Source of the DNA: Aequorivita sp.
Lineage (GTDB): Bacteria > Bacteroidota > Bacteroidia > Flavobacteriales > Flavobacteriaceae
NCBI GenBank assembly: GCA_024637015.1
Contig: JAGXGE010000001.1
Coordinates: 85,255-149,254 of the forward strand
Reading direction: 5' to 3'
Length of the DNA stretch: 64,000 bases
Part shown: positions 1 to 64,000 of the stretch, piece by piece
Numbering within the stretch: the first letter of the stretch is position 1
Layout of the letters: the number at the start of each line of letters is the position of its first letter
Position numbers and translations under genes: made by a program
The notes under the pieces: generated by a model
Told to the model about the DNA's origin: nothing
The model's input: the letters and a program-made list of their open reading frames with translations, nothing else
Databases searched by the model: none

Positions 1-76
1 TGTTGAAATTTTAATAAACAAAGCTACTGCAAATGCAATTGGTTATAGAAATGATTTATTAAAAACCATTAACAAA

Positions 77-106
77 AAATCCCGAAAGCAGAAACTTTCG
101 GGATTT
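77..106. terminator. Intrinsic-terminator-like hairpin
   Basis: AAATCCCGAAAG-cagaaa-CTTTCGGGATTT: 12-bp perfect stem, 6-nt loop. Confidence 0.7.
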
Positions 107-130
107 ATAATATTTATAAAAAATTGAATT

Positions 131-688
131 TTAAGTTTTACGTGAAGCTGCATTTTTTGTAGAGCCACCTTTTTTAGTTGAGGAAGCTTTAGGATTTGCC
201 GTTTTAGGTGCAGCAGCTTTTGGAGTAGTAGTTTTTTTGGAAACTATCTTTTTTGCTTTTTCTCCAGCTTCTTTTTCCTCTTCATTGGTTTCTTCTTTTG
301 CTTCAGAGAAATCGGTCATACCGTTTTTCACAAGCATATTGTACCATTGCACCACTTTTTTAATATCACTTACATAAACGCGGTCTTCATCATAATCTGG
401 CATTACGCTGAAAAAATATTCCTCAAGTTCCTCTTTAGAAGCTTTATGGCCTATAGTCTCTTTTCCGCCTTCTTTTTCAGAAATCTTTTCAAACACTTTG
501 CGAAGTGGAACTTCTTCCGTCAACGTATAGATAGCAATTTCAGAAAGTAAGCTTACGTTGTGGCGACCGCTAACATTTATGGTTTTTCCGTCCAAAAGCG
601 ATTCTGCAAGGAATCCCGCACGGGTCTGGTTTTTTAATTTATAAAGTCCGGGTTTGCCGGCAATGGAAAGCACTTTTTCTAAACTCAT
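131..688 (-). CDS. DUF5606 family protein with Lys/Ala/Thr-rich C-terminal tail
   Basis: N-terminus MSLEKVLSIAGKPGLYKLKNQTRAGFLAESLLDGK typical of DUF5606; adjacent to def/ruvX. Confidence 0.85.
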   Translation of the reverse strand: MSLEKVLSIAGKPGLYKLKNQTRAGFLAESLLDGKTINVSGRHNVSLLSEIAIYTLTEEVPLRKVFEKISEKEGGKETIGHKASKEELEEYFFSVMPDYDEDRVYVSDIKKVVQWYNMLVKNGMTDFSEAKEETNEEEKEAGEKAKKIVSKKTTTPKAAAPKTANPKASSTKKGGSTKNAASRKT

Positions 689-753
689 AAACTACTTTTA
701 AAATGTTTTAACGGATGCAAATATCTTTGGTTTGGTTAATATAAACAAGTGTG

Positions 754-1344
754 TTAACGTTTCTTTTTTGCATTTGGAAATTTCATGCGGTATTCTATGC
801 TCACATTACCTTTGGAAATGTTGGCCAACTTGCTTTTTATAAGTCTTTTTTTCAAGGGCGAAAGCTTATCAGTAAAGAGAATACCTTCAATATGATCATA
901 TTCATGCTGAATAATTCGCGCCACCATCCCGCTGAATGTTTCTTTGTGTTTTTTGAAATTTTCGTCTTCGTATTCAATCACGATATTTGGCTGACGGAAA
1001 ACGTCCTCGCGCACGTCCGGAATGCTTAAACAGCCTTCGTTGAATGCCCATTCATCACCAGATTCCTCAAGAATTTGCGCATTGATGAAAACTTTCTTAA
1101 AGGTGGAAACGAATTTTTGTTCTTCTTCAGAAAGATCTTCATCATCCTCAAAAGGCGTGGCATCTACTATAAAAAGGCGGATGGGTAAATTAACCTGAGG
1201 TGCGGCAAGACCAATGCCACGTGCTTCGTACATGGTTTCAAACATATTTTCGAGCACCGTATCCAAGTTTGGATAATCTTTGGTTATTTCTTTAGTTTCT
1301 TTTCGTAATACGGGGTCTCCGTAAGCTACTATAGGTAGTATCAT
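754..1344 (-). CDS. def: Peptide deformylase
   Basis: Motifs GIGLAAPQ, EGCLSIPD, QHEYDHIEG. Confidence 0.97.
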   Translation of the reverse strand: MILPIVAYGDPVLRKETKEITKDYPNLDTVLENMFETMYEARGIGLAAPQVNLPIRLFIVDATPFEDDEDLSEEEQKFVSTFKKVFINAQILEESGDEWAFNEGCLSIPDVREDVFRQPNIVIEYEDENFKKHKETFSGMVARIIQHEYDHIEGILFTDKLSPLKKRLIKSKLANISKGNVSIEYRMKFPNAKKKR

Positions 1345-1348
1345 TAAA

Positions 1349-1759
1349 CTATTTATTATATAAAAACTCTTGTAAAATTATCGTCGCACTAATCTCGTCA
1401 ACCAGCGCTTTGTTCTGTCGTTGTTTCTTTTTCAATCCGCTGTCAATCATGGTTTGAAAAGCCATTTTACTAGTATAACGTTCGTCTACACGCTTTACTT
1501 CTAAGTCGGGAAAAACTTCGGAAAATTTCTTTAAAAACTTCTTAATTTCTTCTTCTATGTTGGAATGGGTTCCATCTTTCTGTTTGGGTTCCCCTACCAA
1601 AACCAGTTCCACTTTTTCCGAAGCGATATATTTTTTCAAAAAATCCATCAATTCAGAAGTAGCCACTGTAGTTAAGCCAGAAGCAATTAACTGCAGCTCA
1701 TCAGTAATAGCAATACCCGTGCGCTTGCTGCCGTAATCCAGTGCTAAAATTCTTCCCAT
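1349..1759 (-). CDS. ruvX: Holliday junction resolvase-like RuvX/YqgF
   Basis: MGRILALDYGSKRTGIAITDE; VDERYTSKMA. Confidence 0.95.
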   Translation of the reverse strand: MGRILALDYGSKRTGIAITDELQLIASGLTTVATSELMDFLKKYIASEKVELVLVGEPKQKDGTHSNIEEEIKKFLKKFSEVFPDLEVKRVDERYTSKMAFQTMIDSGLKKKQRQNKALVDEISATIILQEFLYNK

Positions 1760-1893
1760 ACTGACTGCAAAAATAAGGGTTTCCGAAATAGTATGCTACA
1801 ATTGGACAGTTATTTGGAACGGAGGTTTTATATTTGTGGAAAGGATGCTAGAAGGCGAATGCCAGAAGCAAAAAACAATAGCACGATTATATC

Positions 1894-2709
1894 ATGACTG
1901 AACTCCAACAAACCATAGAAAAAGCTTGGGAAGACCGTTCCCTTCTTACCGAAACCGAAACCATCGTCGCCATTCGCGAAGTTGTAAACCTTTGTGACGA
2001 AGGGAAACTTCGTTGTGCAGAACCAACCCCTGATGGCTGGCAAGTTAACGAATGGGTGAAAAAAGCGATCGTTCTCTACTTTCCCATCCAAAAAATGAAA
2101 ACGCTTGAAGCTGGTATTTTTGAATATCACGATAAAATTCCGCTAAAATCTGGTTACGAAGCCAAAGGAATCCGCGTAGTGCCAAATGCCGTAGCACGTC
2201 ACGGTGCTTACATCTCCAAAGGTGTAATCCTGATGCCAAGCTACGTAAATATAGGTGCTTATGTGGATGAAGGTACAATGGTAGATACTTGGGCCACCGT
2301 GGGAAGTTGTGCACAGATTGGCAAAAACGTCCATTTAAGTGGTGGTGTAGGCATTGGTGGTGTTTTGGAACCATTACAGGCCGCGCCTGTAATTATTGAA
2401 GATGGCGCTTTTATAGGCTCACGATGCATCGTTGTTGAAGGCGTTCGAGTGGGCAAAGAAGCCGTTTTGGGCGCCAATGTGGTGCTTACCGCTTCCACAA
2501 AAATTATTGATGTTACGGGAGAAAGCTCCATTGAAATAAAAGGATACGTTCCCGAACGTTCCGTGGTTATTCCCGGAAGTTATACTAAAAAATTCCCCGC
2601 CGGCGAATATCAAGTGCCATGTGCTTTAATTATAGGAAAAAGGAAGGAAAGTACTAATCTAAAGACTTCTTTGAATGATGCTTTGAGGGAGTATGGGGTG
2701 GCGGTTTGA
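1894..2709 (+). CDS. dapD: 2,3,4,5-tetrahydropyridine-2,6-dicarboxylate N-succinyltransferase
   Basis: Left-handed beta-helix hexapeptide repeats; VMPSYVNIGAYVDEGTMVDTWATVGSCAQIG. Confidence 0.97.
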   Translation: MTELQQTIEKAWEDRSLLTETETIVAIREVVNLCDEGKLRCAEPTPDGWQVNEWVKKAIVLYFPIQKMKTLEAGIFEYHDKIPLKSGYEAKGIRVVPNAVARHGAYISKGVILMPSYVNIGAYVDEGTMVDTWATVGSCAQIGKNVHLSGGVGIGGVLEPLQAAPVIIEDGAFIGSRCIVVEGVRVGKEAVLGANVVLTASTKIIDVTGESSIEIKGYVPERSVVIPGSYTKKFPAGEYQVPCALIIGKRKESTNLKTSLNDALREYGVAV

Positions 2710-2765
2710 TGTTAATGAGAAAAAGGGGAGATTCCAATTCTATTTTTCCGTTTGATCATTTAAAA

Positions 2766-3512
2766 TTATCTACGCCTCCGCAGTTTTTTACTATTCTTGA
2801 CTTTCTGAAATTTTCTGCTGTAGAAACTCATAAGTTCATGGGTTTCGGAATATGTTTTTCCATAAAGCTCAGCATATTTCTTAGCCATAATTTTAATCAT
2901 GGTTTTAGAAAGCCAAAGTCTGCGGAAATTGCGCATCCGTTTTTTGAAATCCATTGGCTCAAAACGCATTCGGTTTAAGTCAATCAAATAAAAATCAAAT
3001 TTGTTTTTATCGGTTTCAAGTATCAAGGTGTTTCCAGGGGAATGGTCTAAAAAATTCACGCCATTTTCGTGAAGTTTAAAAGTAAATTGGGTAAACTGGT
3101 TTAAAACCTCGTTTCTCTTTTTAAACTCCGGATTGTGTATCAACTCTCGAAAATCAAAATCATAATTCACATGCTCGCTCACATAAAAACTTTTCTTTAA
3201 TCCAAAAGAAAATCGTTCCAAATACGCCACGGGAAATGGCGTATTTATTCCAAAGCCAATCAATTTTGAAGCGTATTCAAAAGAGCGTTTTGCCTTGCTT
3301 TTCCGAAGAAATTCATAAACCAAGGATTGGAAAACATGTGGAGTTTTAAATTTTTTAATGTTAAAGGAAGTTCCTTCCAGCTGCACCATTTTTATAACAT
3401 TTCGCTCGCCTTTAGTTACGTATTCCCCATTTTTTTCAAAATTGTTAAGCACATCCTTTAACTTTTCAGCTAAGTGGGAATATTTAGGGTGGATTATAAA
3501 ATTCTTGCGCAT
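2766..3512 (-). CDS. Lipopolysaccharide (Kdo/WaaP-type) kinase
   Basis: Kinase-like core: HENGVNFLDHSPGNTLI, FYLIDLNRMRF. Confidence 0.75.
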   Translation of the reverse strand: MRKNFIIHPKYSHLAEKLKDVLNNFEKNGEYVTKGERNVIKMVQLEGTSFNIKKFKTPHVFQSLVYEFLRKSKAKRSFEYASKLIGFGINTPFPVAYLERFSFGLKKSFYVSEHVNYDFDFRELIHNPEFKKRNEVLNQFTQFTFKLHENGVNFLDHSPGNTLILETDKNKFDFYLIDLNRMRFEPMDFKKRMRNFRRLWLSKTMIKIMAKKYAELYGKTYSETHELMSFYSRKFQKVKNSKKLRRRR

Positions 3513-3560
3513 TTTGAAAAATTATACATTCAAAAAAAGTATTTTGCGAAGGTAATCTAT

Positions 3561-4643
3561 ATGAAGAAAATACTAGTAATACAGAACAAAAGAATTGGCG
3601 ATGTGCTCTTGAGCTCCGTTATTGCCAATAATATAAAAAAAGTTTTTCCCGACAGTGAAATTACTTTTTTCGCGTATAATTATACCACGGGTGTATTGGA
3701 AAATAACCCCAATATAGAGCACATAATTGCTATAAACGAAAAAAAACTAAAGCAACTGCCCTATTTTTTCACCACTATCCTAAAGCTACGTGCAGAGAAT
3801 TTCGATATTATTTTTGACCCCTATGCAAAATTCCAAAGTAGGATGATTTGTCTGGGCAGCGGTGCAAAATACAGGATTGGGTTTAAGCGAGAGCACAAAA
3901 AGCTGAAACTTCCTTTTTATACCCATCCTGTAAATTTCAAGAAAAAGGCGACGTTACCCTGCGGACGTGGTATTGAGGATAGAATAAATTTAATACAATC
4001 GGTTTTTCCACTTGAACAGGTAGATTATGAGCCTAAAATTTTTTTAACGGAAAATGAGCAAAATTTCAACGGACTTGAAAAGATACCGCATCCCGTAATT
4101 ATGCTTGGCGTATTGGGAAGCACCCCCAAAAAATCCATGCCCTATGAATATATTGCAGGAATAATAGATTATATAACTGAAAAATACCAGGTTACCATTC
4201 TCTTTAATTATGCCCCGCATCAAAAAAGTGAGGCTTTGAAGATTTATGAAAAATGTTCTTTTAAAACTCAAATAAATCTAGACATCTATGCTTCATCCAT
4301 CCGCGGTTTTGCGGTTTTAATGAACCAGTGCAACCTATTGGTAAGCAACGAGGGAGGAAGTGTTCATATTACCAAGGCACTGGAAAAACCTACGTTTACT
4401 ATTTACTCGCCATATATTGATAAAGATGCATGGAATAGTTTTGAGGATGGGAAATTGCATCAATCCATTCATCTTTTGGAAGAAAAACCCGACCTATTTA
4501 GCAGTTTTTCCCCTGAGGAAAGAAAAAAAATTGAAGCAAACCCAGAATCACTTTATTTGAAGTTAACGCCCGCAATGATTCTTTCAAAATTGAAACCGTT
4601 TTTAGAGCATCATTTAGGGTCCTTCGCAAAAACTTCTTCTTAA
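3561..4643 (+). CDS. Glycosyltransferase family 9 (heptosyltransferase-like)
   Basis: MKKILVIQNKRIGDVLLSSVIANNIKKVFPDSEITFFA; NEGGSVHITKAL. The track ORF starts at 3474, but ATG 3561 fits the family. Confidence 0.88.
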   Translation: MKKILVIQNKRIGDVLLSSVIANNIKKVFPDSEITFFAYNYTTGVLENNPNIEHIIAINEKKLKQLPYFFTTILKLRAENFDIIFDPYAKFQSRMICLGSGAKYRIGFKREHKKLKLPFYTHPVNFKKKATLPCGRGIEDRINLIQSVFPLEQVDYEPKIFLTENEQNFNGLEKIPHPVIMLGVLGSTPKKSMPYEYIAGIIDYITEKYQVTILFNYAPHQKSEALKIYEKCSFKTQINLDIYASSIRGFAVLMNQCNLLVSNEGGSVHITKALEKPTFTIYSPYIDKDAWNSFEDGKLHQSIHLLEEKPDLFSSFSPEERKKIEANPESLYLKLTPAMILSKLKPFLEHHLGSFAKTSS

Positions 4644-4650
4644 AAAAGTT

Positions 4651-6324
4651 TTATTGGGAGTGTATTTCTTTTTGAAATTCATTTTTTTCAATACCGTAGT
4701 GGGTCCAAATTCTTTTTTCTCTTTTAGTTACCCTTCTAATGGCTTTATTTTTTACAAACATTTCTTTGGTAACATACCCACGCTCATGTTCCAAATGTAA
4801 TGTAACTGTACTGTACCGAATTTGAAGTGGTTTTATTCCGTAATTCATCAACCGCTCCCCCATTTCACGGTCCTCCCCCCCGTACTGCATCCGCTCGTCA
4901 AACCCGTTTATGGCTATTACATCTTTGCGCCAACCGGAAGCATTGTTGCCGTCCCAAGTAGCGCTGGTGGGAGTGAAAGTATTCAAAATATCTTCTTTCA
5001 AACCATAGCTTGTAAGCTTGTTGATTTTAAAAGATTTTTTGAGTCCGTGTTTCAAAAGCCATTTCGCGTTGAAACAGCGCTGGGCTTCAATATCGTTTTT
5101 AGTGATTTGTTTCGAAATTTTCATCGACAATTTAAAATAACCCGCCGAAAGAAAACATCCCGGCCGGCTCAGCCCCAAATGCGTTGAAACCAAATCATTC
5201 CGAGGAATGCAATCACCATCGGTAAAAATTAAATATTCTCCTTTTGAAGCAATAATCGCCTTGTTAAGAATTTTTGTTTTCTGAAAACCGTGGTCTTCTT
5301 GCCAAACATGGGTTATTCTTAGCGGTGAATTTTCTTTAAAGGAGTGAATCATTTTAGTAGTTTCTTCCATAGAACCATCGTCGGCAATGATAATTTCAAA
5401 ATTCTTTTCAAGCTGTTGCTCAAAGCCCCAAAGTGCTTTTTGGAGCCATTCCGGTTGGTTATAGGTACTCACAATTACCGATACATAAGGCGCCGCATCG
5501 GCATCTTTCATAATCCCGTAGGGAGTCCACTTCTTTTTTTGGTCGCGGGTGAGCTTACGGATGGCGAGGTTCTTTTGAATTGACTCCTCATTCTTGTAGC
5601 CCCGGGGATGGTCCAAGTGAAGAACTACCGCATTGTAACGAATCTGCTTGCTTTTTATGCCCAAATTCATCAAACGCTCCCCAAGCTCACGATCCTGTCC
5701 GCCGTATTGCATGCGTTCATCTAAACCATTTATAGCTACAATATCTTTCTTCCAGCCCGAAGCGTTGTGCCCGTTCCAACTGGCATTTGTAGTCGTGAAC
5801 GCATTTAAAAGGGAAGCCTTTAAAGCCCCGGAATACAGTTTATTGTTTTTAAAAGAAGAAGTCAATCCGTTTTTTTTCAGCCAGGAAACATCAAAACATT
5901 TTTCAGTATAAATATCTTCTTTAGTAATTTGTTGTGAAATATCCATCGGCAACATAAAATAGCCCCCAGAAAGAAAATAACCTTCCTCGCGGTATTTCAC
6001 GTGCTGTTCCACAAAATCCTTCCGAGGAATACAGTCGCCGTCGCTCATTATAATATATTCGGTGCTGCATTGTTGTATGGCTTTATTGAGAATCTGCGAT
6101 TTCTGAAAACCCTTGTCCTCGTGCCAAACATGTACTATAGGATAAAAAGCTTCCGCTTCCATCTTTTTCAGCAGTTGCCTTGTTTCGTCATTGGAACCAT
6201 CATCGGCAATTATCACTTCAAATTGTCTATAGGTTTGATTGTTATAGCCGTACAACACTTTCTCCAACCACTCGGTGGAATTAAATGTGCTTACAATTAT
6301 GGAAGTGTCAAGTTGCTTCATCAT
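4651..6324 (-). CDS. Two-domain (tandem duplicated) GT2 glycosyltransferase
   Basis: Two ~270-aa GT2 modules, each with VSTF/YN..EWL, IIADDGS, SDGDCIPR/TDGDCIPR, NASGWKKD/NASGWRKD, ERMQYGG. Start uncertain (6348/6324/6321). Confidence 0.85.
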   Translation of the reverse strand: MMKQLDTSIIVSTFNSTEWLEKVLYGYNNQTYRQFEVIIADDGSNDETRQLLKKMEAEAFYPIVHVWHEDKGFQKSQILNKAIQQCSTEYIIMSDGDCIPRKDFVEQHVKYREEGYFLSGGYFMLPMDISQQITKEDIYTEKCFDVSWLKKNGLTSSFKNNKLYSGALKASLLNAFTTTNASWNGHNASGWKKDIVAINGLDERMQYGGQDRELGERLMNLGIKSKQIRYNAVVLHLDHPRGYKNEESIQKNLAIRKLTRDQKKKWTPYGIMKDADAAPYVSVIVSTYNQPEWLQKALWGFEQQLEKNFEIIIADDGSMEETTKMIHSFKENSPLRITHVWQEDHGFQKTKILNKAIIASKGEYLIFTDGDCIPRNDLVSTHLGLSRPGCFLSAGYFKLSMKISKQITKNDIEAQRCFNAKWLLKHGLKKSFKINKLTSYGLKEDILNTFTPTSATWDGNNASGWRKDVIAINGFDERMQYGGEDREMGERLMNYGIKPLQIRYSTVTLHLEHERGYVTKEMFVKNKAIRRVTKREKRIWTHYGIEKNEFQKEIHSQ

Positions 6325-6410
6325 TGCAAAGATAAATTTATTTATCAAGTTGGCTCAGGAAACAAAAAGTTGTAATTTCGAAATGAAAAATATTTTCTGA
6401 AATAAATAAA

Positions 6411-6462
6411 GCCACGAATTAACGAATATTTTTTTATTGGCAAACATTCGAGTATTCTTGGC
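6411..6462. repeat. Gene-less hairpin related to GxxExxY-flanking repeat subtype A (CACGAAT type)
   Basis: GCCACGAATTAACGAATATTT ... AAACATTCGAGTATTCTTGGC; arms are near inverted repeats. Confidence 0.6.
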
Positions 6463-6469
6463 AACAAAT

Positions 6470-7204
6470 ATGGCAAAACTAACGGTAATCATACCCACTT
6501 TCAATGAGGAAGCCTATCTTGAGGATGCGCTGTTTTCCGTTGCATTTGCTGATGAAATAATTGTGATCGATTCCTTCAGTAATGATGCAACACCAGAAAT
6601 AGCCACGAAATACGCCACGAAATTTCTGCAGCGAAAATTCGATAATTTTTCGAACCAAAAAAATTTCGCATTAAAGGAAGCAACCGGAGATTGGGTTTTG
6701 TTTGTAGATGCAGACGAGCGCGTTACCCATTCACTGGAAGCTGAAATACAAAAAGCGATAGAAAATCCAAAACACAGTGGTTACAAAATAAATTTTCCAC
6801 ATTTTTACATGAACCGTTTTCTGTATCATCACAGCGATGATGTCCTTCGGCTAGTGAAACGTGAAAGTGCAAGGTTTTCTGGCTCAGTACACGAAAAATT
6901 GCATTGTGGCGGAAGCTTGGGGAAATTGAAAAATAAAATGCTCCATTTTACCTATAAAGGGTTGGACAGTTATATTTCAAAAAAAGAATCATACGCGTGG
7001 ATTCAAGCGGAGCAACAGTTTGCAAAAGGCAAAAAAACAACTTGGTTCCACCTGTTTTTTAAACCGGCCTATCGTTTTTTCCGTTCTTTCATTTTAAAAG
7101 GCGGTTTCCGTGATGGCGTTCCGGGAATGACCGTGGCGGCCGTAAATGCCTATGGCGTTTTTGAAAGATTTGTCAAGTTGATGTTGCTAAACAAGGGTCT
7201 TTAA
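6470..7204 (+). CDS. GT2 glycosyltransferase (WaaE/KdtX-like)
   Basis: MAKLTVIIPTFNEEAYLEDALFSVAFADEIIVIDSFSNDATPEIA; DADERVT. Confidence 0.85.
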   Translation: MAKLTVIIPTFNEEAYLEDALFSVAFADEIIVIDSFSNDATPEIATKYATKFLQRKFDNFSNQKNFALKEATGDWVLFVDADERVTHSLEAEIQKAIENPKHSGYKINFPHFYMNRFLYHHSDDVLRLVKRESARFSGSVHEKLHCGGSLGKLKNKMLHFTYKGLDSYISKKESYAWIQAEQQFAKGKKTTWFHLFFKPAYRFFRSFILKGGFRDGVPGMTVAAVNAYGVFERFVKLMLLNKGL

Positions 7205-7264
7205 AAAAAATAAAACCCGTAATTCCCAAAATCATTACTTTTACAAAAAGTAATCGCTGTTTTT

Positions 7265-8026
7265 TTGGAAAACCCCGTAAAAATTTCCGCCCTCGCCATC
7301 ACGCTCAACGAAGCGCACAATATTGAAGGCTACATAAAAAGCCTTTGGTTTGCAGATGAAATTGTAATCGTTGATTCATTCAGTAATGATAATACGGTGG
7401 CATTGGCATCAAAGAACGAAAAGGTTACCGTGCATCAACGCGTTTTTGACAATTTTTCTGCACAAAAGAATTTTGCTATTTCAAAAGCAAACAACAGTTG
7501 GGTCACTTTTTTTGATTTGGATGAGGAAGTAACCCCCGCACTCGCAAACGAAATTGTGGAAAGGCTCAACAACCCAGTAGCTATTGCGTATTTCGTGAAA
7601 AGGGATTTTTATTTTATGGGAAAACGCATAAAATACAGTGGTTTGCAGAATGATTTCATTATTCGCTTTTTCAATAAAAACCACTGTAAATACAACGCAA
7701 ATTTGGTGCACGAAACTTTGGAAACAAACGGCAAAACCGAAAATTTAAAGAACCATCTGCCCCATCATACCTATAAATCTTTTGATGATTACACCGCAAA
7801 AATGCACCAATACAGTGCCCTGCAAGCGGAAATGCTTTACAAAAAAGGAAAAAGACCAAATTATTACCATTTTCTGTTCCGCCCATTTTACCGTTTTTGG
7901 AATCAGTTTATTTTCCGTTTGGGCATTTTGGACGGAAAAGAAGGGTTTGTTTTGGCATATGTGAGCGCTTTTTCAGTGTTTAAAAGGTATGTAAACCTCT
8001 GGCTTTTATATAAAAAAATTGATTGA
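7265..8026 (+). CDS. GT2 glycosyltransferase (WaaE/KdtX-like), paralog of preceding gene
   Basis: ISALAITLNEAHNIEGYIKSLWFADEIVIVDSFSNDNTVALA; conserved C-terminal FRP.YRF..QFIFRLGILDG. Confidence 0.85.
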   Translation: MENPVKISALAITLNEAHNIEGYIKSLWFADEIVIVDSFSNDNTVALASKNEKVTVHQRVFDNFSAQKNFAISKANNSWVTFFDLDEEVTPALANEIVERLNNPVAIAYFVKRDFYFMGKRIKYSGLQNDFIIRFFNKNHCKYNANLVHETLETNGKTENLKNHLPHHTYKSFDDYTAKMHQYSALQAEMLYKKGKRPNYYHFLFRPFYRFWNQFIFRLGILDGKEGFVLAYVSAFSVFKRYVNLWLLYKKID

Positions 8027-8030
8027 TTTT

Positions 8031-9167
8031 ATGGTACGGAAACACAAAATAGCCTTTATCTTTTTAGATGAAATACATCATATTTATCACTTTATAAGTA
8101 TTGCCGTTGAGCTTTCAAAAAAGAACCAAGTTCATATTCTTACCTATCCCGCAAAACACGAACTTTTATACAAACTATTAGCAAACCTAAGCGGCGGCAA
8201 CGTAAGGGTGGAAAAGATGCAAACCTATATTTTCAGGGCTTTTACTGACAAATTGAAAAACAGAAAATTGCCTAGAAAGGGTTTTTGGATGAAAAAACAC
8301 CAAAACTACATTCTCAACAATTTTGATGCTGTTGTATTTTCAGATTATTACCATCATTATTTGTTAAAAGCCCGTGGAAATAACACTAAACCAAAATTTA
8401 TTATTTTCCAGCACGGTATGCCTGGAAGAGGATATAGTTATAATAAAGAAATTTTAGATTTTGATTTTCAGTTATTATATAGCAGTTTTCACGTTGAACA
8501 ACTAAAACAAAAAAAATTGTTAGTAAAAGATTGGACTGTTTCTGGATATCCTAAGTTAGATGTCGTAAAAAACCACAATGCCACACCTATTTTTTATAAT
8601 GGAAAAACAACTGTACTCTACAATCCACATTTTGATCCTGAACTTTCATCTTGGTATTTAATGGGACTTGATGTTTTGGAATATTTTTACCATTCAAAAA
8701 AGTACAACCTCATCTTTGCACCACACATCAATCTTTTCAATAAACTGGGGGGTGACGATGCTTCACAAATCCTCCAAAAATATTACAATTCAGAAAGTAT
8801 ACACATAGATCTGGGCAGTGAAAAAAGTGTAGATATGACTTATTTAAACTCTGCAGATATATATCTTGGCGACGTGTCAAGCCAAGTTTTTGAATTTATA
8901 ATAAACCCCAGACCCTGCATTTTCCTAAATCCTCAGGAAATAAAATATAAAGGAAAGATAAGTTATCGATTTTGGCAGACAGGTAAAGTTGTGAATAAAA
9001 TAGAAAAACTGCCGAAAGCTTTAAAAAAAGCTAGGAAAAGCTTTCAGGAAAAATATAGAAAAATTCAGGAATCAATGACTGCCGAAAATTTTTATTTGGA
9101 GGAAGGCTCAACTGCTTCACAACGGGCAGCTACTGCAATTACTGAATATCTAGATAAAAAGTTATAA
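8031..9167 (+). CDS. CDP-glycerol:glycerophosphate glycerophosphotransferase-like (TagB/TagF-type fold)
   Basis: FIIFQHGMPGRG, LYNPHFDPELSSW, FAPHINLFNK, ADIYLGDVSSQVFEFI motifs; ATG 8031 preferred over TTG 8019. Confidence 0.7.
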   Translation: MVRKHKIAFIFLDEIHHIYHFISIAVELSKKNQVHILTYPAKHELLYKLLANLSGGNVRVEKMQTYIFRAFTDKLKNRKLPRKGFWMKKHQNYILNNFDAVVFSDYYHHYLLKARGNNTKPKFIIFQHGMPGRGYSYNKEILDFDFQLLYSSFHVEQLKQKKLLVKDWTVSGYPKLDVVKNHNATPIFYNGKTTVLYNPHFDPELSSWYLMGLDVLEYFYHSKKYNLIFAPHINLFNKLGGDDASQILQKYYNSESIHIDLGSEKSVDMTYLNSADIYLGDVSSQVFEFIINPRPCIFLNPQEIKYKGKISYRFWQTGKVVNKIEKLPKALKKARKSFQEKYRKIQESMTAENFYLEEGSTASQRAATAITEYLDKKL

Positions 9168-9947
9168 ATATTTATCTATGCCGTTTGTACACCATTTGCT
9201 TTTTTTCAAAATTGCTTTTTCCTGCAAAGCATCATTTCTTTTAAAACGGCTTTGGTCTTTTACCTTGTGCCAAATGTGGTAAACAATGCCACGATAACGA
9301 AGTCGTTTTCCTAAAACACCGTTATTCATCATTCGTATAATCAGTTCAGAATCTTCCCTGCCCCACCCTTCAAATTTTTCGTTGTAACCATTTACCGCTA
9401 TTACATCCTTCTTCCAAAACGACACATTACAACCGCGCATTTTTTTTGAAATGGTTTTCTGCGTGGTATAAAGACTGCTTAAAACGGGAATCCAAAGATT
9501 TCTGTTTCTTTTTTTTATTCCTTTTTGAAAATAGCTGAAAACGATTTTTTGGGTTTCAAAAAGTGTGGGCAGAAAATTCTCTTGAATATTTACGCGACTA
9601 CCGTACAAATAGGTATTTGAACGCGCCATTGCCTTGTGGTCCCTCACAAAATTTTTATGCATAATACAATCGCCATCAATTTGGATAATATAAACACCCT
9701 GTGCTGCTGCAATGGCTTTATTCAAAATGATCGATTTGCGGAAACCTTTGTCTTCGTGCCAAAAATGTTTTATTTCAACAGAAATTTTTTTTCTGAAATC
9801 TTCAATCAATTCTTTTGTCACTTCCGTTGAGCCGTCATCCGCAATCAAAACCTCATCAGGCATTTCGGTTTGGTTTTCAGCACTAAGAAGAACCAATTCT
9901 AATGCCTGCGGCCAATTGTAGGTTGAAATCAACAATGAAGTTTTCAT
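9162..9947 (-). CDS. GT2 glycosyltransferase with galactosyltransferase-like C-terminal region
   Basis: TSLLISTYNWPQALELVLLSAENQTEMPDEVLIADDGS; QIDGDCIMHKNFV; GWGREDSELIIRM. Confidence 0.85.
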   Translation of the reverse strand: MKTSLLISTYNWPQALELVLLSAENQTEMPDEVLIADDGSTEVTKELIEDFRKKISVEIKHFWHEDKGFRKSIILNKAIAAAQGVYIIQIDGDCIMHKNFVRDHKAMARSNTYLYGSRVNIQENFLPTLFETQKIVFSYFQKGIKKRNRNLWIPVLSSLYTTQKTISKKMRGCNVSFWKKDVIAVNGYNEKFEGWGREDSELIIRMMNNGVLGKRLRYRGIVYHIWHKVKDQSRFKRNDALQEKAILKKSKWCTNGIDKYL

Positions 9948-10073
9948 TATAAACTAAATTTTCATCAAATATAGCCATTTAATATAATCGGCATTTGCAA
10001 GAAAGTTTAATTGAAATCGCCAAGGCTTTTAAGTGTTTTTTGAAGTACTTTGCACTTTTAAACATGAAGCTGA

Positions 10074-10640
10074 ATGACACAAGAAGACGAAATAAAAAAT
10101 CTGGTAACCATCCTTAAAAGAGGAGGAATTATACTTTATCCAACAGATACCGTTTGGGGAATAGGCTGTGACGCCACAAACTATCAAGCGATTGAAAAAG
10201 TTTTTCAACTGAAGAAGCGCGCCGAAAGTAAGTCGATGATTTGCTTGGTGAGCGATTTTAAAATGTTAAACCAATATATTGAAAATGTTCCCGAAGTAGC
10301 TTATGATATTTTGAAGTATGCTAAAAAACCCACTACAATTATTTATGATCGTCCTCTCCACGTGGCAGAAAACCTGATTGCCGAGGACAATTCGTTGGCC
10401 ATTCGTGTAACCAAAGATGCATTCTGTAAGAAACTAATTCAAAAATTTAGAAAACCTATAGTTTCAACATCTGCAAATTTCAGCAATGCAAATACACCAC
10501 AAAGCTTTGCCGAAATAGACCCTTTAATTTTGGAAGGAGTGGACTATGTTGTAAATTTGCACCAGGAAAAAAAATCAGGAAAACCCTCAGCGATTATCAA
10601 ATTAAAAAATGATGGTTCCGTGAAGGTGATTCGACAATAA
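10074..10640 (+). CDS. L-threonylcarbamoyladenylate synthase (YrdC/Sua5 family)
   Basis: GGIILYPTDTVWGIGCDATN; KPIVSTSANFS. Confidence 0.93.
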   Translation: MTQEDEIKNLVTILKRGGIILYPTDTVWGIGCDATNYQAIEKVFQLKKRAESKSMICLVSDFKMLNQYIENVPEVAYDILKYAKKPTTIIYDRPLHVAENLIAEDNSLAIRVTKDAFCKKLIQKFRKPIVSTSANFSNANTPQSFAEIDPLILEGVDYVVNLHQEKKSGKPSAIIKLKNDGSVKVIRQ

Positions 10641-10648
10641 AAAGGTTC

Positions 10649-11138
10649 ACCACGAATACACGAATGTTTTTATATTTTCTTTGGATACAATGACTAACAT
10701 AATTTATAGACAGGAGAGTTACGACATTGTTGGTTGTCTTTATGAGGTATTTAATTGCTTAGGAAATGGTCTTTCTGAAATTGTATACAAAGACGCTCTA
10801 GAATATGAATTTAATCAAAGAAATATTCCTTACGAAAGAGAAAAAGAATTCTCTATTTCATACAAGGACATTGTTCTAAAACATAAATTTTATGCCGATT
10901 TTGTGGTGTATGATAAGATTATATTAGAAATAAAAACTGTGGAAATACTCACTGATCAACATTTGGGGCAGTGTATAAATTATTTAAAAGTTTCAAAAAA
11001 CAAATTAGCCATTTTGGCAAATTACAAAGGAGAAGGCCTAGAATATAAAAGAGTTGTTCTATAAAAACATACGTTTATTCGTGGTAAAAAAATTACCCAA
11101 AACAGACAAACATAAAAAAACATTCGTGTATTCGTGGT
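10649..11138. repeat. Inverted-repeat unit (subtype A) enclosing a GxxExxY gene
   Basis: Left arm ACCACGAATACACGAATGTTTTT (10649) is the exact reverse complement of the right arm AAAAACATTCGTGTATTCGTGGT ending at 11138; an inner degenerate arm lies near 11065-11085. Confidence 0.85.
10690..11064 (+). CDS. GxxExxY protein (PD-(D/E)XK nuclease superfamily-like)
   Basis: GNGLSEIVYKDAL (GxxExxY), ILEIKTVE; ATG 10690. Confidence 0.85.
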   Translation: MTNIIYRQESYDIVGCLYEVFNCLGNGLSEIVYKDALEYEFNQRNIPYEREKEFSISYKDIVLKHKFYADFVVYDKIILEIKTVEILTDQHLGQCINYLKVSKNKLAILANYKGEGLEYKRVVL

Positions 11139-12558
11139 CAAACAAACCTACATATCAGCTTTAAAAAATCCAATCTTCAGAACTATCTCAAAAGCTGCTT
11201 CCAATTTAAATTTGGAAAGCTATGTAATTGGCGGTTACGTTCGCGATTTTCTGCTGAAACGAGGCGAAGCAAAGGATATAGACATTGTTGCCGTTGGAAG
11301 TGGAATTGATTTGGCTGAAGAAGTTTCAAAACTATTGCCCGGAAAGCCAAAAGTTTCAGTCTTCAAAACCTACGGCACTGCGATGCTTAAAAGCGGTGGA
11401 ATAGAACTCGAATTTGTTGGTGCCCGAAAAGAATCTTATTCCGAGGAAAGCAGAAATCCTGCAGTGGAAAACGGTACTTTGGAAGACGACCAAAACCGAC
11501 GTGATTTTACAATAAACGCTTTGGCCCTTAACTTGAGCGATAAAAATTTTGGAGAGTTGCTCGATCCCTTCAACGGTATTGAAGATCTTCAGAAAAAGAT
11601 AATCCGCACGCCACTCGATCCAAATATTACCTATAGCGACGATCCATTGAGGATGCTTCGCGCCATTCGGTTTGCATCCCAATTGGATTTTATAATTGAA
11701 AAGGATTCGTTGGAGGCAATTACAAGAAATTCCGAACGCATTAAGATCATTTCCAAAGAACGGATTGTAGACGAACTGAACAAAATTTTGCTTTCGGAAA
11801 CACCTTCAAAAGGATTTGCACTTTTACACAAAACCGGCTTGCTTCCTTTTATTTTACCAGAATTGTTAGCACTGCAGGGCATTGACGAAAAAGAAGGTCA
11901 AACTCATAAAGACAATTTTTGGCACACACTCGAAGTTGTTGATAATATTTCGAAAGCTACAGACGATCTTTGGCTACGCTGGGCAGCATTACTCCACGAC
12001 ATAGGAAAAGCACCAACGAAACGATTTGACAAAAAACTGGGCTGGACCTTTCACACTCACGAATTTGTGGGTGCGAAAATGGTTTATAAGCTTTTCAAAA
12101 GATTGAAAATGCCGCTGAACGAAAAGATGAAGTTCGTCCAAAAAATGGTTTTGATGAGCTCCCGCCCCATTGTTTTAGCGAGCGATGTAACTGATAGCGC
12201 AGTTCGACGTTTGATTTTTGATGCAGGCGAAAGTGTGGAGGATCTAATGACCCTTTGCGAAGCTGACATTACAACAAAAAACCCTAAGAAATTCAAAAAA
12301 TACCATCAAAACTTTCAACTTGTACGCGATAAAATTGTAGAAGTGGAAGAACGCGATCAAGTTCGAAACTTTCAGCCGCCAGTAACCGGCGAGGAAATTA
12401 TGGAAACTTTCAATTTAAAACCATCTCGCGAAATTGGTATTATAAAAGACGCCATAAAAGAAGCAATCCTAGAAGGCGAAATTCCCAATGAATACGAAGC
12501 CGCAAAAGAGTTTATGTTGAAGAAAGGAGCTGCCATTGGGCTGAAGTCAATTAAATAG
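11134..12558 (+). CDS. cca: CCA tRNA nucleotidyltransferase / poly(A) polymerase family with HD domain
   Basis: [50 protein letters not shown]. Start codon uncertain: GTG 11134 lies in the repeat arm. Confidence 0.93.
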
Positions 12559-12599
12559 TAAGCAGTAGCAGTGTTCAGTAAAAAATAATAGTAGCAACA

Positions 12600-13613
12600 G
12601 TGAAAGACAATAAAAAAGTAATCTATTGGCTCCTAACGGGATGTTTCCTGATTTTTGTAATGGTAGTTGTGGGTGGAATCACGCGACTTACCCATTCAGG
12701 ACTTTCAATTTCAAGTTATAAACTTATTTCCGGTACGTTGCCGCCTTTAAATGATGCGCAGTGGATTGCTGAATTTGACCATTACAAACAATTCCCAGAA
12801 TACCAAAAACTAAACAATCACTTTAGTTTAGAAGATTTTAAAGATATCTATTTCTGGGAATGGTTTCACCGTTTGTTGGGGAGACTTTTGGGCGTGGTTT
12901 TCATCATTCCCTTTTTCTATTTTCTTCTGAAAAAACAACTCACGAAACCTACCGTCAAAAAAGCTATAATTTTAATGTGCCTGGGTGCATTTCAAGGATT
13001 TCTGGGTTGGTATATGGTGAAAAGTGGTTTGGTGGACCGACCCGATGTGAGCCACTATCGGCTTGCTATGCACTTAACCACGGCATTTATAACTTTCTCT
13101 TATACCTTTTGGGTGGCGATGGATTTAATCTATCCGGTGAAAAAAGAGGTAAATAAACACATCCGAAACATCATTCGCTTTGGAATGGCAATCCTACTCA
13201 TCCAAATTATTTGGGGTGCTTTCGTGGCAGGGCTTGATGCAGGCTGGATTCACAACCATTGGCCATTAATGAACGAAAGCGAATGGATGCACGAAACCGT
13301 TACCACGGAACAAGTTCCAGTTTGGAAAAACTTCGTGGAAGGCAAAAGCGGCGTGCAGTTTGTCCACCGGTATCTGGCTTACGCAGTTGTGGGAATAATT
13401 TTCTTTATTTGGTACAAAACACGAAAATTGCAGCTCACACTTCCGCAGAAAAATGGAATAAATGTGTTGTTGTTTTTGGTTTTAGTGCAGTTCCTTTTGG
13501 GCGTTTTCACGCTTATCCTTCAAGTGCCTGTGGTTTTGGGGGTTTTGCATCAAGTAACCGCATTTTTCCTGCTTGCTGCAATGACTTTTGTTTTACATAG
13601 ATTTAGTAAATAA
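12600..13613 (+). CDS. COX15/CtaA family heme A synthase
   Basis: VVVGGITRLTHSGLSI, WEWFHRLLGRLLG, FVHRYLAYAVVG, LHQVTAFFLLA. Confidence 0.93.
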   Translation: MKDNKKVIYWLLTGCFLIFVMVVVGGITRLTHSGLSISSYKLISGTLPPLNDAQWIAEFDHYKQFPEYQKLNNHFSLEDFKDIYFWEWFHRLLGRLLGVVFIIPFFYFLLKKQLTKPTVKKAIILMCLGAFQGFLGWYMVKSGLVDRPDVSHYRLAMHLTTAFITFSYTFWVAMDLIYPVKKEVNKHIRNIIRFGMAILLIQIIWGAFVAGLDAGWIHNHWPLMNESEWMHETVTTEQVPVWKNFVEGKSGVQFVHRYLAYAVVGIIFFIWYKTRKLQLTLPQKNGINVLLFLVLVQFLLGVFTLILQVPVVLGVLHQVTAFFLLAAMTFVLHRFSK

Positions 13614-13660
13614 CTGTGAAAAAACAAAAATTTCAAGACCTAAAAAGAGGTATAAAATTG

Positions 13661-13668
13661 TAACTTTG
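13661..13668 (+). promoter_or_regulatory. Possible Bacteroidota -7 element (TAnnTTTG)
   Basis: TAACTTTG 20 nt before ATG 13688; no TTG at the ideal -33 spacing. Confidence 0.4.
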
Positions 13669-13687
13669 CACACTAAAATTTTTTAAA

Positions 13688-14200
13688 ATGATTTACCGTT
13701 TCAGAATAATCCTCGACACCCACGAAGACGTTTTCCGCGACATCGAAATAGAAGCTTCGGCCACACTGGAAGATTTTCACAATGCCATTACACAATCCTT
13801 TGGGTTTGATGGGCAGGAAATGGCTTCTTTTTACACAAGCAACGATTTATGGGAAGAAGGCGAGGAAATTTCCCTTTTTGATGTTAGTGATGAACCGGGC
13901 AGTATTCGCATTATGGGAGAAACCAACTTGGAAGATGTTGTTGATCAAGAAAAAACAAGACTACTTTATGTTTACGATTTTCTAAATATGTGGACGTTTA
14001 TGGTGGAACTTGCCGATATAGGTGAGCTTGAGGAGGGAATTATGTACCCAAACTTGATGTTCGCCCACGGTCAAATTCCGGAAGAAGCACCCGAAAAAGA
14101 ATTCATAGCCGAAGAAATTGAGGACGACGATTTCGACGAAGAGTTCGACCTTGACCCTGAAGATTACGATAACCTCGATTTTGACGAAAACTGGAATTGA
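13688..14200 (+). CDS. Plasmid pRiA4b ORF-3-like family protein (PF07929 type)
   Basis: MIYRFRIILDTHEDVFRDIEIEASATLEDFHNAI; acidic C-terminal tail. Confidence 0.75.
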   Translation: MIYRFRIILDTHEDVFRDIEIEASATLEDFHNAITQSFGFDGQEMASFYTSNDLWEEGEEISLFDVSDEPGSIRIMGETNLEDVVDQEKTRLLYVYDFLNMWTFMVELADIGELEEGIMYPNLMFAHGQIPEEAPEKEFIAEEIEDDDFDEEFDLDPEDYDNLDFDENWN

Positions 14201-14235
14201 TTTGGTTGAAAGTTGATCTGCGCAAAAAAGACAAA

Positions 14236-14280
14236 TTCACTTATTCACTTATTCACTTATTCACTTATTCACTTATTCAC
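14236..14280. repeat. 8-bp tandem repeat (TTCACTTA)n, ~5.6 copies
   Basis: TTCACTTA x5 plus TTCAC, 10 bp before ATG 14290. Confidence 0.97.
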
Positions 14281-14289
14281 AATTAAAAA

Positions 14290-15348
14290 ATGATAAACCT
14301 TTTCAGTACCCACATTGCATCCCTTTCCATACACCGAGTGGGTAACAAAAGTAGAAACGAAGCTATTTTTCTTTCCGAGAAACCTTATAAAATGGACGAT
14401 GAGCTAACGCCATTGCTGAAAGAATTCTTCTTAAAGCCGTTTCGCGACAAAGAGGAAAATTATTTTCATTTTTCACATGAGGCAGATTTGGAGTTTCACG
14501 AGTTGTACAATAGTGCAAACAAAATTTTTGACAATCCGCAAAATATTCACGAAGAGAGCAGGAAAATTGCTAGTTATCTTTACAATCAGTCTGAACATCC
14601 GCATATAAAAAGCGGTGAAGTTTATGTAGCATATTTAGAAAGCGTGCAGTTGGACAATGTAAAAATGGACGCCATCGGTATTTTTAAAAGTGAGCTGAAG
14701 CAGGATTTTCTTCAGTTTTCTGAAGAAGGAAACCAGTTGGATGCGATGCTACAGCACGGTGTAAGTCTGAATAAGTTGGATAAAGGATGTATTATTTTCA
14801 ATTCAGGAAAAGAAGAAGGCTATAAAATTCTTTCCGTGGATAGTAATCGCTACGACGCGCGTTATTGGCTTGAAAGCTTTTTAGGTGTTGAAGCGCTTGC
14901 AGACGATAATTTCTACACAAAAAAGTATCTAAAATTCTGTCAGGATTTTGCTAAGGACGTGGTTTTACCTGCCGAAGATAAAAAGCAGGAAGTGATGTTT
15001 ATGAACCGCGCAGTAAACCATTTTGCGAAAAATGACCAATTTGAAGAAACTGCATTTATGAATGATGTGATAGAGAATCCTGATTTATTGCCTGAATTCC
15101 GTCATTATAAAAGTGAAAAAGCACCCAAATATAGCATTGAAGATTTAACAACATTTCCAATAGCAAATACTGCGGTTACTGCTGCCCGTAAAAAGATCAA
15201 AAACGTTATAAATTTGGATACCAATATTCAGATAAAGCTTGATTTTATTAATGCTGAGAGTGCGGAGAAGTTTGTGGAGAAAGGCTGGGATGAGGAAAAG
15301 CAGATGTATTATTACTTGGTTTACTTCAACAAAGAGCAAAAAAGCTAA
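14290..15348 (+). CDS. Nucleoid-associated protein (NdpA/YejK, PF04245 type)
   Basis: MINLFSTHIASLSIHRVGNKSRNEAIFLSEKPY..., 352 aa. Confidence 0.75.
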   Translation: MINLFSTHIASLSIHRVGNKSRNEAIFLSEKPYKMDDELTPLLKEFFLKPFRDKEENYFHFSHEADLEFHELYNSANKIFDNPQNIHEESRKIASYLYNQSEHPHIKSGEVYVAYLESVQLDNVKMDAIGIFKSELKQDFLQFSEEGNQLDAMLQHGVSLNKLDKGCIIFNSGKEEGYKILSVDSNRYDARYWLESFLGVEALADDNFYTKKYLKFCQDFAKDVVLPAEDKKQEVMFMNRAVNHFAKNDQFEETAFMNDVIENPDLLPEFRHYKSEKAPKYSIEDLTTFPIANTAVTAARKKIKNVINLDTNIQIKLDFINAESAEKFVEKGWDEEKQMYYYLVYFNKEQKS

Positions 15349-15382
15349 TGCTGGGTTCGTGTTAGTATCTAATTAGTTTTTT

Positions 15383-15841
15383 ATGAAGATAAAAGGTTTT
15401 ATTTTATTGTTTATGGTTGCATTTGTCTTGGATTCCTGCAATGTTGACAATTGTGACGTGGATTGTAATTCCGGACCATTGGGGTTGAATTTTGAACTTT
15501 TAGATAAAGCTACTGGCGAAAATCTATTTACCAATGGCACATTTGATCCAGCAGATATTGAAGTTTTAGATTTGGACAACAATAACAGCAGTGTACAATT
15601 CACCTTCAACTCTGAAAATGATATAAATATCATCAATTTAGGCCCCTTCGGCTGGGAAACAAATATTGCAAATTATCTATTGAAAGTGGGGGAACGGGAT
15701 ATTTTCACCTTACATGTTGATGCGGAAGAAAAAACAGAAGATTGTTGCTCTTTCGTACAAGTAAACAAACTGGAAATCATAAACGCTGACTTTGAGCTAA
15801 ATCCTGAAACTGGGATTTATGAAATTTTAGTGGAATTGTAA
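15383..15841 (+). CDS. Hypothetical lipoprotein
   Basis: MKIKGFILLFMVAFVLDSCNV: signal peptide with a lipobox-like LDSC. Confidence 0.7.
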   Translation: MKIKGFILLFMVAFVLDSCNVDNCDVDCNSGPLGLNFELLDKATGENLFTNGTFDPADIEVLDLDNNNSSVQFTFNSENDINIINLGPFGWETNIANYLLKVGERDIFTLHVDAEEKTEDCCSFVQVNKLEIINADFELNPETGIYEILVEL

Positions 15842-15913
15842 TTAAAGTTTCAAGGAATATAAATAACTTTCGACTGCATACTGGCACTGCCAACTGCTAT
15901 TTATTAATTACCA

Positions 15914-18106
15914 CTAATTCCCAACCTCGCTAATAAACTTAATGCGATACAATCGCAATTCCTCTTCATCATAATCACCGTCAAACTCGTCTAAGGCTTC
16001 TTCTATTTTATCGGTTTTTGCTTCAAGGAAATATTCGTGGATTTCTTCCTGCTGGTCTTCGTCCAACACCTCATCTATCCAATAATTTATATTCAGTTTG
16101 GTGCCGCTGTATACAATGGCTTCCATTTCCTTTATAAACTCACGCATTTCAAGGCCTTTGGCATTAGCGATGTCCGGTAAGGATAATTTCCGGTCCACAT
16201 TTTGGATGATGTATAATTTAAGAGAACTATTACTTCCAGTAGATTTTACCACAAAATCTTCCGGTCTAATAATATCATTCTCCTCAACGTAATTTTGAAT
16301 AAGTTTCAAAAAAGATTTTCCGTATTTTTTTGCTTTCCCTTCGCCTACTCCGTGAACATTGGAAAGTTCTTCCATTGTTACTGGATATTTAAGGGCCATA
16401 TCTTCCAAAGAAGGTTCCTGAAAAATAACGAACGGGGGAAGATCCAAATCGTGCGCCACCTTTTTAAGTTCTGCCTTCAAAAGTTTAAAAAGATTTTCGT
16501 CAACAACTTCACCTCCCTTATTGGCCGCCACAATAATATCGTCATTGGCGTCTTTAAATGAATGGTCTTCAGTCATCATAAATGAAGTTGGAGATTTTAT
16601 GAATTTCTTTCCAGTATCAGTTAAATGTATAACACCGTATGTTTCAATATCCTTTTTTAAATAACCTGCCACCAAAAGTTGTCGCAACAATGCCATCCAA
16701 TAAGCCGCTTCATGCTTTGTGCCAGAACCGAAATATTCCTGTGCATCGGTTCGGTGAGACTTTATAAGAGCATTTACCTTCCCTACCAAAACATTTACGA
16801 TTTCCTTGCTTTTGTATTGTTCATTTGTTTTGGAAACAACTTCTAAAATTTGTTTCGCATCGTCTTTGGCTTCGTGCTTCTTTTTGGGATAACGCATATT
16901 GTCGTCCATCATGCCGCCTTCACCTGTTTCGTTGTCAAATTCTTCCCCGAAATAATGGAGGATGAATTTTCTTCGTGAAATGGAAGTTTCAGCAAAAGCA
17001 ACCACTTCCTGCAAAAGAGCGTGACCAATTTCCTGTTCGGCTACAGGCTTTCCGCTCATAAATTTCTCTAATTTTTCTATGTCCTTATAACTGTAAAAAG
17101 CCAAGCAATGACCTTCACCACCGTCTCTTCCTGCGCGTCCGGTTTCTTGATAATAGCTTTCAATACTTTTCGGAATATCATTGTGAATAACAAAGCGGAC
17201 GTCTGGCTTATCAATTCCCATCCCAAAGGCAATGGTTGCAACAACCACATCCACATCTTCCATCAAAAACATATCTTGATGTTTTACACGGGTTTTTCCA
17301 TCGAGACCGGCATGATAGGGCACGGCTTTAATACCGTTTACCTGTAATGCTTGGGCCAGTTCTTCTACTTTTTTTCTACTTAAACAATAAATTATACCGC
17401 TTTTACCCTCGTTCTGCTTTACAAAACGAATGATGTCTGAGCTAACATTTTTAGTTTTCGGCCTTATTTCGTAATAAAGATTTGGGCGGTTGAAGGATGC
17501 CTTAAAGGTATTTGCATCCTGCATATTTAGGTTTTTCAGAATGTCCTCCTGCACTTTCGGGGTTGCTGTGGCGGTGAGTCCTATAATAGGTATATCATTT
17601 CCTATTCTCTGAATTATGCTTTTAAGATTTCGGTATTCCGGCCTAAAATCATGCCCCCATTCACTAATGCAATGGGCTTCATCTATGGCCATAAAGGATA
17701 TTTTCTGGGTCTGCAGAAAAGCTACATATTCTTCTTTGGTGAGCGATTCGGGGGCGACGTAGAGCAGTTTTGTAACTCCACTAGCAATATCGCTCTTTAC
17801 TCTTTTTACTTCAGTCTTGTTAAGGGAAGAGTTCAGTACATGGGCAATTCCTTCTTCTGAAGAAAGGGAACGCAGGGCATCCACTTGGTTTTTCATCAGT
17901 GCAATAAGTGGAGAAACAACGATTGCTGTCCCGTCCTGCATAAGTGCCGGAAGTTGGTAACAAAGTGATTTTCCACCCCCCGTGGGCATAACCACGAAGG
18001 TATTGTTGCCGTTGAGGATACTTTTTACAACTTCTTCTTGAAGTCCTTTAAAGCGAGTAAATCCAAAATATTTTTTAAGGGCTGCGTAAATGTCAATTTC
18101 TGCCAC
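15914..18106 (-). CDS. recQ: ATP-dependent DNA helicase RecQ
   Basis: VMPTGGGKSLCYQLPA, DEAHCISEWGHDFRPEY, ETGRAGRDG; C-terminal HRDC region. Confidence 0.96.
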   Translation of the reverse strand: MAEIDIYAALKKYFGFTRFKGLQEEVVKSILNGNNTFVVMPTGGGKSLCYQLPALMQDGTAIVVSPLIALMKNQVDALRSLSSEEGIAHVLNSSLNKTEVKRVKSDIASGVTKLLYVAPESLTKEEYVAFLQTQKISFMAIDEAHCISEWGHDFRPEYRNLKSIIQRIGNDIPIIGLTATATPKVQEDILKNLNMQDANTFKASFNRPNLYYEIRPKTKNVSSDIIRFVKQNEGKSGIIYCLSRKKVEELAQALQVNGIKAVPYHAGLDGKTRVKHQDMFLMEDVDVVVATIAFGMGIDKPDVRFVIHNDIPKSIESYYQETGRAGRDGGEGHCLAFYSYKDIEKLEKFMSGKPVAEQEIGHALLQEVVAFAETSISRRKFILHYFGEEFDNETGEGGMMDDNMRYPKKKHEAKDDAKQILEVVSKTNEQYKSKEIVNVLVGKVNALIKSHRTDAQEYFGSGTKHEAAYWMALLRQLLVAGYLKKDIETYGVIHLTDTGKKFIKSPTSFMMTEDHSFKDANDDIIVAANKGGEVVDENLFKLLKAELKKVAHDLDLPPFVIFQEPSLEDMALKYPVTMEELSNVHGVGEGKAKKYGKSFLKLIQNYVEENDIIRPEDFVVKSTGSNSSLKLYIIQNVDRKLSLPDIANAKGLEMREFIKEMEAIVYSGTKLNINYWIDEVLDEDQQEEIHEYFLEAKTDKIEEALDEFDGDYDEEELRLYRIKFISEVGN

Positions 18107-18151
18107 GCTGCTTGGGTTTTAGGGAACAATTCAGTTTTAGTCAACAATACA

Positions 18152-18181
18152 TTGTTTTACTGATTAACAATCGTAATTTTG
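18152..18181 (+). promoter_or_regulatory. Bacteroidota sigma-A-type promoter TTG-N19-TAnnTTTG
   Basis: TTG (18152-18154), 19-nt spacer, TAATTTTG (18174-18181), upstream of the KpsF-like gene. Confidence 0.6.
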
Positions 18182-18309
18182 CAACCGTATTAAGTTGACT
18201 GCATCTTAAAAAGAAAAGTATCTATATTAAGATTACTGAATTTAGTTAAATTCTATTCTAAATATACTAATTTCTGAAACAGTTACAAACATTCAAAAGC
18301 ATTAAAATT

Positions 18310-19275
18310 TTGAACAAGCAAGACAGAATTATTTCCGTAGCGAAAAACACCATAGAAACTGAGAGTAAAGCCATTGCAAACCTCGCCCATTTGGTGGATG
18401 AGGAATTTGCGGGAGCGGTTGATTATATTTATTATTCCAAGGGAAGGGTAATTGTAACTGGAATAGGCAAAAGTGCAAATATTGCAACCAAAATTGTTGC
18501 TACTTTGAACTCCACTGGCACTCCTGCAATATTTATGCACGCAGCAGATGCCATTCATGGCGATTTGGGGACCATTCAAGAAAACGATACTGTTATCTGC
18601 ATTTCAAAAAGCGGAAATACGCCTGAAATAAAAGTGCTTGTGCCCCTCATAAAAGCCATTGACAATAAATTGATAGCCATTACCGGAAACCGAGATTCCT
18701 TTTTGGGTCAACAAGCAGATTTTGTGCTGAACGCTTACGTTGAAAAAGAAGCCTGCCCCAATAATCTTGCACCAACCACTAGCACTACGGCACAGTTGGT
18801 CATTGGAGATGCTTTGGCCATGTGTCTTTTGGATCTTCGTGGTTTCTCAAGTAAGGATTTTGCAAAATTCCATCCAGGAGGTTCTTTAGGTAAAAAATTG
18901 TATTTGCGCGTCAGTAACCTTACCTCACTGAACGAAAAACCACAGGTAAGTCCTGATACTGATGTTAAAAAGGTGATTGTTGAAATTTCAGAAAAAATGC
19001 TTGGCGTTACCGCTGTGGTTGAAAACGATAAAATTGTAGGCATCATTACCGATGGCGATTTGCGACGTATGCTAACCAAAACCGATAGCTTTGTAGGACT
19101 AACCGCGAAGGATATTATGACACATAATCCAAAAAAAATAACCAACGATGCCATGGCCGTTGAAGCTATGGAAATGATGGATAAATACGGCATCACTCAG
19201 ATTCTTGCCGAAGATAAAGGCAAATATAGTGGGGTGGTTCATATTCATAATCTTACCAAAGAAGGTATAATTTAA
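18310..19275 (+). CDS. KpsF/GutQ family arabinose-5-phosphate isomerase (SIS + CBS pair)
   Basis: VTGIGKSANIATKIVATLNSTGTPAIFMHAADAIHGDLG; two CBS domains. Confidence 0.93.
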   Translation: MNKQDRIISVAKNTIETESKAIANLAHLVDEEFAGAVDYIYYSKGRVIVTGIGKSANIATKIVATLNSTGTPAIFMHAADAIHGDLGTIQENDTVICISKSGNTPEIKVLVPLIKAIDNKLIAITGNRDSFLGQQADFVLNAYVEKEACPNNLAPTTSTTAQLVIGDALAMCLLDLRGFSSKDFAKFHPGGSLGKKLYLRVSNLTSLNEKPQVSPDTDVKKVIVEISEKMLGVTAVVENDKIVGIITDGDLRRMLTKTDSFVGLTAKDIMTHNPKKITNDAMAVEAMEMMDKYGITQILAEDKGKYSGVVHIHNLTKEGII

Positions 19276-20117
19276 TGAAGAAACAAGCTTCCCCCGAAAA
19301 AGAGATGTCCTTTTTGGACCATTTAGAAGAACTGCGCTGGCACTTGGTACGTTCCACCCTTGCGGTATTAATTATAGCTGTTCTGGCTTTTATTTTTAAA
19401 AGATTTATTTTTGATGTCCTTATTTTTGGCCCATCAAAACCGGGATTTGCTACATATAGTACGTTCTGCGAAATCTCACGCTATCTGGGAATGGACACTT
19501 TTTGTTTTCAAGAAATGCCCTTTAAGATTCAAAGTAGAACCATGGCCGGACAGTTTTCGGCACATATGTGGACGTCTATTTATGCTGGAATTATTGTTGC
19601 CTTTCCATATATTCTTTATGAATTTTGGAAATTCATTAGCCCAGGTTTAAAAGAAAAGGAACGCAAGTCTAGTCGTGGTTTCATATGGATTGCTTCGCTA
19701 CTTTTCTTTTTAGGAGTTTTGTTTGGTTATTACCTCATAACGCCACTATCAATAAACTTTTTAGGGAATTATCAAGTTAGCGAGGAGGTTATGAACCAGT
19801 TTGATTTGGAAAGTTATATCGGCTTGGTACGGACTTCGGTATTGGCCTGTGGAATTGTTTTTGAACTTCCAATTTTAATGTATATTCTTACAAAAATTGG
19901 CTTGATAACCCCCGAAATTCTTCGAAAGTATCGAAAATTTGCTTTGATAATTGTACTGGTGCTTTCAGCGATAATAACTCCTCCAGATATTGTGAGTCAG
20001 ATTATCGTTGCCATCCCGATACTTATTCTTTATGAAGTGAGCATTTATATTTCAAAAATTGTAATCAGAAATCAATTGAGGGAAGAAAGAAAAAGAAAAA
20101 AAGAACAAAGTCAATAA
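19275..20117 (+). CDS. tatC: Sec-independent translocase subunit TatC
   Basis: MSFLDHLEELRWHLVRS; LKEKERKSS; membrane segments. Confidence 0.95.
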   Translation: MKKQASPEKEMSFLDHLEELRWHLVRSTLAVLIIAVLAFIFKRFIFDVLIFGPSKPGFATYSTFCEISRYLGMDTFCFQEMPFKIQSRTMAGQFSAHMWTSIYAGIIVAFPYILYEFWKFISPGLKEKERKSSRGFIWIASLLFFLGVLFGYYLITPLSINFLGNYQVSEEVMNQFDLESYIGLVRTSVLACGIVFELPILMYILTKIGLITPEILRKYRKFALIIVLVLSAIITPPDIVSQIIVAIPILILYEVSIYISKIVIRNQLREERKRKKEQSQ

Positions 20118-20171
20118 AAGAGAAAATATTCTCAATCTAAAAAAGGTAAACTTTTACATTTTATACTAAAG

Positions 20172-20525
20172 ATGAAAAACAATATAGTTGAGGAATTCAA
20201 TGCCTATCGCGAAAAGATGAATGATAAGATGCTTGCCGATAATAACAAAATCATCAAGCGTATTTTCAATTTAGACACCAACGCCTATATGGAAGGCGTG
20301 CTTCCAAAGAAGACAAAAGAATTGTTGGGTTTAGGCAATTCATTGGTGCTTCGCTGTGATGATTGCGTGCGCTACCACTTGGAAGAAAGTCACAAACTGG
20401 GCCTTACCAAAGAAGAAGTGGTGGAAGCAATGAGTATTTCGTTACTTATTGGTGGAACAATTGTTGTTCCTCATTTACGAAGAGCCTTTGAATACTGGGA
20501 AGCATTGGAAGCACAACAGTCTTAA
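20172..20525 (+). CDS. Carboxymuconolactone decarboxylase/AhpD-like family protein
   Basis: LVLRCDDCVRYHLEESHKLGLTKEEVVEAM. Confidence 0.85.
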   Translation: MKNNIVEEFNAYREKMNDKMLADNNKIIKRIFNLDTNAYMEGVLPKKTKELLGLGNSLVLRCDDCVRYHLEESHKLGLTKEEVVEAMSISLLIGGTIVVPHLRRAFEYWEALEAQQS

Positions 20526-20585
20526 TTTTTTCTTCGGAAAATTATATAGTACATTTATCGTTTTATCTACGGAAACAATAACCGA

Positions 20586-21326
20586 ATGAAGCTAAAAGCC
20601 GAAAATCTAATGAAATCCTATAAAGGCCGACAGGTTGTTAAGGGTATCACCGTTGAAGTAAACCAAGGTGAAATTGTTGGTTTGCTCGGGCCGAATGGTG
20701 CGGGAAAAACCACCTCCTTTTATATGATAGTTGGGTTGATAAAACCCAATGGCGGCAACATCTTTTTGGAAGGTACAGAAATCACCAAATATCCGATGTA
20801 TAAACGTGCTCAAAACGGAATTGGCTATTTGGCACAGGAAGCTTCGGTTTTTCGAAAATTGAGCGTGGAGGACAATATTTTAAGCGTTTTACAACTTACG
20901 AAGCTTTCCAAAAAAGAACAGCGCGCCAAAATGGAAGTACTTATTGAAGAATTCGGTTTAGGCCATATCCGTAAAAGTCGGGGTGATCTATTAAGCGGTG
21001 GTGAAAGACGTAGAACCGAAATTGCACGTGCTTTGGCAACCGACCCACATTTCATCCTTCTCGATGAGCCTTTTGCGGGCGTTGATCCGGTGGCCGTTGA
21101 AGACATTCAGCGAATTGTGGCGCAACTAAAAAACAAAAATATCGGTATTCTTATAACCGACCACAATGTACAGGAAACGCTTGCAATTACTGACAGAACT
21201 TACTTAATGTTTGAAGGTAGCATTCTAAAACACGGTAAACCTGAAGAACTTGCCGCAGACGAAATGGTTCGGAAAGTATATCTTGGCCAGAACTTTGAGC
21301 TTCGGAAGAAGAAATTGGAGTTTTGA
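20586..21326 (+). CDS. lptB: LPS export ABC transporter ATP-binding protein
   Basis: Walker [36 protein letters not shown]. Confidence 0.95.
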
Positions 21327-21340
21327 TAACAATGCGGGAA

Positions 21341-21428
21341 TTTTAACCACAAAGGACACAATGGTTGCACAAAGTTCACTAAGCTCTTACCTATTTTATG
21401 TCTTAGTGGTGTTTTTATGGGCCTGACT
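21341..21428. repeat. Copy 1 of an ~88-bp direct repeat beginning with a subtype-B arm
   Basis: TTTTAACCACAAAGGACACAATGGTTGCACAAAG...GGGCCTGACT; near-identical to 21522-21610. Confidence 0.9.
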
Positions 21429-21493
21429 TTTTGAAATACAAAGCTCATAATAGCTTTATAGAGTTTATTGGGTGCTCTTTGTGTGCTTTGTAA
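21346..21493. repeat. Gene-less subtype-B hairpin-like unit next to GxxExxY copy 2
   Basis: Left arm ACCACAAAGGACACAA; opposing arm GCTCTTTGTGTGCTTTGTAAC. Confidence 0.55.
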
Positions 21494-21521
21494 CTTCTTA
21501 TTGCGCTTTTTACTTATTCCT

Positions 21522-21610
21522 TTTTAACCACAAAGGACACAATGGCTGCACAAAGTGCACTAAGCTCTTACCAATTTTATGCCCTAGAGGTGTTTTTTAT
21601 GGGCCTGACT
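21522..21610. repeat. Copy 2 of the ~88-bp direct repeat
   Basis: TTTTAACCACAAAGGACACAATGGCTGCACAAAG...GGGCCTGACT. Confidence 0.9.
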
Positions 21611-22136
21611 TATGAAAAACAAAGGACACAATGGTTGCACAAAGTGCACCAAGGTTTTCAGTTCACAACTCTCCGTTGATTACTCTCTTAATACCGTGCT
21701 TTAATAGACTTACATTAAAATTTATAAGAAGCCCAAGCTTAAAACCACCGAGCCTCATATAGGTAAGTGTTTGTGCTAAATGAACATCGTTCAATACTTC
21801 CACGCTTTTTATTTCTATAACCACTTTATTTTCAACCAATATATCAATACGATAGCCAATCTCTAATTGTACTTCTTCAAATATGAGGGGCATAGGTTTT
21901 TGTTTCTCAACAATTAAACCTTCTTTTATTAATTTATAGAAAAGACATTCTTGGTAGGCAGACTCCAACAACCCTGGGCCAAGCGTCTTATGGACTTCCA
22001 GAGCACAGCCTATAATCTTATTTGCTATTTGGTTTTCAGTCATTACAATTAAATTTAACAACCTGATTTAAAACAAATTTAAATGTTCACGGAGATTTCT
22101 TTGTGCTCTTTGTGTCTTCTTGGTGTTCTTTGTGGT
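21527..22136. repeat. Inverted-repeat unit (subtype B) enclosing a GxxExxY gene
   Basis: Left ACCACAAAGGACACAA...; right ...TTGTGTCTTCTTGGTGTTCTTTGTGGT, which also encodes the C-terminal tail of PssA. Confidence 0.75.
21663..22043 (-). CDS. GxxExxY protein (PD-(D/E)XK nuclease superfamily-like)
   Basis: MTENQIANKIIGCALEVHKTLGPGLLESAYQE (GxxExxY); VVIEIKSVE. Confidence 0.88.
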   Translation of the reverse strand: MTENQIANKIIGCALEVHKTLGPGLLESAYQECLFYKLIKEGLIVEKQKPMPLIFEEVQLEIGYRIDILVENKVVIEIKSVEVLNDVHLAQTLTYMRLGGFKLGLLINFNVSLLKHGIKRVINGEL

Positions 22137-22869
22137 TAAACAGGGAAAGCAATATATAAAGCAAAATTATAAACGGTATTGCTAAAAACTTCAGCAGTAC
22201 TAAAAGCACCACACACAGTATCAAAAACACATAGCGAACGGCATTGCTTTTAAAATCCCATGTTTTAAATTTTAGAGCAAAAAGTGGGATTTCGGCATTC
22301 AATAGTATGCAACTCAACAAGGTCATTCCTATCAAAAACCATTGATTTAAAATAATACTTTCTGCAAATTCAGAATATTGAAACTGTAAAATCAAAGGCA
22401 AGCTCAAAATCAGAAGTGTGTTTGCTGGCGTTGGAAGACCAATAAAACCAGAAGTCTGGCGTGTATCTACATTAAATTTTGCCAAGCGGTAGGCAGAAGC
22501 TATTACAATCAATAACCCAATTAAAGGCATATAGTTTTTGAATCCAACATTCCATCCATCCAAAGAAAATGTTTCAGTCAACGTCTGCATATGCCCGAAA
22601 TAGGACAAATTCAACATTTGATACATTATGATGCCCGGCGCTACCCCACTAGTAATAACATCTGCCAAGGAATCCAGTTGAAGCCCTACTTCGCTTTGAG
22701 CATTTAGCAACCTCGCAGCAAGGCCATCAAAAAAATCGAAGAAAATTCCTAAAAAAACGAAAAAGGAAGCGGTTATCAAATCGCCTGAAACGGCAAAAAG
22801 TACGGCTACGCAGCCGCAGAGTATGTTCAGGGAGGTTATGATGTTTGGTATTTGTTTTGTTATATTCAT
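22087..22869 (-). CDS. pssA: CDP-diacylglycerol--serine O-phosphatidyltransferase
   Basis: GIFFDFFDGLAARLLNAQSEVGLQLDSLADVITSGVAPG (CDP-alcohol phosphotransferase motif). ATG 22869 chosen over 22938, whose extension is repeat-derived. Confidence 0.9.
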   Translation of the reverse strand: MNITKQIPNIITSLNILCGCVAVLFAVSGDLITASFFVFLGIFFDFFDGLAARLLNAQSEVGLQLDSLADVITSGVAPGIIMYQMLNLSYFGHMQTLTETFSLDGWNVGFKNYMPLIGLLIVIASAYRLAKFNVDTRQTSGFIGLPTPANTLLILSLPLILQFQYSEFAESIILNQWFLIGMTLLSCILLNAEIPLFALKFKTWDFKSNAVRYVFLILCVVLLVLLKFLAIPFIILLYILLSLFNHKEHQEDTKSTKKSP

Positions 22870-22912
22870 ATTCTTCGGTGAGTATTTTGGAGTTGATGTT
22901 CTATCCGTGAAA

Positions 22913-22950
22913 ACATCCCCTCCCAACCTCTCCTTCAAAGGGGAGGCGCT
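22913..22950. repeat. Half copy of the ACATCCCTCCC palindromic family
   Basis: ACATCCCCTCCCAACCTCTCCTTCAAAGGGGAGG. Confidence 0.65.
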
Positions 22951-23070
22951 TTACAAGCCTGATTTCTTAATATATATTGAGATTCATTGTAAAAATAACA
23001 AAGTATTTCCGTCCAAAGCTATCAAAACACAATATGTGCATAAATTTAAAGTTTACTATTCTGTAAAATA

Positions 23071-24165
23071 GTGCCATATTTGTCCAAATTTTTAAGCTTG
23101 AAAGAGAAAATTTTACTCCTTTTACTACTTGTTTCGGCTACGCTGAGTGCGCAGACCGTACGAAAATATTCCAACGAATTTATGAACATAGGCGTAGATG
23201 CCGCCGCTTTTGGGATGAGCAATGCAGTTGTGGCTTCCTCTGGTGATGTAAATTCAGGTTACTGGAATCCTGCAGGTTTAGTGAATCTTGAAGACAAACA
23301 AATATCTTTGATGCATGCCTCCTATTTTGCAAACATTGCTAACTATGACTACGCAGCCTTTGCAATGCCGCTGGACGATAGGAGTGCCGTTGGACTTTCA
23401 GCAATTCGTTTTGGGGTGGATGATATATTGAACACTACCCAATTGATAGACGACGAAGGAAATATTTCTTACGATCGCATCAGTAAATTTTCAACGGCAG
23501 ATTATGGCTTCACGTTTTCTTATGCACGCAGACTTCCATTGGATGGTTTAAACTATGGTGTTAATGCCAAAGTAATTCGTCGCGTTATTGGCGATTTTGC
23601 TTCCTCGTGGGGATTTGGACTGGACGCAGCCATTCAGTTTAGAAGCGACAAGTGGATGTTTGGACTGATGGCAAGAGATATCACAACTACCTTCAACGCT
23701 TGGAGTATAGATGAAAAAAAGTTTGCTGAAATACAAGGTGCAGTAGAAGGTCAAAATCAAGAATTGCCGGAAACAACAGAAATCACTATTCCGAAGTTGC
23801 AATTGGGAATGGCTCGTAAATTTGTGTATCATTATGATTTTTCACTCTTGGCCGAAGTAGACCTAAACTTCCGTTTTGCGGAAACCAATGATGTTATTTC
23901 TACTTCTTTTGCAAGCATAACCCCTTCAATGGGGCTTGAATTTGCGTATATCGATATGGTGTATGTTCGAGGTGGGGTTGGCAATTTCCAAAATATAAAA
24001 CAATTGGACGGAAGTGACTCTGTAGGCTTTCAACCTAATATTGGCGTGGGTTTTAGGTATAAAGGAATTCAAGTGGATTATGCTTTGACTGATATTGGCG
24101 ACCAGAGTGCGGCGCTTTATTCCAATGTTTTTTCTCTGAAACTGGATTGGGAGATATTTAGGTAG
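23071..24165 (+). CDS. PorV/PorQ family outer-membrane beta-barrel protein (T9SS-associated type)
   Basis: Signal peptide then YSNEFMNIGVDAAAFGMSNAVVASSGDVNSGYWNPAGL; start uncertain. Confidence 0.82.
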   Translation: MPYLSKFLSLKEKILLLLLLVSATLSAQTVRKYSNEFMNIGVDAAAFGMSNAVVASSGDVNSGYWNPAGLVNLEDKQISLMHASYFANIANYDYAAFAMPLDDRSAVGLSAIRFGVDDILNTTQLIDDEGNISYDRISKFSTADYGFTFSYARRLPLDGLNYGVNAKVIRRVIGDFASSWGFGLDAAIQFRSDKWMFGLMARDITTTFNAWSIDEKKFAEIQGAVEGQNQELPETTEITIPKLQLGMARKFVYHYDFSLLAEVDLNFRFAETNDVISTSFASITPSMGLEFAYIDMVYVRGGVGNFQNIKQLDGSDSVGFQPNIGVGFRYKGIQVDYALTDIGDQSAALYSNVFSLKLDWEIFR

Positions 24166-24317
24166 TCCCCCCCGACCCCCAAAGGGGGAAATGAGCGAAA
24201 AGCGATGAGGGAAATGTCAATGGCTAAGAATAGTGAATAATAAACAATTTGTGTATTAGCGGTGAAATAGATTACAAATCATAGCCGAAAATTGACAACT
24301 GACAACCGATAATAACC

Positions 24318-25499
24318 GTGGCAAAAAATTACATCTTACTTCTTCTATTGTTTTTAAGTGTTTCTGCAAAAGCACAATTCGTTCCATTATCAGAAACTTC
24401 TGAAATAAGCATTATCACTATTGGTCCAGGGGCTGAGCTTTATGATAAATTTGGGCACAGTGCGTTTCGAATTCAAGATAGCTTGAATGGGGTTGATGTG
24501 GTTTTTAATTATGGCGTTTATGATTTTGACACACCAAATTTCTATACAAAATTTGCACAAGGAAAGCTACTTTATCAGCTAGGGGTAAGTTATTATCAAC
24601 CATTTTTTCAAAGCTATGTAGCACAAAATCGTTGGGTTAAAGAACAGACTTTGAACCTCAACTATACTGAAAAACAAGCTATCTCAGATTTTCTTTGGAA
24701 CAATGCCCGGCCAGAGAACAAAAAATACAAATACGATTTCTTTTTTGACAATTGCGCCACTAAAATCCGTGATGTAGTCCAAATAGTTCTCGGGGATAAG
24801 CTTGAATACAATGAAGATTACATAAAAGAAGAACTTACATTCCGGCAGCTCATTCAGCAAAACCTACAAGCTAATTCTTGGGGAAGTTTGGGAATAGACA
24901 TTGCCCTTGGCGCAGTTATAGATAGGAAGGCAAAACCAATAGAGTATCAATTTCTTCCCGATTATGTTTATGAAGCAGCCGCGAACGCAGTTATAATCAG
25001 AAATGGTTCTTCAGAAAGTTTAGTAAAACAGACAACAGTTCTTTTTGAGAACACCTCTACCCCAAACGAAAGCAATTTCCTGTTGAGTCCCCTGTTTGTA
25101 TTGGGAATATTGGGGCTTATAATTGTTGTTGTTACATATCGTGATTACAAAAGAAATAAACGAAGTCGATACTTGGATTTATTTCTTTTCTTTTTTACAG
25201 GGCTTGTTGGTGTATTTCTTTTATTGCTTTGGTTTGCAACAGACCACACTGCCACGGCCTATAACTACAATTTGCTGTGGGCATTTCCTATTTCAATTTT
25301 GGTGATTCTTGCAATTTCTAAAAGACATGCTTCCAAAAAACTAAAAAGATACACTGTAATGCTGTTGCTTCTTTTAGTTCTTTTGACTATTCACTGGATT
25401 ACGGGAGTTCAGGTTTTTGCAATTGGGCTTTTGCCGTTGCTGGTTGCTTTGGTGGTGCGCTATGTCTATTTGGTGGGTTTTATTGGGAAACAGAGATAA
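24318..25499 (+). CDS. DUF4105 domain-containing membrane protein (Lnb N-terminal-like periplasmic domain)
   Basis: SIITIGPGAELYDKFGHSAFRIQD; DFFFDNCATKIRDV; C-terminal TM helices. Confidence 0.82.
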   Translation: MAKNYILLLLLFLSVSAKAQFVPLSETSEISIITIGPGAELYDKFGHSAFRIQDSLNGVDVVFNYGVYDFDTPNFYTKFAQGKLLYQLGVSYYQPFFQSYVAQNRWVKEQTLNLNYTEKQAISDFLWNNARPENKKYKYDFFFDNCATKIRDVVQIVLGDKLEYNEDYIKEELTFRQLIQQNLQANSWGSLGIDIALGAVIDRKAKPIEYQFLPDYVYEAAANAVIIRNGSSESLVKQTTVLFENTSTPNESNFLLSPLFVLGILGLIIVVVTYRDYKRNKRSRYLDLFLFFFTGLVGVFLLLLWFATDHTATAYNYNLLWAFPISILVILAISKRHASKKLKRYTVMLLLLLVLLTIHWITGVQVFAIGLLPLLVALVVRYVYLVGFIGKQR

Positions 25500-25500
25500 A

Positions 25501-25655
25501 ACATCCCTCCCAGCCTCTACTTCGACAGGCTCAGCACATCGCCTTCAAAGGGAGGAGCTTGATTTAGATTTACTATACAATTTGTAGTGAAGAAAAAAGG
25601 CCCCTCTTCGAAGCAAGGTGCTGAGCGAAGTTGTAGTAAAGGGATTAAGGGGAGA
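25501..25655. repeat. Palindromic repeat copy A (ACATCCCTCCC family)
   Basis: ACATCCCTCCCAGCCTCTACTTCGACAGGCTCAGCACATCGCCTTCAAAGGGAGG ... degenerate inverted arm CCCCTCTTCGAAGCAAGGTGCTGAGCGAAG...AAGGGGAGAT. Confidence 0.8.
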
Positions 25656-25702
25656 TTTTATTGTGGGTTGAAAATGATGATTGCTGAACTCAATCATGAA
25701 AA

Positions 25703-25766
25703 ACATTCCTCCAGCCTCTACTTCGAAAGGCTCAGCACATCGCCTTCAAAGGGAGGTGTTTGATTT
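25703..25766. repeat. Half copy B of the ACATCCCTCCC family
   Basis: ACATTCCTCCAGCCTCTACTTCGAAAGGCTCAGCACATCGCCTTCAAAGGGAGG. Confidence 0.85.
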
Positions 25767-25791
25767 GGGTTTACTTTAGAAATCGTGACAA

Positions 25792-25921
25792 ACATCCCTC
25801 CCAGCCTCTACTTCGAAAGGCTCAGCACATCGCCTTCAAAGGGAGGGGCTTGATTTGTATTTAATTTATAATTGTAGTCAGAATCAAAAGTCCCCCTTTG
25901 AAGGGGGATTTAGGGGGATGT
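25792..25921. repeat. Palindromic repeat copy C (ACATCCCTCCC family), complete, gene-less
   Basis: ACATCCCTCCC...TTCAAAGGGAGGGG then TCCCCCTTTGAAGGGGGATTTAGGGGGATGT. Confidence 0.9.
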
Positions 25922-25922
25922 T

Positions 25923-26306
25923 CTAAGAGTTTTCTTCAATATAATCCCTAATAACAAGCAAAATATCTTCCATATTATTTAAAACCTCATCATTGGTAAA
26001 CCGCAAAAAATACAGTCCATACTTTTCTATCCTCCCTTGTCTTTCGGCATCTTCCAAAAAATTATGGTCGTGAATATTTCCATCAATTTCTATTACCAGC
26101 CCTATTTCATGACAATAGAAATCGACGATATAATTTAAAATTGGCACTTGTCTATGGAATTCCACTCCCAAAGATTTCTTTCTTATAGTGTTCCCCATTA
26201 ACTTTTCAGAAGGAGTCATATTCTTCCGAAGCTCTTGAGCTATCCTTTTAAGGTGTTTATTGTATGGATTATTTTGTTGGACACAGAATAAAGATATGAA
26301 AAACAT
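25923..26306 (-). CDS. DUF559 domain endonuclease-like protein
   Basis: LRKNMTPSEKLMGNTIRKKSLGVEFHRQVPILNYIVDFYCHEIGLVIEIDGNIHD. ATG 26306 lies inside the repeat arm. Confidence 0.88.
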   Translation of the reverse strand: MFFISLFCVQQNNPYNKHLKRIAQELRKNMTPSEKLMGNTIRKKSLGVEFHRQVPILNYIVDFYCHEIGLVIEIDGNIHDHNFLEDAERQGRIEKYGLYFLRFTNDEVLNNMEDILLVIRDYIEENS

Positions 26307-26370
26307 CCCTCCACAGCCTCTACTTCGACAGGCTCAGCACATCGCCTTCAAAGGGAGGGGTTTGATTTGG
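26303..26370. repeat. Half copy D of the ACATCCCTCCC family, 5' arm of the DUF559 gene
   Basis: ACATCCCTCCACAGCCTCTACTTCGACAGGCTCAGCACATCGCCTTCAAAGGGAGGGG. Confidence 0.88.
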
Positions 26371-26584
26371 ACCTAAATTATAATTGTAGTTAGAAATTGA
26401 AAGTGTCTTTTTTGAAGTAGAATTTTATTTAAATTCTTTTTAGAACTAGGGGTTTACAAGGTTTCTGGATTGGGAATTTAAGTAAGGATAAATTTTGTAG
26501 GAAAAAAGGGTTATATTCCTACATTTTAATGACTTTGCTATGGCTTTGCTATGGCTTATCTATGGAGTATCTATAAATGGCTCG

Positions 26585-27976
26585 TTATTGCCCCCTAAAA
26601 AACACAATAGTACTCAAGGTTTTGATAATGATTGTAATGTCCAGAAAGAGGCTCCGGTGTTTTATATAGTATAAATCATATTGCAGTTTTTCGAGGGAAT
26701 CCTCTTCACTGGAACCGTATTTGGCGTTTACCTGTGCCCAACCTGTTACGCCTGGTTTAACAAGGTGTCTCACTTCATAAAAAGGTATTTTTTCTATAAG
26801 ACCTTCCACAAATTCAGGACGTTCTGGACGTGGACCAATCACGCTCATTTCACCTTTTATAACGTTGATGAATTGTGGGATTTCATCAAAACGGGACTTT
26901 CTTAAAAAACGACCAAACTTTGTAACACGGGTGTCTTTGGCTATTGCAAATTGGGCGCCATGTTTTTCTGCGTTTATAACCATACTCCTCAATTTGTAAA
27001 TCTTAAAATGTTTCCCGTTTTTCCCTACCCGTGTCTGACTATAGAAAAAAGGACCTCTGTTTCCAATCATATTCCCTGTTATAAGAAAAGGTAGCAAGAT
27101 AAGTCCAAAAAGAAGCCCGATGATTGACAAAAGCAAATCCAGTATTCTATTGAAAAAGAGGTAAAGTTTGTTTTGGTTGCTTCGGCTAAACGGGAAATAA
27201 CGATAAAAATCCTTTTCCACGTGCTGCACGGGAATACGGTGCGTCAGCTCTTCATATACTTGGGTATATTCGCGGATGGGAATTCCGTTTTCAAGCAACT
27301 TTATTAACTTGTTATTGAGTTCAACAGTCATCCCCTCAGAAAGTGGCGTACCCACTACTATTTCAGAAATAGTCATTTCATCAGTCAACATTGCAATATC
27401 CTCGATAGCAATGGAATCTATTTCAAGATTATTAACGATTGTTCCGTCATACGGAGCTGTATTAAAATATCCTATAACCCTGTAGTTCGGATCTGACTTT
27501 TGGAGAGAGGCTACAATTGCATCTACATCTTGAGCGTGGGCAATCAGAATCACTCTTTTATAAAAACGCGGCGCGGAAATAAGAATGATATACGCATACC
27601 GCCAAGCCAACATAGCAACGTTGATTGCCAAAAAGAAATAGACTATCTGCAAACGATTGGACGGCAGCATGGGAGTATAAAATGGGGTGAGCAGATAGAA
27701 AAGCACTGTTACGGAAGATGTAATGATCACATTTTTAACAACCACATCAAACTTACTTGCCTTTTGAAGATTATAAAGCTCAAAAATAGTTGCAAACACA
27801 GTAAGATAAGTAGCCAAAACAATTGACCACACCCAGTGTTCAGAATTAATTTTAAAATAATCAAAATTAAAAACAAGACTCACTACATATAGCAACAACA
27901 AAACGCAGACAATATCCAGAACACGAAGTAGAATCTTTCGTTCTGATATGTCAAAATGGATGTTGTTTTTGGACAT
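26585..27976 (-). CDS. Exopolysaccharide polyprenyl glycosylphosphotransferase (WbaP/WcaJ-like)
   Basis: C-terminal KIYKLRSM...ARV-like KDTRVTKFGRFLRKSRFDEIPQFINVIKGEMSVIGPRPERPEF. Confidence 0.92.
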   Translation of the reverse strand: MSKNNIHFDISERKILLRVLDIVCVLLLLYVVSLVFNFDYFKINSEHWVWSIVLATYLTVFATIFELYNLQKASKFDVVVKNVIITSSVTVLFYLLTPFYTPMLPSNRLQIVYFFLAINVAMLAWRYAYIILISAPRFYKRVILIAHAQDVDAIVASLQKSDPNYRVIGYFNTAPYDGTIVNNLEIDSIAIEDIAMLTDEMTISEIVVGTPLSEGMTVELNNKLIKLLENGIPIREYTQVYEELTHRIPVQHVEKDFYRYFPFSRSNQNKLYLFFNRILDLLLSIIGLLFGLILLPFLITGNMIGNRGPFFYSQTRVGKNGKHFKIYKLRSMVINAEKHGAQFAIAKDTRVTKFGRFLRKSRFDEIPQFINVIKGEMSVIGPRPERPEFVEGLIEKIPFYEVRHLVKPGVTGWAQVNAKYGSSEEDSLEKLQYDLYYIKHRSLFLDITIIIKTLSTIVFFRGQ

Positions 27977-27989
27977 GGTTAGTTGTTTG

Positions 27990-28017
27990 TTGATGGTTGA
28001 TGGTTGATGGTTGATGG
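27990..28017. repeat. Heptamer tandem repeat (TTGATGG)x4
   Basis: Four perfect copies just 5' of the glycosylphosphotransferase start. Confidence 0.97.
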
Positions 28018-28090
28018 TTTTATTGGGTTACTGCCTCTGCTATTGAATATTGTTTATTATCCATTATTAATTCATCATTGCTAATTGCTT

Positions 28091-28132
28091 CCTATTGCCT
28101 AACACCTATTTCCTAATGCCTATTGCCTATTG
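28091..28132. repeat. Degenerate heptamer tandem repeat (CCTATTG)x6
   Basis: CCTATTG CCTAACA CCTATTT CCTAATG CCTATTG CCTATTG in exact 7-bp phase. Confidence 0.9.
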
Positions 28133-28163
28133 CGACAACCGAAATATCAAATTTACAGAAATT

Positions 28164-29186
28164 TCAAGCTTTCAAAAGTTTAATCCAGTTATGTTTTACA
28201 ATTTCCCAATCAAATTTTTCCATTTTTGTTCGGGCCTTTATTGTCAATTCTTGGGCCTTCAATGGATCTTCACACAGGTTTTCAATAGCTTTCACAAAGG
28301 CTTCTGGATTGTTTGGAGGCACTAAAATTCCGTCAATATCATTTTCTATCAGAAAAGGTAATCCGCCCACGTTGGTTGAAATTACTGGCAGTCCAACAGC
28401 CATCGCTTCCATTACGCTTACAGGCATATTGTCAAAATTAGTGGTATTAATAAAAATATCAAACTCCTTGGAAAGGGTTATCCATGCTTCTTTTTGCAAC
28501 ATCCCAGTGAAACTTACGGGCAAGTTTAATTCCCCGGCCATTTTTTTACAGCGCTGCAAAGAACCATCTTTGTCGGGACCGACCATACAAAGGGAAACAT
28601 CAATTCCGTTTTGTTTTAGTATTTCTACGATTTCCAACGCCAACAAGGGATTGTATATTTCTGAAAAAGAACGTACCCACAATAATTTTGGAGTTATTGA
28701 TTCCCTACTTTGGAATGGGTAGTTTTTTATTTCAATAGCATTAGGAATATAAGTTATATTGTGAATACCCGCATCCTTAAATTGCTGCATCATATACTTT
28801 GAAGGCGCCACATTTGTGAGTGCCTTTCCAAAAAGTTCATTGCTCAAACCTTTACTGTTTTTCAATCTACTAGGCAGATTACCTCCATGTAATATTGGAA
28901 TGTAAGGTAACTTGAAAAGCCTGCATAACATAGCAACAATCACAGCATAGTAATAATTTTGGGTACTATAAGTGTCAATTAAAACCAGACTAACACGGTT
29001 CCTGTTCTTAATGGTAGTAAAGACCATATCCAGCATCCGAAATAGTTTATTTTTTTTTGACGATGCCGATATAACTGTATACCCTTCCGCTTGCAGTTTC
29101 ACGGACAAGGAGTCTATAGCCGCGGGAGGTTTCCCGTGAATGGCCAATTTATTTCCTATGTAAAGCAGGTTTCTTCTTGGGTGCAT
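28164..29186 (-). CDS. GT4 family glycosyltransferase
   Basis: NTTNFDNMPVSVMEAMAVGLPVISTNVGGLPFLIEN. Confidence 0.9.
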   Translation of the reverse strand: MHPRRNLLYIGNKLAIHGKPPAAIDSLSVKLQAEGYTVISASSKKNKLFRMLDMVFTTIKNRNRVSLVLIDTYSTQNYYYAVIVAMLCRLFKLPYIPILHGGNLPSRLKNSKGLSNELFGKALTNVAPSKYMMQQFKDAGIHNITYIPNAIEIKNYPFQSRESITPKLLWVRSFSEIYNPLLALEIVEILKQNGIDVSLCMVGPDKDGSLQRCKKMAGELNLPVSFTGMLQKEAWITLSKEFDIFINTTNFDNMPVSVMEAMAVGLPVISTNVGGLPFLIENDIDGILVPPNNPEAFVKAIENLCEDPLKAQELTIKARTKMEKFDWEIVKHNWIKLLKA

Positions 29187-30438
29187 AATCTAAATTCAAT
29201 AAACAAAGAGCATATATAAAAGCTGGAGCGGCTATCCGCATGGAAGTAGTAATAATTGTAAGGCCCCAAAAAATTATAAACGGATAAAAATAGATGTTTT
29301 TCCTTCCGTTTATTTTTGTAATTAACGGGGCGAATAGAAGTACTAATAAAGCAAGAATACCAAACAAACCATGCTCTGACAGCATCCTAGAAATTTCGTT
29401 ATGTGATGCAGATGTAACTCCCATTTCCTCCATAAATTGAAATTTACCCTGACCCACACCTATACCGAATACTGGGTTCTCTTTAAAAGCATCAATCTCC
29501 ATTGACAATAAATCAATACGTCCAGTGGTAACATCGTCCTTTTCCCTACCAAGAGCGTCCTCATTTGCATAGCGATTACCTATTAAACCTCCAGTTTGAA
29601 TAATGGTATAGGTCCATACTAACAGGGTAACCCCAATAATAGCTAGTACTTTTACAGAGATTTTTGCTTTAGTCTTTAAACCAGTACTTAAGTATATTAT
29701 AAAAAGAAAAGCCAAGCACATGAAAACCGAAACCAAAACTCCGCCTCGAGAGAAAGTAAGAAGTGCCCGGTATGCCATAACAATCATCAGAAACATCATA
29801 GTCCAATGTACAAGTATATTTTTATAAGGAATCAGTAAACGGGAAAACAAAATAAAGAAACCTAACCCTAATATGGTTGCTGCCTGATTGGGACCATAAC
29901 CACCGGACATAGCTGAATTTGAAGCGGTTCCAGTTATTACATCCTGAATGTTGGGAGTATACAGCGTAATGTAAACAACCATACTTATTATCGGATAAAC
30001 AATATAATCAAGAACTTTGAGGAAATCCTGCAAATGAATAGTCCGCCCAAAACAAAATATGGCGGCAAAAGTTAAACACAAGGGGCCGCTTAAATTAAAA
30101 AGTACTGTATTTCTGAAATTGGCATCAAAGGCGATCACATCCATTGAAATAAAAACTGCTGGTAAGAGCAGTAAAATGTAGATTATATACGGAAATGCAT
30201 TTTTTTTGAAACCCAGATAAAGCATACCCAATAACATAAAGAACATCACGGCATATTTGCCTGTTTCATAAAAAATAAAGGCTTTTGTCATACGCAGAAA
30301 AACCTCCGCCCCAGTAATATAAGCCGACGCAAGAAGTACATATTGCGCTTTATTTTTTTTTCTAATTATTTGGTAAACAAAATACCCCATAACCGCAAGC
30401 ATATAAATCAACATCAAAGAACGGCTGACGTAGGCCAA
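29149..30438 (-). CDS. O-antigen ligase/polymerase (Wzy_C family) membrane protein
   Basis: Multi-TM; RIDLLSMEIDAFKENPVFGIGVGQGKF...SASHNEISRMLSEHGLFG. Confidence 0.85.
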   Translation of the reverse strand: MAYVSRSLMLIYMLAVMGYFVYQIIRKKNKAQYVLLASAYITGAEVFLRMTKAFIFYETGKYAVMFFMLLGMLYLGFKKNAFPYIIYILLLLPAVFISMDVIAFDANFRNTVLFNLSGPLCLTFAAIFCFGRTIHLQDFLKVLDYIVYPIISMVVYITLYTPNIQDVITGTASNSAMSGGYGPNQAATILGLGFFILFSRLLIPYKNILVHWTMMFLMIVMAYRALLTFSRGGVLVSVFMCLAFLFIIYLSTGLKTKAKISVKVLAIIGVTLLVWTYTIIQTGGLIGNRYANEDALGREKDDVTTGRIDLLSMEIDAFKENPVFGIGVGQGKFQFMEEMGVTSASHNEISRMLSEHGLFGILALLVLLFAPLITKINGRKNIYFYPFIIFWGLTIITTSMRIAAPAFIYALCLLNLDYAPKKKPALHRK

Positions 30439-30533
30439 AAAACCAATCAGAATATGAAAGATTATAGCCCTAAGGGGAGAAATATTTTGAAATATTTTCG
30501 AAGTGATAGTTTTTGGGATTTTGCGTTAATTAT

Positions 30534-31652
30534 TTAAGGTTTCATTATCTCCTCTTGTATTTTTTGCCTGTAAATTGCAAACGTAAATTTTGAAGCCACA
30601 AGATAGCAATCAGATGCCATTTTTGTTAGTTCATCCGTGTTTTTTGAAATAGCTTCTTGCAGCACTTCTCGCATATGTTGTGCATTCATTGAATTTAAAA
30701 GAAAACCATTTTTAGCATTAACATACTGTCCTATACTTGAAATGTCAGAAACTATTGGAATACAGCCATAATTCATCGCCTCTGCTATTACTTTTGGAAA
30801 ACCTTCGGAATCACTGGGCAACAAAATATAGTGTGATTTTTTATAAATCTCAAAAACTTCTTGTCGTTCCAAAAAGCCATGAAACACAGCAGGCAGCCCA
30901 AAATTGTCGCACTGTTTTTGATATTGGTCCATCTTTTCCCCATTCCCAATAAAATGAATGGTTTTTATATTTTCCAAAGAATTTAAATTTCCAAAAGCAT
31001 CAATAATACGTTGTACCCCCTTTGCATCTTCCAACCGTCCCACAAAACAAAACGTATAAGGGAGGGCAAAAGATTTCTGTTGCGTTATCCCCAAGCCTTC
31101 TTCCCGTTCTTCTATCGTAAGGCACGGATTTTCAAAAGTCAAGCAGTGTTTGGGCTGTTTTGGCCACCTACCATTAATGGTCACTATTCGTTTTTGGTGT
31201 TTCACCATCCAGCGCTGCAAGGCATAACCCAAGGGAGGATTGTCTTGGTTCCAATTCCCTGCGTATTTGTACCAGCCTTTTTTATTGCTGAACAATGTGA
31301 GATAGGGTATCAAAAACACGCCAATACCAGTTGGTGTTCGCAATTGGAAGACATCAACACGTTTTAGTGTTTTCTTGACCGTAGCAATTATTTTGGGAAT
31401 ACTGAATATAACTTTCAATTTTGCAACTATCCCCTTTCCGCCCACAGGTTTTAAAGGAATAAACTTTATTTTGGAAGAAGTATAAGGCAAAGAACTTGGT
31501 GGTGGTGTGCCAAGATGTAAAAATGCTATATGGTATATCTCTTCAAAATCTTGTGCCATGTGGTTTAGCTCGCTTATAGTAGGTCCCCAACCAACGATTG
31601 TTCCATCGGGCTGTTTGTAGTGTTCGGTATGAGATATGATGGCGAGTTTCAA
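30534..31652 (-). CDS. GT4 family glycosyltransferase
   Basis: FVGRLEDAKGVQRIIDAF; SDSEGFPKVIAEAMNYGCIPIVSD. Confidence 0.9.
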   Translation of the reverse strand: MKLAIISHTEHYKQPDGTIVGWGPTISELNHMAQDFEEIYHIAFLHLGTPPPSSLPYTSSKIKFIPLKPVGGKGIVAKLKVIFSIPKIIATVKKTLKRVDVFQLRTPTGIGVFLIPYLTLFSNKKGWYKYAGNWNQDNPPLGYALQRWMVKHQKRIVTINGRWPKQPKHCLTFENPCLTIEEREEGLGITQQKSFALPYTFCFVGRLEDAKGVQRIIDAFGNLNSLENIKTIHFIGNGEKMDQYQKQCDNFGLPAVFHGFLERQEVFEIYKKSHYILLPSDSEGFPKVIAEAMNYGCIPIVSDISSIGQYVNAKNGFLLNSMNAQHMREVLQEAISKNTDELTKMASDCYLVASKFTFAIYRQKIQEEIMKP

Positions 31653-31672
31653 GATAAACGTTCTATTTTTTT

Positions 31673-32121
31673 ACCACAGAGGCACAGAGCGCACAGAGGT
31701 TTAGATGTAACCATTTATTATTCTTTTTATTCCGTCAACAACTTTTACAGTATTAAAGTTTATTAAAAGTCCAAGTTTAAGATCTTTAAGTTTTAGATAA
31801 GTTAAAATCTGTGCAGTATGTATGGGTGCTAAAGCATCAATTGATTTTATTTCAATAATAACTTTATCCTCCACTATCATATCTATTCTATACCCTGCAT
31901 TTAGCTTTATATCTTTATAAACTACTGGCAACGGAATCTGTTGTTTGACATCTAAACCAAATAATCTTAATTCATGTGCCAAACAGACCTCATAAGTACT
32001 TTCCAAAAGTCCAGGCCCTAACTGTTTATGAACCTCGATGCAAGCACCTATAATTTTTGAAGATAATTCATTTTCTGTCATAATCATATTCTTCTCTCTG
32101 TGTCCTTTGTGCCTTTGTGGT
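31673..32121. repeat. Inverted-repeat unit (subtype B) enclosing a GxxExxY gene
   Basis: Left ACCACAGAGGCACAGAGCGCACAGAGG; right CTCTCTGTGTCCTTTGTGCCTTTGTGGT. Confidence 0.85.
31701..32081 (-). CDS. GxxExxY protein (PD-(D/E)XK nuclease superfamily-like)
   Basis: MTENELSSKIIGACIEVHKQLGPGLLESTYE (GxxExxY); VIIEIKSID; in-frame upstream ATG at 32087. Confidence 0.9.
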   Translation of the reverse strand: MTENELSSKIIGACIEVHKQLGPGLLESTYEVCLAHELRLFGLDVKQQIPLPVVYKDIKLNAGYRIDMIVEDKVIIEIKSIDALAPIHTAQILTYLKLKDLKLGLLINFNTVKVVDGIKRIINGYI

Positions 32122-33238
32122 TAACATTTTTTTTCTCCTCCATTTCTTCTCCTTTCAAAACATTCAAATATAACTTTATTATTTGCTCCCATGTGAAACC
32201 CTTCGACCAGCTCTTTGCTACTTGAGAATAAGACTCATAATTATTTAATATTTCTTCCAAGGCCTTGGCGAACTGTTCTGGGTCTTTATTGTTAATCAAT
32301 CTACCGGAAACTCCATCTTTTATTGCATCTTCTATTCCGCAACCCAAAGCCCCAATTGCTGGAATTCCCAAGGCGTTGGCTTCCAAAATAGCAATCCCAA
32401 AACCCTCAACATCTCCACCTTGCGTGGTTTCACTTAGCATCACAAAAACATCGGCTTGTTGTAGGAGTTCTATTTTCCTATTTTCGGAAACTTTTCCTAA
32501 AAAGACAATCGCTTCTTCTACGTCTAAATTTAATGCTAATTTTTCCAAACGCTCTTTTTCTGTAGGGATACCAACAATATGATATTTTAAATCAGGATAG
32601 TGCTTTAAAAGCAACGGTAATGCTTTAATAACATTGTGTTGGCCCTTTCGCTGAGTGATATTTCCTACTGTAATTAAAACCGGGGCCGTTCTATTTTTAA
32701 TCTTGAGAACAGAAAGTGCCTCCATTTCAAAACCATTGGGGACAACCGTTATATTTTTCAAAGAAAGATGTGAGAGCAATGATTTTGTAAAATTACTTAC
32801 GGCAATGATTTTATCAAAACGTTTTAGGGACCAATCCGTAAGTTTTCGTTGTAGCTTATTTGGAAGCCGAATTTCACTTCCGTGAATGATTGCAACAAAC
32901 TCTTTTTTAAAGAATAAAGTAAGGAAAGCGCCCAACCAAAGGGAAAACTTGCCAGAACAAATTACAAGATCACTTTTTCGAGCTAATGAGAATGCAGTGC
33001 TTATACGATTTAAATAACTTAAAAATATAATTTTCTTCCTTGGAATTCTAATGACTTCAAAACTTAGGCTTTTATCAAATTCCCTTTCCTCCTTCCCTTT
33101 TCCTGAACGAGTATCGCACACCAATTGTACCTTAAAACCGTTAGCCTGCAATCCTTTCGCCAAATTATAGGCATGATTGCCAATACCGCCGGGTTGGGGA
33201 GGGAATTCGGAGGTAAGTATGAGGATTTTGGTCATCAA
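32084..33238 (-). CDS. GT4 family glycosyltransferase with repeat-encoded C-terminal tail
   Basis: FPPQPGGIGNHAYNLAKGL; GNITQRKGQHNVIKALP; EGFGIAILEANALGIPAIG; tail NHKGTKDTERRI. Confidence 0.9.
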   Translation of the reverse strand: MMTKILILTSEFPPQPGGIGNHAYNLAKGLQANGFKVQLVCDTRSGKGKEEREFDKSLSFEVIRIPRKKIIFLSYLNRISTAFSLARKSDLVICSGKFSLWLGAFLTLFFKKEFVAIIHGSEIRLPNKLQRKLTDWSLKRFDKIIAVSNFTKSLLSHLSLKNITVVPNGFEMEALSVLKIKNRTAPVLITVGNITQRKGQHNVIKALPLLLKHYPDLKYHIVGIPTEKERLEKLALNLDVEEAIVFLGKVSENRKIELLQQADVFVMLSETTQGGDVEGFGIAILEANALGIPAIGALGCGIEDAIKDGVSGRLINNKDPEQFAKALEEILNNYESYSQVAKSWSKGFTWEQIIKLYLNVLKGEEMEEKKNVNHKGTKDTERRI

Positions 33239-33272
33239 ATTTAGGAAATAGATAGCATCATTTTATTTTTTC

Positions 33273-33337
33273 ACCACAGAGACACAGAGGGCACGGAGTG
33301 CATAATCTTTTCTTTGTGTTCTCTGTGCCTCCGTGGT
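33273..33337. repeat. Gene-less subtype-B hairpin (65 bp)
   Basis: ACCACAGAGACACAGAGGGCACGGAG...TCTTTGTGTTCTCTGTGCCTCCGTGGT. Confidence 0.9.
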
Positions 33338-34672
33338 TTAATAATCCAGCTCCCCAATCATTGCCCCCTCCCTTAACTTCTTCGACGCCAACCTCCAAGA
33401 AATAAACACCTGCAACACTACGAACGGAAACAAAAATAGGGAGATAAAAAGACCCAAGACCAACATTTTTTTGTTTTTCTTATAACGATACGGGATTATA
33501 GATTGGGGAACGGTTTTTAAAATTGCTAACAGGCTTCTTTTTGTTCCATAATATTTACGATATAGATAAAGCACACTTGGAATGGGTCGTGGCGCAAAGA
33601 GTTTTTTTGGACGGAACGCGTCCCAACTACCCATTTCGCGAAGACCACCGGAACCTACTTTTAAGTGTATTCTTCCTGCAAAGGGATTTGAAATGTTTTT
33701 GTAACCATTCAAATAAGCGCGAAGTCCATATTCTCCATCACCCATGCGCTGTTTTTCAAATTGTCTGTCGAAAAGGCCAATCTCTCTAAATATTTGCTTT
33801 TTCAGCAATACGTTGCCTGTATCAATTTGGTCTGAAACCCTGAAAAAGGAATAGTTTTGGGGAACCTCTGCTCCTACTGCCGAAATAGAAATTCCCGCGG
33901 AAATATCAGCCTTAAAAAAATCGAGGCATTTCAAATGGTTCGTAATCCAGTCGGGTTCTACCCTACTATCATCATCAAAAAGAAGAATATACTCCCCTTT
34001 TGAAACTTCAATGGCATGGTTTCGCGCTAGCCAAAGCGCGCGTTCGTTTTGATAAACAAGTTGAATATCAAGATTGAAATGGTTGTAAAAATCTTCCTGA
34101 AAAGGGTTGGATTGATCTACAATAATGACTTCAAAATTCTGGTGTTCCTGCTTTTCCAAATCTTCCAGTACATCTTTAAGGTACTCATAGCGGTTCAGCG
34201 TAGGAATCATAATGCTTACAAAGGGTTTTTCCTCAACAAGTGGGGATTTAAAACTATTCCAATCATCATACAGAATAGGATTTTTTAAATAATCGCATCT
34301 CTTTACATCGCTACTTTTCTTCCAAGCTGAAATTTCTCGAAATGGATTTTTAAGGGAAAAAAATCGCAAAATCAAAACATAAAAAACCCAGACCGGATGG
34401 AAGTATTTCCGCAGAAAACGGTATTCATCAACTATGGGAAGCTCTTCAAATGAAGTATACGTTTCCACACTTCCAATATATCCTTTTTGAAGTGCCTGCC
34501 AAGAAAGGTCGTATTCTCTGGCTGTTTCACTTTGAAAACTTTTCTCTTGTTCCAGTTGTTCTATAATCTCAATTGGAAGTTCTTCAATTATGGGAAATAC
34601 AGAGCTGCCATCATTTCTAAATAATTGAAAATAATGGGTGGGCTGTAGGTATTTTAGAAAAGAAAAAAGCAT
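33338..34672 (-). CDS. GT2 family glycosyltransferase
   Basis: VSIMIPTLNRYEYLKDVLEDLEKQEHQNFEVIIVDQS; LLFDDDSRVEPDW. Confidence 0.9.
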   Translation of the reverse strand: MLFSFLKYLQPTHYFQLFRNDGSSVFPIIEELPIEIIEQLEQEKSFQSETAREYDLSWQALQKGYIGSVETYTSFEELPIVDEYRFLRKYFHPVWVFYVLILRFFSLKNPFREISAWKKSSDVKRCDYLKNPILYDDWNSFKSPLVEEKPFVSIMIPTLNRYEYLKDVLEDLEKQEHQNFEVIIVDQSNPFQEDFYNHFNLDIQLVYQNERALWLARNHAIEVSKGEYILLFDDDSRVEPDWITNHLKCLDFFKADISAGISISAVGAEVPQNYSFFRVSDQIDTGNVLLKKQIFREIGLFDRQFEKQRMGDGEYGLRAYLNGYKNISNPFAGRIHLKVGSGGLREMGSWDAFRPKKLFAPRPIPSVLYLYRKYYGTKRSLLAILKTVPQSIIPYRYKKNKKMLVLGLFISLFLFPFVVLQVFISWRLASKKLREGAMIGELDY

Positions 34673-35743
34673 TTAGTTATTATTAATGGTAATTAAGTTG
34701 AAAAAATATTTGAAAAAACTATTCAACATAAGCATCTCCTTCCAAAGCTCCCTATTGGCTAGTTGTAAATCTATAAAATCATCCTTAGATAGGGAGTCAT
34801 GAAATTGCTTTACTTTTTGTGCCACTTGACAGCGTTCTTTATATTCAACCCAAACCAAATGTTTTTTCCAAGCCAGTTCATCATCAAAAGGAAGCGCACA
34901 ATCGGTATTTATAAAAACGGGGATCCTACCCATGGCCATGGCTTCATAAAAACGAACCGAAAAATTTCCTGCACCACGCACGCAAACCACATAATCGGAA
35001 TCTCTCAAGTTGTCATAAAATTCTAATGTGGTTTTATGGGAATCTTTATTTTGTGTTACTCCAGCCCTATATTTTTTTCGTACTATAAAATTGGTTGTAA
35101 CATCTTTTGATTTTTGTAATGTCTTCAATACCGATGCCCTTAAAAAGGAAGTTGAAAGGAGTTGTTGGGATTCGTTTTTAGATCTTCCAATCGTATTATT
35201 TAAATTTCGGAAAAATATATTTAAAACTTCTCGTAAAGCATTTAAACGGGAATGATTCGCTTGTCCACAGAATCCAACAACTGCTTTGGTTTGATAGGGT
35301 CTTTCAAAAACCGTATCGCTAGCAAAGTATATCTTTAAAGGATCAGCAATAAAAGTTGGGAGCGTGTATTCATTATCCGTAAATTTTGATTTATAACCAC
35401 TGGACCGAAGCACTATCAAATTTTTAAAATAAGGAACCCGCACCCCAAAATCGCCCGCATTAAAGGCAATCACTTTCATGTTTAGGGCTGCACATTCTTT
35501 TACAAAAGCAATGGAGAGGGTTTCTTGCTTTGTTTTTAGATAATAATTCCAAGCCATAGTGAGTATGGCCACATCCGCTTCTTCCAATACCTCAGTAAAC
35601 TTATAATCCTCTTCGGAAACCCCATAGGAAGCCATGCGCTGTGCATTAGTGAAAGCTGGTCCCTTGATAAAAGGCTTCAACAGTGGAAAGAGCAGTCCAC
35701 GGTATTTTTTGTCGTAATGCGATTGAGGGTAATAAATTTTCAT
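34673..35743 (-). CDS. Exostosin-family glycosyltransferase
   Basis: DSDYVVCVRGAGNFSVRFYEAMAMGRIPVFINTDCALPFDDELAW. Confidence 0.8.
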   Translation of the reverse strand: MKIYYPQSHYDKKYRGLLFPLLKPFIKGPAFTNAQRMASYGVSEEDYKFTEVLEEADVAILTMAWNYYLKTKQETLSIAFVKECAALNMKVIAFNAGDFGVRVPYFKNLIVLRSSGYKSKFTDNEYTLPTFIADPLKIYFASDTVFERPYQTKAVVGFCGQANHSRLNALREVLNIFFRNLNNTIGRSKNESQQLLSTSFLRASVLKTLQKSKDVTTNFIVRKKYRAGVTQNKDSHKTTLEFYDNLRDSDYVVCVRGAGNFSVRFYEAMAMGRIPVFINTDCALPFDDELAWKKHLVWVEYKERCQVAQKVKQFHDSLSKDDFIDLQLANRELWKEMLMLNSFFKYFFNLITINNN

Positions 35744-35789
35744 TGGGTTAAATATAGTGTTTCCTCAGATTATAATTTTAGATAGAAAA

Positions 35790-35937
35790 CCGTTATCGAT
35801 ATACTTCGATTAGCTCAGTACAGGCTATTATTTTTCCGCTACGCTGTAGAAAAAAACTCGAACTAAAAATAGTACCGCTGTCAGGTCGAGTGAATTTGAG
35901 GGAGGCGAAAGCCGAATTCAAATTTGTATCGAGACCC
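35790..35937. repeat. Palindromic repeat of a third family (TCTCGATACAAATTTGAA...)
   Basis: GCTGTCAGGTCGAGTGAATTTGAGGGAGGCGAAAGCCGAATTCAAATTTGTATCGAGAC with a degenerate opposing arm ATCGATATACTTCGATTAGCTCAGTACAGGC; second copy at 50610. Confidence 0.75.
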
Positions 35938-37107
35938 TTATGAATAAAACCCAACAAACTCCCTTTGCTGCTTTTCTATATTGAATGCTTCTTTAACTCG
36001 CTTTTGGGCATTTTGGGTGATCGTATTTTTATACGCTTCGTCCATAGCAAAAACCATTGCTATCTGCTTGGCCAGTGATTCTGATGAGAGATTTTCAAAC
36101 AGCCATCCCGTTTTGCCATCCACAATGTTTTCAGGCAAGCCTCCCACATTTGATGCAATGGTAAGTTTCCCCATTGCCTGAGCTTCCAAGACAGCATTAC
36201 AAAAGCCTTCGTTAAGGCTTGGTTGCACATATAAATCAGCAGTGGATACATGTTCTAAAGTTTCATGATGGGAAAGTTTTCCGCAAAAAACCACTTCCTC
36301 ATTTAGTCCTAGCTCATAGGCCATAAATTTATAACGTTCAGTATAATTTTTGTCCCCATCTCCAATAATGTAATACTTGAAAGTAAAGTCGTTCTCTTTT
36401 AATTTTGCCATCGCAGCAATGGCCACGTCCAATCCTTTTATCCAATTGAGACGGGCTATGGTTACAATTTTAATGTTTCCTGAAGATGGTTGGGCTTTAG
36501 ACAATGGCAAATTATCCAATTGCACAGCTGGGGTAATAATAGCAAAAGGAGTTTCTGCTGGAAGGCCCATTGCTACTGCCTTGCTCAAAAGATATTGGGA
36601 AATACTGTGTACTTTATCTACATGTTTCCACAGACCTTTGTAGCAATTATGGTGCTTTATGGGATAAACATTTATATCAAAGCCACGAAAACTCACCGCC
36701 ATTTTCGCACCTATTGCCTTGGCAACAGTCTCACTGCCCAAAGCCATCGTTGCAAAGCCAAAATGCAGCCAGTCCAGTTTGGCTTTTAATAAATGGGCAT
36801 TGAGATATATATTTTTAAAAATTTGAAGCAACCCTGTTCGCTCATTGCGTTCCAGTTTTATGTAGCGGAATACGGTTGGTAAATGAGGCATCAAGAGCAC
36901 AAATTCCTTTAAAAAGTATAAAAGTTGCAAGAGTGGATTGTGGCTTACTTTTGGGCTAAGTACCACTGGACAAAGGTTGAAATCCGCTTTTTTGTTTTGA
37001 CAATACAAGGTGACCTGCGCACCATTATCCCGTAAGCCCTTAATTTTAGAAGTAAAAAAGGTTTCGGAATAACTGGGTGTATTGGAGAGAATAATTGCAA
37101 TTTGCAT
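35938..37107 (-). CDS. GT4 family glycosyltransferase
   Basis: IKIVTIARLNWIKGLDVAIAAM; LNEGFCNAVLEAQAMGKLTIASNVGGLPE. Confidence 0.92.
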   Translation of the reverse strand: MQIAIILSNTPSYSETFFTSKIKGLRDNGAQVTLYCQNKKADFNLCPVVLSPKVSHNPLLQLLYFLKEFVLLMPHLPTVFRYIKLERNERTGLLQIFKNIYLNAHLLKAKLDWLHFGFATMALGSETVAKAIGAKMAVSFRGFDINVYPIKHHNCYKGLWKHVDKVHSISQYLLSKAVAMGLPAETPFAIITPAVQLDNLPLSKAQPSSGNIKIVTIARLNWIKGLDVAIAAMAKLKENDFTFKYYIIGDGDKNYTERYKFMAYELGLNEEVVFCGKLSHHETLEHVSTADLYVQPSLNEGFCNAVLEAQAMGKLTIASNVGGLPENIVDGKTGWLFENLSSESLAKQIAMVFAMDEAYKNTITQNAQKRVKEAFNIEKQQREFVGFYS

Positions 37108-37145
37108 TACACATTTCTTTACTTTCGGTTCAAAATCTCTTAAAA

Positions 37146-37838
37146 TTAAAATTCATATTTAAAAAAACTTATTTCTCTGGCATAAATTTTTGAAATCCAT
37201 TCAACCTCTTTACTTTTTAGAATATCCTTATAATTTCTTTTGTCTTTACGAAGATTGCCTTTTGCCTTTTTATCCGGCAAACTTAATTTTCCGTTTAAAT
37301 TAAACCTATTGTTTAAATCTAAAATTGCCTGGTCAAGCTCTTCATATTTATATATCTTGTCAACAATTGGGATTGAATTATTGGTATATAATTCAAACCC
37401 CTTGACTTTTCCTGCATCACCACATTCTATAAAACTCAATATGGATTCATATTTATCAGGACCTCCGTTGTGGAAATACCAAGAGATAACTTTATCAAAA
37501 GGATTTCTTTCAAAACAAAATTTATAATAAGTATTCCAAATTTCTGGAGAAACATTCCTTTTAACATTGTTTGCAGAAATATGATTATAAAATTTCATTT
37601 TTTGTTTTCTAAATAAAATTATCTTAATCAATTCCCTTAGGGTATATTTTTTTTTCAAAACCATATAGTTTTGTGGACCACGATACCCAAGACTTTTTCT
37701 GTATTTTTCATCTTGAAGAGCAATAGGAGTAATGATATCTTCTTCTCCACAGATACTGGATAATGCAATTTCGAAACTTGTTCCCGCTGTTTTTTCGGTT
37801 TTTATAAAAATGAATTTATGTTTATGTGATATTATCAT
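37146..37838 (-). CDS. Sulfotransferase family protein
   Basis: HKFIFIKTEKTAGTSFEIAL (5'-PSB-like) and FCFERNPFDKVISWYF (3'-PB-like). Confidence 0.8.
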   Translation of the reverse strand: MIISHKHKFIFIKTEKTAGTSFEIALSSICGEEDIITPIALQDEKYRKSLGYRGPQNYMVLKKKYTLRELIKIILFRKQKMKFYNHISANNVKRNVSPEIWNTYYKFCFERNPFDKVISWYFHNGGPDKYESILSFIECGDAGKVKGFELYTNNSIPIVDKIYKYEELDQAILDLNNRFNLNGKLSLPDKKAKGNLRKDKRNYKDILKSKEVEWISKIYAREISFFKYEF

Positions 37839-38070
37839 TTTTTGCTACTATCGTTAAGGATTTTTATTAAGTTTCATTATGTCGTTAGATTTTTATCTTC
37901 TGAACTTCATCGCTTAAAAATATTATAACTTAAGTTATTAATTTCTTGGCTTCTATTTTCTTGGCTTCTAAGTATGGTATATATTATTATATTCAAAATA
38001 CCTTTCTATTTATTATTAAAAAGGTTCTTGATGCTGAATGATTTGAGAAAGGGCGAGACAAATATACTCT

Positions 38071-39132
38071 TCAATATTTTGAAAGAATTAGTGATTGATA
38101 AAGCTTTGCATAATTATCCACTTCCTGTTGCAAGGTATGATTTTCAGCTATATTTTGAATTCCTATTTTATTCAATTTATTTTTATCCAATTCTGGTATC
38201 TTATAAATATCCATAATCTTTTGAATCAGTTCATCGGGATGTTTTAAATCGAAAATATTCTCCGCATTCAACAAATATCTTGCTCCACCGCCAGAGTCTG
38301 AACTCAAAACGGGTACACCACAAGCCATGGCCTCCAAAATAGAAACAGGCAAACCTTCTTGGATTGAAGAGAGAATAAATAAATCTAAACCCCTTAAAAC
38401 GTTTGGGATATTTTTGTTTTCAATAAAGCCTTGAAAATGCACGCGATTTTCCAACCCATTATTTTTTATATAATTGTTAAGCACTTGTATGTATTTTTCA
38501 TCTTCGTTACCATACAGGTGTAATATTATATTTTCAGGAAGTTTTTTAAGGGTTTTAACAATCGCCATTTGATTTTTATTGGCATTAATATTCCCAATGC
38601 ACCCAATATTAAAGTTTTGGTGAGGCAATTTTCCCATAGGCTTAAAAAACTCTATATCAACACCATGAGGAATAAAAGAAATTTTATTTCGAAAGACCAA
38701 GGAATTGAAAAAGCGGTTTTTCATCTCTGGATTGTCATAGGCAATATGATTTGACAACAAGCTTTTCAATTGCCAACGTTTAGACCACGAATTGTTTTTC
38801 TTGGTATATAAATATTTTACAGCCGAAACCCTACACGACAATGCTTCTAAGTAATTGGACTTATAATCCCAAGAATGTAAAATGTCTATTTTATGATCTT
38901 TTAAAAGACTTCTAAAACTTAAAATACTCTGGATTTTGTTAGAAGTCCATTTGAATTCAAGGCATCTATTTTTTGAAATATCAGCTGGTATAGCTTCAGG
39001 AAATTTCTCTACGCAGATATAGGGGTCGAAAGCTGTTTTATCGATATGTCTAAATAATGAAAGTAAGACGTATTGACTACCCGCAGTTTTAAAATTGGGA
39101 ATTGTATATAAAATTTTTATGCGCTTATCCAT
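38071..39132 (-). CDS. GT4 family glycosyltransferase
   Basis: IGCIGNINANKNQMAIVKTL; SIQEGLPVSILEAMACGVPVLSSDSGG. Confidence 0.9.
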   Translation of the reverse strand: MDKRIKILYTIPNFKTAGSQYVLLSLFRHIDKTAFDPYICVEKFPEAIPADISKNRCLEFKWTSNKIQSILSFRSLLKDHKIDILHSWDYKSNYLEALSCRVSAVKYLYTKKNNSWSKRWQLKSLLSNHIAYDNPEMKNRFFNSLVFRNKISFIPHGVDIEFFKPMGKLPHQNFNIGCIGNINANKNQMAIVKTLKKLPENIILHLYGNEDEKYIQVLNNYIKNNGLENRVHFQGFIENKNIPNVLRGLDLFILSSIQEGLPVSILEAMACGVPVLSSDSGGGARYLLNAENIFDLKHPDELIQKIMDIYKIPELDKNKLNKIGIQNIAENHTLQQEVDNYAKLYQSLILSKY

Positions 39133-40513
39133 TGCTACGGGTTCTGTACCACACTGCTAAGGTAAGCAACATACTTAAAGGATGCGAATAAGTTACAGCA
39201 TCCCCTGTTTTAAAATTATTGTAAAAGCGTGCAAGCAAGGGTTTGGAAATAAACGGATGTAGGTTTTCTGAAAAAAGCCATTGCTGTAGCTTTTCATCGT
39301 TTTCCATTCCTAAAAACTGAAGTTCCCAATTGCGTTGTATATAAGGTTTCCCCATTTTAAGCTTCAACTCCCTTTTTAATTTATTGCTTATGCGATACGG
39401 TAAGTTGTTAGGAGATACATTCTTTTCAAATGTAAATAGATTGTAGGGCCTATGATCCTGCCAAGTTATTTTAGCCAAAGCAGGATTTTGCTGTTTTATA
39501 TAGGCTATTTGAAGTTTGCGGTCAGCCAAATATTCCTCTGGGACGGTACAGATAAATTCACACATCCTATCGTCATAATAAGGCAAGCTTACAGGGTGCG
39601 CGGCCTCAAAAACTGAAAGGTTTACGGAGGTCCAACGCGGTGCCCAATACAAACTTTTAAAGGCACGCAATTTAGCACTTGGGTTTTCTATGTCAATGCT
39701 ATTAAGCAAGGTTCCAATCCTTTCTCGCAAATACCCTTCAAAATCACCCTCCAGCTCCCATTCTTGCCAAAGCGCTATGGCGAGTTCCATTCCGCCTTTT
39801 TTGACAATTTTCTTAATACTAATTTCTAACAAATCTTCTTCCTTTGCTCCTTCTGGCGCCCCCCGATCAAAAAGCACATCGCCCCAGTGGCCTAATGAAA
39901 AGACACCCTCCATATTTTTTAATTCTTCAATAATAGCCATTTGGCGAGGATGCGTAAAATCGGAATAACAATGGTTTATGGAAGCCAATTCTTCCAGTTT
40001 TGGCCAAAGATATCCTGATTCAATAGTAAACTCCTCAAAATCAAATGCACATACTTTTGCAATTTGCTTCCCAATCCGACTTTCCGAAAAACCACCTTTA
40101 AACGAATAACTATAGGATGTTACGGACTTTTTAAGTTTTGCCAGGGCAACAGCTTGTGTACGACTGTCCAATCCTCCCGACAGCGGGAGAATTACTTTTA
40201 AATCTTTAAGTTGCTCCGAAATAATTTGCTCAAACAAGGTGGTAAATTCCTCCAATGCCGTTTCAAAACTAATATCCCTCGGACTGTAATGCCATTGGAA
40301 CCAGGGTTTGCTTTCAACTAAAAACCCATTATCATCCAGGGTATTTAACGAAGCTGGGGGAAGTACTTTTTGGTCTTTCCAATAGGTATCCGCATCCAAA
40401 AAGAAACCTGTAGCGGTGAAGATGCAGATGGCTTTTTTGTTCAATTCGTGGAGGGTGTTGACCTTAACAAATCGCTGATGGATCGGGATTATTTGGGTTT
40501 TTATTGTGGGCAT
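39125..40513 (-). CDS. Asparagine synthase-like protein lacking an obvious glutaminase domain
   Basis: ILPLSGGLDSRTQAVAL (SGGxDS PP-loop); SLPYYDDRMCEFICTVPEEYLADRKLQIAYIK; no N-terminal Met-Cys. Confidence 0.8.
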   Translation of the reverse strand: MPTIKTQIIPIHQRFVKVNTLHELNKKAICIFTATGFFLDADTYWKDQKVLPPASLNTLDDNGFLVESKPWFQWHYSPRDISFETALEEFTTLFEQIISEQLKDLKVILPLSGGLDSRTQAVALAKLKKSVTSYSYSFKGGFSESRIGKQIAKVCAFDFEEFTIESGYLWPKLEELASINHCYSDFTHPRQMAIIEELKNMEGVFSLGHWGDVLFDRGAPEGAKEEDLLEISIKKIVKKGGMELAIALWQEWELEGDFEGYLRERIGTLLNSIDIENPSAKLRAFKSLYWAPRWTSVNLSVFEAAHPVSLPYYDDRMCEFICTVPEEYLADRKLQIAYIKQQNPALAKITWQDHRPYNLFTFEKNVSPNNLPYRISNKLKRELKLKMGKPYIQRNWELQFLGMENDEKLQQWLFSENLHPFISKPLLARFYNNFKTGDAVTYSHPLSMLLTLAVWYRTRSNG

Positions 40514-40551
40514 TTGTGTTTTTGTGTGATTCGTAAAAGTAATTAAATATT

Positions 40552-40752
40552 ACATCCCTCCCAACCTCTACTTCGACTACGCTCAGCACAGGCTCTTCAA
40601 AGGGAGGAGTTAGATTTGTAACTAAAATTAAAATTGGGAGTTCAATCAAAAGATTTCCATTTTAATGGCTCGTATATTATAATAACCACAAATCCTATAT
40701 AAAAAAGAAAATTTGCCCCCTCCCTTTGAAGGGAGGGCTTGGGGAGGGATGT
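40552..40752. repeat. Gene-less palindromic element of the ACATCCCTCCC family, complete inverted arms
   Basis: ACATCCCTCCCAACCTCTACTTCGACTACGCTCAGCACAGGCTCTTCAAAGGGAGGAG ... CCCCCTCCCTTTGAAGGGAGGGCTTGGGGAGGGATGT. Confidence 0.9.
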
Positions 40753-40754
40753 TT

Positions 40755-41939
40755 TTAAGCTTGTTTCAATTCAACCACTTCATAATACAACCCTTCCATC
40801 CCCCGGACCATCTGTTTTTCATTATGCTGCTTTTCCACTTTTCTTCGAGCCTCGATCCTAACTTTTTCAATCTTATCTATAGGTAACCCAAGAAAATGAA
40901 TAATTGCCACTGTCAATGCCTCTGGATCTCTAATAGGCACTATCCAACCATTAATCCCCTCCTCAATCAATTCCGGCACCCCACCACAATCAGTACTAAT
41001 TACAGGTAAACCAATAGCCATAGCCTCTACCACCACGTTCGGAATACCCTCTTCCAAACTAGGCATCAATAGCAAAGAGGCTTCGCGCATCAACTTGAAA
41101 ACCTCCTCTTGTGGCTTTCGTTTCTCCAAAACCACATAATCCTGCAACCCAAGATCATCAACTAAAAACTGTAACTCCTCATCTCCTGACCCTCCTATGA
41201 TGGTATAACTGAAGGCAATATTTCTTTCTTTCATCAATTTACAGCAATGCAATGCATAGTCATACCCCTTAATCCAGTGTGCCCTACCAATAGATACTAT
41301 TTTCAAAGGTTTTGAAAGTGAATATTCTTCAAAAAAGGGCATTTGTTCTAAGGGCAGCCCAGTATAGATTACCTTATCAACCTTTTCCGATGATGCCCAA
41401 ATTTTATCGCCATTGGCTGAAATAGCTTTGGAAACCGAATGAAATCCCGCCATTTTCGGATACCATTCTTGCAGATATTTAAAGTTGTTTTCATCAACAA
41501 ATGGTCGAACATTGCTATGGAAGCCCCTTTGACTTAATATAACCGGAATTTCCTGTTTTAAAAGCACTTCTTCAAACCATGGGATTACAGAGGGCCATTG
41601 TAGATGTATTATAACTGGCGAAATGATTTTAAGAGCCAAGTCCAAGTTTTGCTGTTGCAATACTTGGCGTTTCCCTTGTATTAATTTTCTAAGAGTAGGG
41701 AACATTAAATTGAATTTCTTCGACTGTAAAAGTTTGCCCAAGGTAGTAACTATAAACTTCAGCTTGCTTTGGTTGCTTCCCAGTGAAACATAACTTACTC
41801 CACTTAAGGGTTGCATTAACTTCTCATTAAACCCCAGAATATAAACTTGATGATTTAATGCCAAGCCTTTTACCAAACGGTTAATAAAGGGCGTGGTTTT
41901 AAAGCTGCCGTCGAAGATGATTATTTTTAAAGGTTTCAA
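40755..41939 (-). CDS. GT4 family glycosyltransferase
   Basis: KIVSIGRAHWIKGYDYALHCC; PSLEEGIPNVVVEAMAIGLPVISTDCGGVPELIE. Confidence 0.92.
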   Translation of the reverse strand: MKPLKIIIFDGSFKTTPFINRLVKGLALNHQVYILGFNEKLMQPLSGVSYVSLGSNQSKLKFIVTTLGKLLQSKKFNLMFPTLRKLIQGKRQVLQQQNLDLALKIISPVIIHLQWPSVIPWFEEVLLKQEIPVILSQRGFHSNVRPFVDENNFKYLQEWYPKMAGFHSVSKAISANGDKIWASSEKVDKVIYTGLPLEQMPFFEEYSLSKPLKIVSIGRAHWIKGYDYALHCCKLMKERNIAFSYTIIGGSGDEELQFLVDDLGLQDYVVLEKRKPQEEVFKLMREASLLLMPSLEEGIPNVVVEAMAIGLPVISTDCGGVPELIEEGINGWIVPIRDPEALTVAIIHFLGLPIDKIEKVRIEARRKVEKQHNEKQMVRGMEGLYYEVVELKQA

Positions 41940-41940
41940 A

Positions 41941-42762
41941 CTATCGATTTTTTGATACTCTTTTATACCCTAATTTCTTTTTGATATACAATATCAAATT
42001 TGTCGGACTCCATCTATAGGGAATTATCCCTATTTTAGGAATATACAACCTTTTATATTCTACGCTGTTTATTTTTGCAGCAAATTTATCCATAGATTCA
42101 AAATCCAAAAAATGTGGGGTAATAATTCCATTTTTATAACCTAACCGCTCGTGTATAATCTTTACTTTTTGATCAAGGATAATCATACTTGAAAATCCGT
42201 GTTCATTATAACAATTGGGCAAAATTGAAAATCGTATGGATTCAAAATTCATTAATACCGCCTCACGTAGTCCAGGCATATCATTACCCATTTTTTTTTC
42301 TACACAGAATTGTAACCAATCTGCTAAAACTTTTTGCATCGCTAAACTCCTTCTGTACACAATAACTCCGCTATTAAATTCTGGGAAAATTTTTTTATAA
42401 CTCAAGCCTTCTAAATTAGTAGTATGCAGTTTTTGCTCTAAAGTAGTCGCAAAATCAACTAAATCCAAAACTTCAAATAGCTCAGAGATAGTGTCTGTAA
42501 TAAAAGTATCTGAATCCAAAAAAATCGTTTGGTCAAAAGGGGTATTTTGCATTCCCATAACCTTGGAGAGGTAAGTATAATTGATAAGCTCTTCAATTTC
42601 AATAACCACATCAAATGCACGCTTCACTTCTTCTGTATTCAGTTCTGGACTGCATATTAAGCATACTGGCTCAACATTCATCCTCTTTAAAGATTTCATC
42701 GAAATTAATGCCTCATCAACAAATTTTTGGCGATTGGCTATATATAAAAAACCTTTAGTCAT
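41941..42762 (-). CDS. Nucleotide-diphospho-sugar transferase-like glycosyltransferase
   Basis: QTIFLDSDTFITDTISELFEVLD; FPEFNSGVIVYRRS. Confidence 0.75.
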   Translation of the reverse strand: MTKGFLYIANRQKFVDEALISMKSLKRMNVEPVCLICSPELNTEEVKRAFDVVIEIEELINYTYLSKVMGMQNTPFDQTIFLDSDTFITDTISELFEVLDLVDFATTLEQKLHTTNLEGLSYKKIFPEFNSGVIVYRRSLAMQKVLADWLQFCVEKKMGNDMPGLREAVLMNFESIRFSILPNCYNEHGFSSMIILDQKVKIIHERLGYKNGIITPHFLDFESMDKFAAKINSVEYKRLYIPKIGIIPYRWSPTNLILYIKKKLGYKRVSKNR

Positions 42763-43775
42763 TTCATTGATTTATAAAACTTATCCAATTGCAAAGCTAC
42801 TATTTCCCATGCCAAAAGCTCGGCCTTTTTTCTGGAGGCTTCTCCCGCTTCATTTAATCTTTTTTGACTTTTTAATAATGAAATTATTTCTACTGAAAAA
42901 TTACTTTCATTTTTAATTAAAACACTACCGGTGCTGCTTAAGTATGAAAAATTTCCCCCAACATCACTAGTTATAATAGGCAGGCCACAGGCAATTGCTT
43001 CCAAAAGGGAGTTACATGCCGTGCTATCCAGCATGGGCAAAAATAAAAGGGAAGCTTCTTGATAAAGTGTCCGTAGCTCTTCGTCATTTACGTCTGATAA
43101 AATATCGATATAACTATGTGGCTCAATCTTGCTATTATATGCTGGATGAATAACCACATTAATTCTCAAATTGACTATTCTTGCAGCAAGTTTTGGTACA
43201 GTTCTATTAAACGTATCAAAATCCCGAAGATGCTGGCCCACAAACAACAAGGTATTTTTCTTTTTTATTGATGGTTTTGGCACAAAAAATTTCGTATCCA
43301 CACCATGGGGAATATAGGTAACGTTCTCCAATTGCAACCAATCCTTTAAAAAATCCACCTGATTGGCGCCCACAGCAATTACCCCATCCAACTTCTGCAA
43401 GGCTGCCGTATTGGTAATAGTCTCTTTTAAAATTTCGGGGGGCTTATGAAAGGTTGCACAAAATTTGGTATTGGGAAAACTGCGCTTGAAAAACCCTAAA
43501 TGTCGTATGTCGCGTTCCCCATTTAAAAAGTGGACGACATTTTTTTGTCCCCTTCTTTTTTTAAGCAATTGATAGAGTTCAATCGCTTTTAATACACTCC
43601 CAACATTGTAATTCCCCATAACTTGGGAGTGAAAAGTCGCTAAAATTTTAGCAAGACGAAACGGAAACTTGGTCCTCCCATAAACCACTTTGGCATCCAG
43701 ATAATCCAGCAACCTACCATAGCCAGAATTACTGGCATGGTGTGGAGAGCGATGGTGGATTAGGAATACATTCAC
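42759..43775 (-). CDS. GT4 family glycosyltransferase
   Basis: LLFVGQHLRDFDTFNRTVP; LDSTACNSLLEAIACGLPIITSDVGG. Confidence 0.88.
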   Translation of the reverse strand: MNVFLIHHRSPHHASNSGYGRLLDYLDAKVVYGRTKFPFRLAKILATFHSQVMGNYNVGSVLKAIELYQLLKKRRGQKNVVHFLNGERDIRHLGFFKRSFPNTKFCATFHKPPEILKETITNTAALQKLDGVIAVGANQVDFLKDWLQLENVTYIPHGVDTKFFVPKPSIKKKNTLLFVGQHLRDFDTFNRTVPKLAARIVNLRINVVIHPAYNSKIEPHSYIDILSDVNDEELRTLYQEASLLFLPMLDSTACNSLLEAIACGLPIITSDVGGNFSYLSSTGSVLIKNESNFSVEIISLLKSQKRLNEAGEASRKKAELLAWEIVALQLDKFYKSMK

Positions 43776-43777
43776 AA

Positions 43778-44914
43778 CTACACAAGCGGTTTGTTTAACA
43801 TAAGCTCCAAGATACGTCTTGTATTTTGAACAGGGTGTATATGTGTTTCAAAATAGGCTCGAGCGTTCTTTGAAAGATGGGTAGCAAGGCCTTCATCTTC
43901 TAAAACCAGTTTTATTTTTTCAATTAGTTCCGCATCGTTTGTAAAATACAAGAGCTCTTTTCCCTCCTCAAGCGGCATTGGTAGCTCTGCGGTAAGTGGT
44001 TCGGCAATGATTACCTTCCCTTGTGAAAGGTATTCCGCCATCTTCCAAGCGGGTGAATTTGCCAAACCCCGTGTATAAATAACTATTTTCGCCTTCTTCA
44101 TGGCATCTAAATATGCCTCGGGAGCAATAGGTACATTGGTTAAGGCATCCCCGTATTTTTCAGTAGCGCCTTTTGAGGGCACAAAACCACCCATAAATCT
44201 ATCGGGGAAATGTTTTCGCAACAGTTTTATAAGATGGTAACGCTGTTGATGGATTTCTTTTACATCCACGTCATTTTCGTGAAGAAAACAGCGGGTTTGG
44301 AATAGAATGCTATTTTTTGTAGCTACTTCATAATTTTCAAAACGGGTAATACTTCGAGAAGTATTTATAAATTTCCAATGCTTTTTTTGGGCATTATAGG
44401 CTTTAAAAAGACGTTTAAAAAGGTATCGATCCTTTTTTAGATTAAGCTTTAGATTAGCCAAAAAGAACCCTAAAAAAAACTTAAAACCATCGTGTTTATA
44501 GTCAGAATGGTTACCGAAGGTGACGCCCAATTTATGGATTTTGGCCTTTGAATATGCTTGTATTGGGCTCACATAGCTACTTTGAAAATTTCGCTTGAAA
44601 TAAAAGTCACAAATATTCAAAGCAGCTTCTGAAAAATGCTCCGCAAAATCATATAGATCGGTTGCAAAACGTATTTCTTTATTTGTTGATTCGTCAACCA
44701 AAGTATAAAAAGAAGCTTTGGGGAAAGGTCGCTTGGTTTTTGACACATCTCCGTGTGCCCCTACGGTCAAGGTTCCTATATTTTTCTTTAGATAGAGTTG
44801 CACCTCAACCCGTATTATCCCCATTTGTTCAAGTTCAAAAAGCCCTGTTTGGATATAAGAGGAATGGTTAAGTTCCTGTGGGGTGTGGATGATGACAGTA
44901 AAATTGGGCTCCAT
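43778..44914 (-). CDS. Glycosyltransferase family protein, divergent
   Basis: C-terminal AKIVIYTRGLANSPAWKMAEYLSQGKVIIAEPL resembles a GT-B donor domain; ATG 44914 preferred. Confidence 0.55.
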   Translation of the reverse strand: MEPNFTVIIHTPQELNHSSYIQTGLFELEQMGIIRVEVQLYLKKNIGTLTVGAHGDVSKTKRPFPKASFYTLVDESTNKEIRFATDLYDFAEHFSEAALNICDFYFKRNFQSSYVSPIQAYSKAKIHKLGVTFGNHSDYKHDGFKFFLGFFLANLKLNLKKDRYLFKRLFKAYNAQKKHWKFINTSRSITRFENYEVATKNSILFQTRCFLHENDVDVKEIHQQRYHLIKLLRKHFPDRFMGGFVPSKGATEKYGDALTNVPIAPEAYLDAMKKAKIVIYTRGLANSPAWKMAEYLSQGKVIIAEPLTAELPMPLEEGKELLYFTNDAELIEKIKLVLEDEGLATHLSKNARAYFETHIHPVQNTRRILELMLNKPLV

Positions 44915-44922
44915 CCTACAAA

Positions 44923-46053
44923 TTAACGAAAAACTTGTTTTATGGAAGCTTTTAAAGCCTCTTCTGTTTGGGAAAGGCTCCATTTATTTTCTGCTATTAA
45001 CCTTGCATTTTCTTGCAAACGGTCTTGCATATCTGGGGACTGTAAGTATTTTAAAATACGTTCTGAAAAGGTTTCCTTAGTAGCTAATATACCATTAAGT
45101 TCATTCTCAATTAGCTCATCGGGACCGCCAGAACCTTTTAAAGCAGCTACCGGAGTACTGCAGGACATTGCTTCCACTATCACCATTCCAAAAGATTCGT
45201 GGGCACTGGGCAGTAATAATAGCGTAGCTTTTTGATAAAACGGCACCAATTGTTTTTGCTCAATACTACCCACAAAATTAATCTGCTCCGTTACATTCAA
45301 TTGCTTTGCTCGGTCTTTTAGTTCAGAAAAATAGGTTTCGTCACTTACTGGCCCCACTATAGTCAACCTAACACCTTTCTTTTGATTATTCTTTAGATAA
45401 ACAAGTGTTTCAATACACAGTTCGATTTGTTTCAATCGCGAAATTCGCCCAACAAAAAGCAAATCAATACGTTCTGTTTCCTTCTTTTTAGGAGTAAACA
45501 ACGAAGTGTCTATGCCCAATGGCATTACCATAATATTAAGATTTCTAAAGGACTCCTTTTGGAGCAATTGTCTTTTTTGGATTTCCGTATGTACAATAAT
45601 ATGATGAGCGTTTTGATAATACGCTAAAGTTTGAGAATTTTCGGATATATGAATGCCTCCAATAATTGTTATATAAGGCTTACCCTGTTTAACCAACATT
45701 TTTGATAGTTTAAAACAATACGGACTGCCGTGACCGGACATATTGATAATTGTAACATCTGGTGCATTAAAAAAAGAGTGCCAATAATGAAAAAGCGAAT
45801 GTTGCTTACGCCAACCATGACGCTTTTTAATAAGAGGTTTGGTAATGGGCCAAAATATTTTTTTTATACTATTTAGTTTTTTTGTGAATGGAAATAAATT
45901 ACCTGTAAAGTAAGCTATTGAAACCTCATAACCTTCCTCCTGTAACTTGCGCAATGCATTTTCATGGGGTTTGCTGTGCGAAAAATAAAGATTTTTTTCA
46001 CATAGACCAATGGCTTTGGCGGAGAAGGGATGTAAAAGGACTATGGTTTTCAA
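44923..46053 (-). CDS. GT4 family glycosyltransferase
   Basis: LLFVGRISRLKQIELCIETL; SAHESFGMVIVEAMSCSTPVAALKGSGGPDEL. Confidence 0.92.
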   Translation of the reverse strand: MKTIVLLHPFSAKAIGLCEKNLYFSHSKPHENALRKLQEEGYEVSIAYFTGNLFPFTKKLNSIKKIFWPITKPLIKKRHGWRKQHSLFHYWHSFFNAPDVTIINMSGHGSPYCFKLSKMLVKQGKPYITIIGGIHISENSQTLAYYQNAHHIIVHTEIQKRQLLQKESFRNLNIMVMPLGIDTSLFTPKKKETERIDLLFVGRISRLKQIELCIETLVYLKNNQKKGVRLTIVGPVSDETYFSELKDRAKQLNVTEQINFVGSIEQKQLVPFYQKATLLLLPSAHESFGMVIVEAMSCSTPVAALKGSGGPDELIENELNGILATKETFSERILKYLQSPDMQDRLQENARLIAENKWSLSQTEEALKASIKQVFR

Positions 46054-46054
46054 A

Positions 46055-46804
46055 CTAAATAAGCCTTATGGAATTAATAATTTTTTCCTTTTTAAATTTA
46101 TCAATATTTTTAATAATCTTTATTCTAAAACTTGAAGGTGCTTTTAAAATAGCCGTTTCACTATAGTTCTGAAGAATAGAATTTTTAAGAATATATTCTT
46201 CATAAATTTTAATGTCATTCTTATTATTTTCTTCAGCCTTTAATTTTTGTGCATTTGATAAATTTGAGTATTTAAAATAGTTCTCATTATTTTTTCTTTG
46301 ATTCTTATGTTGAACTTTTCCAATTAATTTTTTATCCAAAACATCTTGAAGGTAATTTAAAGATTTATTGTATTCATCAGTATTACCAATAAAATCAAAA
46401 TTATCAAGAAACTCTTTTGCGAGAATATATTCGTTTACACCAGCAATCTTTTTTACCATGAAATCGTTATAAAAGTCATTATTTATAAACTCATCAATAG
46501 AATTAACCCATCCTGTATCTTTTAGATGATTGTATTGAGAGATATAACGTTCCAATGGGCTTCTCAAAAAAATAATCCTTTTAGATTTAGGTAGAAAATC
46601 TAGGTATGGCCTTATACTATGGCCGCCAATACCCGAAGGACAATAGCGAAGTAATTTTTTATATTGTATTGCTGTTAAGTCATTTCTTTTTTCATTCCCC
46701 CCATACTTATTTTTTGTGATATGTAGATAGCGTGGGTAAGTTAAGGACAGAATCTCGTTAAAAGAGGTCCCTGCACATTTTTCTATGTGGGTAAATAAAA
46801 ACAT
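46055..46804 (-). CDS. Sulfotransferase family protein
   Basis: MFLFTHIEKCAGTSFNEIL; RIIFLRSPLERYISQYNHL. Confidence 0.82.
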   Translation of the reverse strand: MFLFTHIEKCAGTSFNEILSLTYPRYLHITKNKYGGNEKRNDLTAIQYKKLLRYCPSGIGGHSIRPYLDFLPKSKRIIFLRSPLERYISQYNHLKDTGWVNSIDEFINNDFYNDFMVKKIAGVNEYILAKEFLDNFDFIGNTDEYNKSLNYLQDVLDKKLIGKVQHKNQRKNNENYFKYSNLSNAQKLKAEENNKNDIKIYEEYILKNSILQNYSETAILKAPSSFRIKIIKNIDKFKKEKIINSIRLI

Positions 46805-47743
46805 TTATAGGTCTTTTATTTTTTGTTTAATTCTTTTCCAAAAACTTTTTATTTTTTTTTTCTTAATGCGTCTATATTCTCTTACATTATAACCATCAAA
46901 CAAATTCCTAAATTCATTTAAGGTCTTCGTAAAGTCTGAATGTTTTTTATAATGCATCCCAGTATAGCTAATATAAAACTGCTGTGGCTGATCTTGATAT
47001 TTTATTTCACTACATTTCATCCTCCGCTTCCAATTGATAAAATGTAAGTACATAACCTCATTGATTGGCTTCCCGTTTTTGAGCTCCAGCATTTTTCCAT
47101 CCTTCCAAAGCCATTTATCCAAATAATATTCTTGATGTGCTTTCCCATTATCATTATTCATCAAATAATCTTCCCACCAAATTCTATATTTAAGGCGCAT
47201 TTCGTCATTATTTAACAACACCGTAAATGCTTCTTCATCCATCCGCATCAACTTATCAATAGATAACATTTCTTTATATGCTGGTATTGATAAGTATAGT
47301 GAATTTATAGCTGCATTATTTCTCAAAATCGTAAAATGTCCCGCAATGGCTTCCTTTCTGCTTGAAAAAATATCATAGTTGGATAAGATGGTTTCAGTAA
47401 CATACCTCCGTATATTTCCCCAAATGATGTCCACATCGCAAAATCCCCAAAAATCATAACCTGAAATATATTCCTGGAATAGTTCACCATAAGCAGGCCT
47501 TAAGTCACATAATTTACGGGGAGATAAAGGAACATCCATGCCTAGAACATTATTTATTTTGGTCTTTAGTGATTCCAAAGATGTTGTGACAAAACGAACG
47601 TTCTGAGGGAACTCATTTGGTATTTCACAATCAGTAATAAACAACCAATTGATGGAAGGGTTTTGTGCAATGGAAACTAAATGCGCGTCGAACCAAAGCG
47701 GCCATTTTCCTAGATATGGTATAATGAGAATAACGGACTTCAT
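46805..47743 (-). CDS. DUF6625-like protein (GT-A-like fold suspected)
   Basis: SVILIIPYLGKWPLWFDAHLVSIAQNPSINWLFITDC; FWGFCDVDIIWGNIRRY; GHFTILRN. Confidence 0.75.
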   Translation of the reverse strand: MKSVILIIPYLGKWPLWFDAHLVSIAQNPSINWLFITDCEIPNEFPQNVRFVTTSLESLKTKINNVLGMDVPLSPRKLCDLRPAYGELFQEYISGYDFWGFCDVDIIWGNIRRYVTETILSNYDIFSSRKEAIAGHFTILRNNAAINSLYLSIPAYKEMLSIDKLMRMDEEAFTVLLNNDEMRLKYRIWWEDYLMNNDNGKAHQEYYLDKWLWKDGKMLELKNGKPINEVMYLHFINWKRRMKCSEIKYQDQPQQFYISYTGMHYKKHSDFTKTLNEFRNLFDGYNVREYRRIKKKKIKSFWKRIKQKIKDL

Positions 47744-47746
47744 CGT

Positions 47747-48469
47747 TTAAAATTCATAATTGAATAGTTGTATATCCTTTTTATATATCTCATTCACTAT
47801 TGCTTTTGTTTCTTCGTCATAATAATCCCTATAATCTTTCTGTCTGTTGGAAGTATTCGTTCTTTTGAGGGTTCTTTTTATATTCAATTTATCAGTAATG
47901 GTTTTAAAATCTTCATCTATATTTTCAAACCTACCGATAAAATCTACAGCAATAGCTCCCTTTTCATCTTCCAAAAAAACATGCTGATGTTGAAAATGAA
48001 GGGAGTTATTTATATTTAACTCTGTAAGCCAGTACTTTACAAAGTCCTTAAAATCGTTGTATTCCGCCAAGTGTGCCTCGGCCCAAACCTTATCTTTTTC
48101 TGTTAGTCCTCCATTTTTCAAAAAAAAGAAGGTAGAAACTAAACGATCCCAAGGGTTACGTACAAAAGTAAATTTATAATATCTTTTGAAGGTATTGGGT
48201 GAAAAAATTTTTTTATATCCCTGTATTTTCCGATGGCTTCCTCCCGTGTTGCCAAAAAGGGTATAACAAACCGAAAGTCCTGCGTTCTTAGGAATATGTA
48301 CAAAAATGCACTTATAATAATCCAAAGCAGCTATTGAAGATTCAAAAATAGGATTTTCAATCTGGGAAGGGTCATAAGTCTTAGCGCTTCTTTTCCGTCG
48401 TTGGTAATCCCTCAAAATTATCTCAATTTTACTGGGTAAAAGGTTTAAAACAGCTTGAAAAATTCTCAT
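47747..48469 (-). CDS. Sulfotransferase family 2-like protein
   Basis: KCIFVHIPKNAGLSVCYTLFG; FTFVRNPWDRLVSTFFFL. Confidence 0.85.
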   Translation of the reverse strand: MRIFQAVLNLLPSKIEIILRDYQRRKRSAKTYDPSQIENPIFESSIAALDYYKCIFVHIPKNAGLSVCYTLFGNTGGSHRKIQGYKKIFSPNTFKRYYKFTFVRNPWDRLVSTFFFLKNGGLTEKDKVWAEAHLAEYNDFKDFVKYWLTELNINNSLHFQHQHVFLEDEKGAIAVDFIGRFENIDEDFKTITDKLNIKRTLKRTNTSNRQKDYRDYYDEETKAIVNEIYKKDIQLFNYEF

Positions 48470-48475
48470 TTATAT

Positions 48476-49414
48476 TTAATTTCTTTTTTTAGGTTTAATT
48501 TGATCGAAACCCTTTCCTGTTATAAAATTATAGCATATATATATCATAAACACTGCTGCTGTTTTATGATGCATTTTTTGAAAGAAATTGAAATGTTTTA
48601 AAATCATTTTTAAGTCCCTGCGTTTTGCCAAATTCCTATAAATTTTACGACCCTGGTACTTTGCCCTCTCCAATATTAAAGAATTAGATGCATGTGCCAC
48701 TTGCAACTTTTTTGAAAGGTATATCAATGATTCTGACTGTTTAGAAGATATTGAAATAGAATCTGGCGAGATGCGATAACAACTTAGCGCAACATCCAAA
48801 AAGCAATAGGTAAGCTTTTGTTGAAAAATTCTGCCAAAAAATTCAAACTCCTCGCCTTTCCATAAATTCTCATCAAATCTATCACTCTTTATTATAGTTC
48901 TTTTAACCATAACATCATTGGTGATGACAGGTCTTTTCCCCAAGATGAAATCAATATAAAAATCTTCAGATGTAAAACACTCTGCCTGTATGTTCTGCGC
49001 TAGTTGAAAATCATCACTTTCCGAATGCTTATCCACTATAACATCTGCTCTGTTTTTCATCGCAAACTCTAATTTCACATTAAGTTTTTTGGGGTGCATC
49101 AAATCGTCACTGTCAAACCATTGTATAAATTCTCCGTTGCTCTTTTCATACCCAAAATTTCTACAAGCACTAGGCCCTTTCTTTACTATTATTGGTCTTT
49201 TATATAAATGAAACCTACTATCTTTTTCTAAAAAATGTTGAACTATTTCTTCAGTATTGTCTGTACTGCCATCATCCACTACTATACATTCCCAATTTTC
49301 ATAAGTCTGCGCTATTATAGATTTTAATGTGTTTTCGATAATTTGTGCACGATTATATGTTGGAATAATAACAGATATGAGCGGGTTTTCATTCATACTA
49401 TAACTGTTTGCCAA
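48476..49414 (-). CDS. GT2 family glycosyltransferase
   Basis: ISVIIPTYNRAQIIENTLKSIIAQTYENWECIVVDDGSTDNT. Confidence 0.93.
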   Translation of the reverse strand: MANSYSMNENPLISVIIPTYNRAQIIENTLKSIIAQTYENWECIVVDDGSTDNTEEIVQHFLEKDSRFHLYKRPIIVKKGPSACRNFGYEKSNGEFIQWFDSDDLMHPKKLNVKLEFAMKNRADVIVDKHSESDDFQLAQNIQAECFTSEDFYIDFILGKRPVITNDVMVKRTIIKSDRFDENLWKGEEFEFFGRIFQQKLTYCFLDVALSCYRISPDSISISSKQSESLIYLSKKLQVAHASNSLILERAKYQGRKIYRNLAKRRDLKMILKHFNFFQKMHHKTAAVFMIYICYNFITGKGFDQIKPKKRN

Positions 49415-50372
49415 AAGCTTCTTTCTTTTCTATGTTCCGAATAATATTTTTTCTAAATGCGTAGCCTTTATTAAAATGTTTATTAAAAAATAGCATCAAG
49501 ATAAAATTGACGCCTTCCCAAAAACCAAACTCCCTAAAAACAGTTTTGATTAAAGCGTTTTGATATGGAAATGCAATTTTCCTATTCTTATATATCATGT
49601 CTACACAACGAAATAATAGTCCTTTCCTAATCTGTAAAGGGGCATCATGCTCAATGTCTTTATAAGTGATCCAGCAGGAAGTATAAGCACTTATCATTTT
49701 TTTAGTTCTAGATTCCAATCCAGTCCTGATTGACGCTTCATGTTTCCTTCTAAGTGTAAGATATTTTTCTATAAAGCATGCGTTTACAGATTTTAAAACC
49801 AATTTAGAGAAGTAATTGAATTCTTGTCCAGAACGAAGTGATTCATTAAAGCTAATTGATTTTGCAAGTTTAGCTTTTATACAAGTATCATAAGTAAGCC
49901 AATTAATTTCTTGAAGTATAAACCGTTCTGCTGAAAGTTTCTCCTTGATACCTTTATACCTTCCCTCAATCCATGGGTCCAGTGAATCAAAAAATTTGGT
50001 CTTAGCAATAACATAATCACATTGGGTTTTAAAAAGAGCATCTATCTTTACTTGAAGATGATCCTTGGTCATAAGGTCATCACTGTCAAAAAAAATAATA
50101 TAATCGCCGGCTGCTTTCTTTAACCCATAGTTACGGGCACCATTGCCTCCAGGCAAATGATCTTCTGGTCTATTATAAAATTTAATCCGAGCATCCCTTA
50201 AAATAAATCCCCCTACCACAGTTACTGTAGTATCAGTTGATCCATCATCCACCACAATACACTCCCAGTTTTGATAGGTCTGCGTCAAAACAGAATCCAA
50301 CGTCTCCCCAATTAAATGAGCACGGTTAAAAGTTGGGATGATAATAGAAACTAATGGGGTATTGGTAGGCAC
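49398..50372 (-). CDS. GT2 family glycosyltransferase
   Basis: VSIIIPTFNRAHLIGETLDSVLTQTYQNWECIVVDDGSTDTT. Confidence 0.93.
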   Translation of the reverse strand: MPTNTPLVSIIIPTFNRAHLIGETLDSVLTQTYQNWECIVVDDGSTDTTVTVVGGFILRDARIKFYNRPEDHLPGGNGARNYGLKKAAGDYIIFFDSDDLMTKDHLQVKIDALFKTQCDYVIAKTKFFDSLDPWIEGRYKGIKEKLSAERFILQEINWLTYDTCIKAKLAKSISFNESLRSGQEFNYFSKLVLKSVNACFIEKYLTLRRKHEASIRTGLESRTKKMISAYTSCWITYKDIEHDAPLQIRKGLLFRCVDMIYKNRKIAFPYQNALIKTVFREFGFWEGVNFILMLFFNKHFNKGYAFRKNIIRNIEKKEAFGKQL

Positions 50373-50525
50373 GGGACTGTTTGTTTGGTTTCAAAAATAA
50401 GGAAAAAGGACGGAGTAAATTCCAAATTTCAAATACCAAATTCCAAAAAGAATCCAAATATTAAAATGGCAAGTTCCAAAAAGATGCTGTATAAGTTGAT
50501 GAGCTAAGGAGTTGAGGCAAGGAAA

Positions 50526-50595
50526 ACCAACAACCGACAACCAACAACCGACAACCAACAACCGAAAACCGACAACCGATAACAGAGAACCGACA
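50526..50595. repeat. Heptamer tandem repeat (ACCRACA)x10
   Basis: ACCAACA ACCGACA ACCAACA ACCGACA ACCAACA ACCGAAA ACCGACA ACCGATA ACAGAGA ACCGACA in exact 7-bp phase. Confidence 0.95.
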
Positions 50596-50609
50596 TCAAA
50601 TCATAACCC

Positions 50610-50667
50610 GGTCTCGATACAAATTTGAAATCGCTATCGCTCTTTCAAATTCACTCGACCTGACAGC
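50610..50667. repeat. Copy of the third palindromic repeat family, opposite orientation to 35879-35937
   Basis: GGTCTCGATACAAATTTGAAATCGCTATCGCTCTTTCAAATTCACTCGACCTGACAGC. Confidence 0.85.
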
Positions 50668-50939
50668 CGACAACTCAACACTGGCTACGGCAGCACTTTT
50701 GCTCCAGAAAAGACCCTCCCCAAAAAAAGCACTATAGGTATTCTCGAACCAATCTGCAACCAAACTGGGAGCAAACCCTTGTAAATATGCTCATTTGTTG
50801 CAGGAGATTACAATTGTACGCCTTTTGGTTGTTAAACATTGTTTTTCGTGGAAGTTGGTTGCAACTTCTTGGCATTACAAAAAGAGGCTTATACATTTGA
50901 GTAGTTAAAGGAGTATTAATTTTTTAAAACCATTGTATT

Positions 50940-51581
50940 ATGGGAACATTTAAAAAGGGAATCCTAGGCGGATTCCGCGGAAAAGTGGGCAGCGTTGTAG
51001 GTGCCCGTTGGCGCGGTAAGTACGTGATGCGTAGCTTGCCCGAAACTGAAGATCGCCCTCCAACGGAGGGGCAAAAAAAGGTACGGGAAAGGTTTAGCCT
51101 GGTAGCCCGTTTTTTAAACCCGATGAAACCCATTGTAGGTAAGTATTTCGGGCAGAAGCAAGGCGACAAATCGCCATTTAACTTGGCCACTTCCTATCAC
51201 ATTCGGGAGGCGGTACTGGAAGTAGGCGATGATTTCACTATGGATTATCCCAAAGTGCTTATTAGTAAGGGAGATTTAAGTGGACTTCAGTCGCCAACGT
51301 TAACAGCTACAGTTGCGAATGTGCTGCAGTTGGAATACACAGACAATACTGGTCAGGGCTTTGCAAAAGCAGAAGACCCATTGTTGGTGGTGCTCTATGT
51401 GGCAAGTCTGAGCGAGTATCAATTGTTTACCCCAGCTGGAACGCGGGAGGAAACATCCGTAAACTTGCCTTTGCCGCCCTATTGGTCTGGCATGGAAATC
51501 AATGCTTGGGCCACCTTTGTGGATATAGAAGGCAAACGTGCAGCCACCAGTACCTATCTGGGAGCAGTAACGGCAGTGTAA
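50940..51581 (+). CDS. DUF6266 family protein
   Basis: MGTFKKGILGGFRGKVGSVVGARWRGKYVMRSLPE. Confidence 0.8.
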   Translation: MGTFKKGILGGFRGKVGSVVGARWRGKYVMRSLPETEDRPPTEGQKKVRERFSLVARFLNPMKPIVGKYFGQKQGDKSPFNLATSYHIREAVLEVGDDFTMDYPKVLISKGDLSGLQSPTLTATVANVLQLEYTDNTGQGFAKAEDPLLVVLYVASLSEYQLFTPAGTREETSVNLPLPPYWSGMEINAWATFVDIEGKRAATSTYLGAVTAV

Positions 51582-51603
51582 ACAGCTTATGTTATCACGA
51601 CAA

Positions 51604-51634
51604 AAAGACCCGCAGTTTTTTGTTGTGGGTCTTT
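51604..51634. terminator. Terminator-like hairpin between convergent genes
   Basis: AAAGACCCGCAG-tttttTG-TTGTGGGTCTTT. Confidence 0.7.
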
Positions 51635-51638
51635 CGCT

Positions 51639-51953
51639 TTATAAGTATTTGCAGCGGCAATGCTCGTTTAAAAAACCAGCTTTGGCAAGCAATATTTTGC
51701 AAATTACCAGTTTTAAATAATACACGTTGCGGCTCAATTTAACACAAGGCAGGATTCCCTTTTGCCGCCAACGGTATAAGGTTACACGATTCACACCTAA
51801 GATGCGCATCAAGTCAGCTTCCGTTAGCAGTTCTTTCTCGCCTTCCAGTAATTTTAAATAAGGTGCTGGACGTTCATTAAATACATTTGGCATTCGCTTG
51901 TTGTTATAGCCAACTTCCTTCTTGGCCTTAACTTTTGTGGTTAACGCTTTCAT
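51639..51953 (-). CDS. Helix-turn-helix (HTH_17/MerR-like) DNA-binding protein
   Basis: LLTEADLMRILGVNRVTLYRWRQKGILPCVKLSRNVYYL. Confidence 0.75.
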   Translation of the reverse strand: MKALTTKVKAKKEVGYNNKRMPNVFNERPAPYLKLLEGEKELLTEADLMRILGVNRVTLYRWRQKGILPCVKLSRNVYYLKLVICKILLAKAGFLNEHCRCKYL

Positions 51954-52092
51954 ATTACCTGATTTTTGAAGGGGGAGATAATAAATGTAAGAAACATCTT
52001 AAAAACAAACAATTTATTTTATAAAAATGTTACGGGGTTCTATTTTAAAACTATTAATATTTGTAATAAAACAAGTCGATCTTCAATTATCA

Positions 52093-53031
52093 CTACTGAA
52101 TGAGGTTTAGGTAATTAGCTGTTTTTTTTTGGTTCAGTTCCCTGCTTTTTTGAATTTCAGGCATTAATTTAGTAAGTAGTTTTACTTCTTTATTTAAAAG
52201 GGTAGCTTGTGAAAATTTCATTTTTAAGGAGGCTTTCAATTTATTCTTTTTTCTTTTCTTGATTAGATTTTTAAGTTCCTCTATATTTTCAATATTTATG
52301 TTACCGTATTTCATTTTAAGCGATCGTTCCATTCTCTCAAAATATTCCCGTGAGCCTCTTTCAATGTGTGTTAAAACCCTATCTTCTCGGTCATGTTGTA
52401 AAAATGTAGTGGGGACAATCCCTATTTTAAACCCATGATACTTGGCGCGCTGACAGTAATTATCATCTTCCCCATAATGAAAGAAAATAGGGTCAAAGCC
52501 GCCCACTGTTTCAAGTATATCTTTAGACAACAACCAACCAGCAGCATTAACGAAAGGTATTTCGTAGGTTTCTTGAAGCGGTTTGTTTAAGACAAAGTCA
52601 GAGTAAAAATCGGGATTATTTTTATACGCTACATAATTAGAAAAGTTTACATCTAGTCTATTTCCTTCTCCATTCAAATGGATAGGGCTTAGAATTCCAT
52701 AGTCCGGATTTTTCTTTTGAACGCTAACAAGCTTATCTAAACAAGCTGCCTGTAGATAAGCATCCTGATTTAGCAAAAAAACATAGTCCACTCCTTTTTC
52801 TAGTGCATACTTTATCGCCAAATTGTTGGCTTGCCCAAAACCAAGGTTTTCTTTTTGGGGCATTAATCGCACCTCAGGAAAGTTTTCCTTTATATAAGCT
52901 ACCGTTCCATCTGTAGAGTTGTTGTCAACAATTATAATTTGATACTCTTTGCAACTATCCAGACATTTTTCAATCCAGGACATAGCGTTATAGGTGACAA
53001 TGATTATAAATATTGTTTTTTCTGATCCCAT
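52093..53031 (-). CDS. GT2 family glycosyltransferase (rhamnosyltransferase-like)
   Basis: IIVTYNAMSWIEKCLDSC...IIVDNNSTDGTVAYIKENFPEVRLMPQKENLGFGQANNLAI. Confidence 0.9.
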   Translation of the reverse strand: MGSEKTIFIIIVTYNAMSWIEKCLDSCKEYQIIIVDNNSTDGTVAYIKENFPEVRLMPQKENLGFGQANNLAIKYALEKGVDYVFLLNQDAYLQAACLDKLVSVQKKNPDYGILSPIHLNGEGNRLDVNFSNYVAYKNNPDFYSDFVLNKPLQETYEIPFVNAAGWLLSKDILETVGGFDPIFFHYGEDDNYCQRAKYHGFKIGIVPTTFLQHDREDRVLTHIERGSREYFERMERSLKMKYGNINIENIEELKNLIKKRKKNKLKASLKMKFSQATLLNKEVKLLTKLMPEIQKSRELNQKKTANYLNLIQ

Positions 53032-53141
53032 TACCCTAATTTTTTAATTTAATTTATCTCATACTTTCATTGAAAGGATTTACAATACCTGATACAAGGG
53101 AACAATATCATTATCAACACATATAAAACTAAGTTTATATA

Positions 53142-53996
53142 TTAGTGACTAAAAACACGTCCATTTTTAAATCGATTTTGAGATACAATAATACTAAAGT
53201 CTTTTGTTTTCAATATTGTATTTGCTTTTTTCACAAAAAGCAAAGGTTTTTGCCCATAAAAGGACGCCCACATTGAAAATGTACTGGGGGGGCCAATTAT
53301 ATAGTCACATTCACTTAAACCATATAAATCTTCAATAAGATTTGTGTCATAAATTTGAAAAACAGAGAAATCTTTATAAATCTCCAAGTTTATCTTTTCA
53401 TCAGAGCATAATAGAAAAGTTATTTTTTTAGTATTACCAAATTCATTTTTGAGTTGGGATAAAAAATTGATAATGGTTGAATCAGAATAAAAATAGATAC
53501 CATTCCTAAATTCCTTATAATCGCCTCTTCTAATATGAACTCCAATAATTAAATCAAAAGATTTTCTTTTACTTCCAAAAATTTCATCCACCTTCTTAGT
53601 GTAAATACTTTTAGGACGAAAGATTTTTTGGATTTCTGCTATTTTTAATGGACTATCAGGTTTTTTATGTTTCCATCCATTAATAAAAACAAGTCTATTC
53701 TTTAATTTTATTTTCGTTACACAAATTTCGGTTTTACAAATAATTCCTGTATGGAATAAAACTCGATTTGGTATTCTATTTAGAATCCCAATTATGAATT
53801 TGTAAAGCATTGATATTTTCTTATTTTCAATAAACCTTATATTATCGAATACTTTCAAATCATCAAAATATTTATAGTAATCATAAAAGTGCATAATTAC
53901 TAACTTATTTTTACTCTCAAATGCTTCGCTTATAAAGGGCGTAAAAGCCCATAATCTATTGCATAATTGTCCATATTTGTCTTTTAATATTAGCAT
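53142..53996 (-). CDS. Fucosyltransferase-like (GT11-type) protein
   Basis: GVHIRRGDYKEFRNGIYF (HxRRGDY motif); close to gmd/fcl. Confidence 0.65.
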   Translation of the reverse strand: MLILKDKYGQLCNRLWAFTPFISEAFESKNKLVIMHFYDYYKYFDDLKVFDNIRFIENKKISMLYKFIIGILNRIPNRVLFHTGIICKTEICVTKIKLKNRLVFINGWKHKKPDSPLKIAEIQKIFRPKSIYTKKVDEIFGSKRKSFDLIIGVHIRRGDYKEFRNGIYFYSDSTIINFLSQLKNEFGNTKKITFLLCSDEKINLEIYKDFSVFQIYDTNLIEDLYGLSECDYIIGPPSTFSMWASFYGQKPLLFVKKANTILKTKDFSIIVSQNRFKNGRVFSH

Positions 53997-54154
53997 TTTT
54001 TATCTTGATGTTTTATTTCAGCAAACATTTAAATAATTATTGTTTTTAATATTAAACTATATCAAAATTTAATATAGCTTCATAAAACAATTTTTTAAAC
54101 CATTGTGGGTTTAGGTTAAATGCTTTTTTATAGATTCTTATGATTATATAGATA

Positions 54155-55789
54155 CTATTTGCGGACTATATTAATTGCACGTTTGAGTTGGCGTTTTACC
54201 TTAGCCTTTGTTGAGAATTTCAAAACTAACTTTTTTTTATAACTTGGATGTAAGAGTGGCAAGAACTTTTTGTAGAGAATTTTCTTATAAATTTCGTAAT
54301 CTGCAATGGGTTTGTTACGGTTTACGTTGGTTGCTTGATCCTTATGAATCCGAAATTTTACTAGGGGCTTATTGATTATGGCAATGGGATGTGTTTTCAG
54401 GATGCGATAGTAAAATACATAATCCAATATCTGCTTTAGATTTTCGTCAAAACCACCCACTTTTTGAAGAATATCCTTTTTAAATAGCACTGTGGGTGGC
54501 TCTCCTATTTTGTTCATTGGCGAATCCATAAAATCTTTCCTGGAAAATAAGGTTTTATCAATAAACGTAATACTCTCATCTTTCTCAAATTGCACTTGCA
54601 GGTTTTTGAATTTATTTATCCAATCTTTTATCTCCTCTGTGATTTCCCCTTCCATTATAAAATCCCGTTTACACCCCACAAGCCCTAAATGTGGATGCTG
54701 GCTATAAACTGAAACCATTTCGGCAACACAAGTGGGCATTAGTACATCGTCCTGAAAAAGAAATTTTATAAACTTCCCATTCGCATGTTTTATGGCATTG
54801 TTCCAATTGGCGCCAATTCCATTAGGTTTGTGAGAAACAATGGTAACAGGTAAGTTTACATCATTTTTAAATTTTTTTACAATCTGTAGGGTATTGTCTG
54901 TAGAAGCATCATCACTAATTATAACCTCAATATTGTTATAGGTCTGCTTTGTAACAGAGTTTAAAGCCTCTTGCAAAAAAGAAGCTCCATTATAGGTAGG
55001 AATACAAATAGAAACTAGTTTATTGTTTTTCTTTAAATTAATTTTTTTTGTGCGATTTTTATAATTGAAAATTTCCTTAATCAGTTTCTTGATAGTTTTC
55101 TTATTTAATTTATTATACCCTAAATACAAACATTTATAGGGACGAATCTTATTAAATATTACATCAAAATTTAGAGAACTAAATCCATCATCAGCATAGT
55201 TTGCAACTATATTGTCGATAAATTTTTTTTTGATTTTGGAGGAATAAAAACATCTAATATTATGGTCCCAATCGGCATGGGATTTGTATTTTAAATTGAA
55301 TTTTCCAATTTTTTTAAAAATTGTTTTATTAAAAAATATGGCTTGGTGGCAAATATTCTTTGACGCCAATTTTGAACAATTAAACTCCCCGTCATAAATT
55401 CCATTAAATCGAGTTGAATATACGTTTCCATAAATTAAATCAACTTCTGCTAGCGCTATAACCGATGCAATTTTCTCCAAAGTAGTATTTTCATATAAGG
55501 TGTCATCACTTCCCAAAAAATACAACCAATCCCCTTTTGCCTTTTCAATACCTTTATTCATAGCATCATAAATTCCGAAATCCTTTTCGGAAAAAATAAA
55601 TAATGATGCTATTTTGTCTCTATAATTTTCAGCTATTTTTAATGTATTGTCTGTAGACAAACCGTCCATAATCAAAACTTCAACATTTTTAAAAGTTTGA
55701 TTGCAAATGCTGCCTAAAGCAAGGTCCAAAGTTTCTCCAGAATTAAATGTAGGTATGATTATAGATATAAGAGGGGATTGCGATTCCAT
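54155..55789 (-). CDS. Two-domain GT2 glycosyltransferase
   Basis: ISIIIPTFNSGETLDLALGSICNQTFKNVEVLIMDGLSTDNT and VSICIPTYNGASFLQEALNSVTKQTYNNIEVIISDDASTDNT. Confidence 0.9.
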   Translation of the reverse strand: MESQSPLISIIIPTFNSGETLDLALGSICNQTFKNVEVLIMDGLSTDNTLKIAENYRDKIASLFIFSEKDFGIYDAMNKGIEKAKGDWLYFLGSDDTLYENTTLEKIASVIALAEVDLIYGNVYSTRFNGIYDGEFNCSKLASKNICHQAIFFNKTIFKKIGKFNLKYKSHADWDHNIRCFYSSKIKKKFIDNIVANYADDGFSSLNFDVIFNKIRPYKCLYLGYNKLNKKTIKKLIKEIFNYKNRTKKINLKKNNKLVSICIPTYNGASFLQEALNSVTKQTYNNIEVIISDDASTDNTLQIVKKFKNDVNLPVTIVSHKPNGIGANWNNAIKHANGKFIKFLFQDDVLMPTCVAEMVSVYSQHPHLGLVGCKRDFIMEGEITEEIKDWINKFKNLQVQFEKDESITFIDKTLFSRKDFMDSPMNKIGEPPTVLFKKDILQKVGGFDENLKQILDYVFYYRILKTHPIAIINKPLVKFRIHKDQATNVNRNKPIADYEIYKKILYKKFLPLLHPSYKKKLVLKFSTKAKVKRQLKRAINIVRK

Positions 55790-55790
55790 T

Positions 55791-56714
55791 TTAAGAAGAA
55801 AATTTACTTTTATAAACCTCCGAAATTCCAGTTTTCAGTTCAATTTTATGTTCCCATCCCAAACTATGTATTAATGATACATCCAATAATTTCCGAGGAG
55901 TTCCGTCGGGCTTGTCCGTATTCCATATAATTTCACCAGAAAAACCCACAATTTCTTTAATCAACAATGCCAGTGCTTTTATTGAAATATCTTTTCCAGT
56001 ACCAATATTCACAGAGACGTTTCCTTCATAGGTATTCATTAAATGCAAACAAGCCTTCGCCAAATCATCCACATGTAAAAATTCCCGCATAGGCGTACCC
56101 GACCCCCAAACTTCAACAGTATCATCATAATTTAGTTTTGCTTCATGAAATTTCCGTAAAAGCGCTGGCAAAACGTGGGAGTTTTTTAAGTCATACGTAT
56201 CATTGGGACCATATAAATTGGTTGGCATCACTGAAATAAAATTGGAGCCGTATTGACGATTATAATTTTCACATAGCTTTACCCCTGCTATTTTGGCGAT
56301 AGCATAAGGTTCATTGGTTTCTTCTAAGGTTCCAGTAAGTAAAGAAGTCTCTTTTATGGGCTGTGGCGCAAACTTGGGATAAATGCAGGAAGAAGCCAAA
56401 AACAAAAGTTTTTTAACACCCTGAACATAACTTTGATGAATCACATTGTTCTGTATCATCAAGTTATCATACAAAAACTCCCCCCTGTAGGTATTGTTTG
56501 CTTCTATGCCCCCCACTTTAGCTGCTGCGAGAAAAACGTATTCGGGTTTTTCATGCCTAAAAAAAGATGCCACTTCATCTTGCTGACGCAAATCTAACTC
56601 GCTAGAATTTTTTAAAATCAAATTGGCATAGCCCAGTTCTTGTAACTGTCTAACAATTGCCGACCCAACCATTCCCTTATGTCCAGCTATATATATTTTG
56701 GCGTTTTTATCCAT
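55791..56714 (-). CDS. fcl: GDP-L-fucose synthase
   Basis: [60 protein letters not shown]. Confidence 0.95.
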
Positions 56715-56730
56715 TTTGTAAGTATCTAAA

Positions 56731-57843
56731 CTATTCATGATAGTTTAAAGTATCATGCCCCGCATCGCGTAAATACTTTTCTTTTTTAAAAAGTTTTAAA
56801 TCTGCCTCCATCATTTCAGCAACCAATTGTGGTAATGTATATTTTGGAGTCCAATTCAGCTTTTCTTTGCACTTGGTCGCATCACCTATCAACAAATCAA
56901 CTTCAGTGGGGCGATGGTAATTTGGATCCACCTTAACTACTACCTTTCCTTTTGGCAGTTGATATTCTGGATTACTACAGGACACGACAGTTCCAATTTC
57001 ATGCTCGTTTTCACCATTAAAATTTAAAGTGACCCCCACTTCGCCAAACGCCATTTGCACAAATTCGCGTACGGAAGTAGTTTTTCCTGTGGCAATTACA
57101 TAGTCATCTGGTTTGTCCTGCTGGAGCATCAACCACATGGCTTCTACATAGTCCTTTGCATGCCCCCAATCTCTTCTGGCATTTAGATTCCCAAGGTATA
57201 ACGTATCCTGCATGCCCATCACAATTTTTGCTGTGGCACGGGTAATTTTTCGGGTTACAAAAGTTTCGCCCCGCAAAGGTGATTCGTGGTTGAATAAAAT
57301 ACCGTTACAGGCAAATATATTATATGCTTCTCTGTAGTTTACCGTAATCCAATATCCATACAGTTTTGCAACTCCATACGGGCTTCGTGGATAAAAAGGG
57401 GTTTTCTCGGTTTGTGGCACTTGCTGTACAAGGCCGTAAAGCTCAGATGTTGAAGCTTGGTATATTTTCGTTTTTTCAGTTAATCCCAACAAACGCACCG
57501 CTTCCAATATTCGCAAGGTACCCAAACCATCTACATTTGCGGTGTATTCGGGCGTATCGAAACTAACCTTTACGTGCGACATTGCCCCGAGATTATAGAT
57601 TTCATCAGGCTGAACTTCCTGTATAATACGGGTAAGATTCATGGCATCACTCAAATCGCCATAATGCAGTTTGAAGCGGATGTTCTTTTCGTGGGGATCT
57701 TGGTATAAATGGTCTATTCTAGTGGTATTAAATGAGGAAGCCCGTCTTTTTATTCCGTGGACCTCATACCCTTTGGACAATAACAATTCAGCCAAATAAG
57801 CACCATCCTGACCTGTGATTCCTGTTATGAGTGCTTTTTTCAT
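56731..57843 (-). CDS. gmd: GDP-mannose 4,6-dehydratase
   Basis: [46 protein letters not shown]. Confidence 0.97.
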
Positions 57844-58814
57844 GAATTTGATTCTTTTTTTAAATATATTGATTTATTTAACAAACTATAAAAAATATGC
57901 TTTATAAAATATTTTAACTCTTTTTTTAATGCATAGTTTTTAGCCCGTTCGTTGCTAAAATGTGCAAATTGAGAAAAAGCTCGTGTTTTTTTTGGTTTTA
58001 AACCCTCCACTTTATAATGTCCATATTCCAATAAAAAATCTTCTCTTAGATAGTTTGCATAACCCCTTAAAAAGCCTACAAATTTAGTTGTCAATTCCTT
58101 TGTCTGCGACTCTACCTTTGAATGGGTATAACCAAGTTCCGAATTTTGATAAGGATCACCATACTTCCCTTTATACTTCACATTTTTGCTAGTATCTAAA
58201 ACCGTTTCATCGTATGCTATTCCACACCAATTATAAAGTTTCTTAACCTCAACTGTCGTATCTGCAATTAAATCCTCATATCGCAAGCTATACACATTTG
58301 GGTTATTTTTATGTGTATCACTAAAGTTTTTTAGGCGTGGTGGAGCCAGCAGCAAATCGCGTTTGAAATGCGCTAATTTCTTAAAAGTCTTTATGTTCCA
58401 AGTTTTTATCATCGACTTTGCCACATCAATGGGGTTGCGCTTCAGGATGATTATTTTACTTTTAGGAAATAGGGCCACAAGTTCCTCTAAAATCTCCCAA
58501 TACCTAGGGGTTTTATCTATCACAAACTCATAGCCATTAAACATTGGCTTATACAAATTCAGGATAAACTCCTTTTGCATCTTATGATAGTCAAGCATAT
58601 CATATTTCTGAAGATAGTCATTAAAGGCATCGGCTGCCAATTTATTGTCGTAATCTGTCTTTGTTAGCTTGGGGTTTAATTGGTTTACAAAATTCAATAA
58701 AATCCATGGCTCACTGCAGGTATTGGTTTGTCTATTATTTGAAAGCAAATTCTGCAAATAGGTGGAACCGCTACGTGGCTGTGAAACTATGAATATGAGG
58801 TTTTCTTCTTTCAT
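57840..58814 (-). CDS. Sulfotransferase family protein
   Basis: [39 protein letters not shown]. Confidence 0.85.
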
Positions 58815-59797
58815 GAAATTTGAAGTTTCCTTTTTACTTTACTGCCAATTTTTTTAAAATAAAATAAAAAAATCCATTTTGAAGAAGCTATTTTAAGACG
58901 AAAGGGTAATTTCCGTTTAAAGATATCGTAATATAAAACTTTAATAAATGAATGAATTGTAATTGGAAGATTGTCCATAATAGGTTTATAAAATTCAAGT
59001 ACTGTCTTGGCTGCTTCTTTATGATACTTGAAGCCATAAAACCTGTCTGCATAATCCCAAATTTGAATCCAGTTTTTAAAATGTTGTATTTTAAATTTTT
59101 TCCAACCCAATTTTTCTAATCCTGCTGTAGAAACGCCACTATCCGTTTGACGATACACAGCCATCTCTTCATCAATAAAGCCAAACCTCCCGTATTTACC
59201 AAGAACAAAGCTCAAGGGAACATCTCCAAATGCCACTTTGGGAAAATTGACTGTAATTTCAGAAGGTTCAAATATATTTCTAAACATCACGGTCCGTAAC
59301 TTTATACGCATTTTGTTTTCAAAGATTGACTTTACATCTGTTTCAAACGGAAAATAACCGTGACCTTCCTTTGGGGCTTCTATTTCTTCAAAGGAATCCC
59401 CTTTTTTTTTCGCTACTTTTTGCCAATGATGGCAGGCCACTAATTGTGGACTGGCTTCTAGCAAATCTACTTGTTTTTGAAGTTTTAAAAGATCTGTCCA
59501 ATAGTCATCGCCTTCACAAAATGCAATATATTGGCCTTTGCATTGCTGAAGGGAAAAAATAAAATTAGCCATCATTCCCTTATTTTTAGTATGAGAATGA
59601 AAATGAATATTTATCTTTTTGGAATCTCTTATTTTTTCAGAAATAATAGCGCTTGTTCCATCCTTTGAATTATCATCACAAATAATAAATTCTACGTTAA
59701 AGTTCACCTGTTGCATCAAGACCCCCTTAATTGCCTCTGCAATGTACTTTTCGTGATTATAAGTAATCATGCACACAGAAACCAATGGAATACTCAT
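58811..59797 (-). CDS. GT2 family glycosyltransferase
   Basis: VSVCMITYNHEKYIAEAIKGVLMQQVNFNVEFIICDDNSKDGT; CEGDDYWTD. Confidence 0.93.
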   Translation of the reverse strand: MSIPLVSVCMITYNHEKYIAEAIKGVLMQQVNFNVEFIICDDNSKDGTSAIISEKIRDSKKINIHFHSHTKNKGMMANFIFSLQQCKGQYIAFCEGDDYWTDLLKLQKQVDLLEASPQLVACHHWQKVAKKKGDSFEEIEAPKEGHGYFPFETDVKSIFENKMRIKLRTVMFRNIFEPSEITVNFPKVAFGDVPLSFVLGKYGRFGFIDEEMAVYRQTDSGVSTAGLEKLGWKKFKIQHFKNWIQIWDYADRFYGFKYHKEAAKTVLEFYKPIMDNLPITIHSFIKVLYYDIFKRKLPFRLKIASSKWIFLFYFKKIGSKVKRKLQIS

Positions 59798-59802
59798 AAT
59801 AT

Positions 59803-60429
59803 TTATAATATACGATTTGGATTTCCCACTACTCTAACATTAGCTGGAACATCAGTTATTACAACTGTTCCTGCACCTATTATTGAATTATCACCAATAC
59901 TAATATCAGGTTTTAGTGTGGTGTTACTTCCAATAAAAACATTTTTACCTATAGAACAACGCCCAGGTATGGAAACATTACATGCAATTTCAGTATAATC
60001 TCCAATATAACAATCATGACTGATTGTACTGTTAAGGTTTATTAATACCCCTTCACCTAGATAGACATCATTGGTAATAATAGCACCTTGCATAATCTGA
60101 CAACCTTTATTAATAGTGGTATTAAAACTCCCCACTTTTGCAGAGGAAGAAACAACAGAAGTTAATTCTCCTCCTAAAGCAATAAATTTCTCAGCCATCT
60201 TTTTTCGCAACTGAGGGTTGCCAAGTCCTAAAGTAAACTTTTTGTCTACTGTTTTAAAATATTTTGATGCTGTTTGGATATTCGTAATGATTTTGAACTT
60301 ATCATATAATAATTTTTTTTCAGGGTTGATATCATCATAAAAGACAATTTCATCATTCTTTAAATTCATTTCAATAGAAAGAATTTCCAACAATTCCTTT
60401 GCCATTCCTTTTGCACCTATTATAAGCAT
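59803..60429 (-). CDS. NeuD-like sugar O-acyltransferase (hexapeptide)
   Basis: LIIGAKGMAKELLEIL; hexapeptide repeats; IGAGTVVITDVPANVRVVGNPNRIL. Confidence 0.85.
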   Translation of the reverse strand: MLIIGAKGMAKELLEILSIEMNLKNDEIVFYDDINPEKKLLYDKFKIITNIQTASKYFKTVDKKFTLGLGNPQLRKKMAEKFIALGGELTSVVSSSAKVGSFNTTINKGCQIMQGAIITNDVYLGEGVLINLNSTISHDCYIGDYTEIACNVSIPGRCSIGKNVFIGSNTTLKPDISIGDNSIIGAGTVVITDVPANVRVVGNPNRIL

Positions 60430-61496
60430 CTTTCGCTCCTTTTTATAAGTTGAATAATACTTTTTTGTATGTCAACATTCATTTTGTAAAACAAAGGAAA
60501 ACATAATATTCTTTTGCTTATGCTTTGCGAAATAGGACAATCTTGACCATCAACATAAGGTAATGAGTCCAAGCTAGGAAAAAAATATCTTCTCGGGAAG
60601 ATATTTTTTTTATTTAATGAATCAGTTACTTTAAGTAATTGTTCTTCCGTATCAAATACAACTGGGAAATAAGAGTAATTCCATTCAGTTCCTTCTCTTA
60701 ATTTTAATAGCTGAAATTCATACAATTCTTTTTCATATAATGCTACATTATGTTTTCTATTTTCAATAATTTCTTCTATATACGGAAAAATAGCCAACCC
60801 CATCGCGGCTTGTAATTCGCTCATTTTAGCATTAATACCCAAGCCATAGAAATCCAAAGGCCCATTATGTCCAAAGTTGTGATGATAGTAGAGTTTTTGA
60901 AATAATACTTTATTCTTACAAAATAAAGCACCGCCCTCACCCGTATGAAAAATTTTTGTCGCATGGAAGCTACAAGTACTTACATCGCCATATTCAAAAA
61001 TGCTTTTCCCTTTATAGGTAACCCCAAAACAATGGGCAGCGTCATAAATAACTTTTAGATTGTGTTTTTTTGCAATGGCCTCTATTTCTTGAACGGCACA
61101 AGGGTTTCCGAATACGTGTGTTGCTAAAATACCTGTCGTTTTTGAGGTAATGGCTGCTTCAATTTTAGTTTCATCTATGGTAAGATATTCTGGGTGAATA
61201 TCTACAAAAATAGGCGTGCAGCCTTCCCAGACAATACTACTGGTGGTTGCTACATAACTAAAGGGAGTTGTAATTATTTCTCCTTTTAACCCTAGTGCTT
61301 TTATGGCTATCTGTAACGGTAAAGTGCCATTTGTTGTAGCTAAAATATTGGGGACTTTTAAATACTCCTTTAACTTCACTTCCAATTCCTTCACCAAAGT
61401 ACCACGGTTGGTAATCCAGCCGGCATCCCACGCTCTTTTTAAAATAACATTATATTCTTCTAGGGGCGGGAGAAATGTTTTAGTTACATTAATCAT
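60420..61496 (-). CDS. DegT/DnrJ/EryC1 family PLP-dependent aminotransferase
   Basis: WDAGWITNRGTLVKELEVKL; YDAAHCFGVTYKGKSIFEYGDVSTCSFHATKIFHTGEGGAL. Confidence 0.93.
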   Translation of the reverse strand: MINVTKTFLPPLEEYNVILKRAWDAGWITNRGTLVKELEVKLKEYLKVPNILATTNGTLPLQIAIKALGLKGEIITTPFSYVATTSSIVWEGCTPIFVDIHPEYLTIDETKIEAAITSKTTGILATHVFGNPCAVQEIEAIAKKHNLKVIYDAAHCFGVTYKGKSIFEYGDVSTCSFHATKIFHTGEGGALFCKNKVLFQKLYYHHNFGHNGPLDFYGLGINAKMSELQAAMGLAIFPYIEEIIENRKHNVALYEKELYEFQLLKLREGTEWNYSYFPVVFDTEEQLLKVTDSLNKKNIFPRRYFFPSLDSLPYVDGQDCPISQSISKRILCFPLFYKMNVDIQKSIIQLIKRSERCL

Positions 61497-61506
61497 TATT
61501 AATCAA

Positions 61507-62640
61507 TTATTTAATTCTTGCAAAACAAACAGTTTCTTCAGAATGAATCGTAAAATGATCTATAAAAATTTCATAACCTAGACCTAAATCTATAATCCAA
61601 TTAGGTATTTTAACAAAATCACTAAGGCTATGATAGGTTGCTATAGCTAATTTAGGTTTAAACTTTTTAATAGTTTCAATCGCCCCTTCAAGAGCTAAAA
61701 GTTCAGCTCCTTCAATATCCATTTTTATAAAATTTATCTCTGAAATATTATTATTTTTTACAAAGTCATCAATCGAGATCGTTTTTATGGTACCAGAAAA
61801 ACCTTCAAACTCATTAAACTCAACTTTACTACTTGGGCCTCTATCCTCAAAATACACCAAGTCATTGGTTTTATTGGATATTGGATTTTGTATTAAATTA
61901 ATCCTATTTAATAAATTTGGATTCAAAGAAACATTTTTATTAAATAGTTTAATATTGTTTGGTATAAATTCAAAAGAATAAACTTTTCCAGTTACACCTA
62001 CTTTATGAGCAAAATATAGTGCTGTATCTCCCCAACAACCTCCCAAATCTAGAACAACATCTCCACTTTCAGCAGATACAATGCTTTTTCCACTCTTTTT
62101 ATAAGCATATTGTTCTAATACAAAATTAGCGACAATACCGAACTCCATATAATAAAGCTCGATATTATAACCAATTTTTTCTAAATCCATCTTTTTTAAA
62201 ACAAATTGCAGAAAATTTATATTATTCATTTCATTCGAAACACATAACTCATTTACAGATTTTACAGCTTGCCAGTATTTCTTGTTATTACTAGGTAATT
62301 TGACTTTTTTATACCCTAATATTCTGTATGCCAGTAAACTAATGACTAGTTCTCGACTACTAGGGTTTATGTTTTCCCATAAATATCGAAACTCCTCTAA
62401 ATATGTATTAAGAAGTTTATTACCCTTTTGTATATATTTATCTTTACTTACATTATAACCTAATATTTTTTTTATAAAAATTTTTAATATGTCAATATTA
62501 CTTTTAGTGTCTGAATGATTCGTCAACTCATATTTTCCGAACCTATTTTCGTCATAATTTTCAATCCCAAAATTATTATTTAAAGATTTAATTATTTTTT
62601 TATTTAGTGCTTTATTTATACCACTCTTTTTATATTTCAT
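61507..62640 (-). CDS. FkbM family methyltransferase
   Basis: VVLDLGGCWGDTALYFAHKVGVTGKVYSFEFIPNN; NFIKMDIEGAELLALEGA. Confidence 0.88.
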   Translation of the reverse strand: MKYKKSGINKALNKKIIKSLNNNFGIENYDENRFGKYELTNHSDTKSNIDILKIFIKKILGYNVSKDKYIQKGNKLLNTYLEEFRYLWENINPSSRELVISLLAYRILGYKKVKLPSNNKKYWQAVKSVNELCVSNEMNNINFLQFVLKKMDLEKIGYNIELYYMEFGIVANFVLEQYAYKKSGKSIVSAESGDVVLDLGGCWGDTALYFAHKVGVTGKVYSFEFIPNNIKLFNKNVSLNPNLLNRINLIQNPISNKTNDLVYFEDRGPSSKVEFNEFEGFSGTIKTISIDDFVKNNNISEINFIKMDIEGAELLALEGAIETIKKFKPKLAIATYHSLSDFVKIPNWIIDLGLGYEIFIDHFTIHSEETVCFARIK

Positions 62641-63844
62641 AACTTTTTAAGTTAATTAACTTTGAATCTATCAATAACGGAGTCCAAATCTGTTTATCAT
62701 GATTAATATGTATTGTAATCACTTTATGTTCTTTATAATAGAAATTGAAGGCGTAATCTTCAGAAAAATTGAGTGTAATATTATAAATACCCTTTGACAA
62801 ACAAATTTTGTTTAATTGAATTATATAGGTAATTTCGTTATTATCTTTAATTTGTTTAATGTTTTGGTTGCTAGGTATTACTTCTGCAACAGCTCTTTGT
62901 TCTTTATCATAAATCGCTAATGAAATAAATGGAATTTTATTGACCTTCATACTTTCAATTGTAAAAACTAATTTAATAGTATCCCCCCATCCCATATTAT
63001 AAATACCATTTATTTTCTTTAAACCTTGAATACTTGATTCTTTCAATAAAATAGAGTCATCTGTAAAAACAATTTGAGAATCTTCGTTAGTAATAAATTT
63101 ATCATAGTATAAATCGATCCCTTTCGATACATTATTACTCTGATAAACTGTCTTCCCTCGTTCCATTAAAATTATCTGACTTGAAATACGTGAAACCATG
63201 GGCATATTATGCGATACAAAAACAATGGCTGTTTTGGGTAGAATGGTGTCTATAGTCTTAAAACATTTTAATACAAATCCTAAATCTCCCACTGCCAACA
63301 CCTCATCAATAATCAAAACGTCAGGTTCCATCTGTGCCGCCACGGCAAAGCCTAGGCGCACCTTCATCCCGCTGCTGTAGTTTTGTACGGGCATATCTAT
63401 AAACTCGCGTATTTCAGCAAAGTCAATTATTTCTTCCACTTTACTGTCTATCTCCTTTCGGGAAAAACCAAGGATGGCACCGTTGTTATAGATGTTCTCC
63501 CTACCGCTCAAAATAGGGTTAAACCCCGCGCCCAATTCTATCAACGCACCTACTCTGCCTTTGATGGTTACTTTGCCAGCATCGGGGTTTATAAGGCCGT
63601 TTAATATTTTAAGCAAGGTAGATTTTCCCGCCCCATTATGGCCTATCAGGCCCAAACATTCCCCACGGCGCAGTTCAAAACTAATGTCCTTCACCGCCCA
63701 AAACTCCTTGGGCCGAAGTTCCCGATCGTTGTGGTTCCCGCTCAACCCACTAGCCAAATCCTTCACCCCATACCACAAGCTGGTCTTAAGGTCTTTGCAG
63801 AACTTTTTGGAGAGGTTTTCGACGGATATTAGTACTTCGTTCAT
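62630..63844 (-). CDS. wzt: Polysaccharide ABC transporter ATP-binding protein with Wzt-type C-terminal domain
   Basis: GLIGHNGAGKSTLLKILNGLINPDAGKVTIKGRVGALIELGAGFNPILSGRENIY; beta-rich C-terminal extension. Confidence 0.9.
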   Translation of the reverse strand: MNEVLISVENLSKKFCKDLKTSLWYGVKDLASGLSGNHNDRELRPKEFWAVKDISFELRRGECLGLIGHNGAGKSTLLKILNGLINPDAGKVTIKGRVGALIELGAGFNPILSGRENIYNNGAILGFSRKEIDSKVEEIIDFAEIREFIDMPVQNYSSGMKVRLGFAVAAQMEPDVLIIDEVLAVGDLGFVLKCFKTIDTILPKTAIVFVSHNMPMVSRISSQIILMERGKTVYQSNNVSKGIDLYYDKFITNEDSQIVFTDDSILLKESSIQGLKKINGIYNMGWGDTIKLVFTIESMKVNKIPFISLAIYDKEQRAVAEVIPSNQNIKQIKDNNEITYIIQLNKICLSKGIYNITLNFSEDYAFNFYYKEHKVITIHINHDKQIWTPLLIDSKLINLKSYEI

Positions 63845-63863
63845 TTGTTAATCGTTAATTCGT

Positions 63864-64000
63864 GAGACGTGAGACGTGAGACGTGAGGCGTGAGACGTGA
63901 GACGTGAGACGTGAGACGTGAGACGTGAGACGTGAGACGTGAGACGTGAGACGTGAGACGTGAGACGTGAGACGTGAGACGTGAGACGTGAGACGTGAGA
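63864..64000. repeat. Heptamer tandem repeat (GAGACGT)n, >=19.5 copies, runs off the window
   Basis: 19 full GAGACGT units (one GAGGCGT variant) plus GAGA at the window edge. Confidence 0.98.

Follow-up and report, generated by a model that had tools for sequence, protein, structure and literature searches.

Three genes for small proteins of the GxxExxY family, each bracketed by inverted arms, lie inside 21 kb of the window, i.e. the whole 64 000-nucleotide stretch of the genome of this marine Aequorivita sp. that was analysed, and the view that gene and arms behave as one mobile unit is well supported. The units share a common anatomy with arms that differ between protein subtypes, they are present in some congeners and absent from others, they have been acquired at the same locus together with short flanking tracts, the gene is under purifying selection and one copy has decayed to a deletion derivative. 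We favour, at a probability of roughly 0.55, the reading that the unit is a selfish element made up of a nuclease gene and subtype-specific arms, which would spread by homing-like allelic conversion and give rise to gene-less hairpins by internal deletion. Together, the gene and its repeats have the look of selfish DNA of a kind not described before.

The three genes (A, B and C; Table 1) are the only intact GxxExxY (TIGR04256/PF13366) copies in the 3.2 Mb genome. They score 125, 146 and 155 bits, respectively, against the TIGR04256 profile, for which the curated cut-off is 35, and 112–150 against PF13366 (cut-off 22). The preliminary description of this DNA had placed all three ORFs between inverted arms, and the coordinates were confirmed: the outermost arms of unit A are 91% complementary and those of unit B 78%, while the arms of unit C (about 31671–31699 and 32094–32123) have the arm motif in common. 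GxxExxY is the sole ORF between the arms; no DDE transposase is encoded between the inverted repeats, and the arms have no linked transposase of any kind. The arms also supply coding signals to neighbouring genes: the GTG start (11134) of a downstream tRNA-nucleotidyltransferase-like gene falls inside the outer right arm of unit A, and the ORFs for the CDP-alcohol phosphatidyltransferase and the glycosyltransferase are lengthened at their 3' ends by arms B (22087–22144) and C (32084–32123), respectively.

Table 1. Positions within the window of the GxxExxY genes, their arms and the gene-less hairpins.
Feature	Position	Strand	Remarks
Degenerate A-type hairpin	6408–6465		DNA fold
Left arm, unit A	10646–10678	+	CCACGAAT-A-CACGAAT, gap 1
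GxxExxY gene A	10690–11064	+	PD-(D/E)XK, TIGR04256 profile match
Inner right arm, unit A	11060–11088	-	Inverted repeat
Outer right arm, unit A	11109–11141	-	Inverted repeat and motif
Gene-less B-type hairpin	21342–21494		Left arm of four iterons, gaps 2,4,2
Unit B arm, downstream side of gene B	21519–21564	+	Inverted repeat
GxxExxY gene B	21663–22043	-	Profile match
Unit B arm, upstream side of gene B	22099–22144	-	Overlaps 3' end of CDP-alcohol phosphatidyltransferase ORF
Unit C arm, downstream side of gene C	31671–31699	+	Three iterons, gaps 1,2
GxxExxY gene C	31701–32081	-	Profile match, structure model
Unit C arm, upstream side of gene C	32094–32123	-	Overlaps 3' end of glycosyltransferase ORF
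Gene-less C-type hairpin	33270–33340		Three iterons per arm, gaps 1,2 on left

The residues E27, D67, E77xK79 and Q91xxxY95 are invariant, and E27, D67, E77, K79, Q91 and Y95 are predicted to form an intact RecB/Cas4-like PD-(D/E)XK active site. The AlphaFold model of the gene C entry (pLDDT 94.9) found its best solved-structure match in the Cas4 protein SSO0001 (4ic1; probability 1.00, E 0.01), followed by the lambda and LHK exonucleases; because the E value is 0.01 at a probability of 1.00, we read this match at the level of the fold only, and a sequence search against solved structures gave no match. The core fold and the E...D...ExK...QxxxY residues are those of the Cas4/RecB/lambda-exonuclease-like branch of the PD-(D/E)XK nucleases. 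The protein differs from Cas4 in its length of 126 residues and in being bracketed by iterons, and no cysteine was found among the invariant or nearly invariant columns, so that the Fe-S cluster held in Cas4 by four conserved cysteines is absent. A role as a defence system was rejected, the PADLOC families giving only weak Cas4 similarity. Values of dN/dS for intact orthologues of about 0.05–0.12 (four loci, one of them a single pair) point to strong purifying selection on the gene.

In the direction of the gene, the arms consist of two to four successive iterons of about 7 nt, with the form CRCNRAK. The shared architecture first proposed for the arms, ACCAC(A/G)(A/G)A..CAC(A/G)(A/G)A, is real as a motif, but the arms are better described as iteron arrays, and every gene has a word and a spacing of its own. 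Shuffling of the window gave an expectation of 0.00 for the motif CCACRRAKN{1,2}CACRRAK, of which the window contains six copies; the whole genome has 22, and only one match to the reversed control. Within the genus, subtype A arms carry CACGAAT, always with a gap of 1, subtype B arms mostly CACAAAG with a gap of 2 (or 2,4,2), and subtype C arms CACAGAG, mostly with gaps of 1,2. Such subtype-specific words and spacings make the protein–DNA specificity open to direct test.

The association extends through the family. Over 68 non-redundant loci, the density of inward iterons falls from 27/kb within 50 bp outside the gene to about 0.8/kb at 600–1000 bp; the iterons are strongly oriented, with 3.8/kb on the opposite strand, and their autocorrelation has one peak at 8–11 nt and a second near 20. 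Of the 68 loci, 44 had two or more inward iterons on both sides of the gene, compared with 0 of 67 distal controls and 8 of 68 when the orientation was swapped. Similarity of arm k-mers follows protein identity (Mantel r 0.50; maximum of 1000 permutations, 0.11); the corresponding r for distal flanks is 0.22, falling to 0.13, a residual signal that probably reflects relatedness. Loci that fail the two-sided test often have another tandem mirror-image unit, such as the TTGATT/AAGATT type beside the GNGFQEVIY subfamily. Three loci (L170, L198 and L164) represent GxxExxY subfamilies with different tandem units (TTGATT/AAGATT, CGAATTTAT and CACGGATTT), which suggests that further cognate arm codes exist.

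Three hairpins without a gene had also been described in the window. That at 33270–33340 is clear (DNA fold z −4.1, with 0 of 200 shuffles as good) and that at 21345–21494 moderate (z −2.7), but the one at 6408–6465 can be upheld only as a degenerate form (z −2.3, 5 of 200 shuffles as good). By inspection, the gene-less hairpins of this genome carry the same words and gaps as the gene arms, and there are therefore cognate hairpins for each gene; a search of the window against Rfam returned no structured-RNA match. On contig 39 of this genome, the locus L025 retains full C-type arms and both ends of the gene, with the start MRENEI in one frame and the end FGLLINFNSVKVVDGIKRVINGYL in another, while the middle of the gene is gone. 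It is an internally deleted gene-bearing copy, intermediate between the gene-bearing unit and the hairpin. The idea that the 33.3 kb hairpin spread locally from the gene 1.2 kb away found no support, because two congeners, G220 and G209, have this hairpin without the gene.

Arms are enriched where the gene is present, in keeping with the pairing originally proposed: in tallies read by hand from tables for 200 Flavobacteriaceae genomes, at least four arm motifs were found in 16 of the 50 gene-bearing genomes and in 4 of the 150 gene-less ones (Fisher p 6.5e-8, a value that ignores phylogeny). The exceptions include G220 (87 motifs; L412, L413), with no detectable GxxExxY gene, and G081 (13 motifs), which has none either. 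The 87 motifs of G220 indicate that hairpins persist without a resident gene; they may be what remains of an element since lost, or else hairpins that were moved in trans.

The preliminary description had compared the arrangement to REPIN/RAYT or MITE/transposase pairs, and the part of this comparison that stands is that of a unit with gene-less derivatives. In the GxxExxY units, as in REPIN/RAYT (TnpA-REP; PMC3116915, PMC8266576), a small gene on the chromosome is accompanied by cognate palindromes and by inverted palindromic pairs that lack the gene. The units differ in that the enzyme is of the PD-(D/E)XK and not the Y1/HUH class, the arms are built of iterons in arrays, fewer copies occur and there are several genes per genome. 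RAYT-like transposition is not supported, given the Cas4/RecB-like protein and the arm-rich genomes without Y1. It would still be conceivable for a RAYT/IS200-type Y1 transposase to mobilise the palindromes in trans with GxxExxY as cargo, as the REPIN-like anatomy and the Y1 genes of some congeners would allow, but we regard this as extremely improbable, since the arms co-vary with GxxExxY subtype and the arm-rich genomes G024 (46 motifs), G209 (30), G213 (23) and G200 (23) gave no Y1 match. On the distribution of Y1 genes, a RAYT was rejected as mobiliser.

The state of loci A, B and C was compared across as many as 28 congeners, occupied sites being counted by reading of the flanks. All three were polymorphic, with occupied, empty, hairpin-only and decayed states, so that the empty and occupied alleles expected of a mobile unit were indeed present at each. 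Locus A is occupied in 14 of 28 congeners, locus B in about 10 of 26 and locus C in 7 of 17. The alleles at locus A are about 85–93% or 58–67% identical to protein A, each class with its own arm ends; without the unit, the two neighbouring genes abut in six congeners and the remainder hold arm-free or hairpin remnants. Where loci B and C are not occupied in a congener, they are either cleanly empty or contain different hairpins. The locus C gaps of L125, L117 and L124 contain further tandem repeats that change fast (AGACGTGAG, GAATAAA and CAACCGA types). On a tree with many poorly resolved deeper branches, the pattern requires 12 changes at locus A, four at B and five at C, and in two supported sister pairs, G000/G218 and G209/G210, one member is occupied and the other is not. 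An optional gene between conserved neighbours, present or absent among relatives, is also what characterizes free-standing homing endonucleases. For the most part the copies are positionally conserved, with 16 loci for 70 copies, from which we conclude that movement of the unit is slow; gene C-type copies occupy at least four separate loci.

Where the unit has moved recently, the sequence exchanged is centred on it. At several loci the unit is 95–99% identical between species whose flanking genes are 72–85% identical. At locus C, gene and arms are 97–99% identical among G210, G216 and G219 (97.9% for G210/G216 and 97.1% for G210/G219), and the flanking glycosyltransferase genes 73–76% (G210 against G216 and G219) or 81–87%. 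In G216/G219 the tract reaches about 160 bp past the gene on its upstream side and about 290 bp on its downstream side. The G200/G206 unit at the same locus is 96.6% identical, against 79–81% for the flanks, with the fall near the arms. In G209, the sister of G210, locus C is empty, and because the G210 and G216 elements have diverged by about 2%, less than G209 and G210 themselves (median gene identity 84%), the G210 copy was gained after the G209/G210 split.

In identity, gene C exceeds its pair median by 15.6 points and gene B by 11.0, compared with at most 10.5 for the non-GxxExxY genes of the region; gene A showed no such excess in the same-region comparison. Among about 18 windows per pair at eight loci, the one with the element ranked first in identity in 35 of 131 pairs, where about seven would be expected if windows were alike, the pairs being non-independent. 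Co-conversion tracts of the kind left by free-standing homing endonucleases are evident at locus C; the signal is weaker at loci 0, 3, 4 and 5 and was not seen for gene A. Recent transfers of the unit thus resemble conversion at one and the same allelic site.

True transposition, in which the nuclease, alone or with a host factor, would act as a transposase on the arms and the hairpins would be its MITEs, is distinctly unlikely. TnsA-type PD-(D/E)XK enzymes do act at transposon ends, and the dispersal of gene C-type copies, the hairpins with cognate arms and the internally deleted L025 all fit such a process; the strand-transfer domain is, however, absent, most copies are positionally conserved and the recent events took place at the same locus. 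The sister-species comparison recovered neither a clean target site nor a target-site duplication, the intergenic flanks being too highly diverged. Inverted ends and internally deleted, non-autonomous copies are features shared with the MITEs of DDE insertion sequences, but the units have no DDE transposase and, with flanks this diverged, no target-site duplication was seen.

It seems more probable that the unit spreads as a homing-like selfish element. The process would probably involve binding of the nuclease to its cognate iterons, and the making or processing of a DNA break at the allelic site in a recipient genome, upon which recombinational repair from the donor copy would install the unit with a short co-converted flank; transfer to a new locus would be a rarer event. 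Internal deletion would produce arm-only, MITE-like hairpins, which may persist as non-autonomous relics. Binding of the arms by the protein, and conversion driven by its cleavage, are what we infer from the genomic pattern.

The strongest rival is fragile-site repair with the gene as a passive passenger: the palindromes would be fragile, for example through SbcCD cutting or stalled replication, and general recombination would repair them from incoming DNA, carrying the gene along. The hairpins fold strongly, turn over fast and persist without the gene (G220), and the fold is exonuclease-like, Cas4/lambda-exonuclease-like folds usually being exonucleases and not site-specific endonucleases. 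We nevertheless consider this explanation unlikely, because palindrome breakage should favour loss, yet G210 gained a unit where its sister G209 is empty, and because the iteron word and spacing follow the protein subtype and the gene is under strong purifying selection.

Purifying selection could equally be expected of a host gene, i.e. a cellular repair nuclease with the iterons as operators or terminators, and the near-absence of the gene from plasmids and phages would agree with this. GxxExxY was found on 7 of 72 556 plasmids, in 0 of 50 697 phage records and at six IMG/VR loci, and conventional plasmid or phage cargo was rejected on the grounds of this scarcity. A host role is, however, highly unlikely, for the gene is optional at every locus studied and often decayed, there are several paralogues per genome, and mirror-oriented arms stand on both sides and recur in gene-less copies.

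Free-standing (intronless) homing endonucleases, e.g. phage T4 Seg/Mob, have been described (PMC2988022), and a PD-(D/E)XK class of homing endonucleases has been listed (PMC6083498). The GxxExxY units resemble the free-standing type in having an optional nuclease gene between conserved genes and in allelic spread with co-conversion of short flanks; they differ in their location on a bacterial chromosome, their inverted iteron arrays and gene-less hairpins, their Cas4/RecB-like fold and a cleavage that is presumed. By analogy, the units most likely combine an intronless-homing-like working (PMC2988022, PMC6083498) with a REPIN-like anatomy (PMC3116915), and their enzyme class, inverted iterons and hairpins fit neither description. 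In the open-access literature, where three papers name the family, we found no description tying GxxExxY/PF13366 to repeats, no relevant paper containing the repeat strings and no function described for TIGR04256 GxxExxY or PF13366 PDDEXK_3.

A second small PD-(D/E)XK-type gene in the window, DUF559 (PF04480; 25923–26306), lies between different inverted arms (CCTTCAAAGGGAGG) in the region 25866–26383, and gene-less copies of these arms occur nearby at 25542–25846 and 40594–40736. Several small DUF559 ORFs in congeners adjoin CCCTTNNNAAGGG or CCCTTTAGGG palindromes, and DUF559 may therefore represent a parallel nuclease–palindrome pairing.

Beyond the genus, two or more inward iterons flanked the gene on each side at 50 of 75 GxxExxY loci from GTDB genomes, a sample that spans Bacteroidota, Cyanobacteria, Planctomycetes, Chloroflexi, SAR324, Desulfobacteraceae, Acidobacteria, Treponema, Dojkabacteria and others; neither of its two archaeal loci (L230 and L249) had that many on both sides. 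Tentatively, and at slightly less than even odds, GxxExxY and its arms may constitute a class of mobile element that is widespread in bacteria, and perhaps archaea, and has so far gone undescribed. The Cas4/RecB-like nuclease would recognise its own inverted iterons, and break repair driven by it would copy the unit and the gene-less hairpins without a transposase, integrase or reverse transcriptase. If so, a large family of small nucleases of unassigned role would gain a function, and the common intergenic palindromes of the CACRRAG type in Bacteroidota, Cyanobacteria, Planctomycetes and other groups would gain an origin. It would also represent a new mobile-element strategy, in which a nuclease and its cognate repeats spread by repair and not by transposition.
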